NCBI GenBank assembly: GCA_007131295.1
Contig: SLQW01000032.1
Span: 19,935-83,934, forward strand
Direction of reading: 5' to 3'
From: Pseudomonadales bacterium
Lineage (GTDB): Bacteria; Pseudomonadota; Gammaproteobacteria; Pseudomonadales; Azotimanducaceae
DNA length: 64,000 nt
Below, piece by piece: positions 1 to 64,000 of the stretch; position 1 is the stretch's first letter; each line of letters begins with the position of its first letter. A program made the position numbers and the translations under genes. The notes beneath the pieces were generated by a model, which was given only the letters and a program-made list of their open reading frames with translations, was not told the origin of the DNA and did not search any database.

Positions 1-1
1 C

Positions 2-628
2 GAGCTGTTTGCAACGGCCGGGATCCATCCCCACGCGGCTGCCGCAGTGGAATCAGGTTGGCGCGAGCAAATCGCCAGGCTCGCCGAGGATGGAGCGGTT
101 CGCGCAGTGGGCGAAACCGGGCTCGACTTCAACCGCGACTACTCGCCGCGACCGGATCAGGAGGCAGTCTTCGTCGCTCAGCTCGAACTGGCGGCAGAGT
201 GCGGCCTGCCGGTATTCCTGCACGAACGCGACAGCGGCGGGCGCTTTTTCGATCTGCTCGAGCCCCTTGCAGGGGATCTTGCCGGTGGCGTGCTCCACTG
301 CTTCACAGGCAGCGAACGCGACCTCGACCGCGCCCTCGAGGCAGGCCTGCACATCGGCGTAACTGGCTGGATCTGCGACGAGCGTCGTGGCGGCCAGCTG
401 CAGGCGCTGGCGAAGCGGATTCCTGCCGAGCGGCTGATGATCGAGACGGATGCGCCCTGGTTGCTGCCGCGAACGCTGCGACCGCGGCCGAAGAGTCGCC
501 GCAACGAACCGTGCTGGTTGCCCTGGGTGCTGGCCATGCTTTCCCGCTGTCGCGACGAGGACCCGGCAGAGCTCGCCGCGACCACTACTGGCAACGCGTG
601 TCGGCTGTTCCGCCTGCCGCAGCCCTGA
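2..628 (+). CDS. tatD: TatD family metal-dependent hydrolase (5' partial)
   Basis: The reading frame is open from the window edge and ends at 628, giving the last 208 residues. Visible TatD motifs are GIHPH near the cut end, the AVGETGLDF strand, FLHERD, the LHCFTGS metal-ligand histidine, and IETDAPWL with the conserved metal-binding Asp. The family is usually about 260 residues, so roughly 50-60 N-terminal residues lie outside the window. TatD proteins are cytosolic metal-dependent 3'-5' exonucleases or deoxyribonucleases linked to DNA repair. The gene converges on the DUF836 gene with a 23-base gap. Confidence 0.93.
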   Translation, partial: ELFATAGIHPHAAAAVESGWREQIARLAEDGAVRAVGETGLDFNRDYSPRPDQEAVFVAQLELAAECGLPVFLHERDSGGRFFDLLEPLAGDLAGGVLHCFTGSERDLDRALEAGLHIGVTGWICDERRGGQLQALAKRIPAERLMIETDAPWLLPRTLRPRPKSRRNEPCWLPWVLAMLSRCRDEDPAELAATTTGNACRLFRLPQP

Positions 629-651
629 ACAGCCCGAAGGCAACCTCCGGC

Positions 652-900
652 TCAATCATCCTGCAACAACAGGCGCAACGCGTGGCGGTCGAAGGGCCAG
701 TCCAGATCGCCACGGCGATCACTGCGGCGGGCTACGGGAATACGCGTGCCGTAGGCGTTCAGCAGGTCATCGTCTGCAGCGATGTCCACCTCCACCAGCG
801 TCACACCGGCGCGTTGCGCTTCCGCCTGCGCCATTTCGAGCGCGACCTCGCACAAGCTGCATCCGCTCGTTCCATAGAGAATCAGTTGCTGCCGAGCCAA
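652..900 (-). CDS. DUF836 glutaredoxin-like protein, TTG start
   Basis: This is an 82-residue thioredoxin-fold protein. It opens with a beta strand, LILYGTSGCSLC, carrying a CSLC variant of the CxxC redox site, and has the IPV cis-proline turn (TRIPVARR) typical of the glutaredoxin-like DUF836 family. I chose the TTG start at 900 because a perfect AGGAGG lies six bases upstream; longer ATG starts would add low-complexity residues with no family match. Its likely role is thiol-disulfide exchange in the cytosol, but the substrate is unknown. It converges on tatD. Confidence 0.8.
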   Translation of the reverse strand: MARQQLILYGTSGCSLCEVALEMAQAEAQRAGVTLVEVDIAADDDLLNAYGTRIPVARRSDRRGDLDWPFDRHALRLLLQDD

Positions 901-1005
901 GGCTGCCCTCCTGATAGCCCCCACCGCCAGCGCGAGACTCGCAACGTCACACGCACACCTACCAGCCCCTCGCGTCGTCGCCGAGCCTGCCCGTATCATG
1001 CAGGC

Positions 1006-2049
1006 ATGCAATCCGCTTCTGCCACTTCCAGCTCTCGCCGCCTGCTCTGGCATGGCGTTGCGGCACTGCCGCCGCAGGCCGTCGCCGTCTTGGACGGCGC
1101 AGCGTGCGGACCGCTTGAGTTCGCACCTGGAGAGCGGCATGGCAGCTGGCGCTGCCGGGTGGATCTCGGCAGCCTGCCCGCTGGGACGCTCTGCGTACCA
1201 AGCCTGATCCTCGGACCGAAACCCCCACAGCGCTACCGCATGGCGGCGCGCTGGCCGGGCGGAAGCTGTCACCTCGTCGCGGTCGCGGTCGCGGCGCCCG
1301 ATGCCGATCTCAGCAACTGGCCCCGCGGCGACCATGGGCCCGTCGGCACAGCCGGGCAGCGCGTCGAGGCCGGGATCGACTGCTTCGAGGCAACGGACGA
1401 TCTGAGCGCCTGTAGTCTGGAATTGGAGATCGACGGCGGCGCTGAACCGCCTCAGGTGGGTCTTGCCGTCAGCCTGCGCTCACGCTTGCAGGCGTCGATC
1501 GAGGATGACGGCAGCGAGGCAGCACCGCTGCCGGTGCCGTATTTTTCGCAGATGGTCTGTTCCCAGGCCATCGCCCGTCATATCTGTTCGCCTGTGAGCG
1601 TGGCCATGACCCTCGCCTTCCTCGGTATTGCCACCGATGTGGAATCGTTCGCGCAGGAGAGCCGGCATCCGGATCACCGCCTGTTCGGGATCTGGCCATG
1701 TAATCTGGCGGCGGCCTGGCGCGCAGGCGCGAGTGGCGTGGTACGCAGCTTCGACTCAGCTGCGGATGCAGCACGGGTCCTGAGCGCCGGATACCCCATC
1801 GTTACATCCATTCGCTTCGAAGCGGGTGGCCTTGCCGGCGCGCCCCTCGAGCGTAGCGGCGGACATTTGGTCGTCCTGCGCGGTATGGGCCCGGATACGG
1901 TCCTCGTCAATGATCCGGCCGGTGCCTCGTCCAATGAGGTGGAGCGCAGCTACGACCGCACCGCCTTTCTGCGCGCCTGGCTGGGCGATCGTGGTGTGGG
2001 CTACGTGCTCTGGCCACGCCGCGATGCAACTGCGATCCCCGCGCCATGA
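1006..2049 (+). CDS. C39-like papain-fold peptidase
   Basis: The product has 347 residues. The C-terminal half has the pattern of the Peptidase_C39_2 group: a PYFSQM lead-in, Cys194 in CSPVSVAMTLAFLG (family CGPTS/CSPTS motif), His287 in GGHLVVLRG and the following VNDPA turn. The N-terminal 170 residues are beta-rich and resemble the accessory domain in similar proteins; I do not recognise a named domain. No signal peptide is visible. The ATG at 1006 is chosen because the upstream frame is not protein-like. It overlaps the acetyltransferase gene by four bases (ATGA), so the two are probably translationally coupled. Confidence 0.78.
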   Translation: MQSASATSSSRRLLWHGVAALPPQAVAVLDGAACGPLEFAPGERHGSWRCRVDLGSLPAGTLCVPSLILGPKPPQRYRMAARWPGGSCHLVAVAVAAPDADLSNWPRGDHGPVGTAGQRVEAGIDCFEATDDLSACSLELEIDGGAEPPQVGLAVSLRSRLQASIEDDGSEAAPLPVPYFSQMVCSQAIARHICSPVSVAMTLAFLGIATDVESFAQESRHPDHRLFGIWPCNLAAAWRAGASGVVRSFDSAADAARVLSAGYPIVTSIRFEAGGLAGAPLERSGGHLVVLRGMGPDTVLVNDPAGASSNEVERSYDRTAFLRAWLGDRGVGYVLWPRRDATAIPAP

Positions 2050-2669
2050 CCGGAACCGCCGACCGCCAGGCCGCCCGAGATGCGGCGACGGTACAGGAAA
2101 CGCTCGACATCGAGAACGCTCGGGTCTACCTGCGCCATCCGACTACGGCAGACCAGGAGGAATTCCTCGACCTGATGCGGCAGTCACGCAAGCTGCATCA
2201 TCCTTGGATCCAGCCGCCCCTCAGCCCGGCCGGTTACCAGCATTACCTCAAGCGCATGGCCCGTGACGATCACGTTGGCTTTTTTGTCTGCCAGCGCAAG
2301 GATCACCGCATCGCGGCCGTCATCAACCTCAACAACATCGTCCACGGCGCCTTTCTCTCAGCCTACCTCGGCTACTATGCGGGCGTTGGTTTCAATGGCC
2401 GCGGACTGATGACCGAGGGGCTGAGGCAGGTGATCCGAATCGCGGTCTATCAACTCGGCCTGCATCGCCTGGAAGCCAACATTCAGCCCGGCAATGCCGC
2501 CTCAATCGCACTGGTGCGGCGGCTGGGCTTCCGCCGCGAGGGTTTTTCACCGGCCTACCTGTTCATCGACGGCGCCTGGCGTGACCATGAGCGCTGGGCT
2601 CTGGTGCACACTCGCAACGAGCTGCTGCCTCCGGGCGTTCCTCTGGAAGTCGCTGGCAAGCTGCCCTGA
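2046..2669 (+). CDS. GNAT N-acetyltransferase, RimJ/RimL type
   Basis: The 207-residue protein has the GNAT architecture of RimJ/RimL: LRHPTTADQEEFLDL at the N-terminus, a central strand (GFFVCQ...AAVINLNNIV), YYAGVGFNGRGLMTEGL as acetyl-CoA loop, and HRLEANIQPGNAASIALVRRLGFRREG as the classical C-terminal motif. RimJ and RimL acetylate ribosomal protein N-termini (S5, L12); paralogues modify other substrates, so the target is not certain. The start overlaps the C39-like peptidase stop (ATGA), and the S9 peptidase follows after 14 bases, suggesting one transcript. Confidence 0.88.
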   Translation: MTGTADRQAARDAATVQETLDIENARVYLRHPTTADQEEFLDLMRQSRKLHHPWIQPPLSPAGYQHYLKRMARDDHVGFFVCQRKDHRIAAVINLNNIVHGAFLSAYLGYYAGVGFNGRGLMTEGLRQVIRIAVYQLGLHRLEANIQPGNAASIALVRRLGFRREGFSPAYLFIDGAWRDHERWALVHTRNELLPPGVPLEVAGKLP

Positions 2670-2683
2670 ACGCAGGAGAATCC

Positions 2684-4750
2684 ATGACCAAGACCGAGGG
2701 TACCAAGACCACCGCTCCCTACGGCACCTGGCGCTCGCCCCTCACGGCAGATGATCTCCTGCGCGGTGCGCTCGGTCTCGCGTTCCCAAGTGCCAATGCG
2801 GGCAGTATCTACTGGATGGAGTCACGTCCGGCAGAAGGCGGACGTTGCGTCATCGTCCGCCGCCGGCCAGACGGCCGTATCGAGGACTGCCTGCCGGCAC
2901 CGTTCAACGCCCGCAGCCGGGTGCACGAGTACGGCGGCGCCTGCTACACCGTGGCCGCAGGCTGGCTGTACTTCGTCAACTTCAGTGATCAACGCATCTA
3001 TGCCCTCGAACTCGAAACGGACGCAGACGCGGACGCAGACGCGGACACAGACGCGGACACAGACGCAGACGCGGCCGGCACTGCGATCCCGCAGCCCCTG
3101 ACACCCGCTGATGGACGCCGCTGGGCGGATCTGGTGGCCGATCCGGTCCGCCCGCGCCTGTTGGCGGTAGGCGAGGAGGATACCGACGGCGAACCCCGCA
3201 ACTTCATCGCTGCGATCAGCCTGGAAGGGACGCCAGGCGCCGCCACCGTGACGGAAGTGGCCGCCGGCCATGACTTCTTCGCCGCGCCGCGCCTGTCGCC
3301 CGACGGCGCAAACCTTAGCTGGCTGAGCTGGGACCACCCGGCCATGCCCTGGGACGGAACCACCCTGTGGTGCGCCAGCCTGGACGCGGCCGGCCAGCCC
3401 GGGGAGCCTCGAGCCGTGGCCGGCGGCAACGACGAAGCCATTTTTCAGCCCGAGTGGCTGCCGGACGGTCGTCTCGTATTCGTCACCGACCGCAGCGGCT
3501 GGTGGAATCTGGCAGCGCTGACACCCGGTGGTCTCGAAAATCTGCTGCCCATGAACGCCGATTTCGGCCTGCCGCTGTGGCAGTTCGGCATGCGGACATG
3601 GACTGCGTGGAAAGATCGCATCGCCTGCACCTGGCATGAAGCCGATGGCGACCGACTCGGGCTGCTCGACCTCCGTTCGAACGGGCTCGAGCGGGTTCCA
3701 TTGCCTTACACGCAGCTCAACGGACTCGTCATCGACGGCGCCTCGCTGCTATGCGTCGCGGCGGCCCCGGACCGTTTTCCTGAGCTGGTGCGCATCGATC
3801 CCGCCAGCGGCCGGTGCGAGGTCCTGCGCTCCTCGAGCGAGCTCGCCCTGGAGTCTGGCGCTATTGCGGTTCCCGAGGCACTCGACTTCGCCGCGGGCAG
3901 CCAAGCCGCGGGCAGCAAAGCCGCGGGCAGCCAAGTCGCGGGGCGCAGCGAGATTGCCTACGGCTATTTCTACCGGCCGGCTCATCCAAGCCTATCGGGG
4001 CCCGCTGACGAGCGACCGCCGCTTCTGGTCATGAGTCACGGCGGGCCTACCGCTGCCACGGCCGCGGTGCTCAACCTGAAGGTACAGTTCTGGACGTCCC
4101 GCGGCTTTGCAGTGCTTGACGTCAACTACCGGGGCAGCACCGGCTACGGCCGCGCCTACCGGGATCGCCTCAAGGGCGGCTGGGGTGTGGTCGACGTAGA
4201 AGACTGCATCGCGGGGGCCCGTTATCTCGTGGAGCGCGGCGAGGTCGATCCGGAGCGTCTCGCGATCCGCGGCTCCAGTGCGGGTGGCTACACTACGCTC
4301 GCAGCGCTGACCTTCCATGACCTGTTTCGTGCTGGCGCAAGCCTTTATGGCGTCGGTGACCTGGAAGCCTTGGCCCGGGACACCCACAAGTTCGAGTCGC
4401 GCTACCTGGACAGCCTGATAGGCCCCTGGCCGCAGGCCGCCGAGGTTTATCGGCAGCGCTCCCCCATTCACCACGTCGAGCAACTGCAATGTCCTGTGAT
4501 CTTCCTGCAAGGCCTGGAAGACCGGATCGTGCCCCCGTCTCAGGCCGAAACCATGGTGGCGGCGCTCGAAGCCAAGGGTCTGCCGGTGGCGTACGTTGCC
4601 TTCGAAGGTGAGCAGCACGGCTTCCGCCAGGCCGCGAACATACGGCGCGCGCTCGAGGCGGAACTTTATTTCTACGGTCGCATCTTCGGGTTCACGCCGG
4701 CAGACGCTATCGAACCCGTCCTGATACGCAATCTTGAGTCTGGAGATTGA
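2684..4750 (+). CDS. S9 family prolyl oligopeptidase-type peptidase
   Basis: The product has 688 residues. An N-terminal beta-propeller-like region (about 1-400) with repeated WxPDG-type blades precedes an alpha/beta-hydrolase domain. The catalytic triad is visible: Ser532 in GSSAGG, Asp613 in GLEDRIVP and His645 in GEQHGF. Such enzymes are dipeptidyl aminopeptidases or acylaminoacyl peptidases of the cytosol; no signal peptide is seen. Two low-complexity inserts stand out: nine Asp-Ala/Asp-Thr dipeptides at residues 113-130 and three five-residue AAGSQ/K repeats just before the catalytic domain. The stop overlaps the pyrD start. Confidence 0.9.
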   Translation: MTKTEGTKTTAPYGTWRSPLTADDLLRGALGLAFPSANAGSIYWMESRPAEGGRCVIVRRRPDGRIEDCLPAPFNARSRVHEYGGACYTVAAGWLYFVNFSDQRIYALELETDADADADADTDADTDADAAGTAIPQPLTPADGRRWADLVADPVRPRLLAVGEEDTDGEPRNFIAAISLEGTPGAATVTEVAAGHDFFAAPRLSPDGANLSWLSWDHPAMPWDGTTLWCASLDAAGQPGEPRAVAGGNDEAIFQPEWLPDGRLVFVTDRSGWWNLAALTPGGLENLLPMNADFGLPLWQFGMRTWTAWKDRIACTWHEADGDRLGLLDLRSNGLERVPLPYTQLNGLVIDGASLLCVAAAPDRFPELVRIDPASGRCEVLRSSSELALESGAIAVPEALDFAAGSQAAGSKAAGSQVAGRSEIAYGYFYRPAHPSLSGPADERPPLLVMSHGGPTAATAAVLNLKVQFWTSRGFAVLDVNYRGSTGYGRAYRDRLKGGWGVVDVEDCIAGARYLVERGEVDPERLAIRGSSAGGYTTLAALTFHDLFRAGASLYGVGDLEALARDTHKFESRYLDSLIGPWPQAAEVYRQRSPIHHVEQLQCPVIFLQGLEDRIVPPSQAETMVAALEAKGLPVAYVAFEGEQHGFRQAANIRRALEAELYFYGRIFGFTPADAIEPVLIRNLESGD
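3020..3073 (+). repeat. Hexanucleotide tandem repeat encoding Asp-Ala
   Basis: About nine units of GACGCA, GACGCG or GACACA run in frame through the S9 peptidase gene and encode alternating Asp-Ala/Thr. The unit is six bases, so gain or loss of units keeps the frame. A similar GCAGAC/GCAGAT run occurs in the DUF4381 gene at 12672-12717. Confidence 0.9.
3890..3940 (+). repeat. 15-bp tandem repeat in the S9 peptidase gene
   Basis: Three copies of GCCGCGGGCAGCCAA (one with a base change) and a degenerate fourth encode AAGSQ, AAGSK, AAGSQ, VAGRS. They lie in the linker just before the hydrolase domain and look like a recently expanded flexible spacer. Confidence 0.85.
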
Positions 4751-5799
4751 GCCTCTTGTACGACCTGATCGCGCCTGCGCTGATGCGCATGGAGCCGGAA
4801 GCCTCCCACGACTTCGCCATCGCAAGCCTGCGGCTCGCCAGCGCGCTGCAGCTTGACCGGCTGGCAGCACCGCCGACACTCGATCCGGTGGAACTGATGG
4901 GCCTGCGTTTCCCGAACCGGGTCGGGCTGGCCGCCGGCCTCGACAAGAACGCCGACGCTTTCGAGATGCTCGGAGCCTTGGGCTTCGGCTTCGTCGAGGT
5001 CGGTACCGTCACGCCGCGGCCTCAGCGCGGCAATGCCCGACCACGGCTTTTTCGTCTGCCCGAGGCGCGCGCCCTGATCAACCGAATGGGCTTCAATAAC
5101 CTCGGCCTCGACCACCTGCTACGCCGGGTCGAAAACCGACGCTACGACGGCGTGCTCGGAATCAATATCGGCAAGAACAAGGACACACCTACCGAGCGGG
5201 CTCTGGAAGACTATGTCGCGGGCCTTGAGGCAGTGCATGCCTGGGCCGATTACGTCACGCTCAATGTCTCGTCACCGAACACGCCGGGGCTGCGCGACCT
5301 GCAGCTAGGGCCACCCCTCGATGCCCTTCTCGACGGCATAGCGGTCGCACGGACGCGCCTGGCAGAACGGGAAGGTAGCCGCACACCACTGCTGGTGAAG
5401 ATTGCGCCCGACCTGCACGACGACGACGTAAAGGGTATCGCGGAACGCCTCGTCGCCAAGGGCATCGATGGCGTCATCGCCAGCAACACTACGCTGGCGC
5501 GGCCGGGCATCGAGCACCTGGCAGCGAGTAACGAGATCGGAGGCCTGTCCGGCCCACCGCTGCACGAGCGCTGCCTCGAAGTGCTGCGCTGCATTCGCGG
5601 CACGGTGGGGGACGCGCTGACCCTGATCGGCGTTGGCGGCATCGACAGCGGCGGACGCGCCCGCGCGGCACGCCAAGCGGGCGCGGATCTGGTACAGATC
5701 TACACCGGCTTCGTCTACCGCGGCCCGGCGCTGATCCGAGAGATTGCACGAGATCTGCGCGGCAGCCGCGTCGACTCACCCTTGCCGCGTAGGCCGTGA
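4747..5799 (+). CDS. pyrD: Quinone-dependent dihydroorotate dehydrogenase (class 2)
   Basis: The 350-residue protein oxidises dihydroorotate to orotate in pyrimidine synthesis at the inner membrane, passing electrons to quinone. The class-2 N-terminal helix (LYDLIAPALMRMEPEASHD) is present, followed by NRVGLAAGLDKNADAF, the VGTVTPRPQ FMN-binding turn, NRMGFNNLG, LNVSSPNTPGLR with the catalytic Ser, LLVKIAPDL, ASNTT, GGLSGPP, IGVGGIDSG and LVQIYTGF. The start is TTG at 4747, overlapping the S9 peptidase stop; a second TTG at 4756 is a possible alternative. The opposite-strand rmf gene follows. Confidence 0.96.
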   Translation: MSLLYDLIAPALMRMEPEASHDFAIASLRLASALQLDRLAAPPTLDPVELMGLRFPNRVGLAAGLDKNADAFEMLGALGFGFVEVGTVTPRPQRGNARPRLFRLPEARALINRMGFNNLGLDHLLRRVENRRYDGVLGINIGKNKDTPTERALEDYVAGLEAVHAWADYVTLNVSSPNTPGLRDLQLGPPLDALLDGIAVARTRLAEREGSRTPLLVKIAPDLHDDDVKGIAERLVAKGIDGVIASNTTLARPGIEHLAASNEIGGLSGPPLHERCLEVLRCIRGTVGDALTLIGVGGIDSGGRARAARQAGADLVQIYTGFVYRGPALIREIARDLRGSRVDSPLPRRP

Positions 5800-5810
5800 G
5801 GCGTGTTGCT

Positions 5811-6011
5811 TCAGAACGCGCGCTTGTGGAAGCCCGCCACCGGCAAGCTGCCCTCGGTCAGATCACGCTGGCCGGTAGTCCAGCCGTCGATCCAGCTCTC
5901 GCGCTGGGGAGTGGCTTGATGGGGACACGTTTCGCGGGACCTCCCAATGAATCCGGCCTGATAGCCCTTGTTCCAGGCCCTGCTAGCAGGATCACGCTTG
6001 TGTCGCTTCAT
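5811..6011 (-). CDS. rmf: Ribosome modulation factor
   Basis: The 66-residue basic protein starts MKRHKRD and continues RAWNKGYQAGFIGRSRETCP...QRESWIDGWTTGQRD, a clear match to the Rmf pattern (MKRQKRD...RGYQAGxxGRSKExCP...W..GWREA). Rmf dimerises 70S ribosomes into inactive 100S particles in stationary phase. The ATG at 6011 is chosen from the family start; GGGAG lies eight bases upstream. The C-terminus is about ten residues longer than in E. coli. It converges on pyrD. A perfect hairpin lies 21 bases upstream of the start codon. Confidence 0.93.
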   Translation of the reverse strand: MKRHKRDPASRAWNKGYQAGFIGRSRETCPHQATPQRESWIDGWTTGQRDLTEGSLPVAGFHKRAF

Positions 6012-6298
6012 CGACGATGCTCCCTGATCAGACCACCGGATAGTGTCCGGTGGTTGCCATGCACGCCGCGGGCGCGCTGGCGGTCCGAATCGGAATGTTG
6101 CAAGCAGTACTGTCCGGGACAGAGCGCCCCTTTGGGCCGCGCGTTTCAATGTCGACGCGGCCCTCTTCTTTGTAGCGCCGCCGCAGCGGCCTGTACATGG
6201 TCATTTCGGAATAAGCTCGTTGCGTTGTCTGGCCCCTTGGCATATCAGAGAGCTGCCGCGGCCTGCAGCAATGCGGAGCCGGGTTTGCCGTTCGTCAG
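6012..6298. other. Gap between divergent rmf and rlmKL
   Basis: These 287 bases should hold the divergent promoters of rmf (minus strand) and rlmKL (plus strand). I see the perfect hairpin at 6032-6054 and no convincing sigma-70 pair. Short overlapping reading frames in the gap have no coding character. Confidence 0.5.
6032..6054. promoter_or_regulatory. Perfect 9-bp hairpin in the rmf leader
   Basis: ACCACCGGA, a five-base loop TAGTG, then TCCGGTGGT. On the rmf strand it ends about 21 bases before the start codon, just outside the ribosome-binding site. No T-run follows, so it is not a normal terminator; it could be an operator or an mRNA-stability or translation-control hairpin. Confidence 0.6.
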
Positions 6299-8491
6299 GT
6301 GGCGTCGGTGAGCTTGCGTCTGCTCGCTCCGGAGGGTCGCGGCCGCGCCCGCATTTTCGTCCGCGCCCCGCGCCACCTTGAGGATCTGCTGGCCGCGGAA
6401 CTCGCGGAGCTCGGGGCCAGCGCCGTCCGGGTGCGCACCGGCGGCGCCCAGCTCGATGCGGATCTGGCCCTGGCCTACCGGATCTGCCACCGCTCGCGGC
6501 TCGCAAGCAGGGTGCTCTGGCCGCTAGCAGCCTTTCCCGCCCGCACCGCCGATGAGCTGCACGCAGGAGTCGCCGCCCTGCCCTGGCCCGAGCTCGTGGT
6601 CCCAGGGGCTACCCTGGCGGTAGGGTTCGACGGCAGCAGCCGGCAACTCCGCCACAGCGGCTACGCCCGCCAGCGGGTCAAGGATGCAGTGGTGGATGTG
6701 CTGCGGGCGGCCTGGGGTGCGCGCCCCGACGTCGATCCGGCCCACGCCGACCTGCGCCTGCAAGGGGTCTTGCACCGGGACAGGGTCACGCTCTACCTGG
6801 ACCTCGCCGGTGAGGCACTGCATCGACGCGGCTGGCGTCACGAGGGTGGCGAGGCGCCCCTGAAGGAGAACCTCGCCGCGGGTCTGCTGCTGCGCGGCGG
6901 CTGGCGGGCCGGTAGCACGGGCTGGCTGGTTGACCCCGTCTGCGGATCCGGCACCCTGCTGGTTGAAGGTGCGCTGATTGCTGCCGACGTGCCTCCCGGC
7001 GCCCTGCGCCGCCGTTTCGGTTTCGAGTACTGGCGCGGCCACGATGCGGCTCGCTGGGCCGCGGTCGCCGATGAGGTGACCGCACGAGGGGCGACCAAAG
7101 TGCAGCTGTTCGGCCGCGACCAGGACCCGCAACAGATCGAGCGAACCCGTACGCACCTGACAGCCTGCGGCGCCGGGAGCCGCTTCGAACTCGAGCTGGA
7201 TCTCGCCGTCGGCCACCTCGCGGATCTCGACGCCATACCTGGGCCAGTCGGACTCATCGTTGCCAACCCGCCCTATGGCCACCGCCTCGCCCGCGCAGGC
7301 GCGCTCACTGAACTCGGAAGCGCCCTCGCCCGCTGCGCGCCGGAGGCTCCGCTCGCTTTGCTGCTCGCCGCAGCAGCGGAGCAGGACGATGACGCGCTGC
7401 GGGAACTCGGCTTGCCGCGCCTCACGCGCCATGCCTGCAAGAACGGCCCTCTGGACGCCTGGATGCTCACCGGCCACGTGGAGTCGCGCAGCGAGAGCAG
7501 CCATGCCGCGCTACCGGCAGAGGCGCTCGACCACGCAGCCATGTTCGCCAACCGCATCCGCAAGAACACCAAGCGTTTGGCTCGCTTCGCCCGCCGCGTC
7601 GACACCAACGCCTACCGTCTCTACGACCGCGACCTGCCGGAGTACGCACTGGTAGTGGATCGCTATGGCGATGCGCTGTGCGTGCAGGAGCTGGCGCCGC
7701 CGGCCACCGTCGACCCGGTATTGGCCGAACGTCGTCGCGAAGCCGCACTGACCCTGCTGCCTGAGGCGGCCGGCGTCGATCCAGCGCAAGTCCACTTCCG
7801 GGTCCGTCGACGGCAGACGCCCGCGACCCAGTATGGCCGTCAGCAACCGGCAGGCAGCCTGCCGCGTCGCAGCATAGTGCGCGAAGCCGGCGCCCGGTTT
7901 GGCGTCAACCTGAGCGACTACCTGGATACCGGTCTTTATCTCGACTCGCGTGGCGTGCGCCGGAAGATCGCCGCCTTCGTGCGGGAGCGACCGGGGACCC
8001 GCTTCCTGAACCTTTACGCCTACACGGGCACGGCGACCGTGCAGGCGGCACTGGCTGGAGCAGCCGCCAGTGTCAGCGTAGACCTGTCGCGAACCTATCT
8101 GGACTGGGCCGGGGACAACTTCGCCCGCAACGGCCTCGATGACCGCGTCCATCGCCGCGTGCGTGCCGACGTTCTGGAGTGGCTCACCGGTCCCGGCAGG
8201 GACGAAGGAGCCTTCGACCTGATCCTGCTCGATCCGCCGACGTTTTCCAATTCGGCCCGCACCCGAAGCGACCTCGACCTGCAGCGCGACCATGCGCATC
8301 TGCTCGACGCAAGCGTCGCGCTGCTTGCGGACGAGGGCCGGCTTCTGTTCGTAAATCACGCCCGCAGATTCCGGCTCGACTGGACGCCGCCTGCCACGGT
8401 AACGGTCGAGGACATCACCCATGCCACGCTCGACGAAGACTGCGCTCGCGGCCGCCCCGCGCACCGCTGCTGGCAGATCAGCCGCGTCTGA
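6299..8491 (+). CDS. rlmKL: Bifunctional 23S rRNA methyltransferase RlmKL
   Basis: The 730-residue protein fuses the two 23S rRNA methyltransferases: the RlmL half makes m2G2445 and the RlmK half makes m7G2069. A THUMP region lies in the first 160 residues, then a Rossmann fold with DPVCGSGTLLVEGAL and NPPY at 323-326 (RlmL). The second half has RKNTKRLARFARR, NLYAYTGTATVQAALAGA and LDPPTF at about 644-649 (RlmK). The start is GTG at 6299; another GTG at 6308 is equally possible. Its 3' end overlaps the convergent ddl gene by 14 bases. The length is typical of the fusion. Confidence 0.95.
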   Translation: MASVSLRLLAPEGRGRARIFVRAPRHLEDLLAAELAELGASAVRVRTGGAQLDADLALAYRICHRSRLASRVLWPLAAFPARTADELHAGVAALPWPELVVPGATLAVGFDGSSRQLRHSGYARQRVKDAVVDVLRAAWGARPDVDPAHADLRLQGVLHRDRVTLYLDLAGEALHRRGWRHEGGEAPLKENLAAGLLLRGGWRAGSTGWLVDPVCGSGTLLVEGALIAADVPPGALRRRFGFEYWRGHDAARWAAVADEVTARGATKVQLFGRDQDPQQIERTRTHLTACGAGSRFELELDLAVGHLADLDAIPGPVGLIVANPPYGHRLARAGALTELGSALARCAPEAPLALLLAAAAEQDDDALRELGLPRLTRHACKNGPLDAWMLTGHVESRSESSHAALPAEALDHAAMFANRIRKNTKRLARFARRVDTNAYRLYDRDLPEYALVVDRYGDALCVQELAPPATVDPVLAERRREAALTLLPEAAGVDPAQVHFRVRRRQTPATQYGRQQPAGSLPRRSIVREAGARFGVNLSDYLDTGLYLDSRGVRRKIAAFVRERPGTRFLNLYAYTGTATVQAALAGAAASVSVDLSRTYLDWAGDNFARNGLDDRVHRRVRADVLEWLTGPGRDEGAFDLILLDPPTFSNSARTRSDLDLQRDHAHLLDASVALLADEGRLLFVNHARRFRLDWTPPATVTVEDITHATLDEDCARGRPAHRCWQISRV

Positions 8492-9515
8492 GTTGCGCTG
8501 CACCGGGATGTGCCCGGCGCGTACCATCGGCGACCTTGGAGGGATCGAGTCTGAGATCTGGACCACGCCGCAGTGCATTACGGACCAGGAGTTCGGCCAG
8601 GGCAGGAAAGTCGTAGCCGAGATGTCTGGCACCGTCCGGATACAGGCTCGTCGGAGTCATGCCTGGCAGATTGTTGACTTCGAGCAGAACGAAGCGATCG
8701 CGTCCCAGCACGAAGTCCGCCCGGGAGAGATCCCGACAACCGAGCCAGGCATGGGCGGTAAGCGCCACCTGCTGCAGTTCAGCAGCCTGCGCCGCCGGCA
8801 AACTGGCAGGCACAATGTGATCGCTGTGGCCAGGGGTATAGCGGTGTTCATAGTCGTACCAGGTTCCCTCGGGCGTGAGGATCTCGATCACCGGATGGGG
8901 CACCCGCTCCACCTGGCCGTCCGGAGCCACGATGTCGAGCACGCCAACGGTGATCTCCCGGCCCTGTACCCGTTCCTCCACGAGCACCACGTCGTCTAGT
9001 TCCAGCGCCCGTTCCAGCGCGCCTGCAAGCTGCTGAATGTCGTCTATGAGCGTCACGCCGAGCGCGGATCCCTGCCGGGCCGGCTTCACCACTACACTCA
9101 CGCCGAGCGCCGCATGGATTCGCTGTAAGGCTTCGGCGAAATCATCTTCGGCACGCACCACGACATCGGCCGCCAGCGGCAGGCCGGCGGCACGAAATAT
9201 CTGCTTCGCTACCAGTTTGTCCATGGCGCATGCGCTCGCCCGTACGCCACTGCCCACGTACGGATAGCCGAGCATCTCGAGCAGGCCCTGCACGGTGCCG
9301 TCTTCGCCCGGTGGTCCATGCAGCGCCGGGAAGACGACATCCGGTCGAAAAGCCGCAAGCGCCTCGACCAGTCCCGCGTCGAGCTCGATGCACTCGAGTG
9401 CCGCAACACGTGGCGCGAGTGCCTTGGCGACCCCCGCAGCGGACACCCGGCTCACCGCAGCCTCGGCAGCAGGTCCGCCCTGGAGCACGGCGACGCGGGC
9501 GTTCGTCTCAGACAT
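8478..9515 (-). CDS. ddl: D-alanine--D-alanine ligase
   Basis: The 345-residue ATP-grasp enzyme makes D-Ala-D-Ala for peptidoglycan. It starts MSETNARVAVLQGG, followed by FPALHGPPGEDGTVQGLLEMLGYPYVGSG, the DKLVAKQIFRAAGLP loop, VVVKPARQGSALGV, the TWYDYEHRY omega-loop with the Tyr expected of D-Ala-D-Ala ligases, and LEVNNLPGMTPTSLYP. The GG-x-S-x-E-x-E-V-S entry motif reads GGPAAEAAVS, so the Ser and second Glu are replaced while the substrate-contacting first Glu remains. ATG at 9515 was chosen over 9563 because the family starts there. It is not in a division-gene cluster. Confidence 0.92.
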   Translation of the reverse strand: MSETNARVAVLQGGPAAEAAVSRVSAAGVAKALAPRVAALECIELDAGLVEALAAFRPDVVFPALHGPPGEDGTVQGLLEMLGYPYVGSGVRASACAMDKLVAKQIFRAAGLPLAADVVVRAEDDFAEALQRIHAALGVSVVVKPARQGSALGVTLIDDIQQLAGALERALELDDVVLVEERVQGREITVGVLDIVAPDGQVERVPHPVIEILTPEGTWYDYEHRYTPGHSDHIVPASLPAAQAAELQQVALTAHAWLGCRDLSRADFVLGRDRFVLLEVNNLPGMTPTSLYPDGARHLGYDFPALAELLVRNALRRGPDLRLDPSKVADGTRRAHPGAAQLRRG

Positions 9516-9596
9516 GCTGACTCCGAAGCTGGAAACGACTGCGGGCATTCTAGCCCGAAACACGCACCCCCCGGCCCGTAGTCCCGGGCGCCACCG

Positions 9597-9995
9597 TCAC
9601 GCCAGAGCGACGCGCACCGGTTCGTCTATCACCGCGGGCAGCTCCGCCTGGGCAACGAGTGCGCGCGCGGCCGCGACTATGGCATCTGCCTCCTCGCGCG
9701 CGGCGCCGTGCAGCGTACGCACCCCTTGCTGGCGCACCTCGCTGAAGGGGCTGACCTGGTGACGGCTGGTCACCCCAACCTCCAGACCATTGCGCCGGGA
9801 CCAGGTCACGAACCGCTCGCGGAAGAGGAGCTGGAACATCTGCACTACCTCGTCGCCATCAAGCCACACGAACAGGCTGAGGTCGTCGCGCTCTGCACAG
9901 GCAAAACTGCGCCGGTAGAGCGGCTCGTCCATCCCTTGGCTTTCGGCACTCGCACTGCGTGCCGAGCGGATCTCATAGAACGCGTAACGTCCCAT
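9597..9995 (-). CDS. Hypothetical protein
   Basis: The 132-residue reading frame starts MGRYAFYEIRSARSASAES, contains a regular strand-helix pattern (SLFVWLDGDEVVQMFQLLFRERFVTW) and ends in an alanine-rich helix. I do not recognise the family. It has neither signal peptide nor membrane segment. The frame extends upstream to 10067, but the extension is Gly/Ser/Arg-rich and not convincing. It lies on the ddl strand, 81 bases upstream of ddl, and is divergent from moxR. Codon use is like the neighbours, so it is probably a real gene, but its function is unknown. Confidence 0.55.
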   Translation of the reverse strand: MGRYAFYEIRSARSASAESQGMDEPLYRRSFACAERDDLSLFVWLDGDEVVQMFQLLFRERFVTWSRRNGLEVGVTSRHQVSPFSEVRQQGVRTLHGAAREEADAIVAAARALVAQAELPAVIDEPVRVALA

Positions 9996-10074
9996 CTCCG
10001 GCCCCGTTACCGCCACGCTCGCCACTGTCCGCGCGCTTCCATTGCGGGAACCGTCACGGTCGCCCACGGTCCCA

Positions 10075-10103
10075 TTGCCCAGACGGCACCCATGCGGTAT
10101 GCA
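10075..10103 (+). promoter_or_regulatory. Candidate sigma-70 promoter of the moxR/bat operon
   Basis: TTGCCC at 10075-10080 and TATGCA at 10098-10103 are 17 bases apart, about 60 bases before the moxR start. Each box matches the consensus at four positions. Confidence 0.35.
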
Positions 10104-10165
10104 TCCCGACGCCCTACACTACGCCGCTGCAACGGGCTTTACAGCATGTGCGAGGAGAACCACGC

Positions 10166-11128
10166 ATGGGGCATCATGCCACCGTCCACAGCCTGCAGGA
10201 CTGGCTGAACAGCCGGATCATCGGCCAGGAGCGCCTGGTCCGGCGCCTGCTGATGGCACTGTTGTGCGACGGTCACCTGCTGGTCGAGGGTGCTCCCGGT
10301 CTCGCCAAAACGCGGGCGGTTAAGGACTTGGCCGCCGGCGTCGAAGGCGACTTCCACCGCATCCAGTTCACACCCGATCTGCTGCCCTCCGACGTCACCG
10401 GCACGGAGGTCTTTCACCCCGAAACCCGCACTTTCGCTTTCCAGCAGGGACCTGTATTCCACAACCTGCTGCTGGCCGACGAGATCAATCGAGCCCCGGC
10501 GAAGGTGCAGTCTGCCCTGCTGGAGGCCATGGCAGAGCATCAGGTCAGCGTCGGTCGCCAGACGTTTGCACTGCCGGATCTGTTCCTCGTGATGGCGACC
10601 CAGAATCCCATCGAGCAGGAGGGCACCTACCCGTTGCCAGAGGCACAGCTCGACCGCTTCCTGCTGCACGTGCGGGTGGACTACCCTGACGTAGTCGCGG
10701 AACAGCGCATCCTGCGCCTGGTTCGGGGCGAGGATCGCGGTGAGGTGGCGACGAAGCCTCCCGTCGAGCTGCGTCAGGCTGACCTGTTCGCCGCCCGCAG
10801 GGAAGTGCTCGGTGTGCATATGGCCGATCCAGTAGAGACGTACCTGGTGCAACTGGTCATGGCAACCCGCCAGCCGGAACGGTGGGGCGAGGATCTCGCG
10901 CGCTGGATCGAGTTCGGGGCGTCGCCTCGAGCCACCCTCGCCCTCGATCGCTGCGCCCGGGCCGGTGCCTGGCTAGACGGCCGGGATTTCGTCACCCCCG
11001 ACGACGTCCGCGAGGTCTTCCACGATGCACTCCGGCACCGTGTGATCCTGAGCTTCGAGGCGGAAGCCGCCGGCGTCGACGCCGATGCCTTGCTCAGCGC
11101 ACTCGTCGACCGTGTTCCCGTGGCCTGA
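10166..11128 (+). CDS. moxR: MoxR family AAA+ ATPase
   Basis: The 320-residue protein carries Walker A GAPGLAKT at residues 42-49, the FTPDLLPSDVTGTEVF insert, Walker B LLLADEINRAP (Asp105-Glu106), sensor ATQNPIEQEGTYPLPEAQLDRF and the C-terminal lid (GASPRATLALDRCARA). MoxR ATPases act as chaperones that mature or activate protein complexes, typically with VWA-domain partners encoded nearby. The ATG at 10166 has GAGGAG eight bases upstream. It is the first gene of a six-gene operon with DUF58, DUF4381 and Bat proteins. Confidence 0.93.
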   Translation: MGHHATVHSLQDWLNSRIIGQERLVRRLLMALLCDGHLLVEGAPGLAKTRAVKDLAAGVEGDFHRIQFTPDLLPSDVTGTEVFHPETRTFAFQQGPVFHNLLLADEINRAPAKVQSALLEAMAEHQVSVGRQTFALPDLFLVMATQNPIEQEGTYPLPEAQLDRFLLHVRVDYPDVVAEQRILRLVRGEDRGEVATKPPVELRQADLFAARREVLGVHMADPVETYLVQLVMATRQPERWGEDLARWIEFGASPRATLALDRCARAGAWLDGRDFVTPDDVREVFHDALRHRVILSFEAEAAGVDADALLSALVDRVPVA

Positions 11129-11131
11129 TTC

Positions 11132-12127
11132 GTGTCTATGGCTATCGCGTCAAGAACCGGAAACGCAACCGAAGCGGAAGCGGGTCTGCGTGGCGCAATC
11201 CCGACTCTGCACGAGCTCATCGCCCTGCGCAGTGGCGCCCGCCACCTCGAGTGGTTGCTGCATCAGCGCGTGCGCACCGCCGGTGCCGGTTCTCGCCAAT
11301 CGCGCTTCCGCGGCCGCGGCATCGACTTTGCCGAGGTCCGGGTGTACGAGCCGGGCGATGACGTCCGGCACATCGACTGGCGGGTCACCGCACGTACCGG
11401 TCAACCTCACACCAAACTGTTTCAGGAGGAGCGGGAACGGCCGATCCTCGTGCTCGCCGACCTTGGCCCGAGTAGCTTTTTCGGCACCCGCCGGCGCATG
11501 AAGTCGGTGGCGATCAGCGAGCTCGCTGCTCTTCTGTTGTGGCGCGCCTATGATCACGGCGATCGCGTCGGCGCCCTCGTCCGCGACGTCGATGACCATC
11601 AGGCATTCAGACCAAGGCACTCCCGCACCACCCTCCTGCGCATCCTGCGGCAACTCGAGCTGGCCTGCTCCGATCTGGCCCGGAGCCTCTCTGCGGACAT
11701 CCCGTCCAGGCCTGAACGTCAGCCTGGATTCAGCCTCGGCGATGCCCTCGAACAGGCGCGACGGGTGGCCAGGCCAGGCAGTCGCGTGCTGGTGCTGAGT
11801 GACTTTGCCGACCGGGACGTCCTGAAGGAGGATGGTGTCGTGGCCCGCAACCTGCTTCAGCTCGGACGCCACTGTGACCTCGAGGTCCTGCACGTGACCG
11901 ACCCGTTCGAACGCGAACTGCCTCCTGCGGCGCTTTATCCGGTCAGCGATGGCCGCGAGCGGCGTCTGCTCGACACGTTCCCCGCGACCAGCCGGGCTGC
12001 CTGGCAGCAGAGGCATCAGGCACGAACGGAGCAGATCATCGCCATGGTCCGTCGCGCCCGGGGGCGATTCGGCAGCTTCGGCACCGAGGACGATCTCGTG
12101 GCCCGACTCGGAAACTGGCTGCGATGA
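11132..12127 (+). CDS. DUF58 domain protein of the MoxR/Bat operon
   Basis: The 331-residue protein contains the DUF58 core: FRGRGIDFAEVRVYEPGDDVRHIDWRVTARTGQPHTKLFQEERERP, followed by a degenerate VWA-like fold (ILVLADLGPSSFF... and SRVLVLSDFAD). DUF58 proteins nearly always sit beside MoxR ATPases and are thought to be their partners; the molecular role is not established. GTG at 11132 or ATG at 11138 could be the start. The end overlaps the DUF4381 start by four bases. Confidence 0.9.
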   Translation: MSMAIASRTGNATEAEAGLRGAIPTLHELIALRSGARHLEWLLHQRVRTAGAGSRQSRFRGRGIDFAEVRVYEPGDDVRHIDWRVTARTGQPHTKLFQEERERPILVLADLGPSSFFGTRRRMKSVAISELAALLLWRAYDHGDRVGALVRDVDDHQAFRPRHSRTTLLRILRQLELACSDLARSLSADIPSRPERQPGFSLGDALEQARRVARPGSRVLVLSDFADRDVLKEDGVVARNLLQLGRHCDLEVLHVTDPFERELPPAALYPVSDGRERRLLDTFPATSRAAWQQRHQARTEQIIAMVRRARGRFGSFGTEDDLVARLGNWLR

Positions 12128-12750
12128 TGGTTCCGCGCCGCGACCCCTGGCAGCCATGGATCAGCGACATGCTGCCGCCGGGTTCGCTGGATTTGCTCAA
12201 TACTCTGCGGGATATTCATGAACCCACGGCACCAGGATTCTGGCCACCTGCACCCGGCTGGTGGCTGCTGGCTGTGCTGCTGCTCGCTCTTGGCGCCTGG
12301 CTGGGGCTTTCGGCCGCCTCCCGCCGACGCCGACGTGCTCCGATCCGCCAGGCGGAGGCCGAACTCAGCGAGTGGCAGCGCCGCGCGGCCAGAACACAAG
12401 ACGCACGCGCCGCAGCGGATACACTCGCGGAACTGCTGAAACGGGCAGCCCTGTGCCGCTACCCGCGCACGACCGTAGCCGGATTGAGCGGTGACGCGTG
12501 GCTCAGGTTCCTCGATCGCACCGGCAACACCACCGAGTTCAGTAATGGTGCCGGCCGCGTGCTTGGTGACGAACGTTATGCACGGGCACCGAAGCTGCAG
12601 CCGGAGCCGCTGGCGCAGATTGTTCGGGCTTGGCTCCAGCGCCACCTGGACGGGACGCCCGACGCCTTCGCGAACGCAGACGCAAACGCAGACGCAGATG
12701 CAGATGCAGATGCAGATACTGTTGCGGACACCGTTGTGGAGGGCCGCTGA
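12124..12750 (+). CDS. DUF4381 single-pass membrane protein
   Basis: The 208-residue protein has the DUF4381 layout: a short N-terminal segment (LNTLRDIHEPTAPGFWPPAPGWW), one membrane helix at about 47-65 (LLAVLLLALGAWLGL), an Arg-rich stop-transfer and a cytosolic helical domain (LLKRAALCRYPR...GLSGDAWLRFLD). It is always found between DUF58 and the first VWA protein of MoxR/Bat operons. The C-terminus carries a run of Asn/Asp-Ala dipeptides from a hexanucleotide repeat. The stop overlaps the batA start by one base. Confidence 0.88.
   Translation: MMVPRRDPWQPWISDMLPPGSLDLLNTLRDIHEPTAPGFWPPAPGWWLLAVLLLALGAWLGLSAASRRRRRAPIRQAEAELSEWQRRAARTQDARAAADTLAELLKRAALCRYPRTTVAGLSGDAWLRFLDRTGNTTEFSNGAGRVLGDERYARAPKLQPEPLAQIVRAWLQRHLDGTPDAFANADANADADADADADTVADTVVEGR
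12672..12717 (+). repeat. GCAGAC/GCAGAT tandem repeat encoding (Asp-Ala)n
   Basis: About seven hexamer units encode alternating Ala with Asp or Asn at the C-terminus of the DUF4381 protein. The unit is nearly the same as the run inside the S9 peptidase gene at 3020-3073. Confidence 0.88.
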
Positions 12751-13757
12751 TGCCTGAGTTCGCATGGCCATGGCTGCTGCTGCTCCTGCCCCTGCCGTGG
12801 CTGCTCAGGCGTCTGTTGAAGCCGGCGCCGCGCCAGGAAGCGGCGCTGCGCGTACCCGACCTTGCACCCTACGCCGACCTCGGCCCGAGGCGTGGCGGCC
12901 GCGATGCTTCACGCCACATCCGCCTGGGCCTGCTTTGGGTAATGTGGATCGCCCTGTTGCTGGCGGCCGCACGACCGGAACTCATGGGCGACCCGGTCGA
13001 CGTCCCAGTATCAGGCCGTGATCTCATGCTGGCCGTGGACCTCTCGGGCTCGATGAACCGGGAAGACATGGAACTCAACGGCCGCCCGGCGAGCCGCCTG
13101 GAAATCTTGAAGGTGGTATTCGACGATTTCGTTCAGCGTCGCGCAGGCGACCGTGTCGGACTCATTCTGTTCGGCACGAACGCCTACCTAAAGGCACCCC
13201 TGACCTTCGACCTGCACACGGTGAATCGACTGATGCAAGAGACCCCGCTCGGCATCGCCGGTGGGCGTACCGCCATCGGCGACGGCATCGGTCTGGCGGT
13301 CAAGCACCTGCGCGACCGCCCCGCAGAGAACCGGGTTCTCGTTCTGATGACCGATGGCGCCAACAATTCCGGTGAGCTCGAGCCCCTGAAAGCCGCGGAA
13401 CTGGCCGTGCATGCCGGCGTGCGCATCCACACCATCGGCTTCGGCTCAGATCAGCAACTGCGGCAGGTCCCCTACGGAGGCACATTTGGCTCGCGCATGG
13501 TCGATGCTTCCTGGGACATGGATGAGGAAACCATGATCGAGGTCGCCAGGATGACGGGCGGCCAATACTTCCGCGCCCGTCGCAGCGAGGAGCTGCTGGA
13601 TATCTACCGCGGGTTGAACGCGTTGGAACCGGTGCCCGGACCGGACGAGGTTCTGCGCCCTGTCGAGGCCCTGTTCTACTGGCCCCTCGGCGTCGCCGTG
13701 CTGGCGAGCCTTCTGCTCGTCCTGCTGCAGGCTGGCCGCGGCCTCTGGAGATTCTGA
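12750..13757 (+). CDS. batA: VWA-domain membrane protein BatA
   Basis: The 335-residue protein has an N-terminal membrane helix (FAWPWLLLLLPLPWLL), a second at about 55-72 and a C-terminal one (WPLGVAVLASLLLVLL). Between them is a von Willebrand factor A domain with an intact MIDAS motif DLSGSM (Asp97, Ser99, Ser101), the Thr site (GRTAIGDGIG) and LMTDGANNSGE. Bat proteins with MoxR have been linked to aerotolerance, envelope stress or metalloprotein maturation in various bacteria. It overlaps both neighbours by one base, pointing to tight operon coupling. Confidence 0.92.
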   Translation: MPEFAWPWLLLLLPLPWLLRRLLKPAPRQEAALRVPDLAPYADLGPRRGGRDASRHIRLGLLWVMWIALLLAAARPELMGDPVDVPVSGRDLMLAVDLSGSMNREDMELNGRPASRLEILKVVFDDFVQRRAGDRVGLILFGTNAYLKAPLTFDLHTVNRLMQETPLGIAGGRTAIGDGIGLAVKHLRDRPAENRVLVLMTDGANNSGELEPLKAAELAVHAGVRIHTIGFGSDQQLRQVPYGGTFGSRMVDASWDMDEETMIEVARMTGGQYFRARRSEELLDIYRGLNALEPVPGPDEVLRPVEALFYWPLGVAVLASLLLVLLQAGRGLWRF

Positions 13758-15520
13758 TGCTGGAGGCACTCACCAACTTCCACTTCCTGCGACCAGGCAT
13801 GCTGTGGGCGCTATTGCCCCTTGCACTGGCCGCATTGCTGCTGCTGCGCCGACGCCTGGCCCATGGCGCCTGGCGACGCGCAGTGGACCCGGAACTGGCC
13901 CCGTGGATCGTCGAGTCGAGCTGGAGCCGCACCGGGCGCGGGCTGCTGGCTGGCGCCATGCTCGCGTGGCTGATCGCGGTCCTGGCGCTTGCCGGACCGA
14001 GCTGGGAACAGCGCCCGCAGCCGGTGAGTCGAGGCGGTGACGCCATAGTGATCGTGCTGGACATGACACTGTCGATGTATGCCGCCGACCTCGCGCCGTC
14101 GCGCATCGCCCGGGCCCGCCTGAAAATCGCGGACATCCTCGATGAGCGCCGTGACGGTCAGACGGGGATGGTCGTCTACGCTGGCGACAGCCACGTGGTG
14201 GTACCGCTGACGGACGACGCTCGTACCATCACAAACCTGTTAGGTTCGCTGGAACCACGGATCATGCCTCAGTTCGGGAACCGGCCTGATCGGGCGATCG
14301 AACAGGCGAATCGCCTGTTCGTGGATGCCGCGATGCCGCGCGGGCGCATCATCTTGCTCACTGATGGCATACGGGAACCCGAACGGCTGCTCGCCAGCGT
14401 CGATGACCGCTATCCCGTGTCCGTCCTCGGCATCGGCACCGAGGCCGGGGCTCCGATTCCCCTCGAACCCCTGAACCGCGAAGGCTACCTGCGCGCTGAG
14501 GGTAACGTCGTGGTCGCGCACCTCGATGAGGACGTCCTGCGCGGCTTTGCTCGCGCAGCCGGTGGCAGCTACGCCCGCTTTGCGCCCGACGGCAGCGATC
14601 TCGAGTCCCTGTTGCCGAACTCTGCCGATGGACGTGGAGCCGGAACCAACCCGCAGCGGGAACTGCAGATGTGGATCGACGCCGGACCCTGGCTGGTGCT
14701 GCTGTTGATCCCGATGGCGCTGTTCGCATTTCGCCGTGGCGTGCTGGCTGCGCCAGTGTTCGCTTTGATACTGCTGCCTCCCGACGCCGAGGCGTTTTCC
14801 TGGCGTGACCTCTTTCAGCGTCCCGACCAGCAGGCGCACGCCGCGTTGCGCGCAGGCCAGCCGGAACGCGCCGTCGAACGTTTCGAGGATCCTGCCTGGC
14901 GCGCGACCGCGCTCTATCGCAGTGAGCACTACGATCAGGCGGCGCGCGAGTTCCGCGGAGAAGACGCGCTCAGCCATTACAATCGTGGCACTGCACTAGC
15001 CCGTGCGGAGCGCTTCGAGGAAGCCCTGGAGCAACTCGAGCAAGCCGTTGAGCTTGACCCGGACTTCGAGGATGCCCGCCACAATCGGGACCTGGTGGAG
15101 CGCATCCTGGAGCAGGATCGGCCGGACGCCGCCAACGAACAGGCCAGTCAGCGCGACAATCCGAGCTGGGACGACGACGACGAGGGGTCTGCCGTGTCGC
15201 GGCGGGGTGACAACGGGGATCCACAGCAGAGTCAGCGCGACCCGCGCCCCGGCGAGGACGGCGCGCAGCGCGAGGGCGAGCAGACCGAAGACCCGGAGTC
15301 CCAGAGCGGCCGCGACAACGAGCCGGACCCGAGCATGCAGGCGGAGTCGGAGCGAGACGCCTTCGTCGACGAGCGCGAGCGGGAACAGGCACTGGAACAG
15401 TGGCTACGCCGTGTCGCCGACGACCCCGGCGCGCTGCTGCAGCGCAAGTTCCGGTACGAGGCTGATCGCCGCCGCCGCGAGGGTAGCTTCGATCCCAACG
15501 AGGCCGGGCAGCCATGGTGA
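13757..15520 (+). CDS. batB: VWA-TPR protein BatB/BatC fusion
   Basis: The 587-residue protein joins a BatB-like VWA membrane domain (helices near 10-30, 62-82, 315-345) to a BatC-like tetratricopeptide part (SHYNRGTALARAERFEEALEQLEQAVELDP) and a long acidic, Gln-rich tail. The MIDAS motif reads DMTLS (Asp102, Thr104, Ser106) rather than DxSxS; Thr can still offer a hydroxyl, but the change is unusual. LLTDGIREPE and the AAGGSYARF segment complete the domain. Its stop codon is the first three bases of a perfect 15-bp inverted repeat that overlaps the annotated batD start. Confidence 0.9.
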   Translation: MLEALTNFHFLRPGMLWALLPLALAALLLLRRRLAHGAWRRAVDPELAPWIVESSWSRTGRGLLAGAMLAWLIAVLALAGPSWEQRPQPVSRGGDAIVIVLDMTLSMYAADLAPSRIARARLKIADILDERRDGQTGMVVYAGDSHVVVPLTDDARTITNLLGSLEPRIMPQFGNRPDRAIEQANRLFVDAAMPRGRIILLTDGIREPERLLASVDDRYPVSVLGIGTEAGAPIPLEPLNREGYLRAEGNVVVAHLDEDVLRGFARAAGGSYARFAPDGSDLESLLPNSADGRGAGTNPQRELQMWIDAGPWLVLLLIPMALFAFRRGVLAAPVFALILLPPDAEAFSWRDLFQRPDQQAHAALRAGQPERAVERFEDPAWRATALYRSEHYDQAAREFRGEDALSHYNRGTALARAERFEEALEQLEQAVELDPDFEDARHNRDLVERILEQDRPDAANEQASQRDNPSWDDDDEGSAVSRRGDNGDPQQSQRDPRPGEDGAQREGEQTEDPESQSGRDNEPDPSMQAESERDAFVDEREREQALEQWLRRVADDPGALLQRKFRYEADRRRREGSFDPNEAGQPW

Positions 15521-17277
15521 GGCACGATCGACAAAGTCGATCGTGCCTCATCTGTGGGAGAGCGTGCCGCCCACAGGGCGGCGCGCCGACCCGGCGGCGA
15601 AGCCGCCTGCTGCCGCCAGGCAGCGTTGTGCTCGCGCTGCTTTGCCTGCTCTTGGCGCCGCTCGCGCGCGCCGACCTCGAGGCCAGCGTCGACCGTCAAC
15701 TCATCGACGAGAACGACGTCATCGTCCTGGAGGTGCGCTACAGCGGCCAACTGCGCGGTGCCGATCTGCGCTTCGAGCGCCTCGAGCAGGATTTCGTAAT
15801 CCTCAACCAGCAGCGCGGGCATCAGCTGCGGCTCGCCGAGGGTCGTCCCCACGCCGTGACTTCATGGACCGTGACGCTGCAGCCGCGACGACGCGGCGCA
15901 CTGTCGATTCCGGGGTTCAGCGTCGAGGGCCAAACCACCGATCCCATCACCATCACCGTCACCGAGCCCACCCCGGAAGCGCGCCGCGAGCTCGCCGAGT
16001 GGGTATTCATGGAGAGTGACGCCAGCAGCGACTCGGTCTGGGTCCAGGAACAGTTCATCTACCGGGTGCGCCTGTTCTATTCCGAAGAAGCCGTGCTATT
16101 CGGTGAATTGCCGCCCATGCCGCGGTTCGAAGAGGCGGTAGTGGAGCCCATGGGCGGGCCGAGTAACCGTATCGAGGAACGCAACGGCCGCCGTTACCAG
16201 GTCATCGAACGTCGCTACGCCATCATTCCCCAGCGCAGTGGCGAGTTGCGGATTGCACCCGAGACCTTCGTCGGTGCGGTCCGCGTCACCCAGCAGGGTG
16301 CAGTGCGCCGGCGCAATCTGCGCCTTGCTACCGATGGCATCACCGTCGAGGTGCGCCCCCAGCCTCCCGCATGGCCCGCCGATACGCCCTGGCTTCCGGC
16401 CCGGGATCTCGAGCTCACCGAGTCTTTCGACCCCAATCCGCCACGCTTGCGCCAGGGTGAACCGTTGTCGCGTACGCTCATGCTGCAGGCACGCGGTCTC
16501 GCGGCCAGTGCACTGCCGGAGATGCCTTTCGGCGAAACGCCCGGGCTACGCGTCTATCCTGAACCCGCAATCCTCGACGAAGACCGCCAAGGCGACCGTC
16601 TTGTTGCCACGCGCATTCAGAGTGCGTCCCTGATCGCGCAGGTGGTGGACTTCATCGAACTGCCGCAGGTGAGCGTTCTCTGGTGGGATCTTGATCGTGA
16701 CGAGGTTCGCCGCGCCGTTGTGCCGGGCCGGCGCCTGCCGGTGGCACCGTCGACGCTGCAACCGCCGCCACCGGATCAGGTAACTCGCGAGCCAGCGGCG
16801 CCAGCCGCAGCCGAGGAACAGGGCACACCCATCGGCGAAGTGCGCTCCTTTCCCCTGCTGGCACTGATCGCGATTCTGCTCTGGATCGGCACCGCGGCGC
16901 TCTGGCTCTTGCATACGCTGGGTCGGCACCGGCAAACCCGACCGACCATGCCCGCACCGCCTGCCCCCGAGCAGGAGCGCCAGCGTCTGCTGCGGGCCTG
17001 CCGAGCCGACGACCCCGGCGCAGCGCGCAATGCTCTCGACCGATGGATCCGCAGCGAGGGCGGTAGCTGTGAAACGCTGCTCGACGCCCTGCCGAGAGAT
17101 CGCCGCACCGAGCTTGCTCCGCTGCTTGCGGAACTGGACAGAGCCCTCTACGCACCCGAGCACGACAACGGCTGGCGGGGCTCGGCGCTCGCCGCCTGGG
17201 TGCAGCGGAACCGACATCCGACGCGTCGCACTCGCAGCGCCTCACATGTGCTACCACCACTCTACGCGACGGACTGA
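15514..17277 (+). CDS. batD: BatD family protein
   Basis: The product is up to 587 residues long. A signal peptide (VVLALLCLLLAPLARADLEAS) begins about 38 residues after the ATG at 15514; the stretch before it is translated repeat DNA (a 15-bp palindrome and a REP-like hairpin). A GTG at 15628 may therefore be the working start. The mature part shows BatD features: Ig-like repeats with LQPRRRGALSIPGFSVEG and YAIIPQRSGELRIAPETF, then a membrane helix near 446-470 (LLALIAILLWIGTAALWLL) and a cytosolic helical tail. It ends six bases from the convergent pepN stop. Confidence 0.88.
   Translation: MVRHDRQSRSCLICGRACRPQGGAPTRRRSRLLPPGSVVLALLCLLLAPLARADLEASVDRQLIDENDVIVLEVRYSGQLRGADLRFERLEQDFVILNQQRGHQLRLAEGRPHAVTSWTVTLQPRRRGALSIPGFSVEGQTTDPITITVTEPTPEARRELAEWVFMESDASSDSVWVQEQFIYRVRLFYSEEAVLFGELPPMPRFEEAVVEPMGGPSNRIEERNGRRYQVIERRYAIIPQRSGELRIAPETFVGAVRVTQQGAVRRRNLRLATDGITVEVRPQPPAWPADTPWLPARDLELTESFDPNPPRLRQGEPLSRTLMLQARGLAASALPEMPFGETPGLRVYPEPAILDEDRQGDRLVATRIQSASLIAQVVDFIELPQVSVLWWDLDRDEVRRAVVPGRRLPVAPSTLQPPPPDQVTREPAAPAAAEEQGTPIGEVRSFPLLALIAILLWIGTAALWLLHTLGRHRQTRPTMPAPPAPEQERQRLLRACRADDPGAARNALDRWIRSEGGSCETLLDALPRDRRTELAPLLAELDRALYAPEHDNGWRGSALAAWVQRNRHPTRRTRSASHVLPPLYATD
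15518..15550. repeat. Perfect 15-bp inverted repeat at the batB/batD junction
   Basis: TGAGGCACGATCGAC, a three-base AAA loop, then the exact complement GTCGATCGTGCCTCA. The first three bases are the batB stop codon. No T-run follows, so it is more likely an mRNA processing or stability element, or a mobile remnant, than a terminator. Confidence 0.85.
15554..15589 (+). repeat. REP-like hairpin, copy 1 (GTGGGA family)
   Basis: GTGGGAGAGCGTGCCGCC, ACA, then GGCGGCGCGCC. It matches the pattern GTGGGAAGG-stem-loop-stem-CGCCGATC seen at 20106, 25373, 31049 and 32710. It lies in the N-terminal leader of the longest batD frame. Confidence 0.7.
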
Positions 17278-17283
17278 GGACCC

Positions 17284-19995
17284 TCAGGAATCCAGCGACT
17301 TGCTCACCACCTCGTAAATGTCGCGTGAGAGCCCTTCGACTGCGGCGATCCGCTCGAGCGCAGCCCGCATCTTCGCCTGCCGCTCGGCGTCGTAGCGCTG
17401 CCAGCGGGTCAGCGGCGTCAGCAGCCGGGCACCGATCTGTGGGTTGCTCGCATTCAGCCGCATCACCCAGTCCGCCAGGAAGTCGTAGCCGCTACCGTCG
17501 GCGGCATGGAAGCCCACCGGATTCTGGTTGCAGAACGCACCGACCAGCGCGCGGATCTTGTTCGGATTACGGGCATCGAAAGCCTCGTGATCGCAGAGCG
17601 CTTTGACCCGCTTCAGGGTGCCAGGCGCGCTGGACAATGCCTGCGTGGCGAACCACTGGTCCACGACCAGCGCCTCATTGCGATAGCGCTCGAGGAAGTC
17701 CGCGAGCAGCCGCTCGGCGATCGCTTCCGCGGCGGGCTTACCGGACCAGGCCACCACCCTGAGTGCAGCCAGCCGATCGGTCATGTTGTCCGCGTCCACA
17801 TACTGCCGTTCGGCCAGCTCGATCCCCTGCGCGTCAGGAGCCAGAGAAAGATAGGCCAACGCGAGATTGCGCAGGCTGCGCCTCGCGATGCCTACTGCAT
17901 CCGGCGCATAGTCATCGCCGGCGTTGGCGTCGTAGATGATCCGTAGGCGGTCGGCGAAACGACTGCCGATACGCTCGCGCAGCCCCTCGCGGGCGGCATG
18001 AATGCCGTCGACGTCCACCACATTCATCTGCTGACCAAGATACTCCGCCGCCGGTAGCGTCAAGAGGGCGGCTGCAAGGGCCTTCGCCTCGCCATCGTCG
18101 GCGGCGATTTCTGCCGCCTCCAGCATGCGACCTACGACACCGTCCGTGCGGTTTTCGAACTCGGCATCGGGATCAGCCACCTTGTCCAGGATCACCTCGC
18201 TGAAGAAGGTCTGCGCCGCGTCCCAGCGCGCGAAGCCGTCGGCATCCGAGGCCATTTGGACGATCAGATCCTCGCGTCGGCGCTGCATCACTACTTTTAC
18301 CGGAGCAGAGAAGTTGCGCAGGAGAGAGAGAACCGGCCGCGCCGGCACATTGCGGAAAAGTATCGTCTGTTCGGCTTCCTTCAGGTGCAGGATCAGCGTC
18401 CCGTCACCCTTGGGATTCTCCACCTCCGTGCTCGACTCGATCTCGACTTCGAAGCCGTTCGCCCGACCCGCCGCGCCGAGCATTTCGATGCCGTCCTGGC
18501 CGATGAGGCCCACAGCCACGGGAATGTGGAACGGCTGCTTCTCGGGTTGTCCCGGCGTCGGCGGGCAGCTCTGCTTGAGCGTCAGGCGATACTCGAGCGC
18601 GGCCGTATCGTAATCTTCGACCACCTCGATGCGCGGCGTGCCGGCCTGGCTGTACCAGAGCCGGAACTGGCCGAGGTCGATACCGCTGGCATCCTCCATG
18701 GCCTGGACGAAATCGTCGCAAGTCACGGCCTGACCGTCGTGGCGCTCGAAGTAGAGATCGGAACCCTTGCGGAAGCGTTCCGGCCCGAGCAGCGTGTGGA
18801 TCATGCCCACCACCGCCGCGCCCTTCTCGTACACGGTGAGCGTGTAGAAGTTGGAAATCTCGATGTAGCTGTCAGGACGTACCGGATGCGCCATGGGTCC
18901 CGCGTCTTCGGCGAACTGCATGGTGCGCAGGATGTTCACATCCTCGATGCGCTTGATCGTCGGCGAGTTCTGGTCGGCCGAGAACTGCGAGTCGCGCAGC
19001 ACCGTGAAGCCTTCCTTCAGCGACAGCTGAAACCAGTCGCGGCAGGTGATGCGGTTGCCGGTCCAGTTGTGGAAGTACTCGTGGGCCACCACTGCCTCGA
19101 CCCGCTGGAAGCCGGCGTCCGTTGTCGTCTCCTTCGATGCCAGCACGCAGGAGGTGTTGAAGATATTCAGTCCCTTGTTTTCCATCGCGCCCATGTTGAA
19201 GTCGTCGACGGCGACGATCATGAAGATATCCAGGTCGTACTCGCGACCGTACACCTCCTCATCCCAACGCATGGAACGCTTCAGCGCGTCCATGGCGTAG
19301 TCCACCTTGTCGACGTTGTGGGGCTCGGTATAGATCCTGAGCACGACCTCGCGCCCGCTCATCGTCGTGAAGCTGTCTTCGATGTGCTGAAGGCGCCCCG
19401 CCACGAGGGCGAAAAGATAGGCAGGCTTCCGGAACGGATCTTCCCAGACCACCTTGGTGCGTCCGTCTTCCAGCGTTTCACGCGCCACTTCGTTGCCATT
19501 GGAGAGCATCACCGGGAACGCATCGCCATCGCCGATGATCGTGGTGGTGAACGGCGCCATGACATCCGGTCGGTCGAGGTAGTAAGTCATGCGGCGGAAG
19601 CCCTCAGCCTCGCACTGGGTGCAGTACATGCCGCCCGACTTGTAGAGACCCTCGAGTTTGCTGTTGGACTCCGGGACGATGCGCGTCACGAGACGTAGCC
19701 GGAACGAATCCTTCGGCGCGTGCAAAGTCAGACTCTCGTCGTCGACGCTGTACTCGTTGCTGCCGATCGCCTCGCCATCGACGGCAATGGATTCGAGTTC
19801 CAGCTCCTCGCCGTCCAGCCGCAGCGCGGCTTCGCCATCCGGCGCATCGGGATTGCGCCGCAGCGCCAGTTCAGCCGTCACCAGAGTACCGCCTTCCGCG
19901 AGCTCAAAGGTGAGATCGGTCTGATCGATCAGGAAGGCCGGCGGCTGATACTCCGCTAGGCGTATCGTGCTGGGCTGACTTTCCTTCATGAGCAT
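17284..19995 (-). CDS. pepN: Aminopeptidase N (M1 family)
   Basis: The 903-residue zinc metallopeptidase removes N-terminal residues from peptides in the cytosol. Diagnostic motifs are GAMEN at 269-273 and the zinc site HEYFHNWTGNR at 305-315 with the third ligand about 19 residues on (LSLKEGFTV). The N-terminal TRIVPESNSKLEGLYKSGGMYCTQCEAEGFR is typical of the proteobacterial PepN branch. ATG at 19995 has GGAG eight bases upstream; the longer frame to 20190 is not protein-like. The length slightly exceeds the E. coli enzyme (870). The downstream end faces batD six bases away. Confidence 0.96.
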   Translation of the reverse strand: MLMKESQPSTIRLAEYQPPAFLIDQTDLTFELAEGGTLVTAELALRRNPDAPDGEAALRLDGEELELESIAVDGEAIGSNEYSVDDESLTLHAPKDSFRLRLVTRIVPESNSKLEGLYKSGGMYCTQCEAEGFRRMTYYLDRPDVMAPFTTTIIGDGDAFPVMLSNGNEVARETLEDGRTKVVWEDPFRKPAYLFALVAGRLQHIEDSFTTMSGREVVLRIYTEPHNVDKVDYAMDALKRSMRWDEEVYGREYDLDIFMIVAVDDFNMGAMENKGLNIFNTSCVLASKETTTDAGFQRVEAVVAHEYFHNWTGNRITCRDWFQLSLKEGFTVLRDSQFSADQNSPTIKRIEDVNILRTMQFAEDAGPMAHPVRPDSYIEISNFYTLTVYEKGAAVVGMIHTLLGPERFRKGSDLYFERHDGQAVTCDDFVQAMEDASGIDLGQFRLWYSQAGTPRIEVVEDYDTAALEYRLTLKQSCPPTPGQPEKQPFHIPVAVGLIGQDGIEMLGAAGRANGFEVEIESSTEVENPKGDGTLILHLKEAEQTILFRNVPARPVLSLLRNFSAPVKVVMQRRREDLIVQMASDADGFARWDAAQTFFSEVILDKVADPDAEFENRTDGVVGRMLEAAEIAADDGEAKALAAALLTLPAAEYLGQQMNVVDVDGIHAAREGLRERIGSRFADRLRIIYDANAGDDYAPDAVGIARRSLRNLALAYLSLAPDAQGIELAERQYVDADNMTDRLAALRVVAWSGKPAAEAIAERLLADFLERYRNEALVVDQWFATQALSSAPGTLKRVKALCDHEAFDARNPNKIRALVGAFCNQNPVGFHAADGSGYDFLADWVMRLNASNPQIGARLLTPLTRWQRYDAERQAKMRAALERIAAVEGLSRDIYEVVSKSLDS

Positions 19996-20105
19996 GGTGA
20001 CTACTCCGATATCGAAACATGGCCGCAGTGTACCCGCTGCCCGCTTCTCTTTGCCCGAGTGGCATCGACACCCGAATTGAACACCCAACCTCAGGAGCGC
20101 TCTTC

Positions 20106-20141
20106 GTGGGAAGGTGTGGCCGCAAAGCGGCCGCGCCGATC
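20106..20141 (+). repeat. REP-like hairpin, copy 2 (GTGGGA family)
   Basis: GTGGGAAGGTGTGGCCGC, AAA, then GCGGCCGCGCCGATC. The inner stem GCGGCCGC is near-perfect. It sits in the 166-base gap between the pepN start and the DUF2797 stop. Confidence 0.75.
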
Positions 20142-20161
20142 TGCAGCACCCGAACCGCGAA

Positions 20162-21007
20162 TCACCCCGCCGCGAGCAACTCCACCTCATGCCCGGTGTA
20201 CTTGCGGACGTTGATGACGCCGGAACTCAAGATCAGATACTGGCCCTTGATGCCGACCAATTCCCCTTCCACCACGCCGAGCTTTTCCAACGCCAGCGAA
20301 CGTACCTTCGCCGGGAACGCGCGCACCGGGTAGTCAAATTGCCAGACATCGGCGTCGGTGGCCGGCACAACGGCCTGGATGCCGAAGCGCTCTCGCAGCC
20401 GCTCGATTTCCGGGGCGCAGCGCTCGAGGAGCTGAGCCCGCGCCGCGAGCAGGTCGATGGGTTCCGGGTTTCCCTTCAGAAGCTGCTGCCAGTGGGTGCG
20501 ATCGCTGACGTGGGCCTTCAGGGCCACTTCCAGGAGACCCGCCTGCTGCCGCGTCGAGGTGCGAGCAAAAGGCAGCGCCTGCACGGCGCCCTGGTCGATC
20601 CAGCGGGTCGGCACCTGACCAGCACGGGTGATCCCAACCTTCAGCCCGGTGCCGTTCGCCAGGTACACGACGTGATCGGTCATGCAGTGGGCGAGACCCC
20701 ACTCCGGCTCCCGGCAGGTGCCTTCGCGGAAGTGACAGCGCTCAGGGCTCATGATGCAGGTGTCACAGGCGGCAAGACTGCGAAAGCAGGGATAACAGTA
20801 GCCCTGGTTGAAGCTCTTGTTCGTCTTGCGCCTGCAGGCGACGCAGTAAATGGCGCCCTCGAATCGCAAGGTCAGGCGCTCTCCGAGCAGCGCGTTCAAG
20901 GCCACCGTGGTATCCCCCACGGGCATGGCGTAGGCGACGGGCGACTCGGGCGAGCTCTTCAGTTTCGCCAGCGTGCCGTGGGCGAGGCGGTCGCCGCCGG
21001 CGCTCAC
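20162..21007 (-). CDS. DUF2797 protein with zinc-finger-like cysteines
   Basis: The 281-residue protein has a cysteine cluster, CVACRRKTNKSFNQGYCYPC with further Cys in LAACDTCIMSPERCHF, that looks like zinc ribbons. A GIY-YIG-like strand follows (HVVYLANGTGLKVGITRAGQVPTRWIDQGA), characteristic of DUF2797. Function is unknown; the fold suggests nucleic acid contact. The start overlaps the stop of the DUF1315 gene (ATGA). The DUF1315-DUF2797-pepN order is conserved in several gammaproteobacteria such as Pseudomonas. Confidence 0.87.
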   Translation of the reverse strand: MSAGGDRLAHGTLAKLKSSPESPVAYAMPVGDTTVALNALLGERLTLRFEGAIYCVACRRKTNKSFNQGYCYPCFRSLAACDTCIMSPERCHFREGTCREPEWGLAHCMTDHVVYLANGTGLKVGITRAGQVPTRWIDQGAVQALPFARTSTRQQAGLLEVALKAHVSDRTHWQQLLKGNPEPIDLLAARAQLLERCAPEIERLRERFGIQAVVPATDADVWQFDYPVRAFPAKVRSLALEKLGVVEGELVGIKGQYLILSSGVINVRKYTGHEVELLAAG

Positions 21008-21309
21008 TCCTCCCCCAGGATGCGGATGCGATCCACGCTCGCTTCACCCCCCGGTGCGTCCGCGCAGGCGCCGCGGTCGATGTAGCCGGTGCGGGCCTCG
21101 GGCGGCAGATGGTCTGCTTCCCAGGTCAGCACGGCCTCCATGCATATCTCGCGCTGCCGCGGCTCGAGGGGCCGACCATCGGGCCAGCGCCCGAGCGCAA
21201 GCGCTCGGCGAAGGTTCTCGTAGGTGGCGCGGTCGAGGCCGCCGACGGCACTGCGGAAATCGCGCGGCCTCCGCGCCTCAGGAGCTGAGCGGGAACGACT
21301 ATCGCTCAT
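21004..21309 (-). CDS. DUF1315 (YeaC-like) protein
   Basis: The 101-residue protein matches the YeaC pattern: YENLRRALALGRWPDGRPLEPRQREICMEAVLTWEADHLPPEARTGYIDRG. Its function is unknown. It is the first gene of a small cluster with DUF2797, overlapping it by four bases, and both probably share a promoter in the 42-base gap to the rhomboid stop or upstream of it. No signal peptide or membrane segment is seen. Confidence 0.85.
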   Translation of the reverse strand: MSDSRSRSAPEARRPRDFRSAVGGLDRATYENLRRALALGRWPDGRPLEPRQREICMEAVLTWEADHLPPEARTGYIDRGACADAPGGEASVDRIRILGEE

Positions 21310-21351
21310 TTGGGCATTCGACCTCTGCGGGCTGGGATGAGCAGGATACCA

Positions 21352-22242
21352 TCAGGCCCGCCAGTCCGAATCGTCCGCATTCGGCGGCGGCGCCTCCACC
21401 TTTGGTACGCGCAGCAGCGCCCAGATGATGCCGCCAACGAAACCACCCCAGTGTGCGGCGTTGGCGATGTGCAGCCCGAACGCCGTGGTGACACCGGTGG
21501 AAAACAGCACCAGGAACAGGACCAGGATCACAATCAGCGCAGGCGGCAGCTGCAGACGCGGGTCGTTGCTGCGTCGCCCCGCGATAATGAGGTAGCCGAG
21601 CAGGCCGTAGACGACCCCAGACATGCCGCCGAACATGGGACCCTCACCCACCAGCCACTGCGCCACATTCGCCACCGGCGCCAGCAGCAGCACCAGCAGC
21701 AGCAGATGGTAACGACCCTGTGCTTCCTCGATCCGCCGTCCGAACTCCCACAGCCACAAAAGATTGAAGGCCAGATGCATCACGCCGAAGTGCAGCAGCG
21801 CCGGCGACCACAGGCGCCAGACCTGCCCGTTCTCGAGTGCCGTGCGCAGGCTCGTGAACTGAATGAACTGCCCCACCTGCTCCGTGGGCACGATGAGCAG
21901 TGCGCGCAGCATGGGACTCAGCGATTCCGGCAAGGATGCGGTGGCCGGATAACAGGCGAGGGTAAGCACAACCAGAACCATGCAGAGCGGATAGCGTTCG
22001 GCGAGCGCGATCACGCCGCCCGCGAACCCCCGCCCGGGCGTTGCGCTGACCGCAGTCGGCAACTCGCCTCGGCTCTGCGCCGCCCAGCCCTCATCGACGA
22101 CAGCCTGAAACCGCTCATCCGGAACGCCGAGACGCAACCGCCCGGAGGCCTCGAAGATCCGGTGCGGCACGCCCCGCGCATGCAGCCAGGCGGACAGGGG
22201 CCGCAGATCCACGCTGGCATCGACTTCCAGGGCGATGTACAC
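21352..22242 (-). CDS. glpG: Rhomboid family intramembrane serine protease (GlpG-like)
   Basis: The 296-residue protein has a cytosolic N-terminal domain like that of GlpG (LEVDASVDLRPLSAWLHARGVPHRIFEASGRLRLGV) followed by six membrane helices. The catalytic dyad is Ser208 in GMSGVVYG and His264 in NAAHWGG; the oxyanion HLAFNLLWLWEFG helix is also clear. Rhomboids cleave membrane-spanning substrates within the inner membrane. The gene is divergent from iorA with about 120 bases between starts. Confidence 0.93.
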   Translation of the reverse strand: MYIALEVDASVDLRPLSAWLHARGVPHRIFEASGRLRLGVPDERFQAVVDEGWAAQSRGELPTAVSATPGRGFAGGVIALAERYPLCMVLVVLTLACYPATASLPESLSPMLRALLIVPTEQVGQFIQFTSLRTALENGQVWRLWSPALLHFGVMHLAFNLLWLWEFGRRIEEAQGRYHLLLLVLLLAPVANVAQWLVGEGPMFGGMSGVVYGLLGYLIIAGRRSNDPRLQLPPALIVILVLFLVLFSTGVTTAFGLHIANAAHWGGFVGGIIWALLRVPKVEAPPPNADDSDWRA

Positions 22243-22363
22243 GATGGCTCCGAGCAGGCCAAAGATTGCCAGTGTAGCGAAGCTGCCGGGACGACTCGAT
22301 CATCCGACGGCGGGGATGGTCGGGTAGAATCCGTAATCGATTCCGGGTTGGGAGGTCACAGGC

Positions 22364-22900
22364 ATGATCGAACTCGAAGTCAACGGTGTCCTGCGTGAAA
22401 TCGACATGCCCCTGGATACCCCGCTGCTTTGGGTCATCAGAGACGGCCTGCGGCTGGCCGGAACCAAGTTCGGCTGCGGCATGGGTCTCTGCGGTGCCTG
22501 TACGGTGCACCTCGACGGACAACCGGTTCGTAGTTGCCTGACGCCACTCTCCTCCGCCGAGGGCCGCCGCGTCACCACCATCGAGGGTCTCGGCGACGGT
22601 AGCAGCGTAGCAACCCTGCATCCCGTACAGCAGGCCTGGATCGAGGCCAGCGTAACGCAGTGCGGCTATTGCCAGTCAGGCCAGATCATGGCCGCGGTCG
22701 CCCTGGTAGACGCGAATCCGGACCCAAGCGATGCCGAAATCGATCGCGCGCTCGCAGGCAACCTCTGCCGCTGCGGCACCTACCCACGCATCCGCGCGGC
22801 CGTGCGCCGGGCAGCGGAGCTGAAACGCCGCGGCGAGGCGGTGGTGCAGACCTGGGATCCCGCCGTCGCGGTGGCACCGGTAGGAGGGCTGCCGGCATGA
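22364..22900 (+). CDS. Molybdenum hydroxylase [2Fe-2S] subunit (IorA-like)
   Basis: The 178-residue protein holds two [2Fe-2S] clusters. The plant-type ferredoxin motif CGMGLCGAC begins at Cys38 and the second site is CGYCQSGQI...CRCGTYPRI, as in the small subunit of isoquinoline 1-oxidoreductase and aldehyde dehydrogenases of the xanthine oxidase family. It passes electrons from the molybdenum site of the large subunit encoded directly downstream. The stop overlaps the large-subunit start (ATGA). The physiological substrate cannot be read from the sequence. Confidence 0.92.
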
Positions 22901-25119
22901 GCGATTCGATTAACGGCCCGCTGCTGACGCGTCGGGCCCTGCTGAAATCCAGCGCCGTCGCAGGCGGTGGCCTGGTCCTCGGCGTCAACCTCACCGGCTG
23001 CGCCAGCTCGCCGCCCATAGCCGACGCGGGCAGCCTGAGTCCCGATGCCTGGCTGCAGATCACGCCTGACGACCGCGTGATTTTCCAGCTCGACAAGACC
23101 GAGATGGGCCAGGGCGTGATCACTTCTCTGCCATCCCTTGTGGCGGAAGAGCTGGAACTCGACCCGGGCCGAATCCACATTCACCTGGCCCCGGTGCACA
23201 GCCGTTTCCAGGATCCCCTGCAGGTCACCGGCGGCAGCACCAGCATTGCCCGCCGCTGGGAACCGGTGCGCCAGACCGGCGCCGCCGCGCGCGAGATGCT
23301 GCGGGCTGCGGCGGCCGAGCGCTGGGACGTTCCCACCGCCGAGATCGAAGTGCGCGATGGGGTGATCAGCCACGCAGCGTCGGAACGCAGTGCGCGCTAC
23401 GGCGAACTCGCCGAAGCGGCGGCGCGACAGCGGGTACCACAGGACCCACCGCTCAAGGACGCCAGCGCCTTCCGCTTTATCGGACGCTCGGTGCCTCGGA
23501 CGGACCGCGTCACGAAGAGCACCGGAGAGGCGGTTTTCGGCATTGACGTCGGCGTGAACGGCGCGGAACTGCCGGGACTCATCACCGCCGTCGTCATCCG
23601 CGCGCCACGCTTCGGCGCCGAACTGCAGTCCTTCGATGGTCACACTGCCCGGGAACACCCGGGCGTCATAGACGTTTTTCAGATCTCCAGCGGCGTCGCG
23701 GTACTCGCTGATGGTTACTGGCCCGCGCGCAAGGGCGCCGAGAAAGTCACCGCCCGTTGGTCCGCCGGCCCAATCGAGCACCTCGACAGTGCCAGTCTGG
23801 AAGCTGCCCAACGGCGTGCGCTGGACGAGGACAGCGGCCGCCGGGTGCGCAACGACGGCAACTTCGCGCGCGCCGCGGATGCTGCCGAGCGCGTCATCGA
23901 AGCGGAGTACGTCGTCCCGCACCTCGCCCACGCCACCATGGAACCCATGAACTGCACCGCCTGGATGCGCAACGGGACCTGCGACGTCTGGGTCCCGACC
24001 CAGGGCCCGGACATCGTCCAGGCGGTAGCCGCGGAGGCAGCGAAACTGCCGCGGGATCGCGTTCGCGTTCATTCGACCCTGATGGGCGGCGGCTTCGGCC
24101 GCCGCGGCATTCCGGACTACGCGGTAGAAGCAGTGGAGATCGCCCGCCTTGCGGGGCGCCCGGTAAAGGTGGTCTGGTCAAGGGAAGACGACATGCGCCA
24201 CGACTTCTACCGCCCCGCCACCTGCAACCGGCTGCGCGCCGCCCTCGGTGCCGATGGCAACGTGCTCGGCTGGGAACACCGCATGGTGGGCCCGAGTATC
24301 ATCAGCAACCTGGTTCCGGATTTCCTTGGCGCTCTGCTTCCAGGCTGGATGCCATCGGGACTGACGAACGTATTGGGGCGCGCCGGTGGCGCCGTCATCC
24401 GCGGCCGCGACTCGTCGAGCACCGAAGGTGCAGCCGACCTGCCCTACGCCATCGCCAATGTCCGGGTGGAGTCGCTGGTGCACGACCCTGGCATCCCGGT
24501 GGGTTTCTGGCGCAGCGTCGGGCACTCCCAGAACGCCTTCGTGGTGGAGAGTTTCGTCGACGAAGTGGCGCATGCGGCCGGTGTCGATCCGGTCGCTTTC
24601 CGCGAGCAGCGCCTCGCTGGACATCCGCGGCATCTGGCGACACTGCGGCTCGCCGCAGAGAAGGCAGACTGGGGCAACCCGGCTCCTGGACGCCAACAAG
24701 GCGTCGCGGTGCATGCATCGTTCGGCAGCTACGTCACCGAAATCGCCGAGGTCTCGGTGGAGAACGGCCGCATCCGGGTCCACCGCGTGGTCTGCGCGGT
24801 CGATTGCGGTCTCGTGGTGAATCCCGACATTGCCCGCGCCCAGATGGAAGGTGGCATCATCTTCGGCCTCACGGCGGCGCTGAAGAGTCACATCACGCTC
24901 GAGAACGGCGGCGTCAAGCAGTCGAACTTTCACGACTATCCGCTCCTGCGCATGGACGAAACACCTGAGATTGAAGTTTATTTCGTTGACCGCGACGCGC
25001 CGCCGTCGGGCGTCGGCGAACCGGGTACACCGCCGATCGCACCGGCCGTGGCGAATGCTGTGTATGCCGCCACCGGACAGCGCCTGCGTCGCATGCCCTT
25101 TACCCTGGATCGCGCCTGA
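22897..25119 (+). CDS. Molybdenum hydroxylase large subunit (IorB-like), Tat signal
   Basis: The 740-residue protein binds molybdopterin cytosine dinucleotide. The N-terminus [17 protein letters not shown] has a twin-arginine signal and ends in LTGCASS, a lipobox-like cysteine, so it may be a periplasmic lipoprotein. Motifs include [52 protein letters not shown] and the C-terminal [23 protein letters not shown] with the general-base Glu. ATG at 22897 has a GGAGGG upstream. XdhC and MocA homologues follow, consistent with cofactor sulfuration and CMP transfer for this enzyme. Confidence 0.92.
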
Positions 25120-25296
25120 CCCCCACCACCGCCATGGCACGATCCGCATTTGGGAGCCGTCTTCTTTCGAGACCCGCTTCGTGCGACGCGACTGCATTCG
25201 TTCGGCGGCTGCGTCGCAGCCGATCGGACGGATCTGCTTGGAGCAGATCCGGTCTCGCCGTGCACGCCCGAAGGGTGCCCGCCAGGGATGGCGGGA

Positions 25297-25327
25297 AACA
25301 GCGCCTCCCAAAGGAAGGCGCTGTTTT
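25297..25327 (+). terminator. Probable intrinsic terminator after the molybdenum hydroxylase genes
   Basis: AACAGCGCCT and AGGCGCTGTT form a perfect 10-bp stem with a nine-base loop, followed by TTCC; the arm ends in a short T-run (TTTT including stem bases). It lies about 180 bases after the large-subunit stop, and its A-rich 5' side would let it work in both directions. Confidence 0.45.
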
Positions 25328-25372
25328 CCACACGCTATTCGGCTCTTGTCGCTCTGACGGTCGCAGCAGTTT

Positions 25373-25417
25373 GTGGGAAGGAGTGGTGCCCCGCAGGGGC
25401 GGCGCTCCGATTCCCAC
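25373..25417 (+). repeat. REP-like hairpin, copy 3 (GTGGGA family)
   Basis: GTGGGAA opens and TTCCCAC closes the element, and the interior GGAG...GCCCC-GCA-GGGGC...CTCC is also self-complementary. This is the most symmetric of the five copies. It lies about 90 bases before the xdhC start. Confidence 0.78.
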
Positions 25418-25507
25418 GCCCGAGAATCCGGCCCCCTCTCCTGGATTGGAAGCACCCCGAGAAAAGCGCAGAATCGTAACGTTGACCGTCGGCACCGGAG
25501 CTCCTGC

Positions 25508-26506
25508 ATGCAAGCCGTCGACCAGGCCGTACTGACCCGCGTTCGCGACACCCTTGCGGCAGGCAAGCCGTGCTGGCTTGCGACCATTGTCGCCACCTAC
25601 GGTTCATCGCCGCGTCCAGTCGGCTCCCTGCTCTGCGTCGACCGTAAAGGAGAGATCGTCGGGTCGCTATCCGGTGGCTGCGTCGAGGACGACCTTATCG
25701 AGAAGCTCGTCGCCGGCGAACTGGTCAATGATCGTCCACGCCTGCTGAAATACGGCCTGGCCCCGGAAGATACCGAAAAGCTTGGCCTCCCCTGCGGCGG
25801 CCACCTGCACGTGGTGGTGGAACCACTCGCTGCGCGCCACGCCGACACCTTCGCCCACATCGTCAGACGGCTGGACGCCCGGCGCTGCGTCAGCCGCCGC
25901 GTGCAGCTCGCCAGCGGCACGATGACCGCCAGCGACTGCGACGACTTCGCAGAACTGGAACTTCACGAGCCACCGCACGGTCCGGTTATCTTGGAGCACA
26001 CGTACGGCCCGCGCCGCCAGCTCTTCCTCATCGGCGCCGGCATGGTGTCACGCTATCTCGCCGAGATGGCCCAGGCGCTGGATTACGAAGTCACCGTCTG
26101 TGACCCCCGCGAGCACATGCTCGAGCAGTGGGCCGTACCCGGCGTAAAGACCGTCTGTGCCATGCCTGACGATGGCGTACTGGCGCATGCGGATGATCCA
26201 CGCTCTGCCATCATCGCCCTCACCCACGATCCGCGCATCGACGACATGGGTCTGATGGCAGCGCTCGAAAGCCAGGCCTGGTACGTGGGCGCCATGGGTT
26301 CCGAGCGCACCAGCGCGAAGCGACGTGAGCGTCTGGCTCAGCTCGACCTAACCCGGGAGCAGATCGAACGTCTGCACGCGCCCGTAGGACTGTCCATTGG
26401 CAGCAAGACGCCACCGGAGATCGCCATCGCTATCCTCGCCGAACTCACGGCACTCTCGAAAGCGTTGCCGGCGCGTGCCGACGCACGCTCTCGCGCCACC
26501 GCCTGA
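25508..26506 (+). CDS. xdhC: XdhC family molybdenum cofactor maturation protein
   Basis: The 332-residue protein has both XdhC domains: the N-terminal XdhC_CoxI part (CWLATIVATYGSSPRPVGSLLCV... SLSGGCVEDDL) and a C-terminal Rossmann part (LFLIGAGMVSRYLAEMAQALDYEVTVCDPRE... IIALTHDPRIDD... YVGAMGSERTSAKRRERL). XdhC binds molybdenum cofactor and helps insert the sulfurated form into xanthine-oxidase-type enzymes. The neighbouring hydroxylase subunits are its likely client. ATG at 25508 fits the family start. Confidence 0.9.
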   Translation: MQAVDQAVLTRVRDTLAAGKPCWLATIVATYGSSPRPVGSLLCVDRKGEIVGSLSGGCVEDDLIEKLVAGELVNDRPRLLKYGLAPEDTEKLGLPCGGHLHVVVEPLAARHADTFAHIVRRLDARRCVSRRVQLASGTMTASDCDDFAELELHEPPHGPVILEHTYGPRRQLFLIGAGMVSRYLAEMAQALDYEVTVCDPREHMLEQWAVPGVKTVCAMPDDGVLAHADDPRSAIIALTHDPRIDDMGLMAALESQAWYVGAMGSERTSAKRRERLAQLDLTREQIERLHAPVGLSIGSKTPPEIAIAILAELTALSKALPARADARSRATA

Positions 26507-26620
26507 TCCGGGGTCGAGCACCATGACCAGCTGCCATAGCGACGTGGGCTACCCTCGGTTCGACTTCGACAACCGCTCTGCGCTCACCTTAGATCCGCGG
26601 CCGAGGTGCAGAGCGAACCG

Positions 26621-27235
26621 ATGACGGAGCAGGCGCTGCGAGGTGGTGGCCTCGTGCTCGCGGCCGGGGTCGGCCGCCGCTTCGGAAGCGACAAGCGACG
26701 CGCGCGCCTTGCCAGCGGCGATACGCTGCTCGAAACGACCCTCACGCGCTGGCTCCAAGCCCTGCCTGTCGTGCGCGCGGTACTCCGCGCAGCAACCGAA
26801 CCCACCGAACGTGAGCTTGCCGCGAGTCTGCATGTCCGCTTCCCGGATCTCGCCATCACCCACGCAGCCCACTGGGCCGAGGGCATGGGCGCATCGCTGG
26901 CCGCCGGCATCGCCGACTGTCAGGACTGGGACTACGTGGTGATCGGTCTCGGCGACATGCCGGCACTGCAGGAAGCGACGATCCACGCCATCGCGGTGGA
27001 ACTCGAGGAGCGCTGCCGCAGCGGCGAAGTGGATGCCGTCGTCCGTCCCAGACACGACGACCGTCCCGGACACCCGGTAGGCTTCGGCAAGGGCCACTTC
27101 CGCGCCCTTCTGAACTCGTCAGGCGACATTGGTGCCCGCCGCGTTGTCTCGGCTCACGCCCACGTCATTGATCTTCCCTGCAGCGACCCAGGCATTCACC
27201 GCGACATCGACACACCCGACCAGCTTCAGCTCTGA
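26621..27235 (+). CDS. mocA: MocA-like molybdenum cofactor cytidylyltransferase
   Basis: The 204-residue protein has the MobA/MocA nucleotidyltransferase fold: GLVLAAGVGRRFGSDKRRARL at the N-terminus binds the nucleotide, and IGLGDMPALQEATI carries the metal-binding Asp. GHPVGFGKGHFRALLNSSGDIGARRV is typical of MocA. It would convert molybdopterin to the cytosine dinucleotide form required by the hydroxylase encoded upstream. ATG at 26621 is preferred; a GTG at 26606 is in frame but lacks a ribosome-binding site. The lysine of the usual G-x-x-K loop is present in SDKRRA. Confidence 0.85.
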   Translation: MTEQALRGGGLVLAAGVGRRFGSDKRRARLASGDTLLETTLTRWLQALPVVRAVLRAATEPTERELAASLHVRFPDLAITHAAHWAEGMGASLAAGIADCQDWDYVVIGLGDMPALQEATIHAIAVELEERCRSGEVDAVVRPRHDDRPGHPVGFGKGHFRALLNSSGDIGARRVVSAHAHVIDLPCSDPGIHRDIDTPDQLQL

Positions 27236-27332
27236 CGCGCGCTTAGCCGCCAGCGAACCAATGCCGTTCGCGAGAATCCCCGATCGGCGGCGCAGCAGCA
27301 GGCAAGCGAGTCGTCAGCTCGAACAGCGAGGC

Positions 27333-28334
27333 TCAGCCTTGCTGGGTCTGCTCGTGTGGCGGCGTCTGAATCCACGCGAAGCGATCGGGATCAAGGACGG
27401 ACTCGCCATCGAAGCGATAAGCCACCAGTCGCCCACCCGTAACCATGGAGTAGTCCAGACAGCAGACGTTGTGCGCCTGCAGTGCCGGCGTGCCGGCGCG
27501 CCAGTAGTGACCGAAGAACACCGGCGGGGCGTCCTCCGGATAACTGAGCACGCGCGCACGCGTCCCCGCGTCGAGGGGCTGTTCGTGCAGGTCGGCGGGC
27601 AGCGGGTCGGGCTGAAAGGCGACATCGCCCAGAGTGCTCGCATCCCGAGTCCAGAACGCGGTCCGGAAGTAACGACGCTCGAGACCGTCACGCCCACGCA
27701 TCACGCGCTCGCCGGGGAGCTCCAGCTCGGTGCCATTGAGAATCCGGTCGAGAAAGCGGTGCGTCAGCGACCCGCGATAGCAAGCGGCCCGGGCGAGGCT
27801 GCTGGTCAGCGTACGCTCATCGTGACGGGCGACGAACTGCGCCAAGAGCGCTTCGTCCCAGCAGGCATGGATCACACGCAAGGCCGGGCTCTCGAGCCAG
27901 AGCGGCATCGCATGAATCCACTCCAGTGTAGCCGCGAGATCGCCAGGGTGGTCTGCAAACGCCTCCAGCGTTTCCGCGAGCCCGCGCTTGTTGCGCTCAG
28001 TACGCGGCCGCAGCCACTCCCGACCGCTGTCCTCAGGCGCGCGAAAGAACCAGCCGGCCAGGTTGTATTCGTGATTGCCGAGCACGACCTGGGCCGCACC
28101 CGCGTCTACCATCTCCCTGATTCTGAGTACGGTCTCCCGTACGGCCGGGCCGCGGTCGATGAGATCCCCGGTGAACAGAGCGATGCGCTGAGGGTGACGC
28201 CAGACACCGTGCTCGCGACGGTAGCCCATGCCTTCGAGCAGGGCGAACACGGCGTCGGCGCAGCCATGGACGTCGCCGATCAGGTCGTAGGCGTGAAAAT
28301 CGGGATCGAGTTCGGTCGGGTCGACATCAGACAT
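27333..28334 (-). CDS. Metallophosphatase (PrpE/ApaH-like)
   Basis: The 333-residue calcineurin-type phosphoesterase shows DLIGDVHGCADAV, FTGDLIDRGP and VVLGNHEYN, the three conserved metal and phosphate motifs, with later histidines in VIHACWDEAL and VFFGHYWRAG. Relatives are protein Ser/Thr phosphatases or dinucleoside tetraphosphatases; I cannot choose between them. It is on the nadK strand, 57 bases downstream, and may be cotranscribed. It converges on mocA with about 97 bases between them. Confidence 0.87.
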   Translation of the reverse strand: MSDVDPTELDPDFHAYDLIGDVHGCADAVFALLEGMGYRREHGVWRHPQRIALFTGDLIDRGPAVRETVLRIREMVDAGAAQVVLGNHEYNLAGWFFRAPEDSGREWLRPRTERNKRGLAETLEAFADHPGDLAATLEWIHAMPLWLESPALRVIHACWDEALLAQFVARHDERTLTSSLARAACYRGSLTHRFLDRILNGTELELPGERVMRGRDGLERRYFRTAFWTRDASTLGDVAFQPDPLPADLHEQPLDAGTRARVLSYPEDAPPVFFGHYWRAGTPALQAHNVCCLDYSMVTGGRLVAYRFDGESVLDPDRFAWIQTPPHEQTQQG

Positions 28335-28391
28335 GCCGCCATTATAGGGGCGAACGCAGTGGCGCGCGGGATCGTGGCGATCCCGCGTGGC

Positions 28392-29330
28392 TCAAGTCCC
28401 GTTGCGCCGGTCGCCGAGGCGGGAGCCCCAGTCCAACTTGGAGCGGCAACTTTCGTAGAACGAGTGATCCAGAGGGTGCAGCAGTTTCAGCGGGCCGGGG
28501 CGCTTACGCACCACGATGCGATCACCGGGCTCGGTCTGCAGGTCCACCTGTGAATCGCAGCTCACCTGCGGCGAGGTGTCGTTGTAATCACCGATCACGA
28601 TGGTCAGTTCACAGGTGCCCTGCACCACCAGTGGCCTGCTCGTAAGCGTGTGCGGAAACATGGGTACGACACAGATCGCATCCAGACGCGGATGCATGAT
28701 CGGCCCGCCGGCAGAAAGCGCGTAAGCTGTCGAGCCGGTGGGTGTACAGACGATCAGGCCGTCCGAACGCTGCTCGTAGACGAACTCCTCGTCAACGTAG
28801 AGTTCGAACTCCATCATCCGCGAGAGCGTTCCGGCGTGGATGACAACGTCGTTGAGTGCTGCGCCCGTTGCCACCGTGACGCCTGCGCGCAGGATCGCGG
28901 CTTCGAGCAGGAAGCGTTCATCGAGCCGATAGCGCCCGTCGAGCACTTCGCCGATGCGCGCCTCGACCTCCTCCGGCGAAATGTCCGCCAGGAATCCCAA
29001 CGAGCCGCGATTGACACCTACCACCGGGACGCCGGAAACCGCCAACTCGCGCGCAACGCCCAGCAGGCTGCCATCGCCGCCTATCACGATCACCAAGTCG
29101 CAGTGGCCGCCGAGATCATGTCGGTGGCAGACTCGGGGCTTTGCCTCGGCGCCGCTCAGCATGCTCGCACTCGGCTCCTCCACCAGTACGTTGACGCCGC
29201 GCGCCTGCAACAGGCCGTAGATGCGAACCAGCGTATCGGCCACCAGAGGATTGCCTAGCCGGGCAATCAGTCCGACAGTTTCAAACATGGCGGGATGGGC
29301 GGCGGCGGACAATTCAGACACCGGCTTCAT
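28392..29330 (-). CDS. nadK: NAD kinase
   Basis: The product is 312 residues (or 298 if the ATG at 29288, MFETVGLIAR, is the start; that fits the family better). It phosphorylates NAD to NADP. The GGDGSLL motif, VNRGSLGFLADI and the C-terminal TPTGSTAYALSAGGPIMHP are diagnostic. The tail HSFYESCRSKLDWGSRL matches gammaproteobacterial NadK. It is divergent from cysE across a 296-base gap that holds an inverted repeat. Confidence 0.94.
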   Translation of the reverse strand: MKPVSELSAAAHPAMFETVGLIARLGNPLVADTLVRIYGLLQARGVNVLVEEPSASMLSGAEAKPRVCHRHDLGGHCDLVIVIGGDGSLLGVARELAVSGVPVVGVNRGSLGFLADISPEEVEARIGEVLDGRYRLDERFLLEAAILRAGVTVATGAALNDVVIHAGTLSRMMEFELYVDEEFVYEQRSDGLIVCTPTGSTAYALSAGGPIMHPRLDAICVVPMFPHTLTSRPLVVQGTCELTIVIGDYNDTSPQVSCDSQVDLQTEPGDRIVVRKRPGPLKLLHPLDHSFYESCRSKLDWGSRLGDRRNGT

Positions 29331-29626
29331 GCGCCTTGCCAGCGGACAAATGACGATTCGGAAGTCGAACGCCAGCGGCCAGCCAACCCTCGCTTTCCAT
29401 GGCGGATCTCCTCATCCCCTGGACGCCGGCCGCAGCCAAACGCTTCGAAAAGGCCTTATAGCAGACTCACCCGCCTTGCCTGCAAGCCTCGCGTACTGCT
29501 GCCGGGCCACCGAAATAGGCGCTGCGCGGCAAACTCCGTTTCTTCAAGCAACTATTGCATTAGCGTTGCGTCCGGCGCAACCTTGCGCCATCGGACAGCA
29601 GACATCCCAGCGGAGCCATTGCGGTC
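29331..29626. other. Gap between divergent nadK and cysE
   Basis: This region should hold the promoters of both genes. I see a perfect short inverted repeat GGCGCAA-CC-TTGCGCC at 29574-29589, about 38 bases before cysE, and no clear sigma-70 boxes. No open frame has coding character. Confidence 0.45.
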
Positions 29627-30472
29627 ATGCGAGCTGCGATCGAAAGACGCTACGACAACGAGGTCGCGCAGATGCAAGCCAGCGTCGATTTCGACGGTGC
29701 GCCCAGCCTCTGGGCCGCCATCCGCCGCGAGGCTCTGGTCCTCGTAGAGCACGAGCCGATTCTCGGCAGCTTCTATCACTCGACCATCCTCAACCACGAC
29801 GATCTCGGCGCCGCGCTCTCCTTTCACCTCGCGAACAAGCTCGACAGCGCGGTGCTCCCCGCGATGCTGATTCGGGAAGTGGTGGAGGAGGCCATCGCCG
29901 CCGACCCTAGCATTCTCAAGGCGGCAGAGATCGACATCATCGCGACGCGCACACGCGACCCCGCCTGCAACCATTTCGCGACGCCCTTCCTCTACTTCAA
30001 GGGGTTCCATGCGCTGCAGGCCCACCGGGTCGCCCATTGGCTCTGGATCGAGGGTCGTCATCCGCTGGCGCTGTTCATGCAGAACCAGGTCAGTGCGACC
30101 CTCGGTGTCGACATTCATCCGGCGGCCCGCCTCGGCAGTGGCATCATGCTCGACCACGCCACCGGCATCGTCATGGGAGAGACCTCCGTGGTAGAGGACG
30201 ATGTGTCCATCCTCCACTCCGTGACACTCGGCGGTACCGGCAAGGAAACCGGCGATCGCCATCCGAAGATCCGGCGCGGTGTCCTGCTCTCCGCCGGGGC
30301 CAAGATCATAGGCAACATCGAAGTGGGCGAAGGCGCCAAGGTCGGCGCCGGTTCGGTGGTGCTGGAGGACGTGCCGGCTCACGTCACCGTCGCCGGCGTT
30401 CCTGCGAAGATAGTGGGTCGGCCCGGCTGCGACTCGCCGGCGCTCGACATGAATCAGAGCCTCGCGGACTGA
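29627..30472 (+). CDS. cysE: Serine O-acetyltransferase
   Basis: The 281-residue enzyme makes O-acetylserine, the cysteine precursor. The N-terminal helical domain (SLWAAIRREALVLVEHEPILGSFYHSTIL) is followed by a left-handed beta-helix of hexapeptide repeats (DIHPAARLGSGIMLDHATGIVMGETSVVEDDVSILHSVTLGGTGK). The catalytic His sits in LDHATG and the His/Asp pair is conserved; the C-terminal tail is present. ATG at 29627 or 29672 could be the start. It may supply the acceptor for reduced sulfur, separate from the distant cysD-cysNC genes. Confidence 0.94.
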   Translation: MRAAIERRYDNEVAQMQASVDFDGAPSLWAAIRREALVLVEHEPILGSFYHSTILNHDDLGAALSFHLANKLDSAVLPAMLIREVVEEAIAADPSILKAAEIDIIATRTRDPACNHFATPFLYFKGFHALQAHRVAHWLWIEGRHPLALFMQNQVSATLGVDIHPAARLGSGIMLDHATGIVMGETSVVEDDVSILHSVTLGGTGKETGDRHPKIRRGVLLSAGAKIIGNIEVGEGAKVGAGSVVLEDVPAHVTVAGVPAKIVGRPGCDSPALDMNQSLAD

Positions 30473-30629
30473 CGCGCTCGCGGCGATGGGCCTGTTTCGG
30501 CGAGCGCTGATAGTTCTCGCAGCTCTGACGCTGCTTGCCGTTGCAGCCTTGCTGCTGCGCTGGCTGAGCGTCGACCCTGCCCCCGGGGAGACACCGGTTG
30601 CGAGCCTCGCCACGACCACAGGAATCACG

Positions 30630-30657
30630 TTGACACCCCGACGCCATTCAGTATCAT
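30630..30657 (+). promoter_or_regulatory. Sigma-70 promoter of tRNA-Val/tRNA-Asp
   Basis: TTGACA (6/6) and TATCAT (5/6) are separated by 16 bases. The start point would be about 12 bases before the tRNA-Val gene, and a GC-rich discriminator follows, as in stringently controlled stable-RNA promoters. Confidence 0.8.
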
Positions 30658-30676
30658 GCGCGTCTCCCGAACGGGA

Positions 30677-30752
30677 GGGTGTTTAGCTCAGTTGGGAGAG
30701 CGTCGGCCTTACAAGCCGAAGGTCGCAGGTTCGACCCCTGCAACACCCACCA
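30677..30752 (+). tRNA. tRNA-Val (TAC)
   Basis: The cloverleaf is complete: acceptor GGGTGTT pairs with AACACCC, the anticodon stem TCGGC/GCCGA encloses loop CTTACAA with anticodon TAC at 30710-30712, the T-loop is TTCGACC, and CCA is encoded. The tRNA-Asp gene follows after 15 bases. Confidence 0.97.
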
Positions 30753-30767
30753 CGCATTGGGATCAGC

Positions 30768-30844
30768 GGAGCGGTAGTTCAGCTGGTTAGAATACCGGCC
30801 TGTCACGCCGGGGGTCGCGGGTTCGAGTCCCGTCCGCTCCGCCA
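30768..30844 (+). tRNA. tRNA-Asp (GTC)
   Basis: Acceptor GGAGCGG pairs with CCGCTCC. The anticodon arm CCGGC-CTGTCAC-GCCGG has anticodon GTC at 30802-30804, and CCA is encoded. The last part of this gene and its flank recur 128 bases downstream. Confidence 0.97.
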
Positions 30845-30906
30845 CTTCTAACCGTTTTCCAAGATTAGACGATTCTCAGCCCGGCGTGAGCACGCCGCGA
30901 GTCGCG

Positions 30907-30948
30907 GTGCGTGGCACCCAGTGCGTGGCACCCAGTGCGTGGCACCCA
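30907..30948 (+). repeat. Three tandem copies of a 14-bp unit
   Basis: The unit GTGCGTGGCACCCA occurs three times without interruption between tRNA-Asp and the duplicated tRNA 3' end. Each unit has the small palindrome TGC...GCA. Confidence 0.9.
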
Positions 30949-30951
30949 AGC

Positions 30952-30985
30952 CGAGTCCCGGCCGCCCCGCCACTTCTAACCGATT
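30952..30985 (+). repeat. Duplicated tRNA-Asp 3' end and flank
   Basis: CGAGTCCCGGCCGCCCCGCC then ACTTCTAACCG matches 30824-30857 (the T-loop to CCA end of tRNA-Asp and its flank) with about three changes. The spacing is exactly 128 bases. This is what an attachment site duplication beside a tRNA looks like, although the interval is far too short for a whole element. Confidence 0.7.
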
Positions 30986-31048
30986 CCTTCCTTTTCAGCA
31001 CCGTCCGATCTGCTTCGCCGGACCAAGCGCAGGCGTTGCGAGAACCTG

Positions 31049-31089
31049 GTGGGGAGGTGCGCTCGCCGCAGGCGAGTGCGCCGCCGATC
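31049..31089 (+). repeat. REP-like hairpin, copy 4 (GTGGGA family)
   Basis: GTGGGGAGGTGCGCTCGCC, GCA, then GGCGAGTGCGCCGCCGATC; the stem GCGCTCGCC/GGCGAGTGC is strong. Confidence 0.72.
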
Positions 31090-31669
31090 TGCTTCGCTCC
31101 CGCCAGCGTCGCTCATGCTGATCAGCACCCCTCCCTGATGGCACCACACCGTCGCATGGCAGCGCCACGGACGCCGGAGTCCGATCAAAGCCCTTTGCGG
31201 AAGCGCCGGCGAAACCAAATGATTCATGGACTTGCCAGCAGTGCTTAACGAAAACTTCATGATTCAAGGCGATCATGGCAGCCCGTTACGGCCAACGCGA
31301 GCCTGATAATCATGTACGCCCCAAACCGCTGCGAACCGCTGAATGAACCCACCGAGCCCGATGACTTCGACGACGGCGTGGAGATGTAACCCTTCCACGC
31401 CGCGTCAACCCGCCTCGAGCCTCGTTTCAAGCCCTTCCGCTTCCCTCTTGAACGCCGTTCACGCCAATCAAATCAGTTAGTTAAACGATCCGCTGACCAT
31501 CGGTCCACGATCTCGCCAACTCCGTCACAAACCGAACGTGAAGGGGTAGTGCGTTATGGCAGCTCGAGCGGTTCTAGACTTCACTCAAAGTACGGCGCGG
31601 CGCCCCTGCAGTCACTCTGCTGCGGGAGATAGCCCCAGGGCTCGCAGTACCAGCATTCGGAGGCAACAG

Positions 31670-32572
31670 ATGGACTGGCGGCAACGCAATCTCATGGCCG
31701 AGGCGATCTTCCTATTCGAGGGTGACGAGATCATCATCGAGCTGCGCTATGACGATTTCCGCGCCAAGCTGCTTAACGGTGAAAGCATCGAACCGTTCAA
31801 GGACGAGACAGTCCGCGGCGCCTACATCGCCATTGGGGACGGCCTTACCGTGGAGGCGGTCTGCCTGTTTCTGGTGCAGTTCGACAAGCACGGTGTCGGT
31901 CAGGCCGACTGGAACCTGCCGGTGCGCGAGCTGGCCCACGCCAGCGGCGATGGGCCAGATCTCGGTGCCGGGCCGATTCGCCTCGCTGGCCGCGGCCAGT
32001 GCTCAATCCCCTGGCACAACCTTCGCCTTTGGATGCCGCGAGATCCGAACCAGGTGGTGGTGTGCAAACAGATCCAGGCAGCGGTCAGCCGCAACAGCCT
32101 CGGTTTCCGAGCCGTACGTCCGACCAAGCTGACAGCGCTCGCCCTGGAGGGCGATCGCGGCACGATCATGAAGACCCAGAAGATGCCATCGCTCGCCGAC
32201 CACCCGGCGGCTGCCGCACTCGTCGGCAAACCTGCGATTCCGGACCGGCCCGAACTCGGTGCCCACCCTCGGCAACCTCTGGAGTTGAACGTCCGCGCAG
32301 CGGATTTGCGCACCAGCGGTGCAATCCGGGCGCTGAAGGAAGCCGAAGCAAGCTTTGAGCGCGCCTTCGGGCGTGAGGGCCGGCTCAGCGAAGAGCAGGC
32401 GAAGCGGGCGCGCAACCTCGGCGCTGCCATCGCCCAACTCCGCGCAGCTCACGCCCGCGAGCTGGCGCAGGTGCGTTCTGCTCACGAGCGCACCGTTTCC
32501 AGCCTGAAAAACGAGATTCAGCGGCTGCGAGTCGAGATTGAGCGCTTGAGCAAGCGCCGCGAGATGTCCTGA
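31670..32572 (+). CDS. Conserved-type hypothetical protein with C-terminal coiled coil
   Basis: The 300-residue protein starts MDWRQRNLMAEAIFLFEGDE; ATG at 31670 is chosen because GGAGG lies six bases upstream. Residues 10-150 form a compact mixed domain (IIIELRYDDFRAKLLNGESIEPF...YIAIGDGLTVEAVCLFLVQFDKHG...GPIRLAGRGQCSIPWH). A Pro-rich linker leads to a long helix (about 215-298) rich in Glu, Arg, Ala and Leu heptads, clearly a coiled coil. I do not recognise a named family and propose no function. A strong terminator follows. Confidence 0.72.
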   Translation: MDWRQRNLMAEAIFLFEGDEIIIELRYDDFRAKLLNGESIEPFKDETVRGAYIAIGDGLTVEAVCLFLVQFDKHGVGQADWNLPVRELAHASGDGPDLGAGPIRLAGRGQCSIPWHNLRLWMPRDPNQVVVCKQIQAAVSRNSLGFRAVRPTKLTALALEGDRGTIMKTQKMPSLADHPAAAALVGKPAIPDRPELGAHPRQPLELNVRAADLRTSGAIRALKEAEASFERAFGREGRLSEEQAKRARNLGAAIAQLRAAHARELAQVRSAHERTVSSLKNEIQRLRVEIERLSKRREMS

Positions 32573-32613
32573 GGGGCTTCACGAAGCCGGGCGAGGACCG
32601 GCTGAAGCCCCTC
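32571..32613 (+). promoter_or_regulatory. Long hairpin overlapping the stop codon of the coiled-coil gene
   Basis: GAGGGGCTTCA and TGAAGCCCCTC form a perfect 11-bp outer stem, with a further GCCGG/CCGGC stem inside. It starts in the stop codon and is not followed by T residues; a separate terminator follows 36 bases later. Confidence 0.6.
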
Positions 32614-32648
32614 TGGCAACCTGTTTGGATGTCCCCGTCCCCTCCCTT

Positions 32649-32675
32649 AGTGCGCCCCTGGCGCACTTTTCTTTT
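32649..32675 (+). terminator. Intrinsic terminator
   Basis: AGTGCGCC-CCT-GGCGCACT is a perfect 8-bp stem with a three-base loop, directly followed by TTTCTTTT. Confidence 0.88.
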
Positions 32676-32709
32676 GTGCCCCCAAAACCTGCAGCCGCAG
32701 CAGCCATTT

Positions 32710-32746
32710 GTGGGAAGGTGTGCTCGCCAACGGCGAGCGCGCCGAT
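32710..32746 (+). repeat. REP-like hairpin, copy 5 (GTGGGA family)
   Basis: GTGGGAAGGTGTGCTCGCC, AAC, then GGCGAGCGCGCCGATG. The stem GCTCGCC/GGCGAGC is perfect. It lies between the terminator and the stop of the PHP phosphatase gene. Confidence 0.75.
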
Positions 32747-32796
32747 GAAGACGCCGAATCACCGCAAACCACAACCCGGCCCGACACCCACCGCGA

Positions 32797-33528
32797 TCAC
32801 TCGCTCTCGAACTGCCCAGCCACAATGCTCCACGGCGCTGCCGTCACCAGCCGCTCCGCCTCCTCTGCACCGACGATCCGCGCCGCCGCCGCGCGCCCGC
32901 CGTCGAGCTCCGGCGGCCGCGCCTTCAGATTGTGAGCATCCGAGGCCAGCACCGTCGCCCAGCCCTGCTCGAGAATGTGCCGCGCCAGCTTCGCCGCCGG
33001 CTTGCCGAAATCCCCCGCCACGGCGCCAGCGGTAAGCTGGAGGAGGCAGCCGGATTCCACGAACGGCTCAATTCGTTCCGGCTCACGCATCAGCAACCTG
33101 TTGCGCTCGGGATGAGCGATCATCGGCCGCACCCCGCGCTTGCGCAGCCAGGCCACGAGCTTGTCTGTACCCGGCGGCACGGCGCCATGCGGTAGCTCGA
33201 GCAGCAGGACGTCTTCGCCTTCAAAACGGCCGAGCAGCGGCATACGTCCTTCTGGCAACCAGGTGAGTATCTCGGCGCAGACCCGCACTTCTGCCGCCAT
33301 GCCGAGAGCCAGCGGCAGCCCCTCCTCTGCCACCGCCGCACGCAGCTCTGCGAGCTTCGCAGCAATGATCCCGTGCTCGTTGTCCCAGCGACCGGGATGG
33401 ATGTGCGGCGTCACCACCGCATGGGTGATGCCACTCTCCACCGCATGCCGACAAAGCGCCAGCGACGTGGCAAGGTCCGGCGCGCCGTCATCAATGCCCG
33501 GCAGAAGATGGCAGTGGATGTCGATCAA
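32797..33528 (-). CDS. PHP-domain tyrosine phosphatase, CpsB/CapC type, TTG start
   Basis: The 243-residue PHP protein starts at TTG 33528 (LIDIHCHLLPGIDDGAPD), with GGAG six bases upstream; an upstream ATG at 33603 would add an unlikely Trp/Arg-rich leader. PHP metal ligands appear in DIHCHLLPGIDDG, VVTPHIHPG, MAAEVRV, LLLELPHGAVP, MIAHPERNRLL and LASDAHN. In Gram-positives such enzymes dephosphorylate the tyrosine kinase that controls capsule synthesis. Its place at the edge of the exopolysaccharide genes fits that role, but no matching kinase is in the window. Confidence 0.85.
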   Translation of the reverse strand: MIDIHCHLLPGIDDGAPDLATSLALCRHAVESGITHAVVTPHIHPGRWDNEHGIIAAKLAELRAAVAEEGLPLALGMAAEVRVCAEILTWLPEGRMPLLGRFEGEDVLLLELPHGAVPPGTDKLVAWLRKRGVRPMIAHPERNRLLMREPERIEPFVESGCLLQLTAGAVAGDFGKPAAKLARHILEQGWATVLASDAHNLKARPPELDGGRAAAARIVGAEEAERLVTAAPWSIVAGQFESE

Positions 33529-33793
33529 AGATGGCTCCGATCGCGAAACATGATCGCTTCGCCGATGATACCCGAGGCGGCCACCCCAGACCCATCGCCA
33601 CACTAATACAGTCGGGCTTGCCCTCAGAGGCTCATCTTCACCCGCAGGCAGCCGACCCGGCGATCATGGTCTGCGGCTTCGGCGGAAAATCCAGACTGTC
33701 CGCGCCAACGCCTGCACCCTCCAGCAACCACGGATCTCTGACGCGGCAGCGATCACCAACGTGTCCCAGGTCGCTGGTTGCAGGTCTCGCAGG

Positions 33794-35092
33794 TCAGAGG
33801 CGGATGTCGGCGCTGCCGCGCGGGAGGACGGATTTGACGTCGTAGACGATGCCATCGGGCATCGCCCAGCGGCGGATCGCTTCAGCGCCCTCGATCACGA
33901 ATTCGCGGTGAGGAACAGCCAGAATCACCGCATTGTAGGCACCGGCTTTCGGTGCGGACGTGAGCAGCTCGAGACCGTACTCGTCTTTCGCTTCCTCCGC
34001 AGCTACCCAGGGGTCATACACGTCCACGTGGGCATGGTAGCTCTCTAGTTCCTCGATGATGTCCACGACGCGCGTGTTGCGCAGATCCGGGCAGTTCTCC
34101 TTGAACGCGAGGCCGAGCACCAGAATGCGGGCGTCTCGGACCGCCATGCCGCGCTTGATCATGCACTTGATGGTGCTGTCGGCGATCCAGGTGCCCATGC
34201 CGTCGTTGGTGCGGCGGCCTGCCAGGATCATCTCCGGGTGGTGGCCGATCTCCCGGGCCTTGTGGGTCAGGTAATAGGGATCGACGCTGATGCAGTGCCC
34301 GCCGACGAGCCCGGGGCGGAACGGCAGGAAGTTCCACTTGGTGCCCGCGGCCTCGAGAACTTCGAGAGTATCTAGGCCGAGCCGGCTGAACAGGATTGCA
34401 AGTTCGTTGATCAACGCGATGTTGACGTCGCGCTGGGTATTCTCGATGACCTTCGCCGCCTCCGCGACGCGAATGGAGCTGGCCTTGTGAGTCCCGGCCG
34501 TCACCACGCGGGCGTAGAGCGCATCGACGTGATCGGCACACTTCGGCGTCGAACCCGAGGTGACCTTCGTAATGCGGGTGAAGGAATGCTCGCGATCGCC
34601 CGGGTTGATTCGCTCCGGACTGTAGCCGACGAAAAAGTCGGCATTGAAGCGCAACCCGGATACGCGCTCGAGTTCCGGCACACAGACCTCTTCAGTTGCA
34701 CCCGGATAAACCGTCGATTCGTAGATCACCACATCCCCCGGCGCAAGCACGCTGCCGATGGTCTGGCTCGCCCGTATCAGCGGGGTCAGATCGGGAGTCT
34801 TATGTTCGTCCACGGGTGTCGGGACCGTGACGATGTAGGTATTGCAGGCAGCGAGATCTGCAGGGTTCGCGCTGAAATAAAGGCGTGACGACGCCTCTAG
34901 TTGCTCCGGTGTGACTTCGCGAGTGTGATCGCGGCCCTGCTTCAGCGCCTCGATGCGCCCCTCCGAGATGTCGAAGCCCACCGTGTCGACAAGGCGGCCA
35001 AACTCTACAGCAAGCGGCAAGCCGACGTAGCCGAGCCCGACAACGCCCAGGCGGAAGTTTTCGGGCGCTATGAATCGGTCAGGTTCAGACAT
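33794..35092 (-). CDS. UDP-N-acetylglucosamine 6-dehydrogenase (WbpA/TviB family)
   Basis: The 432-residue enzyme belongs to the UDP-sugar dehydrogenase superfamily. It has RLGVVGLGYVGLPLAVEFG (NAD site), YIVTVPTPVDEHKTPDLTPL, YESTVYPGATEEVCVP and the GLVGGHCISVDPYYLTHKA catalytic Cys motif; LVLGLAFKENCPDLRNT closes the C-domain. The DEHKTPDLTPL and GGHCISVDPYYL forms point to oxidation of UDP-HexNAc to the uronic acid, as in Vi antigen or O-antigen synthesis, rather than UDP-glucose (see ugd at 45389). It is downstream of manB on the same strand. Confidence 0.92.
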   Translation of the reverse strand: MSEPDRFIAPENFRLGVVGLGYVGLPLAVEFGRLVDTVGFDISEGRIEALKQGRDHTREVTPEQLEASSRLYFSANPADLAACNTYIVTVPTPVDEHKTPDLTPLIRASQTIGSVLAPGDVVIYESTVYPGATEEVCVPELERVSGLRFNADFFVGYSPERINPGDREHSFTRITKVTSGSTPKCADHVDALYARVVTAGTHKASSIRVAEAAKVIENTQRDVNIALINELAILFSRLGLDTLEVLEAAGTKWNFLPFRPGLVGGHCISVDPYYLTHKAREIGHHPEMILAGRRTNDGMGTWIADSTIKCMIKRGMAVRDARILVLGLAFKENCPDLRNTRVVDIIEELESYHAHVDVYDPWVAAEEAKDEYGLELLTSAPKAGAYNAVILAVPHREFVIEGAEAIRRWAMPDGIVYDVKSVLPRGSADIRL

Positions 35093-35240
35093 CGATCGGG
35101 AATCCTGTCGGCATAGATGTGCCCGTGCGTTTCCATGAACGCGGGGCTGAAGTGTGCGCCCAGATCAAGGACAGGGTTGATCACAGTGACAACCCTGCCC
35201 GCCCTTGCACTGAGAGGTGGCTTCGCGAACACACGCCAGC
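35093..35240. other. Gap between manB and the UDP-HexNAc dehydrogenase
   Basis: The 148-base gap contains CAGGGTTG...CAACCCTG (35172-35197), a perfect 8-bp hairpin with a ten-base loop, and a third related CAACCCTG at about 35229. No T-run follows on either strand. No gene is supported here. Confidence 0.4.
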
Positions 35241-36587
35241 TCAACCCTGCGCGGTGATCAGTTCGCCGAGACGTTCGGTCATAGCGGCCAGGCGCGCCGG
35301 GTCTGCGCGAGTTTCGACGTTGAGGCGGATCACCGGTTCCGTGTTGGAGCCACGCAGGTTGAAGCGCCAATCGGCGAACTCGACGCTAACGCCGTCGGTC
35401 CGATCAACCTGCGGCGATTCGGCAGCGAAGGCTTCGAGGACACGGTCGATGGTAGCCGCGGTGTCGCTGACCTCGAAATTGATTTCGCCGCTGCAGGGAT
35501 AGGCGGCGATGCGCTCGTCCACCAGACTCGAGAGTGGCCGGCCGCTGACGGAGAGCTGCTCGGCTACCAGCAGCCAGGGAATCATGCCGCTGTCGCAGTA
35601 GGCGAAGTCGCGGAAGTAGTGATGCGCAGACATCTCGCCGCCGTAGAGGGCATCCTCGGAACGCATCCGCTCCTTGATGAAGGCGTGGCCGGACTTGCAC
35701 TGCACCGCCTTGCCACCGGCGGCCTCGACCTGAGCCAGGGTGTTCCAGGTCAGGCGGGGATCGTGAATCACCTTGGCACCAGGCTCTTTCGTGAGCAGGC
35801 GCTCGGCAAGCAGGCCCACCAGATAGTAGCCCTCGATGAAGCGGCCCTGCTCGTCGAAGAAAAAGCAGCGGTCAAAGTCGCCATCCCAGGCGAGACCGAG
35901 ATCAGCATTGTTCTCGAGGACGGCAGCGCTGGTCGCGGCACGGTTCTCCGGCAGCAGCGGATTCGGAATACCATTCGGAAAGGTGCCGTCGGGCTCAGCG
36001 AATACGCGAATCAGCTCCACGGGCAGGTGCGGCTCGAGGGCGTCGAGAACGAGACCCGCACCACCGTTGCCTGGATTGACGATGACTTTCAACGGCTTCA
36101 GCTGCGCCCGGTCGACATAGCCCAGAAGATGCTCGATGTACGCGGGTCGGGCGTCGAGGCGATGTAGCGTGCCGCGATTCGTCGCCGGCTCGAAATCGCC
36201 TGCGGCGAGGCGGGCCTCGATGTCCTTCAGGCCGCTGTCGCCGCTGATGGGGCGGGAGCCCTCACGCACCAGCTTCAAGCCGTTGTAGTCGATAGGGTTG
36301 TGGCTGGCGGTGACCATGATGCCGCCGCCGTGCCTGAAATGGGCGGTGGCGTGGTAGACCTCTTCAGTGCCGCACATGCCGATGTCATAGACATCGCTAC
36401 CGCCGTCGAGCAAGCCCTCGATGAGCGCAGCAGCGAGTTTCGGGCTGCTCAGCCGAATGTCATGACCGACCACAGTGCTTGCGGGCTTGACGAGCTCGAC
36501 GTAAGCACGGCCGATCCGATAAGCGATGTCTTCATTGAGCTGATCCGGGACCCGGCCGCGGATGTCGTAGGCCTTGAATGGACTCAT
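35241..36587 (-). CDS. manB: Phosphomannomutase/phosphoglucomutase
   Basis: The 448-residue enzyme interconverts mannose-6-P and mannose-1-P (and often glucose phosphates), feeding GDP-mannose or UDP-glucose synthesis. It has the [25 protein letters not shown] opening, the phosphoserine in TASHNP (Ser95), the [19 protein letters not shown] metal loop, [10 protein letters not shown] sugar-binding loop and the [17 protein letters not shown] phosphate-binding loop. It is downstream of the EPS regulator and upstream of the UDP-HexNAc dehydrogenase, all on the minus strand. Confidence 0.95.
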
Positions 36588-36708
36588 GGAGCGTTCTACC
36601 TGATCAGTGATGGATAATGGCTGTCGAAGGCATCAGTAAAGCAGCCCTCAGGACCGAGGCCGCAGGCCCCGGCTCGTTCTTCCTCGGCCAACGTACAGAC
36701 CTCACGCG

Positions 36709-37056
36709 TCAGTCATCAATCGCGGCCAGCTTGCTGACCTCCCGCTTCAATTCCTCGATCTCGGCCTTCAGGGCGGCGTATTCACGTTGCTTGCGGGCCA
36801 GAAACCGCAGGGTAACGCGTGCCTTCTCCTCGAGCCCACGCGACGTGAGGCGATAGACATAGGCCTGCTTGTTACGGCTGTTGCGAAAGCTGCGCGCCTT
36901 GACCAGACCACGCTCGACCAGTGCACGCAGGCAATAGTTGGTCTTGCCGAGGCTGATGCCGAGCTCGGCAGCGAGATCGCGCTGGGACGCCTGCGGATTG
37001 CGTTCCAGCAGGCGCAGAAGTCGCAGCTGCGCTTCGTCGGTGATGGGTGGCGACAT
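36709..37056 (-). CDS. MarR-like transcriptional regulator of EPS type
   Basis: The 115-residue protein starts MSPPITDEAQLRLLRLLERNPQASQRDLAAELGISLGKTNYCLRALVERGLVKARSF, a winged-helix domain, followed by RNSRNKQAYVYRLTSRGLEEKARVTLRFLARKQREYAALKAEIEEL, a dimerising coiled coil. This pattern is that of the EPS-associated MarR-family regulators found in exopolysaccharide loci. ATG at 37056 is chosen because the upstream extension is not conserved in character. It is 121 bases upstream of manB and probably controls the local sugar genes. Confidence 0.88.
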   Translation of the reverse strand: MSPPITDEAQLRLLRLLERNPQASQRDLAAELGISLGKTNYCLRALVERGLVKARSFRNSRNKQAYVYRLTSRGLEEKARVTLRFLARKQREYAALKAEIEELKREVSKLAAIDD

Positions 37057-37656
37057 GGCTCGAGGTTCAGGGGTCCAAATTCCGACAATGGCCCGGACCG
37101 ACGTCCGGCACGCTACAGCACTACCGCGATTACTTGAGACGGTATCCGCCCGCAGAAAAGCCAAGCAGGGCTGTGGCCCAAAGGCGCCGACATCGATCGC
37201 GATTCTCGTTCAATTGCTGAACGGTAGGCTACGTCCCGCTTCGAGGGCTGGCAACCACTTCAGCACTCCGGGTGCATGTCAGCGGCGGGCGTTTCAGGAC
37301 ACCCAGAAATCGCCGCCCAGTTAAGGACACCCAAGTTTTGGTCTCCCGCGTTCGAGTCGGGGGATGAATCGTGGACACCCAGACATTCAAAGCTCCGTCC
37401 GACCGTATCCTGCAAAGGTAGAGCCAGCGCTGCTGGATGTCCTATTGAGTCGTCGAGTGATACCGATGACTCCTGGATGTCCGTTGTCGCGCCCCCCCCC
37501 TGGGTGGCTCCACGATATCTGGGTGTCCGGTTTCGGCTCTCCGGTTTCGGCTCGCTGCTTCCCGTCGCGAATTTTGGGTGTCCGGTCTCGTGAGCCGTGC
37601 CACGGGGGAGGTGAGCCGGTAGGATGCTCAGCGGCTGGAAAGGGACGACGGGGCTC
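37057..37656. other. 600-base gap between the EPS regulator and cysD
   Basis: It lies between divergent genes and holds repeat cluster A (37297-37583), including a run of nine C at 37492-37500. No gene is supported; reading frames here run through the repeats. I see no clear sigma-70 promoter. Confidence 0.55.
37297..37583. repeat. GGACACCCAGA repeat cluster A (seven copies)
   Basis: Direct copies start at 37297, 37325 and 37373. Inverted copies (TGGATGTCC or TGGGTGTCC) follow at 37434, 37474, 37520 and 37575. The spacing is irregular (28-60 bases). All direct copies precede all inverted ones, so the whole cluster can fold back on itself. It is the 5' flank of cysD. Confidence 0.88.
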
Positions 37657-38568
37657 ATGATCGATACGCGACAACTCACCCACCTCGAGCGGCTCGAGGA
37701 CGAGAGCATCCACATCATTCGCGAGGTCGTGGCGGAGACCGAGCACCCAGTGATGCTCTACTCGATCGGCAAAGACAGCTCGGTGATGCTGCACCTGGCC
37801 ATGAAGGCCTTCTACCCGGCGAAACCGCCCTTTCCCCTGCTCCACATCGACACGCGCTGGAAGTTCCAGGAGATGTACGCATTCCGGGACCGCATCGCCC
37901 AGGAGATGGGCATGGATCTTCTGGTCTACGTCAATCCGGAGGGCGAACGCCGCGGCATCGATCCCTTCACCCACGGCTCGGCGATCCACACGGACGTCAT
38001 GAAGACCGAAGCACTCAAGCAGGCCCTGAACCAGTACGGCTTCGATGCGGCCTTCGGCGGCGCCCGCCGCGACGAGGAGAAGTCGCGAGCCAAGGAGCGC
38101 ATCTTCTCCTTCCGGACCAACCAGCACCGCTGGGACCCGAAAAACCAGCGCCCCGAGCTGTGGCGGCTCTACAACGCCCACAAGCACAAGGGTGAGTCGA
38201 TCCGCGTCTTCCCGCTTTCGAACTGGACCGAACTCGACGTCTGGCAGTACATCTATCTGAAGAACATCCCCATCGTCCCGCTCTACTTCGCCGCCGAACG
38301 GCCCGTGGTGCAGCGTGACGACGCCCTGATCATGGTCGACGACGAGCGCATGCCGCTGGCACCCGGAGAGCGCCCGGCCATGCGTAAGGTGCGCTTCCGC
38401 ACCCTCGGCTGCTACCCGCTGACCGGCGCGATCGACTCCGAGGCCGAGACCCTGACAGCGATCATTCAGGAGATGCTTCTGACCCGCACCTCGGAACGCC
38501 AGGGTCGGGTAATCGACCACGATGCCGCGGCTTCGATGGAGAAGAAAAAGCAGGAAGGCTACTTCTGA
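37657..38568 (+). CDS. cysD: Sulfate adenylyltransferase subunit 2
   Basis: The 303-residue PAPS-reductase-fold enzyme forms adenosine 5'-phosphosulfate with CysN. It has [18 protein letters not shown], the PP-loop [47 protein letters not shown] and the C-terminal [17 protein letters not shown] at 37657 fits the family start; the frame extends upstream only into the repeat region. The gene is followed by cysNC with a one-base overlap (TGATG). Confidence 0.96.
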
Positions 38569-40475
38569 TGTCCCACGCCCACGACGATCTCATCGCGCAG
38601 GACATCGAGCAGTACCTCGCCCGCCACGAGCGCAAGGAGCTGCTTCGCTTCATCACCTGCGGCAGCGTCGACGACGGCAAGAGCACGCTTATCGGGCGGC
38701 TCTTATTCGACTCCAAGATGCTGTTCGAGGACCAGCTCGCCGCCATCGAGCGCGACTCGAAGAAGTGGGGCACCCAGGCCGACGGCATCGACCTCGCGCT
38801 GCTGGTGGACGGTCTCGCCGCGGAACGCGAACAGGGCATCACCATCGACGTCGCCTACCGGTTCTTTGCCACCGACCGGCGCAAGTTCATCGTCGCCGAC
38901 ACGCCCGGCCACGAGCAGTACACCCGCAACATGGTCACCGGCGCATCCACCGCGGATGCGGCGATCCTGCTGATCGACGCCCGTCGCGGCGTGCTTACCC
39001 AAACCCGGCGCCATGGCTTCCTGGCCCACCTTCTTGGCATCCGCCACATCGTGCTCGCGATCAACAAGATGGATCTGGTCGGTTTCAGCGAGGAGACCTA
39101 TAGGGAGATCGTCGCCGAGTTCAAGGCCTTTGCCGAGATGATCGGCATACAGGCGTTCACCGCCATTCCGGTCTCGGCACTGAAAGGCGACAACGTCATC
39201 GAGCCGAGCGGGAACATGGACTGGTACACCGGCCCTACGCTGCTCGAGCTGCTCGAGCTGGTGGAAGTCGACACGACGCGACTGCTGCGCGCGCCGTTCC
39301 GCCTGCCGGTGCAGTGGGTGAACCGGCCCAACGCCGAGTTTCGCGGCTTCTGCGGCAGCATCGTCAGCGGCGCTATCGCAACCGGCGAGCGGATCAGAGT
39401 GCTGCCTTCAGGCAGGGAGAGCCGGGTCGAACGGATCGTAACCGCCGAAGGCGACCTACCGCAGGCGCAAGCCGGCCAATCGGTGACGCTGACGCTCAGC
39501 GACGAGGTGGACATTTCCCGTGGCGCCGTGATCGCTGCCGCCGATGCGCCGCCGGAGACCGCAGATCAATTCGAGGCACGCATCGTCTGGATGCAAGACG
39601 ACCCCCTGTTTCCGGGCCGCAACTACCTTTTCAAGGCCGGAACCAGCACCGTGGTCGGCACGGTCACAGCGATCAAGTATCAGGTGAACGTGAACACGCT
39701 CGAGCATCTCGCGGCCGAGAAGCTCGAGCTCAACGGCATCGGCGTGTGCAACATCAGTCTCGACCGGGCGATCGCCTTCGATCCCTATGACGCCAACCGG
39801 GAGATGGGCAGTTTCATTCTCATTGACCGTCTGACGCATCAGACCTGTGGCGCCGGCATGCTGAATTTTGCGCTGCGTCGGTCCCACAACATCCATCAGC
39901 AGCACGTGGACGTGGACAAGGCATCGCGCGCTGTCCTCAAGGGCCACCGCGCCGGCCTGGTGTGGTTCACTGGGCTTTCCGGTTCCGGCAAATCGACGGT
40001 GGCGAATCTGGTCGAAAAGCGTCTCCACGGCCTCGGCGTGCACACCTATCTGCTCGACGGTGACAACGTCCGCCACGGGCTCAACCGGGATCTCGGTTTC
40101 ACCGAAGCGGACCGGGTCGAGAACATCCGCCGGGTCGCTGAAGTGGGTAAGTTGATGGTGGACGCCGGCCTGATCGTGCTGACCGCGTTCATCTCCCCGT
40201 TCCGCTCCGAGCGAAGGCTCGCCCGCGAGCTGCTTGCGGAGGGTGAGTTCATCGAAGTGTTCATGAACACGCCCCTCGACGTTGCCGAGCAACGCGACCC
40301 CAAGGGGCTCTACAAGAAAGCCCGCCGCGGTGAGCTGAAAAACTTCACCGGCATCGACTCACCGTACGAGCCCCCGGAGCATGCGGAGATCACGCTGGAC
40401 ACCTCGCGCATGCCTCCCGAAGAGGCCGCCGACCGAGTGCTCGCTACGCTGCGCCAGCTCGGCTTTATCCGCTGA
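38568..40475 (+). CDS. cysNC: Sulfate adenylyltransferase subunit 1 / APS kinase fusion
   Basis: The 635-residue protein joins CysN (GTPase that drives APS synthesis) to CysC (APS kinase that makes PAPS). CysN shows G1 [15 protein letters not shown], the TIDVAYRFF switch, [17 protein letters not shown] and NKMDLV. The CysC part starts near 455 and has GLSGSGKST at 469-477, [17 protein letters not shown] and [37 protein letters not shown]. With cysD it produces PAPS. No cysH or sulfite reductase lies nearby, so use of PAPS for polysaccharide sulfation is plausible but unproven. Confidence 0.96.
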
Positions 40476-40522
40476 CCGGCGCCGTACCCGAGGGCTTGGA
40501 GGCCATCTCGTTTGGAGGCTCT

Positions 40523-41038
40523 CTAGCCCGACTTCAGTACGCGTTCGATTTCAGTCAGAGTCGCGCGAGCCATACGCAAGAGGGCAGGGACACGCTGATG
40601 CGCCGTATCAAGGGCGTCTGCGAGGTCGAGGATGTCCTCGTTGTACTCATGAACCATCTGCTCGTGCAGCTTCAGGTGCCGAAGCCAAGCCTCCGCCGAA
40701 TCGATCCAGCCAAGACGCTCGGCACGCTTAAGATCAGCCGCCGCTGATCCAGCAGCGACGCCACGATGCGCAAGCAGCGCGGGGATCAGGCGCTGGCTAA
40801 GGGTGTCCTGAAGACGCACGTAGCGGCTTACGAAAGCGTCGAGCCGTTCCGACAGGTCGACATCGGCGATCCAGTCCGCAACCGTGCTTGGAATGACGAT
40901 CTCAACATCGGCAAGCAGCCGTTTCGCCGACTGCTCGAGCAGGTCGATCTCTGTGGCGACGACGCGTGCGAGAAAGCGCAGCCCGGCCTCACCGTCTTCA
41001 TCCTCGCTCAACGGACCGACCCCGCTGTGCCAGCGCAA
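40523..41038 (-). CDS. Helical protein resembling HEPN (MNT/HEPN substrate-binding) partners
   Basis: The 171-residue all-helical protein contains RLDAFVSRYVRLQDTLSQRLIPALL and AERLGWIDSAEAWLRHLKLHEQMVHEYNED. The last segment resembles the H-E-Y end of HEPN proteins that pair with minimal nucleotidyltransferases (HepT-MntA type), but the usual Arg-Asn before the His is replaced by Lys-Leu-His-Glu. No nucleotidyltransferase gene lies on either side. A TTG at about 41005 could be the start instead. It follows the epimerase gene on the same strand after 240 bases. Function is uncertain. Confidence 0.55.
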   Translation of the reverse strand: MRWHSGVGPLSEDEDGEAGLRFLARVVATEIDLLEQSAKRLLADVEIVIPSTVADWIADVDLSERLDAFVSRYVRLQDTLSQRLIPALLAHRGVAAGSAAADLKRAERLGWIDSAEAWLRHLKLHEQMVHEYNEDILDLADALDTAHQRVPALLRMARATLTEIERVLKSG

Positions 41039-41279
41039 CGACGCTCGTAAACGTCACGCTCACTGCAAAACAGCATATCGGCAGACAGGGTCATAGTCGC
41101 ATCCGTTGCGGGCCCCTTGCGCCTTTTGATCGTATCAGTTCGAGCGCATCCGTCCGATAAAGCTCCCGACCTCCAGCTTTAGGCAGCCAACGAGGCCGAG
41201 GCTGCGCCCGCAGCACAGGGGTCTGGTGCATCTCGGTCGGACGGCTGCGCCCGTCCGGGAGGGCAGACCCAGAATACGC

Positions 41280-42287
41280 TCAGACGTCGTAATAGCGACG
41301 ATACCAAGCCACGAAGCGCTCGACGCCCTCTTCCACCTCAACCTCCGGTTTGTAGCCAACCGCCTCGAACAGCTCCGAGACATCGGCTTCGGTATCCGGT
41401 ACGTCGCCGGGCTGTAGCGGCAGCATCGCCATCTCGGCCTTGCGGTTGAGACAGCGCTCGAGCACTTGAATATATCGCAACAGCGTCACCCGCGCCTCAC
41501 TACCGATGTTGTAAAGGCGATACGGAGCAAGACTGCTCGCCGGGTCCGGATCGTCGCCATCCCAGCCCGGATCCGGCGCTGCAACGCGGTCGAGCGTGCG
41601 AACCACACCTTCGACGATGTCGTCGATGTAAGTGAAGCTGCGGCTGTGGTTGCCGTGGTTGAATACCTTGATCGGTTCCCCCGCCAGGATCGCGCGCGTG
41701 AACAGAAACAGCGCCATGTCTGGCCTGCCCCACGGTCCGTAGACTGTGAAGAAACGCAGCCCCGTACTCGGGATGCCATACAGGTGAGCATAGCTGTGGG
41801 CCATCATTTCATTGGCCTTCTTCGTCGCAGCGTAGAGGGTCAATGGATGCTCGGTGGACTGGTGTTCCGAAAACGGCATACGGGTGTTGGCACCGTAAAC
41901 CGAACTGGTGGAGGCAAATACGAGATGCTCTACCTCATGCTGCCGGCAGCCCTCGATCACATGCAGGAATCCGGTGAGGTTACTGCTCACGTAAACATGT
42001 GGATTCTCGGCGGCGTAGCGCACGCCAGCCTGAGCAGCGAGATGGACCACACGCTGCGGCCGGTGCGTCGCGAACAGCGTTTCCATCGCCTCACGGTCTG
42101 CCAGGTCAGCCGCAACATGGGCGTAGCCCGAAGCACATTCGAGCCGAGCAAGACGGGCGCGCTTCAGAGAGACATCGTAGTAGTCGTTCAGGTTATCGAG
42201 GCCGATAACCTCGTCGCCACGGTCGAGCAGATACTGCGCTACGTGACTGCCGATGAAGCCGGCGGTACCGGTGACCAGGACCTTCAT
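41280..42287 (-). CDS. UDP-glucuronate 4-epimerase
   Basis: The 335-residue extended short-chain dehydrogenase starts [24 protein letters not shown] with the GxxGxxG site at 7-13. It has [19 protein letters not shown], which is typical of UDP-glucuronate epimerases, [11 protein letters not shown], the catalytic Tyr152 and Lys156 (YAATKK), and [14 protein letters not shown]. It converts UDP-glucuronate to UDP-galacturonate; the substrate would come from Ugd encoded at 45389. ATG at 42287 fits the family exactly. Confidence 0.92.
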
Positions 42288-42360
42288 CGCAGCTCCATTT
42301 CTTCTCTAACGAACGCGCCGGCAAATGGCGCCACGCGATGACCAGAGTCGCGGGCCAGTG

Positions 42361-42528
42361 CTCGTTTGGTCGGGGCGGCCGGATTCGAACGGTTCCGCCC
42401 GCGGCGACGACCACCGGGGTCGCAAGACCCCTGGGTCAGTCCTCGTTTGGTCGGGGCGGCCGGATTCGAACGGTTCCGCCCACGGCGACGACCACCGGGG
42501 TCGCAAGACCCCTGGGTCAGTCCTCGTT
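42361..42528 (-). repeat. 81-bp tandem repeats carrying the tRNA-Pro 3' end
   Basis: Starting points at 42361, 42442 and 42523 give a period of exactly 81 bases; copies 1 and 2 differ at one base, and the third runs into the real tRNA-Pro gene. On the tRNA strand each unit holds GGTGGTCGTCG, a 14-base insertion, then TTCGAATCCGGCCGCCCCG with ACCA (the tRNA 3' third), followed by a hairpin GGGGTC-TTGC-GACCCC. The insertion breaks the T-stem, so they are not tRNAs. The frame stays open on both strands because 81 is a multiple of three. Confidence 0.93.
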
Positions 42529-42605
42529 TGGTCGGGGCGGCCGGATTCGAACCGACGACCACCACACCCCCAGTGTGGTGCGCTACCAGGCTGCGCTACG
42601 CCCCG
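42529..42605 (-). tRNA. tRNA-Pro (GGG)
   Basis: On the minus strand the acceptor CGGGGCG pairs with CGCCCCG, the anticodon arm CACACTGGGGGTGTG carries anticodon GGG, the T-arm is GTCGG-TTCGAAT-CCGGC, and CCA is encoded. Two further copies of its 3' end follow downstream in 81-bp repeats. Confidence 0.96.
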
Positions 42606-42616
42606 TGAGGGCGCGG

Positions 42617-42622
42617 ATTGTA
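42617..42622 (-). promoter_or_regulatory. Probable -10 box of the tRNA-Pro promoter
   Basis: On the minus strand TACAAT (5/6) lies 11 bases before the tRNA gene, followed by a GC-rich discriminator. The -35 region (TTCCCG at 17 bases) is weak. Confidence 0.5.
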
Positions 42623-42802
42623 CCGGATGTCATGAGACGCGGGAACCAAAGCAACGCGCAGACGGTGACGCGCATCAGGACATGCACCGTGCGTCGCCCA
42701 AAAGCCACCGCCCGCGTCATGCGGGTCCTGATGGACAGGCACTTCACGCGCTACACTGCGCTCGACTCCTATGAGTCTCTGTCAGTACGGGAAAGCACGC
42801 GC

Positions 42803-43312
42803 ATGGACCGTTGGTACGCCGTCTTCACCAAGCCTCGCCAAGAGCACGTTGCCGAAGAACACCTGGAGCGGCAGGCCTTCACGGTCTGGTTGCCCAGGCT
42901 GGAGCACAGCGTTCGGCACCGAGGCCGCTGGGTAGACCGGATTGAGCCGTTGTTTCCGCGCTACCTTTTCTTGCAGGCAGACGCAGCCGATCAGGATCTA
43001 TCTACGATTCGCTCTACGCGTGGCGTGACCGGCCTGGTGCGTCAGGGCATCGAGCCAGCAGTCGTTCCAGAGCAGGTCATCAGCTTTCTACGCGAGACCG
43101 CCGACCCCGAGTCTGGACTGCACCACATCGGCAGCCCGGCCCGTTTCAAGCGTGGTGATCGCGTGCGCGTCATCGAAGGACCCTTTGAGGGTCTTGAAGG
43201 CGTCCTGCTCAAGGAGAAGGGGGAAGAGCGTGTCCTTGTCCTACTCGCGATCCTCGGAGGCGAGCGCAACGTCGCACTCTCCACGCAGCAACTGATGCGC
43301 GCCAGAGGCTGA
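42803..43312 (+). CDS. RfaH-like specialised NusG antiterminator
   Basis: The 169-residue protein starts MDRWYAVFTKPRQEHVAEEHLERQAFTVWLPRLEHSVRHRGRWVDRIEPLFPRYLFLQ, the NusG N-terminal domain in its RfaH form, and ends in a KOW-type domain (ARFKRGDRVRVIEGPFEGLEGVLLKEKGEERVLVLLAILGGE). RfaH-like factors let RNA polymerase read through long polysaccharide operons. ATG at 42803 fits the family start; the upstream frame only translates the tRNA repeats. It lies opposite to, and between, tRNA-Pro and the MerR gene, next to polysaccharide genes. Confidence 0.9.
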   Translation: MDRWYAVFTKPRQEHVAEEHLERQAFTVWLPRLEHSVRHRGRWVDRIEPLFPRYLFLQADAADQDLSTIRSTRGVTGLVRQGIEPAVVPEQVISFLRETADPESGLHHIGSPARFKRGDRVRVIEGPFEGLEGVLLKEKGEERVLVLLAILGGERNVALSTQQLMRARG

Positions 43313-43477
43313 TCGGCGCGCCACACCGCCCCGTCGACCTACTCACCACCTGCTCAAAACAGACCAAGGAGGCGCAGCAGCGGCGTTTTGCGTGTCCCAT
43401 ATCAGAAGTACGTGCGTACGATGGGCCATGAGTCGCGCGGGCGCCAACGCAAGAAGGTTGACGTGCGGGAGATAGAG

Positions 43478-43834
43478 TCAACTTTTGAGGACGGAGAGAA
43501 CGTCCTCGAGCTCGACGATCATCTGGCGAATCAATTGCTTGTACTGGGTGACGTCTTCGCGGGCGTCCTCCCCTTCCAGGCGCTGCCGAGCGCCACCGAT
43601 AGTGAAACCCTGATCGTAGAGCAGAGAGCGGATCTGGCGGATGCAGATCACGTCACCGCGCTGATAGTAACGACGGTTGCCGCGGCGCTTGACTGGCTTG
43701 AGCTGAGGGAACTCCTGCTCCCAATAGCGGAGAACGTGGGGCTTCACGTCACAAAGCTGGCTGACTTCACCGATCGTGAAGTAGCGCTTGCCCGGAATCG
43801 GCGGCAACTCCTTGTTGTCACTTGCCTCCAGCAT
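43478..43834 (-). CDS. MerR family regulator of the ihfA neighbourhood
   Basis: The 118-residue protein has a MerR winged helix: [69 protein letters not shown], followed by a short coiled coil ([17 protein letters not shown]). No ligand-binding cysteines follow, as expected for the small MerR proteins encoded beside ihfA in many gammaproteobacteria. It overlaps the ihfA end by 17 bases, so the two are cotranscribed. Target genes are unknown. Confidence 0.92.
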
Positions 43835-44117
43835 ACGCCTCTACTCGCGCCTTGAGCTTCTGTCCGGGCCGGAAAGTCACCACGCGACGCGCGGAAATGG
43901 GAATTTCCTCTCCGGTTTTCGGATTACGCCCCGGCCGCTCAGCCTTGTCGCGGAGGTCGAAATTGCCGAACCCCGACAGCTTGACCTGTTCGTTGCGCTC
44001 GAGCGCACTACGAACCTCTTCAAAGAAGAGTTCCACAAGTTCCTTTGCCTCGCGCTTATTGAGGCCGAGTTCCTCGAACAAACGGTCAGCCATGGACGCC
44101 TTGGTTAATGTCGCCAT
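43818..44117 (-). CDS. ihfA: Integration host factor alpha subunit
   Basis: The 99-residue DNA-bending protein starts [40 protein letters not shown] and has the beta-arm [49 protein letters not shown] at 44117 matches the family start. With the beta subunit it bends DNA at WATCAANNNNTTR sites. Normally pheT directly precedes it; here about 2.9 kb separate them, so it must use its own promoter or read-through. A near-match IHF site lies about 100 bases upstream. Confidence 0.97.
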
Positions 44118-44214
44118 CAGGACCGCCCAGCCCTCGATCCAGGATGTCACTTGCTGTTAAGCGTGCGGCAACAGCCTCGAAAGGTCAACTGGAAACTTCA
44201 ATTTTTTCTCGATG

Positions 44215-44227
44215 AATCAAGACCTTC
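44215..44227 (+). promoter_or_regulatory. Near-consensus IHF site upstream of ihfA
   Basis: AATCAAGACCTTC matches WATCAANNNNTTR at all but the last position and is preceded by an A/T tract (ATTTTTTCTCG). IHF is known to repress its own alpha gene in E. coli, so autoregulation is possible. Confidence 0.35.
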
Positions 44228-44272
44228 AGGCGACTATCCACAGATCGGATGAAGACAGTTGCACAGCGCCAG

Positions 44273-45232
44273 TCAACTCCAGTGGCTCGAGAAGTCCGCC
44301 AAGAAGGCATCCAGATCGCCGTTCGGCAGCGCATTGATGCCGCCAGCTCCACTGCGGCCACCGCCCGTCGGCCAGCGCCGGCAAAGCTCATCGGCACCAC
44401 GGCGACGGCTGTTGGGCGCACGAATACTGATGCGCCAGGCCCCGTTGGCAGATGACGTCACCACAGCGTGCGCACGATCGGGGAAGTCGTTCGCCAACGC
44501 GTTGCTCCAGACACCTGAAACACGCCGGGACCAGGCTTCATCGGGCAGCAGGAAAGCAGCAGCCGACGGAGACTCAGTCAGCAGTTCCGCAGCGTCTGCG
44601 CGAGCCATGTCCTCGGCGTAGCCAGCATCCAGGGCAGCAAAGGGACCGCTTGCATCGTTCACCACGTCGAGCGGCTCTACGTACGGCAGCAGGCGCCTAT
44701 AGAGTTCTGCGGGGTGGAAATGCAAATCGTCTAGGCTGGCTCCGTAGCCATTGTAGTTGATGCAGATACCTAGGCGCTCGAGGCGCTCGAGGTCCGGTGC
44801 CGCGAGACCCAGCGGCGCCGCAGCCTTGCGGGCACTCGCGGGCATGTTGTCCCCGAATGCAGCCACCACGGCCCAAGCTGCAAAACGCCCGTCGAGGGCG
44901 TCATTGACCAGCAACGCGGTACATACGTCGGCCGCGGTGTCGATGGTCGCTTCGAGGTTGGCGGAAACCGGCAGTTCGCCTGCGAAGTGATGGTCGAAGT
45001 AGCGAACCGAAGCGCCAGCAGCCAGGATGCGCTCCAGCGCCGCCCGATTCGTATCGAGGGAGACATCGAGAACCAGAACTTCGTCGCCGGCAACGGCCTC
45101 GACCCGTTCGAGCAGAGCGATTTCCCGCTTGACGCCGGTGACGAGCTCCGAGTCTCTGGGTTCAGCAAGCCGCATCTGCAGCAGCGAGCAGATCCCGTCA
45201 GCGTCACCATTGAAAACGTCGTAGCGGGTCAT
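44273..45232 (-). CDS. DHH family phosphoesterase-like protein
   Basis: The 319-residue protein begins MTRYDVFNGDADGICSLLQMRLAEP, with the DGD-type first motif, then VLVLDVSLDTN, YFDHHFAGELP (the DHH motif) and an Asp-containing CTALLVNDAL region; the C-terminal part has the glycine-rich GGGRSGAGGINALP as in DHHA1 domains. DHH proteins hydrolyse short oligonucleotides, cyclic dinucleotides or phosphoesters; the substrate is unknown. ATG at 45232 has AGAGG upstream. It lies downstream of ugd on the same strand across an AT-rich stretch. Confidence 0.85.
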   Translation of the reverse strand: MTRYDVFNGDADGICSLLQMRLAEPRDSELVTGVKREIALLERVEAVAGDEVLVLDVSLDTNRAALERILAAGASVRYFDHHFAGELPVSANLEATIDTAADVCTALLVNDALDGRFAAWAVVAAFGDNMPASARKAAAPLGLAAPDLERLERLGICINYNGYGASLDDLHFHPAELYRRLLPYVEPLDVVNDASGPFAALDAGYAEDMARADAAELLTESPSAAAFLLPDEAWSRRVSGVWSNALANDFPDRAHAVVTSSANGAWRISIRAPNSRRRGADELCRRWPTGGGRSGAGGINALPNGDLDAFLADFSSHWS

Positions 45233-45269
45233 CGGCAGAGCCTCTTGTGCATGCACCGCTTCGAGAATC

Positions 45270-45388
45270 GAGCGGAATAGTCCGAAAATATAAATCCTGA
45301 ATCTAGAAATACATTCTAATCGATTGTTTTTTATGGATTTAATCCCGAAAACCTGGGAAATCTCGAAATCATCTCAAGATTTTCTGCA
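45270..45388. other. AT-rich stretch between ugd and the DHH gene
   Basis: This 119-base stretch is strikingly AT-rich in a GC-rich window, with ATATAAATCC, TTGTTTTTTATGG and related runs. It could hold the promoter of the DHH gene or a binding region for an AT-preferring silencer such as MvaT. I see no well-spaced sigma-70 pair. Confidence 0.55.
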
Positions 45389-46711
45389 TCAGCCTGGACG
45401 CCCCACGCAAAGGTAGGTGAATCCTGCCTCGCGCAGAGTATTCGGATCATAGAGATTTCGACCGTCGACAATGACCCTGCCTGCAAGGGATTCCATGAAC
45501 AGCGCCATGTCGAGCGCGCGGAATTCTTGCCACTCTGTGCAGATCACGAGCGCATCGGCGTTGTTGAGCGCAGCGTCCTTGCTCTCCACGAGTCGCAAGT
45601 CGCGGCGCTCGCCATAGATCCTCGCACACTCACCCATCGCTTCAGGGTCGTACGCCTGTACCACCGCACCCGCTTCCCACAGTTGTTCCATGAGCGTCCT
45701 GCTCGGGGCATCACGCATGTCGTCCGTGTTCGGCTTGAAGGCCAAGCCCCAGACGGCAATGGTCTTGCCCGCCAGCTGGCCAAGGACAGAACTAAGTTTC
45801 GTGAACAGCGTAGTTTTCTGACGCTGGTTTACGATCTCGACGCTGCGAATCAGCGGCGCATCGTAGCCGGCCTGTTCTGCAAACCAGTTCAAAGCGCGCA
45901 GGTCTTTAGGGAAACACGAACCCCCATAACCGCAGCCGGGATAGATGAAGTGATAACCGATACGTGGATCCGAGCCGATACCCTGCCGGACCGACTCCAC
46001 GTCCGCGCCGACCCGTTCGGCGATGTTGGCAATCTCATTCATGAAACTGATCTTGGTCGCAAGCAGGCCATTGGCGGCGTACTTGGTCAGTTCCGCCGAC
46101 GGAATGTCCATGAACATGAGCTTGTTGTGATTGCGACTGAAGGGCGCGTAGCACTCCTGCATCAGCTTGCGGACCTGCTCGCTATCCGTGCCCACGATGA
46201 TCCGGTCAGGCTTGTTGAAGTCCTCGATCGCGGCGCCTTCCTTCAGGAACTCGGGATTGGACGCAACGTCGAAAGCGATCTCGGCCCCACGCTTTGCCAG
46301 GGCCTCTGCTACGAGACGTCGGACCGCCTCAGCGGTTCCGACCGGTACGGTGGACTTGGTCAGCACCACCGCATACTGCGACAAGTGCTCACCGACCTGC
46401 CTGGCGACATCATGGACGTACGACAGGTCCGCGCTGCCATCTCCGGCCGAGGGTGTGCCAACGGCGATGAATTGCAACAGACCATGCCGGACCGCGGTTG
46501 CTGCGTCGGTGGTAAAGCGCAACCGACGAGCTGTGACGCAACGTTCGACGATCTCCTCGAGGCCTGGCTCGTGGATGGGTATCTCACCCTGATTGAGGCG
46601 GGCGATCTTGTCCGCGTCGACGTCCATGCACAACACGTTGTGTCCGGCTTCGGCCAGACAGGCGCCTGTGACGAGGCCGACGTAGCCCGTACCATAAATG
46701 CTGATTTTCAT
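45389..46711 (-). CDS. ugd: UDP-glucose 6-dehydrogenase
   Basis: The 440-residue enzyme oxidises UDP-glucose to UDP-glucuronate. It starts [32 protein letters not shown], has [51 protein letters not shown], the catalytic cysteine in [18 protein letters not shown] and [19 protein letters not shown]. The product feeds the UDP-glucuronate epimerase encoded at 41280. It and the DHH gene sit between pheT and ihfA, which are adjacent in many relatives. Confidence 0.96.
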
Positions 46712-47016
46712 CCGCTTGTCCCGGTTCCGAGGTCTGACCCAGTGTGCGGCAGCCCGATCGCACCTTAGTCGCGCTGGCTCACTCCGTCCACGTCTGCCAT
46801 AGCTCCATCCCCCGACGCGGCAGAATCCTGGACACCCAGAGGTTTCCGAACCAGTTGCAGGAGGGGCCCGTTCAGGACACCCAGAGCTTCTGAGCAGATT
46901 CGGGAACGTAGATTCTGGACACCCAGAACGCCCTGCCCGTACCTAGCCGACTCGTGGGTGTCCCATTGCCAGCGCGCCAATCTCTGGGTGTCCGCCCTTA
47001 GCGCATGGGCGACGGC
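46712..47016. other. Gap between pheT and ugd
   Basis: These 305 bases consist mainly of repeat cluster B and include the likely ugd promoter region just upstream of 46711. No gene is supported. Confidence 0.5.
46830..46993. repeat. GGACACCCAGA repeat cluster B (five copies)
   Basis: Direct copies of the full 11-mer start at 46830, 46875 and 46917; inverted copies are at 46955 (TGGGTGTCC) and 46983 (TCTGGGTGTCC). The spacing falls from 45 to 28 bases. The cluster begins 23 bases beyond the pheT stop, at the left border of the ugd-DHH segment. Confidence 0.9.
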
Positions 47017-49431
47017 CTAGCGGCGGATGGCGCCGAGTTCAGCCTCGAGGGCAGCGACGATGGCGTCAATGCGTGCGGCCACCTCGGCATCTTCCAAGGT
47101 CCGACTTCCATGCTGCAGGGTGACGCCAAGAGCGAGGCTGCGCCGCCCGGGCGCGAGTCGATCGCCGGCGTAGACGTCAAACAGACGGAGATCGGCCAGC
47201 AGTTCACCCGCCGCCGCGCGCGCGCAGTCCAGCACCGCCGCCGCCGCCACGTTCGCATCGAGTTCGATGGCAATGTCGCGCCGTACGGAAGGAAACCGTG
47301 ACAAGCCGCTATGCACCGGGGTTTCACGGGCCGCCAGGACATCCAGTGCCAAGGCGAACAAGAAGACGGGGCGGGGAAGATCAAGCGCGGCCTGCACTTC
47401 CGGATGCACGCGGCCGAGCCACCCTGCCACTTCCTCACCACCTGCACCGGCGCGCACCACCACCGCACTCTGGCCTGGATGAAGCGCAGGATGCGCCTGG
47501 GCCCGGAAAGTAAATGCATCCGACGCGCGCGTGAGGGCCAACAGCTCTTCCACTGTGCCGCGAGCATCGAAGAAGTCCACTTCCACGGTAGGGTGCGCCC
47601 ATCCCTCCGGATCACGAAGCCCGGCGAGCAGACCTGCCACCCACATTCGCTCCCTTGCCCCCCCCTGCTCGGCCGCCAGAAACGTACGACCGACTTCGAA
47701 CAGCCTGGCTCGGCTCTGCTGCCGATTGCGGTTGCCGATCCAGGTCTTGACCAGGCCGGGCCAGAGCGAACTGCGCATGACAGCCAGATCTGCGGAGATC
47801 GGATTTGCGAGGCGCAGAGGCACCTGTTCGGGATCCAGCAGATCGTTGAGCCGGGGCTCGACGAAGCTGTAGCTCAGAATCTCCTGATAGCCGGCCGACG
47901 CAAGGTGATGGCGGAAGAGGTCGGCTTCGGCCACGGCCGCCCCGGTCGCGGCCAGATGCATACGGCCCGCTGGCAGGCTCACCTCGATGTTGTCGTAGCC
48001 GTAGATGCGCGCGACCTCCTCGATGAGGTCCGCCTCCCGCTCGATGTCGAAGCGCCAGCTCGGCGCCTGTACCTGCCAGACGCGACCAGCCTCCGTGTCG
48101 TCGTGCGCCAGAATCGGCAGCCCCAGACGCCGCAGCATGGTCTCCACTGTGTCAGGCGGAATACGCATGCCCAGCACACGCTGCAGCCGGGCCTCGCGTA
48201 GCGTGATCGCCAGCCGCTCCGGCAGCGCATCAGCAGCGAGGCACTCGGTCACAGGTCCCGCTTCGCCCCCGACCACGTCCAGCAGAAGGCGAGTCGCCCG
48301 CTCCATGGCCAGATGCTGAAGCTCGAAATCCACTCCCCGCTCATAGCGATGACTCGCGTCGGTATGCAGTCCATAGCTGCGCGCGCGACCGGCGATAGCC
48401 AACGGTGAAAAGTAGGCACATTCGAGGAAGATATCGCGCTTGGCCGAACCGGTGGTCGTATCGATGCCACTGTGCTCACCACCCATGATGCCGGCCAGAG
48501 CGACCGGTCCACGCGCATCGGTGATCAAGAGCGTGTCCTCGCGCAATGTCGGCGTGCTGCCGTCGAGAAGCTGCAGCGTTTCGCCCGCGCGCGCCAGGCG
48601 AACGTCGATGCCCCCGTGCAGGCTAGCGAGGTCGAACGCGTGCATTGGCTGGCCGAGTTCCAGCAGCACGTAGTTGGTGACATCGACCACCGGATCGATC
48701 GGACGCAAACCGCAGCGCCGCAGGCGTTCCACCAGCCAGGCGGGTGAAGCCCGGCTGAGATCTACGCCTTTCACGACGCGGCCAAGATAACGCGGGCAGC
48801 CCTGCGGATCGGACACCTTGACCGGGAACGTGGCGTCGGTGCTGGCGGGCACTGCTTCGATCGCCGGTTCCGTCACCGGGCAATCGTTAAGTACGCCAAC
48901 CTCTCGGGCCAGCCCCCGCAAACCGAGGCAGTCCCCCCGGTTGGGAGTGAGATCGATTTCGATCAGCGTGTCGTCCAAATCGAGCGCCAACCGGATGTCA
49001 GTGCCTGCCGAGAACGACTCCGGCAATTCGAGCAGGCCGTCTCCGCTGTCGCCGAGACTGAGTTCTTCCCCGGCGCAGAGCATCCCTGCTGAGGCTACAC
49101 CGCGCAGGTCTGCCCGACCGATCTTGGTACCGTCAGGCAGCACCGCACCGGGCTTGGCATAGGGCACGTTGATGCCAGCGCGCGCGTTCGCGGCGCCGCA
49201 CACCACCATGTGCTCACCGTCGCCATCATGCACCCGGCACACACGCAGCTTGTCCGCATTGGGGTGAGGTTCGACGGCAAGAATTCTGCCGACGACCACG
49301 CCCGTAAACGCCGCGCCTGCCGGCTCCGAACTGTCCACTTCCAGCCCCGCCATACTGAGCTGGGCCACGAGCTGGTCGGAGGTGATCGGTGGATCCACCC
49401 ATTCGCGCAGCCAGCGCTCGCTGATTTTCAC
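47017..49431 (-). CDS. pheT: Phenylalanyl-tRNA synthetase beta subunit
   Basis: The 804-residue subunit starts MKISERWLREWVDPPITSDQLVAQLSMAGLEVD. It contains the tRNA-binding fold (VVVGRILAVEPHPNADKLRVCRVHDG), the B3/4 editing domain (LGLRGLAREVGV... DVTNYVLLELGQPMHAFDL), the B5 domain, a catalytic-like core and the C-terminal ferredoxin-like anticodon domain (SRFPSVRRDIAIELDANV). It charges tRNA-Phe with PheS. It is the last gene of the infC-rpmI-rplT-pheS-pheT cluster here, and repeat cluster B follows its stop. Confidence 0.97.
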   Translation of the reverse strand: MKISERWLREWVDPPITSDQLVAQLSMAGLEVDSSEPAGAAFTGVVVGRILAVEPHPNADKLRVCRVHDGDGEHMVVCGAANARAGINVPYAKPGAVLPDGTKIGRADLRGVASAGMLCAGEELSLGDSGDGLLELPESFSAGTDIRLALDLDDTLIEIDLTPNRGDCLGLRGLAREVGVLNDCPVTEPAIEAVPASTDATFPVKVSDPQGCPRYLGRVVKGVDLSRASPAWLVERLRRCGLRPIDPVVDVTNYVLLELGQPMHAFDLASLHGGIDVRLARAGETLQLLDGSTPTLREDTLLITDARGPVALAGIMGGEHSGIDTTTGSAKRDIFLECAYFSPLAIAGRARSYGLHTDASHRYERGVDFELQHLAMERATRLLLDVVGGEAGPVTECLAADALPERLAITLREARLQRVLGMRIPPDTVETMLRRLGLPILAHDDTEAGRVWQVQAPSWRFDIEREADLIEEVARIYGYDNIEVSLPAGRMHLAATGAAVAEADLFRHHLASAGYQEILSYSFVEPRLNDLLDPEQVPLRLANPISADLAVMRSSLWPGLVKTWIGNRNRQQSRARLFEVGRTFLAAEQGGARERMWVAGLLAGLRDPEGWAHPTVEVDFFDARGTVEELLALTRASDAFTFRAQAHPALHPGQSAVVVRAGAGGEEVAGWLGRVHPEVQAALDLPRPVFLFALALDVLAARETPVHSGLSRFPSVRRDIAIELDANVAAAAVLDCARAAAGELLADLRLFDVYAGDRLAPGRRSLALGVTLQHGSRTLEDAEVAARIDAIVAALEAELGAIRR

Positions 49432-49455
49432 GTCGGTTCTCCTCGGGCGCGGTGC

Positions 49456-50583
<1,128 letters not shown>

Positions 50584-50943
50584 TCAAGCGGCCAGGGCCT
50601 GCTTTGCCTGCTCGACGATCTTGCCGAACGCACCCTTCTCGTTGACGGCGAGGTCCGCGAGAATCTTGCGATCCACCTCCACATTCGCTTTGTGCAGGCC
50701 ATCCATGAGCCGGCTGTAGGACAGGCCGTGCTCACGCGCGCCGGCGTTGATCCGCTGGATCCACAACGAGCGAAAGTGACGCTTACGCACCCGCCGGTCG
50801 CGATAGGCGTACTGACCGGCCTTCGTGACCGCCTGTTTGGCTACGCGTAACGTACGGCTGCGGGCGCCGTAGTAGCCCTTCGCCGCCTTGAGGATCTTCT
50901 TGCGTCGCGCCCGGGAGGCGACGCTCCGTTTAACTCGTGCCAT
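50584..50943 (-). CDS. rplT: Ribosomal protein L20
   Basis: The 119-residue basic protein starts [73 protein letters not shown], an unambiguous L20. It is needed for 50S assembly and in E. coli represses its own operon by binding the rpmI leader region. It lies 46 bases after rpmI. Confidence 0.98.
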
Positions 50944-50989
50944 GACCTTCCTTCCTCTCTAGAGTCGCAAGCTACTGCCGGAAAACCGC

Positions 50990-51187
50990 TCAGCGGTCCA
51001 TCGGCAACATGCGCTTGATGAGTTTCACATCCGCGTCATGAACGTCCTTGAGTCCGCGCAAGTGACGCTTTCTCTTGGTCGCCTTCTTGGTGAGGATGTG
51101 ATTCCGGAAGGCCTGCCGGTGTTTGAAACCGGAACCCGTCTTCTTGAAGCGTTTTGCCGCTCCACGATTGGTCTTGATCTTCGGCAT
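50990..51187 (-). CDS. rpmI: Ribosomal protein L35
   Basis: The 65-residue basic protein starts [45 protein letters not shown], an unambiguous L35. ATG at 51187 is chosen over longer frames by family length. It lies between infC and rplT as in most bacteria. Confidence 0.98.
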
Positions 51188-51401
51188 GGTGCATCTCCGC
51201 ATTGAGTAAAACGAGCGCCATCTGCGCTCACGATCGCCCGGCCAGCTGCCGGGCCCACGGGGTCGGATGGATGCGGTTACCCATCTCGACACCCTCGGAA
51301 GCCATGGCCTCCGAACTGCTGCGGCCGGTGGAGCAAGACGCCCGACCGGCCGCAGCGAGTGCCCTATGTCACGGCGACGCCGTTACGTCACCCGCGCCTC
51401 A

Positions 51402-51947
51402 TCACTTCTTACGAGCCCGGGGCGCCAGAATCATCGTCATCTGGCGGCCCTCCATCTTCGGCTCCGCTTCAACCCCGGCTTCGAGCTCGAGGTCATCGCG
51501 AATCCGGTGCATGAGATCCAGCCCAAGATCCTGGTGCAGCATTTCTCTGCCACGGAAGCGCAACGTCACTTTCGCCTTGTCACCGTCCTCGAGGAAGCGA
51601 CGAATGTTGCGCAGCTTGACCTGGTAATCGGCTTCCTCAGTCCCAGGCCTGAACTTCATTTCTTTGAGCTGAGTCTGCTTCTGTTTCTTCTTCTGGAGGT
51701 TACGCTCTTTCTTCTGCTCGAAGATGTGCTTGCCGTAATCCATGATTCGGCAAACAGGCGGCTCCGCGTCCGCTGCCATCAAGACCAGATCGAGCTCCTT
51801 GGATTGTGCCCGCTCGAGCGCGTCATCTCGCGGAACAATGCCGATCTGAGTGCCGTCGACATCGATCAGTCGAACCTCACTGGCGATGATGGCTTCGTTG
51901 ATGGTGGCGCGCTTGGAAGGCGACTGCCCCTGACTTCCTCGCTTGAT
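51402..51947 (-). CDS. infC: Translation initiation factor IF-3, ATC start
   Basis: The 181-residue protein is complete only if translation begins at the ATC at 51947 ([20 protein letters not shown]), with GGAG eight bases upstream; the first in-frame ATG, near 51782, would remove the whole N-terminal domain. [33 protein letters not shown] is the N-domain, [20 protein letters not shown] the linker and [31 protein letters not shown] the C-domain. Use of a rare non-AUG start (AUU in E. coli) underlies IF-3 autoregulation. thrS, the usual upstream neighbour, is absent. Confidence 0.95.
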
Positions 51948-52063
51948 ATTGCGATCTCCGATCGAATAACAAAAGCCATCGCCCTTACTTCGGCCAATTC
52001 AAACGCGAAGGAAGGTTGAGGCACACTAAGAGCGTGCTGGCCCTGAGGCTTAAGCACTCCCAA

Positions 52064-52092
52064 ATTTTAGATGCGCCCAGAGCTGCTGGCAA
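52064..52092 (-). promoter_or_regulatory. Sigma-70 promoter of infC
   Basis: On the minus strand TTGCCA and TAAAAT (both 5/6) are exactly 17 bases apart. The transcript would start about 110 bases before the infC start codon. Confidence 0.72.
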
Positions 52093-52225
52093 GCATCCGG
52101 CATGCCTTTGTAAGACACCTTTTCCCGAATGCTCAACCACTTAGCGGACAGCAGCCATGCATCCACCCCCTTTCACCACTGCGAAACCGTCGCGAAAGGG
52201 GCCGGCGAGCCTAATCGCCCAAAAC

Positions 52226-52302
52226 TGGTAGGCGCGATTGGATTCGAACCAACGACCCCCACCATGTCAAGGTGGTGCTCTAACCAACTGAGCTACGCGC
52301 CT
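52226..52302 (-). tRNA. tRNA-Val (GAC)
   Basis: On the minus strand acceptor AGGCGCG pairs with CGCGCCT, the anticodon arm CCACC-TTGACAT-GGTGG has anticodon GAC (52266-52268 complement), the T-loop is TTCGAAT and CCA is encoded. Confidence 0.97.
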
Positions 52303-52347
52303 GGGAATGCCCCTGCGGATGGCATCGACCTCCGCCGAGGGAGCGCG

Positions 52348-52376
52348 AGTATAGCGGCGCAACCCCAGGGCGGCAA
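52348..52376 (-). promoter_or_regulatory. Sigma-70 promoter of tRNA-Val(GAC)
   Basis: On the minus strand TTGCCG and TATACT are 17 bases apart, followed by a GC-rich discriminator. It lies between repeat cluster C and the tRNA gene. Confidence 0.72.
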
Positions 52377-52395
52377 TAACGCGCCCTCAAATCGG

Positions 52396-52496
52396 GGACA
52401 CCCACATTCACCACCTGCTGCGGAGGTCCTGGACACCCAGACTGCTTCTGGGTGTCCACAATCTGCAATCCGGGCTTCCAGGTTTTCTGGGTGTCC
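52396..52496. repeat. GGACACCCAGA repeat cluster C (four copies)
   Basis: Direct copies at 52396 and 52431, inverted copies at 52447 and 52486. The middle pair forms a perfect 11-bp hairpin with a five-base loop (GGACACCCAGA-CTGCT-TCTGGGTGTCC). The cluster lies between the uvrB stop and the tRNA-Val promoter. Confidence 0.92.
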
Positions 52497-52519
52497 ACGC
52501 TTGCTACGCGATATTGCGC

Positions 52520-54556
52520 TCAGCTCGGGAGGAGTAGTTTCTCCCGCAGCGCCTGAAGTTCGTCTCGAGCCGCTGCAGCCTGTTCGAACTCGAGATTGCG
52601 TGCGTGCTCGAACATACGTTCTTCGAGTTCCGCTATCTCCTTGCCGATATCCTCAGGGTCAAGGCGGACTGCCCGCGCCCGACCGTAGCCCCCACGCTTT
52701 TCCGCCACTTTCTTCTGCCTGCCCTTCCCTGAGGCAGCACCCGGTTCACGACGCCCTGCCTCCATGACGTCCCCTACGGCCTTGCGGATGCTCGCCGGCG
52801 TTATGCCATGAGCCGCGTTGTGGGCCATCTGCTTCGCGCGCCGACGCTCTGTTTCATCTATGGCCCTGCGCATAGAGTCTGTGACCTGGTCCGCATATAG
52901 AATTGCGCGCCCGCGCAGGTTGCGAGCAGCGCGACCGATGGTCTGAATCAGGGAACGCTCTGCGCGCAGGAAGCCCTCCTTGTCGGCATCGAGAATGGCA
53001 ACGAGCGCCACCTCAGGCATGTCGAGCCCTTCTCTGAGAAGGTTGATCCCCACCAGCACATCGAAGATGCCGCTGCGCAAGTCGCGAATGATCTCGTAAC
53101 GTTCCACCGTGTCGATGTCGGAGTGCAGATAACGCACGCGTACGCCATGCTCGTCGAGGTATTCGGTGAGGTCTTCCGCCATGCGTTTCGTCAGCGTCGT
53201 GACCAGGACCCGATCGCCACCGGTCACCGCCTCGCGAATCTCCCCGAGCAGATCGTCAACCTGACTGGCAGCGGGTCGGACCTCGAGCTCTGGATCCACC
53301 AGCCCAGTCGGCCGGACCACCTGCTCTACCACTTGACCGGCGTGTTGCTCCTCGTAGGGTCCTGGAGTGGCTGAGACGAAGATTGCTTGCGGGCAGAGCC
53401 GCTCCCACTCGTCAAATCGCAGCGGTCTGTTGTCGAGCGCAGAGGGGAGACGGAACCCGTATTCGACCAGCGTTTCCTTACGCGAGCGATCGCCCTTATA
53501 CATACCGCCAACCTGCGGAACCGTGACGTGCGATTCATCGATCACGAGCAGGGCGTCGTTTGGCAGGTAGTCGAACAGCGTAGGCGGAGGTTCGCCTGAT
53601 TCGCGCCCAGAGAGGTAGCGGGAGTAGTTCTCGATGCCGGAGCAGTAGCCTAACTCCGCGATCATCTCCAGATCGAATCGGGTTCGCTGTTCGAGACGTT
53701 GGGCTTCCAGCAGCTTATCCCGCCCGCGCAGCCAATCCAGCCGGTCCCGGAGCTCGGCCTTGATGTCGTCGAGTACCGCAAGGATGCGCTCCCTGGGCGT
53801 GACGTAATGAGTTTTCGGGAAGATCGTGTAGCGGGGAACCTTGCGCAGGATCTCGCCGGTGAGCGGATCGAACAGGGCGATGGTCTCGATCTCGTCGTCG
53901 AAAAGCTCCAACCGGACGCCTTCCCGCTCCGACTCAGCGGGATGAATGTCGATGACGTCACCGCGCACGCGGTAGGTGCCGCGCTGAAATACCATGTCAT
54001 TGCGCGTGTACTGCATGTCAGCGAGCCTGCGCAGGATCTGGCGCTGGTCCATACGGTCGCCGCGATCTAGATGAAGCACCATCTTGAGATAGGAAGCCGG
54101 GTCACCGAGACCGTAAATTGCCGAGACTGAGGCGACGATGATGCTGTCTCTTCGCTCGAGCAGCGCCTTGGTGGCGGACAGGCGCATCTGCTCGATGTGG
54201 TCATTGATGCTCGCGTCCTTTTCGATGTAGGTATCGGAAGACGGGACGTACGCTTCAGGCTGGTAATAGTCGTAATAGGAGACGAAATACTCGACCGCAT
54301 TGTCGGGGAAGAACCCGCGAAACTCACCATAGAGTTGCGCGGCAAGCGTCTTGTTGGGGGCAAGAACGAGAGTCGGTCGTTGAACCTGCTCGATGACTTT
54401 AGCGATAGTGAAAGTCTTGCCGGATCCCGTCACTCCAAGCAGGGTCTGATGCGACAGCCCGTCGCGCAGCCCGCGTACCAGCTGGTTGATCGCTGCCGGT
54501 TGATCGCCAGCGGGCTCAAAGTCGGCGCGAACTGTGAAACACTGCTCAGCCTGCAT
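52520..54556 (-). CDS. uvrB: UvrABC excision nuclease subunit B
   Basis: The 678-residue helicase-like protein has Walker A GVTGSGKT at 41-48, the beta-hairpin [22 protein letters not shown] that verifies damage, DESHVTVPQ and [24 protein letters not shown], helicase motifs ([40 protein letters not shown]) and the C-terminal UVR domain ([32 protein letters not shown]). ATG at 54556 ([20 protein letters not shown]) fits the family. It acts in nucleotide excision repair with UvrA and UvrC. Repeat cluster C follows its stop. Confidence 0.97.
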
Positions 54557-54693
54557 GTGCGGACTCGAAACGGCCACGACGAAGGCGAGGCAGCATAGCA
54601 CGGCTTCACATGGTGGCCTCGACCCGTCAAGCCCATGAAAACACTCACCAAATTGGGTCTGCGTCGAGGCGCGGATCGATGTCGAGCACCCTC

Positions 54694-54721
54694 TTGCAAA
54701 TCCCAGGCTGCGCCGTACACT
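54694..54721 (+). promoter_or_regulatory. Candidate promoter of tRNA-Asn
   Basis: TTGCAA and TACACT, 16 bases apart, are followed by ACGCCCCC, a GC-rich discriminator typical of stable-RNA promoters. The tRNA begins about 40 bases on. Confidence 0.55.
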
Positions 54722-54761
54722 ACGCCCCCTGTCGCGGCCGAGCCGGTCGCGCGTCGAGCAT

Positions 54762-54837
54762 TCCGCCTTAGCTCAGTTGGTAGAGCAGCTGACTGTTAAT
54801 CAGCGGGTCGCTGGTTCGAGCCCAGCAGGCGGAGCCA
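54762..54837 (+). tRNA. tRNA-Asn (GTT)
   Basis: Acceptor TCCGCCT pairs with AGGCGGA. The anticodon loop CTGTTAA has anticodon GTT at 54795-54797, and CCA is encoded. A strong terminator follows nine bases later. Confidence 0.97.
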
Positions 54838-54845
54838 TCTCTAGG

Positions 54846-54873
54846 AAGGGCCTGGCCACAGGCCCTTTTCGTT
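54846..54873 (+). terminator. Intrinsic terminator of tRNA-Asn
   Basis: AAGGGCCTG-GCCA-CAGGCCCTT is a perfect 9-bp stem with a four-base loop followed by TTCGTT. Confidence 0.9.
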
Positions 54874-55252
54874 CCAGGCCGCTATTCGTTCGTATCCAGC
54901 GTGGATCTGCTGCTGCGTTGTCCCACCAGCCCTTGGAACGGTCTGCAAGGACATGCGCAACTCGCCGGATACTGGCATCAAGACATTCGATGACACCCAA
55001 ACTTGGTCGGCGTGCGCGCAGCAACCCGACGCGTTCGACTGTGCCGTGCGCACAAGATCAAAAGATCAAAGACACCCATCGAAGCTCTGGATGTCCCAGA
55101 ACTTTCGGTAGTCACTCGCCCAGTTTCTGGATGTCCTCCCTTGCTGCTCATTCGCTCCCCTTGCAAGCAGCGAGGCCGCATCGGTGATCTCCTACGCTCG
55201 AATCAGAGCATTGCGCTATTCAGCGCCGACCCGAGCAGCGCAGGCTGTAGCC
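54874..55252. other. Gap between tRNA-Asn and the RAYT gene
   Basis: These 379 bases contain repeat cluster D and no supported gene. The last 100 bases before the RAYT start hold no clear promoter. Confidence 0.5.
54991..55146. repeat. GGACACCCAGA repeat cluster D (four variant copies) upstream of the RAYT
   Basis: Direct variants TGACACCCAAA (54991) and AGACACCCATC (55070) are followed by inverted TCTGGATGTCC copies at 55086 and 55136. All are diverged from the 11-mer at one to three positions. The second and third copies form an imperfect hairpin with a five-base loop. The RAYT gene starts about 107 bases after the last copy. Confidence 0.8.
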
Positions 55253-56281
55253 ATGACTATCGCGCGCGCCAAAGTGTTCGACCCGTACAAGGCAGCGGCC
55301 TACCACTGCCACACCCGCTGTGTCCGAGGCGCGAGACTGTGCGGCAGGGATCCGTTCACCGGCCACTCCCGCGAGCACAGACGAGGTTGGATCGAAGCGC
55401 GGATGCTCGATCTCTGCGAAAGCTTCGCCGTCGGGCTCTACGCCTGGGCCGTCATGCACAACCACTATCATCTGGTTCTCGTCGTCGACCCGTGCCTACC
55501 GGCCCAGTGGTCCGATGAGGAGGTAGCCCGGCGCTGGTGCCGCCTGACGCAGATCCCCGGCGCCAGGAGGGACCCGCGCAAGGTCCAGACGGCTGAATCC
55601 GCACTGCTTGCCGACCCTGAAAGCTTGGCTGAACGGCGCCGACGCCTGGGGTCGCTGAGCTGGTTCATGCGCTACATGAACGAAGGGATCGCACGATGCG
55701 CCAATCGTGAAGACGGCTGCAAGGGCCGCTTCTGGGAAAGCCGCTACGGATCCCAAAACCTCCTCGATGACACCGCCATGCTCGCCGGCATGTCATATGC
55801 CGACCTCAATCCGATCCGGGCTGGAATGGCAGATGAACTGGCAGACAGCCGTTATACGGCGGTCCATCGACGTCTCACGGCCCTGACTACGGGGGAAATG
55901 GAAGCTGACACTCCGCTCATGCCGCTTGCTGGAACCGTGACGAACTTTGCGCCTGCGATCACGGTCGGTCAGTACCTCGACCTGCTGGACTGGTCAGGCC
56001 GCCAGCAACGCCCGGGCAAGGCCAGCCTGGATCCGGACGTACCTTCTGCGCTCGTCTCGGCGTTGGCTTCGACCTCGGTCGCACCGCGGGCTTGGCTGCG
56101 CATCAGCGCTGGTCTTCAGCAGGTTTTTGCGTCCGCTGTTGGCTCCTTCACCAGCCTGCAGGCGCATGCCGCAAGAACGGAACGCGCCTGGCTGCGCGGC
56201 ATGGGTTTTTGCCGTCAGTTGACGCGTTCATCTGCGGACGCGGCTGCCGTAGGTCGCCTCACTCGAGCAGGGCCGCAATGA
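55253..56281 (+). CDS. REP-associated tyrosine transposase (Y1_Tnp, RAYT)
   Basis: The 342-residue protein has the HUH nuclease fold of IS200/RAYT transposases: MTIARAKVFDPYKAAAYHCHTRCVRG at the N-terminus, the metal-binding pair His71/His73 in NHYHLV, and the catalytic Tyr141 in LSWFMRYMNEGIARC, followed by GCKGRFWESRYGSQNLLDDTAMLAGMSYADLNPIRAGM, typical of the long gammaproteobacterial RAYT branch. RAYTs nick and move REP elements in trans. All motifs are intact. It overlaps the convergent mltB end by 23 bases, and repeat cluster D lies upstream. Confidence 0.9.
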   Translation: MTIARAKVFDPYKAAAYHCHTRCVRGARLCGRDPFTGHSREHRRGWIEARMLDLCESFAVGLYAWAVMHNHYHLVLVVDPCLPAQWSDEEVARRWCRLTQIPGARRDPRKVQTAESALLADPESLAERRRRLGSLSWFMRYMNEGIARCANREDGCKGRFWESRYGSQNLLDDTAMLAGMSYADLNPIRAGMADELADSRYTAVHRRLTALTTGEMEADTPLMPLAGTVTNFAPAITVGQYLDLLDWSGRQQRPGKASLDPDVPSALVSALASTSVAPRAWLRISAGLQQVFASAVGSFTSLQAHAARTERAWLRGMGFCRQLTRSSADAAAVGRLTRAGPQ

Positions 56282-57509
56282 CATCTGGATGGGGGTGGCC
56301 ATCTGCTACCATACCGTGCGCCTGCTGAAACCGACTCAATGCTGCCCTGGTCGCCGGGCCGAAGATCCCATCCGCACTGCCCGCGTCGAACCCGAGCGCA
56401 TTCAGCTGTTCCTGGATACGCTTCACATCGTCCCGAGCCAGCGCCTGAGCGTCCTCAGGCGGAGCCTGCTGGAGCGTTCCCCCGCCGGCGATGCGGTCTG
56501 CGAGATGCCCGACCGTCAGAGCGAAAAACTCGGAGCGATTCCAGCGCATGATGACTTCAAAATTCTCGTAGACGAGAAACGCAGGGCCACGGTGACCAGA
56601 AGGCACCAGCAACGACGCCTCCACGTCCGCCTGGGGTAGCGATGTCCCATCCGCCATAGTCACTCCGTAATCGCGCCAGGCCTCCAGTGAGTGCCGCTGA
56701 TTGCGCCCGGCGAGCTCATAGCGGAAGCCCTCCGGGAGTCGGACTTCGCGCCCCCATCTAAGACCAGGCTGCCAGCCGATACCACGGACAAAGTTGCCTG
56801 CTGACGCCATCGCATCAGGAATGCTGCCCCAGAGATCCCGCCGACCGCTGCCGTCGCCATCAACGGCATAACGCAGGAACACTGATGGCATAAACTGCAC
56901 ATGGCCCATCGCTCCCGCCCAGGAGCCCTGCATGCGCTCAGGACTGATGTCGCCCGCGTCGATGATTCGCAGCGCCGCAATCAGCTCTCCGGTGAAGTAC
57001 TCGCTGCGGCGAGGATCGCAGGCAAGCGTCGCCAACGAGTCAGGGACCGACATGTTGCCGAAGAAACTACCGAAGTTTGTCTCGAGCCCCCAGAGCGCCA
57101 CCAGGTACTGTGCAGGTACGCCCGTATCGCGCTGTACGCGTTGCAGCAGCTCGCTGTGCTCGGCCAGTAACGCACGGCCACGCGCAACCCTATCCTCACT
57201 CACCCGACGACCGAAGTAATCCGTAAACGTCTGAGTGAACTCTGGTTGCCGACGGTCGAGTTCGATCACTCGAGCTACGTACTGCACTTGCCCCAGGACG
57301 TTTTCAACGGTCGGCTCCGAAATACCCTCAGAACGCGCACGTTCCTGCAACCCTCCGACACATTGCTGGAAGGCTTCGTCCTCCGCTCGGACCGAGGCCC
57401 CCGCCAGCACAAGAAGCACGACGGTCACGACCCAGGCCCCTGAACCCAATCGATGCCATGCAGATGCCGCTGCCCCAAGTACTACAGCCATCGTCACTGT
57501 CCTCGTCAC
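56259..57509 (-). CDS. mltB: Membrane-bound lytic murein transglycosylase B
   Basis: The 416-residue protein has a signal or anchor segment (WVVTVVLLVLAGASVRA), an SLT_2 domain with the catalytic Glu in LVALWGLETNFGSFFG, MQGSWAGAMGHVQFMPSVFLRYAVDGDGSGRRDLWGSIPDAMASAGNFV, and a C-terminal peptidoglycan-binding repeat (IQEQLNALGFDAGSADGIFGPATRAALSRFQQAHGM). It cleaves glycan strands to anhydro-muropeptides in the periplasm. An ATG nearer the hydrophobic segment may be the true start. No lipobox Cys is evident. Confidence 0.92.
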   Translation of the reverse strand: MTRTVTMAVVLGAAASAWHRLGSGAWVVTVVLLVLAGASVRAEDEAFQQCVGGLQERARSEGISEPTVENVLGQVQYVARVIELDRRQPEFTQTFTDYFGRRVSEDRVARGRALLAEHSELLQRVQRDTGVPAQYLVALWGLETNFGSFFGNMSVPDSLATLACDPRRSEYFTGELIAALRIIDAGDISPERMQGSWAGAMGHVQFMPSVFLRYAVDGDGSGRRDLWGSIPDAMASAGNFVRGIGWQPGLRWGREVRLPEGFRYELAGRNQRHSLEAWRDYGVTMADGTSLPQADVEASLLVPSGHRGPAFLVYENFEVIMRWNRSEFFALTVGHLADRIAGGGTLQQAPPEDAQALARDDVKRIQEQLNALGFDAGSADGIFGPATRAALSRFQQAHGMVADGHPHPDVIAALLE

Positions 57510-57719
57510 GGATGCAATTCCTGCGCGTCAGCATAGCGAACACGCACTACCTCGCGCAGCCCGCTATTTCGCTGCGCGTCCACATGAACTGTACAGGCAC
57601 TCTATTCCGCAAATGCGCGAGGGGATTGCGGAGCGGCTTATGGGGATAACGTCGAAAGCCTGGTGCTGACAAGAGACCATCCAGCACCGAAAATGATGGG
57701 GCCTGGATCGATAGCCGAA

Positions 57720-58067
57720 TCAGCGCACCCAGCTCTCCACTTCTTCGGAACCGTGTTCCGCCTTCCAGGCCTTGAGTATCTTGTGATTGCCCCCGCGCGT
57801 CTGAATCTTTTCACCCGTATGAGGATTGATATAAGTCTTCAACTTGCGCTTCTTGCGGGTACGCCCGGTTGCGGCCTTTACCTTCGTGGCCCGGCCGGCC
57901 TTCGGCAAGTCATTCAGCGTCTTGCCGTGCTTTTTCAAGAGCGCCTCTAGGTCCTCGAGAAACGCAAGCTCTTTCTGAACGACCTTACTCTTCTTGAGCT
58001 GATCTAGCTCCTGCTTCACGCGCTCGAACTCTTGTTGCTTTTTTCGCAGTTGCGCGACTCTATCCAT
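57720..58067 (-). CDS. mvaT: MvaT family H-NS-like nucleoid protein
   Basis: The 115-residue protein has an N-terminal coiled coil (MDRVAQLRKKQQEFERVKQELDQLKKSKVVQKELAFLEDLEALLKKHGKTLNDLP), a basic linker and the MvaT DNA-binding domain (YINPHTGEKIQTRGGNHKILKAWKAEHGSEEVESWVR). MvaT and TurA of Pseudomonas silence AT-rich foreign DNA and control polysaccharide and biofilm genes. The upstream region is itself AT-rich, which fits autoregulation. The gene lies between mltB and the DUF1538 operon. Confidence 0.93.
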   Translation of the reverse strand: MDRVAQLRKKQQEFERVKQELDQLKKSKVVQKELAFLEDLEALLKKHGKTLNDLPKAGRATKVKAATGRTRKKRKLKTYINPHTGEKIQTRGGNHKILKAWKAEHGSEEVESWVR

Positions 58068-58209
58068 TCGATGACCCCGAATATTATTGGAAATTGAATT
58101 GACAAGCTTGCGGCAAGAATTATTTCAGAAAAATTATGGCCGGGAAACTGTTCAACGCAAAGTACAAGCCAAAAGATCAGGGCCTGTTCTTGGCAAAGCA
58201 CCAATGAAA
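58068..58209. other. AT-rich leader region of mvaT
   Basis: The first 100 bases (for example AATATTATTGG and AATTATTTCAG) are far more AT-rich than the surroundings and probably contain the mvaT promoter and silencer binding sites. No sigma-70 pair with good spacing is obvious. Confidence 0.5.
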
Positions 58210-58485
58210 TCAACCGGCCGGGGAACAGCTGAATGCTATCCGACCATGTGTACCGAGTTTCGCTTCCTTGCAGCGCTTGAAATCTACCGTGCGTAGCAAG
58301 AGTAGTTCGGCAGGGCCTCTCAAAAAGGCATCCAATTTAAGCCTTTTAACGAGTAGCGAACGGACTTCACCAAAAAGATCGCCACTGCCAAGTAGACGTT
58401 CTCGGCTGACCTTGTTGCCGGATAAGGTCTGGATCGCAAGGCCTACGATCGCTGCTGACGCCATCGAATGCGTGACCGCCAACAA
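58210..58485 (-). CDS. Possible small hypothetical gene or gene remnant
   Basis: A 91-codon frame without ATG at its start (TTG at 58485, MLAVTHSMASAAIVGLAIQ) has moderately protein-like content, including LLGSGDLFGEVRSLLVKRLKLDAFLRGPAELLLLRTVDFKRC. Its GC content is lower than that of the neighbours. I do not recognise a family. Upstream it continues in frame into the repeats of cluster E, so it may be a decayed gene cut by them. Confidence 0.25.
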   Translation of the reverse strand: MLAVTHSMASAAIVGLAIQTLSGNKVSRERLLGSGDLFGEVRSLLVKRLKLDAFLRGPAELLLLRTVDFKRCKEAKLGTHGRIAFSCSPAG

Positions 58486-58523
58486 CTGCCTGGCCCCAAA
58501 GTCGTCCAGCGGGCGAATTTCTT

Positions 58524-58723
58524 TGGGTGTCCCAGATCCCCCCTCTGATCCCGAGTCGCCCGCAACGTCTACACCTGTTCACCAGAGCCCACCCCGGATT
58601 GCTCTTGGGTGTCTCAGATCATCACCCGGACGGGCGTTTGAGGATCTCGAAAATCCCGAATCGCGTGTGGGTGTCTAAGATCAATCTGGGTGTCCAAGGT
58701 TGCGGAGAGCATTCTGGGTGTCC
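58524..58723 (-). repeat. GGACACCCAGA repeat cluster E (five copies, one orientation)
   Basis: On the plus strand TGGGTGTCC or TGGGTGTCT begins at 58524, 58616, 58668, 58687 and 58715; the last two are full TCTGGGTGTCC. Unlike clusters A-D all point the same way. Three inner copies share a following AGATC. The last two copies lie inside or against the C-terminal codons of the hydrolase gene. Confidence 0.88.
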
Positions 58724-59526
58724 AGGGTTGCGAGGAAGCGGTCGAGGCCGCGGCGGTAAAGGTCGCCGGATCTCAGGAAGCCGGTATTGTGATCGCCGCG
58801 GATCCGCAGCAGCTCGGCACCCGCAGCCTCGGCCAAGGCCTCGCCGTGATGGAACGGAATGATTTCGTCATCCGGGCTATGCACCACCAGGACCGGCACG
58901 TCCACCTCGGCGACGCAGGCGCGGGCGTCGTACTCGAGCCGCGCCAGCCAGCGCACCGGCAGCCAGGGATAAAGATCCGCGCCCAGATCCGGCACGGAAG
59001 TGAAGCCCGATTCGAGAATGAGCCCCCCAAGCCTGCGCTCACGGGCCAGACAGGCGGCCACCGCGGCACCGAGTGAACGCCCGAACGCGACGATCCGCTC
59101 CGGGTCGATGCCGCGCTCGCTCACCAGGTAATCCCAGGCGGCGCGTGCATCCGCATACAACCCTTCTTCAGACGGCCGCCCTTCGCTGCGACCGTAGCCC
59201 CTGTAGTCGATGATGAACACCGAGTAGTCGAGATCGTGAAAGATCCGCAGACTGTCCAACCGGTGCGAAATATTGCCGGCATTGCCATGGAAGAACAGCA
59301 GCGTGCCGCGCTCCGCCTGGGCGGGCAGGAACCAGCCGTGCAGCGTGACGCCATCTTCCGCCTCGAAAGCCACGTCCTCGTAATCTAGGCCCATACGCTC
59401 CGGCGTGGCCACGAGCGTACGCCCCGGCAGATTCGGCAGATGCAGCAGGCGGGACTGCCCCAGGTACATCAGGACCACCAAGAGCAGATAGGTCCCAGCA
59501 AGCAGACCGACTACCCGCAAGACCAT
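58681..59526 (-). CDS. Alpha/beta hydrolase (YfhR/BEM46 type)
   Basis: The 281-residue protein has one N-terminal membrane helix (VVGLLAGTYLLLVVLMYLG), HGWFLPAQAERGTLLFFHGNAGN, the nucleophile Ser in AFGRSLGAAVA, the acid in HSPDDEIIPF and the catalytic His in RGDHNTGFL. This layout fits membrane-anchored BEM46/YfhR hydrolases of unknown substrate. The last residues, TLDTQNALRNLGHPD, are encoded by two GGACACCCAGA repeat copies. ATG at 59526 overlaps the UspA stop (TGATG), so it is the last gene of the DUF1538-PII-PII-UspA operon. Confidence 0.87.
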   Translation of the reverse strand: MVLRVVGLLAGTYLLLVVLMYLGQSRLLHLPNLPGRTLVATPERMGLDYEDVAFEAEDGVTLHGWFLPAQAERGTLLFFHGNAGNISHRLDSLRIFHDLDYSVFIIDYRGYGRSEGRPSEEGLYADARAAWDYLVSERGIDPERIVAFGRSLGAAVAACLARERRLGGLILESGFTSVPDLGADLYPWLPVRWLARLEYDARACVAEVDVPVLVVHSPDDEIIPFHHGEALAEAAGAELLRIRGDHNTGFLRSGDLYRRGLDRFLATLDTQNALRNLGHPD

Positions 59527-60413
59527 CAGCGATGCGGCGTGATGAGCAGGTCGCAATCGGCCTCGGCAAGCAGACGCTGGACCACGCTGCCGAAGACCAG
59601 ATCTTCCATTTCTGAAGTCCCGCGTTTGCCCACCGCGATGAGCCCGGCGCCGACATCGATGGCGCGCTTGCAGATCGCGCTGGCCGGGTCTCCCTCCTCG
59701 ACCCAGGATGTCACCCGGTCGGACGGCAATCCCGCAGCGCCGACGAAACGCACGAGTTCCGCCTCGCTGCGCTCGCGTGCACGCTGGCGATACTCGGCGA
59801 TCAATCCCGGGGTGACGTTCGCATAGTGCATGGCCAGCTCCTGACTGTGCCGGAACACGTGCACGAGATGGATGGACGCCTCGGGTGCGATCGCGGCCGC
59901 CCACTCCAGCGCCCGCTTGCAATCCTCCGAGAAGTCGACCCCGACCACCACAGGATCGTAACCCGTAGCCGGCTGTTGCCGGACCACCAACAGCGGCCGC
60001 TCGATGCGACCAAGCAGACGCTGCGGCAGGGTGCCGACCAGGCGCTCGCGGACCTGGTGGCTGCCACGCGCCCCGAGCATGACCAGATCGTGCTCTGCCG
60101 CCAGCCGCGCAAGTTCCACCAGCGCGCGACCGGAGGAGAGATGGGGCGTCAGGCGAAAGCCGCTCTCCCGAGCAACGGTCTCGGCGGTGGCCTCCAGACG
60201 GGCCTGGAGACCGCGGGCGTCTTCGGTCCGGGTTTCCGCCGTCGCGCCGGCGAGCAACTGCTTGATCGCAGCCAGCGATGCCGTCTCCTGCACATGCGCC
60301 AGCGTGCCCCGCTTGCAGCCGAGTACTTCCGCGATCCGCCCGGCGCGCCCGCTCGCGTGCTCGGCCTCATCGGAAAAGTCCGTCGCCACCAGGATCGATC
60401 GTACCGTCGGCAT
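59526..60413 (-). CDS. Tandem-domain universal stress protein
   Basis: The 295-residue protein consists of two Usp domains. The first starts TVRSILVATDFSDEAEHASGRAGRIAE and ends with the ATP-type loop LVMLGARGSHQVRERLVGTLPQRLLGRIERPLLVVR; the second starts YDPVVVGVDFSEDCKRALEWAAAIA and ends with LIAVGKRGTSEMEDLVFGSVVQRLLAEADCDLLI. The G-2x-G-9x-G(S/T) nucleotide motif is readable in both. It lies 70 bases after the second PII-like gene and overlaps the hydrolase gene. Confidence 0.92.
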   Translation of the reverse strand: MPTVRSILVATDFSDEAEHASGRAGRIAEVLGCKRGTLAHVQETASLAAIKQLLAGATAETRTEDARGLQARLEATAETVARESGFRLTPHLSSGRALVELARLAAEHDLVMLGARGSHQVRERLVGTLPQRLLGRIERPLLVVRQQPATGYDPVVVGVDFSEDCKRALEWAAAIAPEASIHLVHVFRHSQELAMHYANVTPGLIAEYRQRARERSEAELVRFVGAAGLPSDRVTSWVEEGDPASAICKRAIDVGAGLIAVGKRGTSEMEDLVFGSVVQRLLAEADCDLLITPHR

Positions 60414-60483
60414 GCCTGTCTCCCGTCCGTCAGCTCAAGATCCGGAGTCTATCAAGTCCGGATGCGATCTACGGCGCTGCGGA

Positions 60484-60804
60484 TCAGGCTTCGCTCAGAC
60501 TGACACCGAGCCGCTGCTGATAGATCAATCCGCCACCCCGGCGACCGATGCGTGCCTCGGCCTCCAACCAGGCGAATACAGGATTCGCAAGATCTGCAGT
60601 CACGCATACCGAAAACAGGGTGCGCCGTTCCGGTATCAAGGCCTGGCGGCCGACTCGACGGGTCGTCCGGCCGACACCGCGTCCGGCGTGCCGGAACACC
60701 GCGGTAATACCGAAGCGCTCATGCAGGGCAGCCGCGAGCGCGAGGCTATCCACTTCCTCGGGAAGAATGGCCGTGATCAGCCGCGGCTCTTCCGGGCTGC
60801 TCAC
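60484..60804 (-). CDS. PII-like protein 2 of the DUF1538 operon
   Basis: The 106-residue protein shows the ferredoxin-like PII pattern RLITAILPEEVDSLALAAALHERFGITAVFRHAGRG, a basic stretch RTTRRVGR in the T-loop position, TLFSVCVTADLANPVFAWLEAEARIGRRGGGLIYQQRL. It lacks the uridylylated Tyr context of GlnB. Its start overlaps the stop of the first PII-like gene (ATGA). It probably binds a nucleotide or second messenger and modulates the DUF1538 transporter; this is inference from gene order. Confidence 0.72.
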   Translation of the reverse strand: MSSPEEPRLITAILPEEVDSLALAAALHERFGITAVFRHAGRGVGRTTRRVGRQALIPERRTLFSVCVTADLANPVFAWLEAEARIGRRGGGLIYQQRLGVSLSEA

Positions 60805-61166
60805 GGTTCCTGCTCCGGTGATGACGGCTGAACATCGGAGCCAAAAGCAGCGAACCGCTCCACGGGGGTCGTGAACAGGAGTCCCCGCCCCGGCCGGTCG
60901 AGGCCCTCTGCCGCCGCCATCGCCGCAAAAACCGACTTTTCCTCAGCCCGCCTGACCAGCACGTAGACAAGCTCGCGTTCGACATCGACCGCCAACCCGA
61001 GCACGCCGAGGCGCTCGCGGTAACCTACACCCGACCCATACGAAACGGTGCCACCCTGAGCGCCCGCACCGACCGCCGCCTCCACCACGCCGTCGCCGAG
61101 CCCGCGGCGTACCACGGCGGTGATCAGCACAACGTCGTCCAAATAGACCATCCCGTTCTCGGTCAT
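60801..61166 (-). CDS. PII-like protein 1 of the DUF1538 operon
   Basis: The 121-residue protein reads DDVVLITAVVRRGLGDGVVEAAVGAGAQGGTVSYGSGVGYRERLGVLGLAVDVERELVYVLVRRAEEKSVFAAMAAAEGLDRPGRGLLFTTPVERFAAF. The LITAVVRRGLGDGVVEAA and GRGLLFTTPVER segments are the beta1-alpha1 and B-loop regions of PII-family proteins. It overlaps both the DUF1538 gene and the second PII-like gene by four bases. It likely regulates the transporter encoded upstream. Confidence 0.82.
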   Translation of the reverse strand: MTENGMVYLDDVVLITAVVRRGLGDGVVEAAVGAGAQGGTVSYGSGVGYRERLGVLGLAVDVERELVYVLVRRAEEKSVFAAMAAAEGLDRPGRGLLFTTPVERFAAFGSDVQPSSPEQEP

Positions 61167-62875
61167 GTTGCTCCGTTCTCCCGATATTGACGATGGGCCT
61201 GCCAGCGCGCCCAGAGCCCCGTGGCGAGCACACTCACGATCGGGCCGACAGAAGCCATCGCCAGCACCCCGAACCCCTGCAGCGCCCCAGCCGCACCGCC
61301 GAGACCCAATCCCATTGCCAGTACCAGTGGCACCGTCACCGGCCCGGTCGTGACGCCGGCCGAATCCCAGGCCACATTGACGAATTCTTCCCGGGACACC
61401 CAGGTCAGCACCAGCGCGAGCGTGTACCCCGGAATCAACAGCGCTGCCAGAGGCAGGTCGTAGAGCAGCTTGACGACGCCAAGGGCGATGCCCGCAGCAA
61501 CGCCAACCGATACCGCCATACGCAGCGTCGGATTGCGGAACGTACCGTCGGTCAACTCCTCCACGGTCGTACCCAGCGCATTGAGCGCAGGCTCCGCCAT
61601 GGTGGCACCCAATCCGATCACCAACGCGAACAGCAGCACCAGCGCAAGGCCGAGACGCGGTCCGTAAAGCGCTGCATCAGCCGCGTTCGCTCCGAGGGCA
61701 GTGGGCAGGAGGCCGCCGACCTGCTCCCCGAGCGCCGCCAGTCCGGTGACGAGCCCGACCTTGAACAGCGCCATGCCGAGCACGCACAAGGTGATGCCGT
61801 AGGTGATCTCCACCGGTCGCGGTACCCGACTGCGCAGCAATCGGACCAGCACCCAGAGCAGAAACAGAACCAACGGCACCACTGCCCGCAGCGCCGCCAG
61901 AACCTCTCCGAACGGTGGCGCCAGCAACGTATCATTGCCGAGACCCATGGAATCCCGGTCAGTCGCCGCGGCCAGGATTGCCTCAGGCGTGAGTACAGTC
62001 ACTGCCAGGAGTCCGAGCAGCAGGACGAACAACACGGGAAACAGCGAAGCCAGCGTCACCACCCCGAATCCGGCCAGCGGATTGCCACCGGTACCCACTG
62101 CGCTGGCAACCCCTACGCCGAGCGCGAGCACGATCGGTACCGTGACCGGTCCGGTCGTGACAGCCCCACAATCCCAGGCGAGCCCAACCACCTGACGCAG
62201 ATCCGGGTGCAGTGAGAACGCCAGCGTCAGGGCGAGCGTAGGCAACAGCGCCGCATAAACCAGAGGTTTCAGACTCCAACCCCGCAGCAGGCGCAACGTC
62301 CCGATCATGGCGGCGAGCCCAACGCCGGCACCGACTGCAAACACCAGCGGCGCGCGCCAGAGTTCCAGCAGGGCATAGAGGTAGGGTGTCTCGTCCACCA
62401 CCACCAGTGCCCCGGCTGCTCCCAGCGCTGCAATCGCGGGTTCCGCGAATGTCACCCCAATGCCGAGAACGAGTGCGATGGTAAGCACGCGGGTCAACGT
62501 GCTGTGCACGGGCAGTTCGCGGCCGAGCGTCTCGCCGAGCGGCATGAGGCCTACGCGCAGGCCCTCCATGAACAGCATCAGCCCGATCACGACGGCGAGC
62601 AGGCCCAGCATGATCCAGGGAAGATCCGCGACCGGTTGGCGCAGGACGAACCACTGAAAAGCAATCAGCCAGGCCGAAAGAGGTACAACCAGACGGAGCT
62701 GTTCCCGCAGCCGCAGCCAGAGGTAACTCGCCACCAGCCGCAGCATCTGCCGCCGGTCGAGCCCCGACGTCACGGCGAGGACGATCGCATTGGGCTCCGC
62801 CAACCGCTTCGGGCCACCTTCTCCGTCGTCTCGATCCACTTCAGGCGTCACGCCGCTCGTCATCTTCCGCCACAT
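61163..62875 (-). CDS. DUF1538 membrane protein (fused UmpA/UmpB-like)
   Basis: The 570-residue polytopic protein has about 14 hydrophobic segments and an obvious internal duplication: GVTFAEPAIAALGAAG in the first half matches GATMAEPALNALGTTV in the second, and AWDCGAVTTGPVTVPIVLALG matches AWDSAGVTTGPVTVPLVLAMG. DUF1538 proteins include UmpA/UmpB, reported as a two-part cation/proton antiporter in Halomonas; here both halves are in one chain. It heads an operon with two PII-like proteins, UspA and a hydrolase. Start may be 62875 or the ATG at 62863. Confidence 0.88.
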   Translation of the reverse strand: MWRKMTSGVTPEVDRDDGEGGPKRLAEPNAIVLAVTSGLDRRQMLRLVASYLWLRLREQLRLVVPLSAWLIAFQWFVLRQPVADLPWIMLGLLAVVIGLMLFMEGLRVGLMPLGETLGRELPVHSTLTRVLTIALVLGIGVTFAEPAIAALGAAGALVVVDETPYLYALLELWRAPLVFAVGAGVGLAAMIGTLRLLRGWSLKPLVYAALLPTLALTLAFSLHPDLRQVVGLAWDCGAVTTGPVTVPIVLALGVGVASAVGTGGNPLAGFGVVTLASLFPVLFVLLLGLLAVTVLTPEAILAAATDRDSMGLGNDTLLAPPFGEVLAALRAVVPLVLFLLWVLVRLLRSRVPRPVEITYGITLCVLGMALFKVGLVTGLAALGEQVGGLLPTALGANAADAALYGPRLGLALVLLFALVIGLGATMAEPALNALGTTVEELTDGTFRNPTLRMAVSVGVAAGIALGVVKLLYDLPLAALLIPGYTLALVLTWVSREEFVNVAWDSAGVTTGPVTVPLVLAMGLGLGGAAGALQGFGVLAMASVGPIVSVLATGLWARWQAHRQYRENGAT

Positions 62876-63042
62876 TTGCCCATGCGTTGTTCATTCAGCC
62901 GGCTGGAAGCGCTCGCCGCAAGTCGCTTTTCAGGGCATCCCCCTGCGCAGACCGGGGTATTTCAGGACTTCGGGAGCCAGCGACGGCTGCTAGCTTTCCC
63001 TCAAGCCCGGGGCACGGCCCCTTAATCTCGGAAACGGTCACC

Positions 63043-63555
63043 GTGGCACATTCCTCTATCGAGAAGCTCCTACGGGCGCAGCCACCGGCACTGCTGCAGC
63101 GTCCGCATCGGCATCGGTGCACCGTGCCCGAAGCAGTCTTCGGTGAACCCGTCGACGATGCAGCTCACGACCTGCGCCCCGGCAGCAAACACCAACCCGG
63201 CCACGTCCAGAGGTTACGTTTCAATCGTGCACCTCTAGACGCCATGCGCCCCGGTGCGGTGTTGGTGATCCGGGTGCCGCTGCTCGGCGGCACCTGCCGC
63301 CTGCAGGCAATCGACGTGGTGGGCGATATTGTCGAAGGACGGGTCCTGAGGGGAAGGGTGCTGGAGGATCCCCAATTGCGCGCCAGCACGCTCACCCTCG
63401 GAAAGGAGCGGGTTTACGGAACCCTGGTGACACCTCTTGGAACGCTGGAACTTGAGGCCCGTGACGACATCGCCTGGATCTTCGTCTCACCGCATTCCGG
63501 GCCCGGATGCGAACAACGAGCCTGGCTGCTGCCGGGAAACAGCAGCCAGGCCTGA
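63043..63555 (+). CDS. Hypothetical protein with propeptide-like beta domain, GTG start
   Basis: The 170-residue frame starts at GTG 63043 (MAHSSIEKLLRAQPPALLQRP); longer frames run into non-coding sequence. Its core, VLVIRVPLLGGTCRLQAIDVVGDIVEGRVLRGRVLEDPQLRASTLTLGKERVYGTLVTPLGTLELEARDDIAWIFV, resembles the beta-rich prosegments of some secreted zinc metallopeptidases (pattern G-x-V-x-x-D-P-x-S...V-G-T...), but no peptidase domain or signal peptide is present. It may be a stand-alone inhibitor-like domain or a remnant. It is divergent from the DUF1538 operon. Confidence 0.5.
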   Translation: MAHSSIEKLLRAQPPALLQRPHRHRCTVPEAVFGEPVDDAAHDLRPGSKHQPGHVQRLRFNRAPLDAMRPGAVLVIRVPLLGGTCRLQAIDVVGDIVEGRVLRGRVLEDPQLRASTLTLGKERVYGTLVTPLGTLELEARDDIAWIFVSPHSGPGCEQRAWLLPGNSSQA

Positions 63556-63635
63556 TGACAGGTCTCCAGCCCGGATTGGCCGGTCTGTCCCCGCGCACCA
63601 CCTCCCTGTAACGCTGCGGGCATAGGGCGCCCGGA

Positions 63636-63932
63636 TCACTCGTCTTCGCTGAGCCGGATCCGGGCCTGGTTGCGGTCGACCGTAGCCAGACCGATGCCGG
63701 AAACGTTCGCCAACTCCTCTGGCGTCATGAAGCCACCATTGGACTCACGGTAGCGGACAATCGCCTCGGCGCGGGCCATGCCCACTCCGTGCAGAACCCT
63801 GGCCAGGGTTTCCGCGTCTGCTTGATTGATGTTGACGGTGAGCTCAGGCGCACTTTCGTTGGCGGCAACCACGCCACCAATCGTAAGCAGTGCGGCCAGG
63901 CAAATGGTGCGTAACAGTTGTTGTGCCTGCAT
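63636..63932 (-). CDS. ComEA-like helix-hairpin-helix protein
   Basis: The 98-residue protein has a signal peptide (MQAQQLLRTICLAALLTIGGVVAANE) and one ComEA-type double HhH: VNINQADAETLARVLHGVGMARAEAIVRYRESNGGFMTPEELANVSGIGLATVDRNQARI. Such small periplasmic proteins bind DNA and in competent bacteria help take it up. No other competence gene is in the window. ATG at 63932 is chosen because it begins the signal peptide. Confidence 0.9.
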   Translation of the reverse strand: MQAQQLLRTICLAALLTIGGVVAANESAPELTVNINQADAETLARVLHGVGMARAEAIVRYRESNGGFMTPEELANVSGIGLATVDRNQARIRLSEDE

Positions 63933-64000
63933 GTGGACATCCTCGCTATGGACCATGATGGCTCGGCACCCTGAGGGCATTTCCGAACCCGTATCCCGAC

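What the first reader, a model, noticed from the sequence alone, without database searches (positions are those of the whole stretch)
37297..58723. 25 copies of a GGACACCCAGA word in five intergenic clusters
The 11-mer or its complement occurs in clusters at 37297, 46830, 52396, 54991 and 58524, each with 4-7 copies spaced 16-92 bases apart. I saw no cluster in the first 37 kb. In clusters A-D every direct copy precedes every inverted copy, so each cluster can fold back on itself; in C one pair forms a perfect 11-bp hairpin with a five-base loop. Spacer sequences share no visible similarity. This is not a tandem repeat, CRISPR array or simple REP pair and looks like an organised repeat system of unknown role.
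Basis: seen in the sequence. Interest (0 to 1): 0.85.

Follow-up and report, generated by a model that had tools for sequence, protein, structure and literature searches.

The report
Missing repeats of an orphan transposase
These clusters are arrays of a nine-base DNA word that in related genomes accompany, and point towards, the gene of one family of REP-type transposase-like enzymes, apparently one for which a published survey found no partner repeats; such a gene lies among the clusters here, and its enzyme likely cuts DNA at the word and likely grows and rewrites the arrays.

Summary
In detail: 25 copies of the core GACAYCCA sit in five clusters, A-D read direct-then-inverted, and the exact 11-mer is concentrated here (12 of 16 genome-wide). 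Similar arrays occur in many Gammaproteobacteria and a few other phyla, in direct-then-inverted order (34 of 39 mixed clusters; none reversed). One protein family recurs beside them: a ~325-aa HuH/tyrosine (RAYT-like) enzyme, encoded in the window at 55253-56281 between D and E. It carries the motifs of TnpA_Y1 subclass 2.3, for which Quentin et al. 2018 found no REP-like sequences. Genes fetched by protein search alone are flanked by inward-pointing GGACANNCA (81 inward, 4 outward over 30 class-wide loci). The NN pair is locus-specific, and in several genomes dispersed arrays follow it. Arrays carry 7-16-nt tandem duplications ending at GG/GGA|C, a likely cutting footprint. A same-genus genome has arrays at the same four intergenic places in its own sequence version. 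Reading: a REP/TIRYT-like system whose sites are non-palindromic direct-repeat arrays instead of hairpins. Association and orientation are shown; recognition, cutting and rewriting are inferred. New variant of a known kind.

The parts
37297..37583 (.). Array A, 7 core copies (+++----), intergenic, upstream of the cysD-like gene 37624-38568
   Evidence: array at the orthologous place in G059
46830..46993 (.). Array B, 5 core copies (+++--), between the UDP-sugar dehydrogenase gene and the 3' end of pheT
   Evidence: array at the orthologous place in G059
52396..52496 (.). Array C, 4 core copies (++--), between tRNA-Val and the 3' end of uvrB
   Evidence: folds with z -3.96; array at the orthologous place in G059
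52431..52457 (+). Perfect 11-bp inverted pair with a five-base loop inside array C
54991..55136 (.). Array D, 4 core copies (++--), between tRNA-Asn and the enzyme gene; the + copies are TGACACCCA and AGACACCCA, the - copies GGACATCCA
   Evidence: array at the orthologous place in G059
55253..56281 (+). RAYT-like HuH/tyrosine enzyme gene (342 aa from the ATG; an upstream GTG start at 55184 gives 365 aa); NHYH and YADLNP motifs; resembles TnpA_Y1 subclass 2.3
58522..58723 (-). Array E, 5 inverted core copies; the last two lie inside the 3' end of the hydrolase ORF 58681-59922
   Evidence: no array at this place in G059

Best explanation
The clusters are arrays of a nine-base site, GGACANNCA (here mostly GGACACCCA), that in loci fetched by protein search alone flank and point towards genes of one RAYT-like HuH/tyrosine enzyme family, a member of which is encoded here at 55253-56281; the enzyme likely nicks single-stranded DNA beside GGA, and this is predicted to multiply, homogenise and locally spread the arrays. 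Shown by sequence: recurrence of the gene beside arrays, inward orientation on both sides whatever the strand of the gene, gene presence in most array-bearing genomes tested, a locus-specific NN pair that dispersed arrays follow in several genomes, tandem duplications ending at GG/GGA|C, and arrays at the same intergenic places in two species with different sequence versions. Inferred: that the enzyme binds the site, that it cuts there, that opposed copies pair in single-stranded DNA to bring two sites together (as the two halves of a REPIN do), and that strand transfer or fill-in after cutting makes the duplications. Concentration of arrays within about 20 kb of the gene in several genomes would fit an enzyme acting mainly in cis. 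Any benefit to the host is not shown.
For:: in an all-against-all comparison of ORFs from 81 array loci, this family recurs in 24 loci; the next families reach 7; the window encodes a member; 30 family loci (of 49 protein matches) have GGACANNCA within 1.5 kb as left+ 52, right- 45, left- 11, right+ 10; eight permuted control patterns give at most 8 per cell; the best match of 30 of the 44 gene-bearing genomes class-wide gives left+ 38, right- 43, left- 4, right+ 0; 20 further gene loci, from genomes chosen for arrays, give 80 inward, 8 outward; over the same 61 family genomes, 19 of 23 with array pairs of any of five NN versions carry the gene, against 7 of 38 without (Fisher 1e-6); 21 array loci without the gene, picked by me from the array loci, lie in 20 genomes; 19 carry the gene elsewhere (one as a fragment only), including Acanthopleuribacter pedis (Acidobacteriota); 0 of 12 picked genomes with presumed chance or coding hits do. 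NN identity within a locus 0.66, shuffled mean 0.26, 0 of 5000 reach it (39 loci with two or more inward sites). G039 (one contig) has 52 GGACAGGCA pairs, 33 of them at 428-456 kb with the gene at 437.7-438.5 kb, and no pair of the other four versions. G006 has 20 of 21 GGACACCCA pairs on gene contig C13 and all 10 GGACACACA pairs on gene contigs C85 and C2; 82 of 752 clustered sites carry a 7-16-nt tandem duplication ending at -2 to +5 of the motif; none ends at +10 to +17, and the 3' side shows no peak; order + then - in 34 of 39 mixed clusters, 0 reversed, shuffle maximum 15; predicted HuH fold.
Against: No biochemistry. Four of 35 gene-negative family genomes have array pairs (G016 with 12 pairs and 91% complete; G028, G048, G058, 73-85% complete). 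One of 20 array genomes (ZC4RG39, 22 sites in its locus) has no gene hit. Seven of 26 gene-positive family genomes (G001, G017, G019, G029, G038, G044, G053) have no pair of the five versions tested. The window's own gene has no strict GGACANNCA copy pointing inwards within 1.5 kb; it has two inward copies of the core (TGACACCCA, AGACACCCA) and two outward GGACATCCA, and array E is 2.3 kb away. Versions are not clean everywhere: G003 alternates TC and CC, G013 has four GGACACACA pairs off its gene contig while its gene is flanked by GG, and G020 has 25 CC and 4 CA pairs, none on its gene contigs. Protein distance and motif similarity correlate only weakly (r -0.127, 107 of 5000 permutations as extreme), and relatedness is not removed. 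Within-locus NN identity is partly due to tandem copying. In some genomes arrays are dispersed: only 19 of 59 CC and TC pairs of G059 lie on its two gene contigs. The duplication footprint could come from replication slippage. The order test pools loci many of which were chosen by a direct-pair pattern and was not freed of overlapping contigs; 90 of its 129 clusters have one orientation only. The control genomes are distant phyla.
Confidence: 0.82

Rival explanations
1. The arrays are multiple terminal repeats of a transposon that moves as a unit (array-gene-array), and gene-less clusters are its miniature derivatives with the two ends brought together.
For: Arrays flank the gene in inverted orientation on both sides whatever the strand of the gene. 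Several gene copies and fragments occur in some genomes. In G059 several cluster ends share a CCCACCCAAATA-like inverted flank.
Against: Gene-less clusters in one genome do not share spacers as copies of one element would. Arrays sit at the same four intergenic places in two species but in different sequence versions. In the second species the gene is also at the same uvrB-mltB place, at 56% identity against 89% and 82% for the neighbours. No fixed end or target duplication was identified, though no systematic search for them was made.
Confidence: 0.13
2. The arrays are binding sites of a separate nucleoid or regulatory protein, and the enzyme gene only lies near them.
For: A conserved non-palindromic 9-mer in intergenic clusters looks like an array of protein-binding sites.
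Against: Inward orientation relative to this gene in loci chosen by the gene alone, gene presence in 19 of 20 array genomes tested, NN versions matched to gene contigs in several genomes, duplications at the motif.
Confidence: 0.07
3. The clusters act mainly as transcription terminators or RNA-stabilising structures at gene ends.
For: Direct-then-inverted clusters fold strongly (31 clusters, mean z -5.6; array C z -3.96). B, C and E lie just after minus-strand genes.
Against: Array A lies between genes pointing apart by the longer ORF calls. Single units do not fold. A hairpin would form equally from inverted-then-direct order, which was never seen as a pure order. 90 of 129 clusters have one orientation only. 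It does not explain the link with the enzyme gene.
Confidence: 0.06

Closest known systems
TnpA_REP / RAYT with REP sequences (REPtron), REPINs/BIMEs
   Same: HuH/tyrosine enzyme of the IS200-like fold; gene flanked by its own repeat family; repeats dispersed in intergenic DNA; opposed copies able to form a larger hairpin; paralogues with different repeat versions
   Different: Unit is a 9-bp non-palindromic site without a hairpin of its own and without a conserved GTAG/GTGG foot; sites form direct-repeat arrays with unrelated spacers; the enzyme is about 325 aa instead of about 150-165 (lengths from PMC6006769)
TIRYT / TIRtron (Di Nocera and colleagues 2013, PMC3733652)
   Same: RAYT-like gene flanked by inverted repeats unrelated to GTAG repeats, some also scattered, in dimers or clusters, in the genome; the reported TIR consensus GGGGWSAS would allow GGGGACAC
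   Different: 20 of 26 TIRYTs belong to subclass 2.1 according to PMC6006769; the passages read describe flanking TIRs and not arrays of a nine-base core; no word of the main text begins with GGACA
TnpA_Y1 subclass 2.3 (Quentin et al. 2018, PMC6006769)
   Same: NHYH, WE and YVDLNP motifs, length near 325 aa, mainly Gammaproteobacterial hosts, several divergent copies in some genomes
   Different: That survey reports no REP-like sequences for this subclass by automatic or manual search; here a flanking repeat system is found
IS200/IS605 insertion sequences
   Different: No hairpin at the unit; long protein; arrays without a gene; tnpB was not searched for

Membership tests
TnpA_Y1 subclass 2.3 (Quentin et al. 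2018) | HuH motif NHYH, W motif WE, Y motif YVDLNP | tested here: met
   H71, H73, W161, D184-P187 invariant and Y182 nearly invariant in 65 sequences, consensus FWEGRF and YVDLNP, third HuH-motif residue variable; the window protein has NHYH, FWES, YADLNP
TnpA_Y1 subclass 2.3 (Quentin et al. 2018) | Median length 325 aa with a long insertion between the HuH strand and the next core helix and a long C-terminal tail | tested here: met
   Lengths 284-454 aa among the 120 listed of 727 homologues, most between 308 and 345; the model has helices at 82-131 between strand 71-78 and helix 135-154, and a tail after about 190
TnpA_Y1 subclass 2.3 (Quentin et al. 2018) | Match to that paper's own HMM profiles or sequence set | not testable with these tools
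   Profiles and supplements were not available; assignment rests on motifs, length and hosts
RAYT / TnpA_REP | HuH/tyrosine core with the fold of E. coli TnpA_REP | tested here: met
RAYT / TnpA_REP | Flanking repeats are palindromes with a 5' GT[AG]G foot | tested here: not met
   150 single units fold no better than 150 random nearby stretches (z -0.19 and -0.20); the base that would give GTGG on the complement is C in 42% of 664 sites
RAYT / TnpA_REP | Gene accompanied by its own repeat family, also dispersed in the genome | tested here: met
   exceptions listed under evidence against
TIRYT / TIRtron | Gene flanked by inverted repeats unrelated to GTAG repeats | tested here: met
TIRYT / TIRtron | TIR with consensus GGGGWSAS | tested here: inconclusive
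   GGGGACAC fits the published consensus, but the bases before GGACA are not conserved as G here
IS200/IS605 | Mobile unit with subterminal hairpins, often with tnpB | tested here: inconclusive
   No hairpin at units; tnpB and excision not tested
Known HuH ssDNA nucleases | Single-strand cleavage at the repeat | not testable with these tools
   Only an indirect footprint

The most novel reading that the evidence does not exclude
A whole subclass of HuH enzymes is a chromosome-resident array-writing machine. It cuts at a nine-base word, duplicates the 7-16 bases beside it, and so keeps building, spreading locally and re-lettering convergent direct-repeat arrays in intergenic DNA; each enzyme imposes its own two-letter version (GGACA-NN-CA) on its arrays while the arrays keep their places.
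Probability: 0.4. Interest if true: 0.87.

Novelty: new variant of a known kind. Interest (0 to 1): 0.75.

Why it matters
Subclass 2.3 is a published orphan: a transposase-like enzyme without a known substrate. Giving it a defined nine-base site, with natural versions that tend to follow the enzyme, turns its function into a test-tube question. The site would also be a REP-like system without a hairpin unit, and the footprint at GGA|C suggests how bacterial intergenic repeats grow. The two-letter versions offer a natural series for working out how a HuH enzyme reads sequence.

Tried and rejected
Literature search by sequence words: the 20 papers listed of about 1,000 in each were unrelated; useless. 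Searches for prior reports gave the RAYT/REP/TIRYT papers; in none of the parts I read are these arrays described, but the library holds only open-licence papers and most subscription journals are missing. Of PMC6006769 I read the abstract, passages, sections 11 and 12, and the first of two parts of section 15; of PMC3733652 and PMC8266576 only passages; others only in listings.
Full report
OBSERVATION. The window is contig C14, 19935-83934, of a 3.87-Mb genome in 222 contigs. The finding is real. The core GACAYCCA occurs 25 times in five clusters, the exact 11-mer 12 times in the window and 16 times in the genome (about 2.8 expected from base composition). A-D read direct-then-inverted, E inverted only. 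Nine of the ten GGACACCCA pairs of this genome lie on contigs C14 and C97 (2.4% of the genome), and these are the contigs with the two copies of the enzyme gene found later.

NOT A LOCAL QUIRK. Pairs GGACACCCAN{10,40}GGACACCCA occur in 14 of 61 genomes of the same family, 11 of 37 genera, with zero hits for the reversed control pattern in all 61. Hosts include Pseudohongiella, Microbulbifer, Tahibacter, Salinisphaera, Alteromonas, Simiduia, many uncultured Gammaproteobacteria, and Acanthopleuribacter pedis (Acidobacteriota). In fetched stretches most clusters are intergenic (crude gene calls). Of 129 clusters with three or more sites, 39 have both orientations; of these 34 are purely direct-then-inverted, none inverted-then-direct, 5 mixed (L069, L108, L134, L152, L162); shuffles give a mean of 6.9 and at most 15 (overlapping contigs not removed, many loci chosen by a direct-pair pattern).

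ORIENTATION. To avoid selecting for the motif, I took loci by protein search alone. Thirty family loci (of 49 matches): GGACANNCA within 1.5 kb is left+ 52, right- 45, left- 11, right+ 10. Thirty loci class-wide (the best match of 30 of the 44 gene-bearing genomes among 274): left+ 38, right- 43, left- 4, right+ 0; 24 of these 30 have at least one inward copy. Eight permuted patterns stay at or below 8 per cell in both sets. So the sites point into the gene from both sides whatever its strand. The window's own gene is a poor example: strict copies near it are two outward ones, and its two inward copies in D have T or A in place of the first G.

CO-OCCURRENCE. Of the 61 family genomes, 26 carry the gene. 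Counting pairs of five NN versions (with gaps 10-40, with gaps 8-38), 23 genomes have arrays and 19 of them carry the gene; 4 of 35 gene-negative genomes have arrays (Fisher 1e-6). In another set, 21 array loci without the gene, picked by me and not all that exist, lie in 20 genomes: 19 carry the gene elsewhere, one of them (G351) only as a fragment, against 0 of 12 picked genomes with presumed chance or coding hits. Three of the 20 are not independent, because other loci of theirs had already shown the gene; 16 of 17 remain. The controls are Actinobacteria and Firmicutes, so the fairer baseline is 44 of 274 Gammaproteobacteria.

A TWO-LETTER VERSION PER LOCUS. NN differs between loci but not much within: identity 0.66 within 39 loci, 0.26 when shuffled, 0 of 5000. 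G039, a one-contig genome, has 52 GGACAGGCA pairs and none of the other four versions; 33 lie at 428-456 kb around the gene at 437.7-438.5 kb. G006 has 20 of 21 GGACACCCA and 21 of 24 GGACAGCCA pairs on gene contig C13, and all 10 GGACACACA pairs on its other gene contigs C85 and C2. Other genomes are less tidy: G003 alternates two versions, G013 and G030 have pairs of other versions off their gene contigs, and none of the 29 CC and CA pairs of G020 is on a gene contig. Across 38 genes the nearest protein shares the main NN in 18 cases (shuffled mean 10.1, P 0.008), but the overall correlation is weak.

FOOTPRINT. Of 752 clustered sites, 82 (80 different units, 52 loci) carry an exact 7-16-nt tandem duplication ending at -2 to +5 of the motif; in unambiguous cases the commonest end is GGA|CA (11 of 39). 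None ends at +10 to +17; 18 end at -18 to -11; the 3' side shows no peak. A nick beside GGA followed by fill-in or strand transfer would give this; slippage is not excluded.

SAME PLACES, DIFFERENT LETTERS. In G059, of the same genus, the region is syntenic. Arrays occupy the same intergenic places as A, B, C and D, but in another version (GGACATCCA, often 19-base units): over the two regions GGACANNCA is 29 TC, 10 CC, 7 GC there against 17 CC, 5 TC in the window. With cores masked, the intergenic sequences align above shuffles for A and C, not clearly for B and not for D. G059 has further arrays that the window lacks, and lacks E. The gene is at the same uvrB-mltB place, 56% identical, neighbours 89% and 82%. 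Either arrays are rewritten in place or they arise repeatedly at the same spots.

FOLDING. Single 59-nt units fold like random nearby DNA (z -0.19 and -0.20, 150 each), unlike REPs; whole direct-then-inverted clusters fold strongly (31 clusters, mean z -5.6, 28 below -2). Opposed sites could therefore meet in single-stranded DNA.

VERDICT. A REP/TIRYT-like system whose unit is a hairpin-less nine-base site in arrays, tied to an enzyme subclass reported without repeats. Association, orientation and version-sharing are shown; binding, cutting and rewriting are inferred.

Noticed in passing
window 42352-42513: Two 81-bp tandem copies, 96% identical, resembling part of the tRNA-Pro gene that follows at 42529-42605; in G059 the same single place matches both copies.
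   Followed up: no
G039:C1 2265-2291 kb and 2547 kb: Fields of GGACAGGCA pairs far from the only gene copy found in that genome; perhaps sites of lost gene copies.
   Followed up: no
G016 (family genome): Twelve GGACACACA pairs but no enzyme gene at E 1e-8.
   Followed up: no
L353-L354 (G059:C52): Outer ends of several clusters share a CCCACCCAAATA-like sequence in inverted orientation, as if whole clusters had ends.
   Followed up: partly
L312, L316, L314: Gene copies with few or no GGACANNCA copies nearby show other repeated words, GGCCACAC (L312, L316) and TACTGACA (L314); the site may vary outside NN.
   Followed up: no
L061, L125, L168: Array contigs from a record titled Klebsiella pneumoniae MAG MH-08apr19-131; the title may not fit the content.
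   Followed up: no
viral loci L173-L292: 21 of 120 viral-contig loci hold irregular arrays of three or more core sites, possibly host DNA in proviruses.
   Followed up: no
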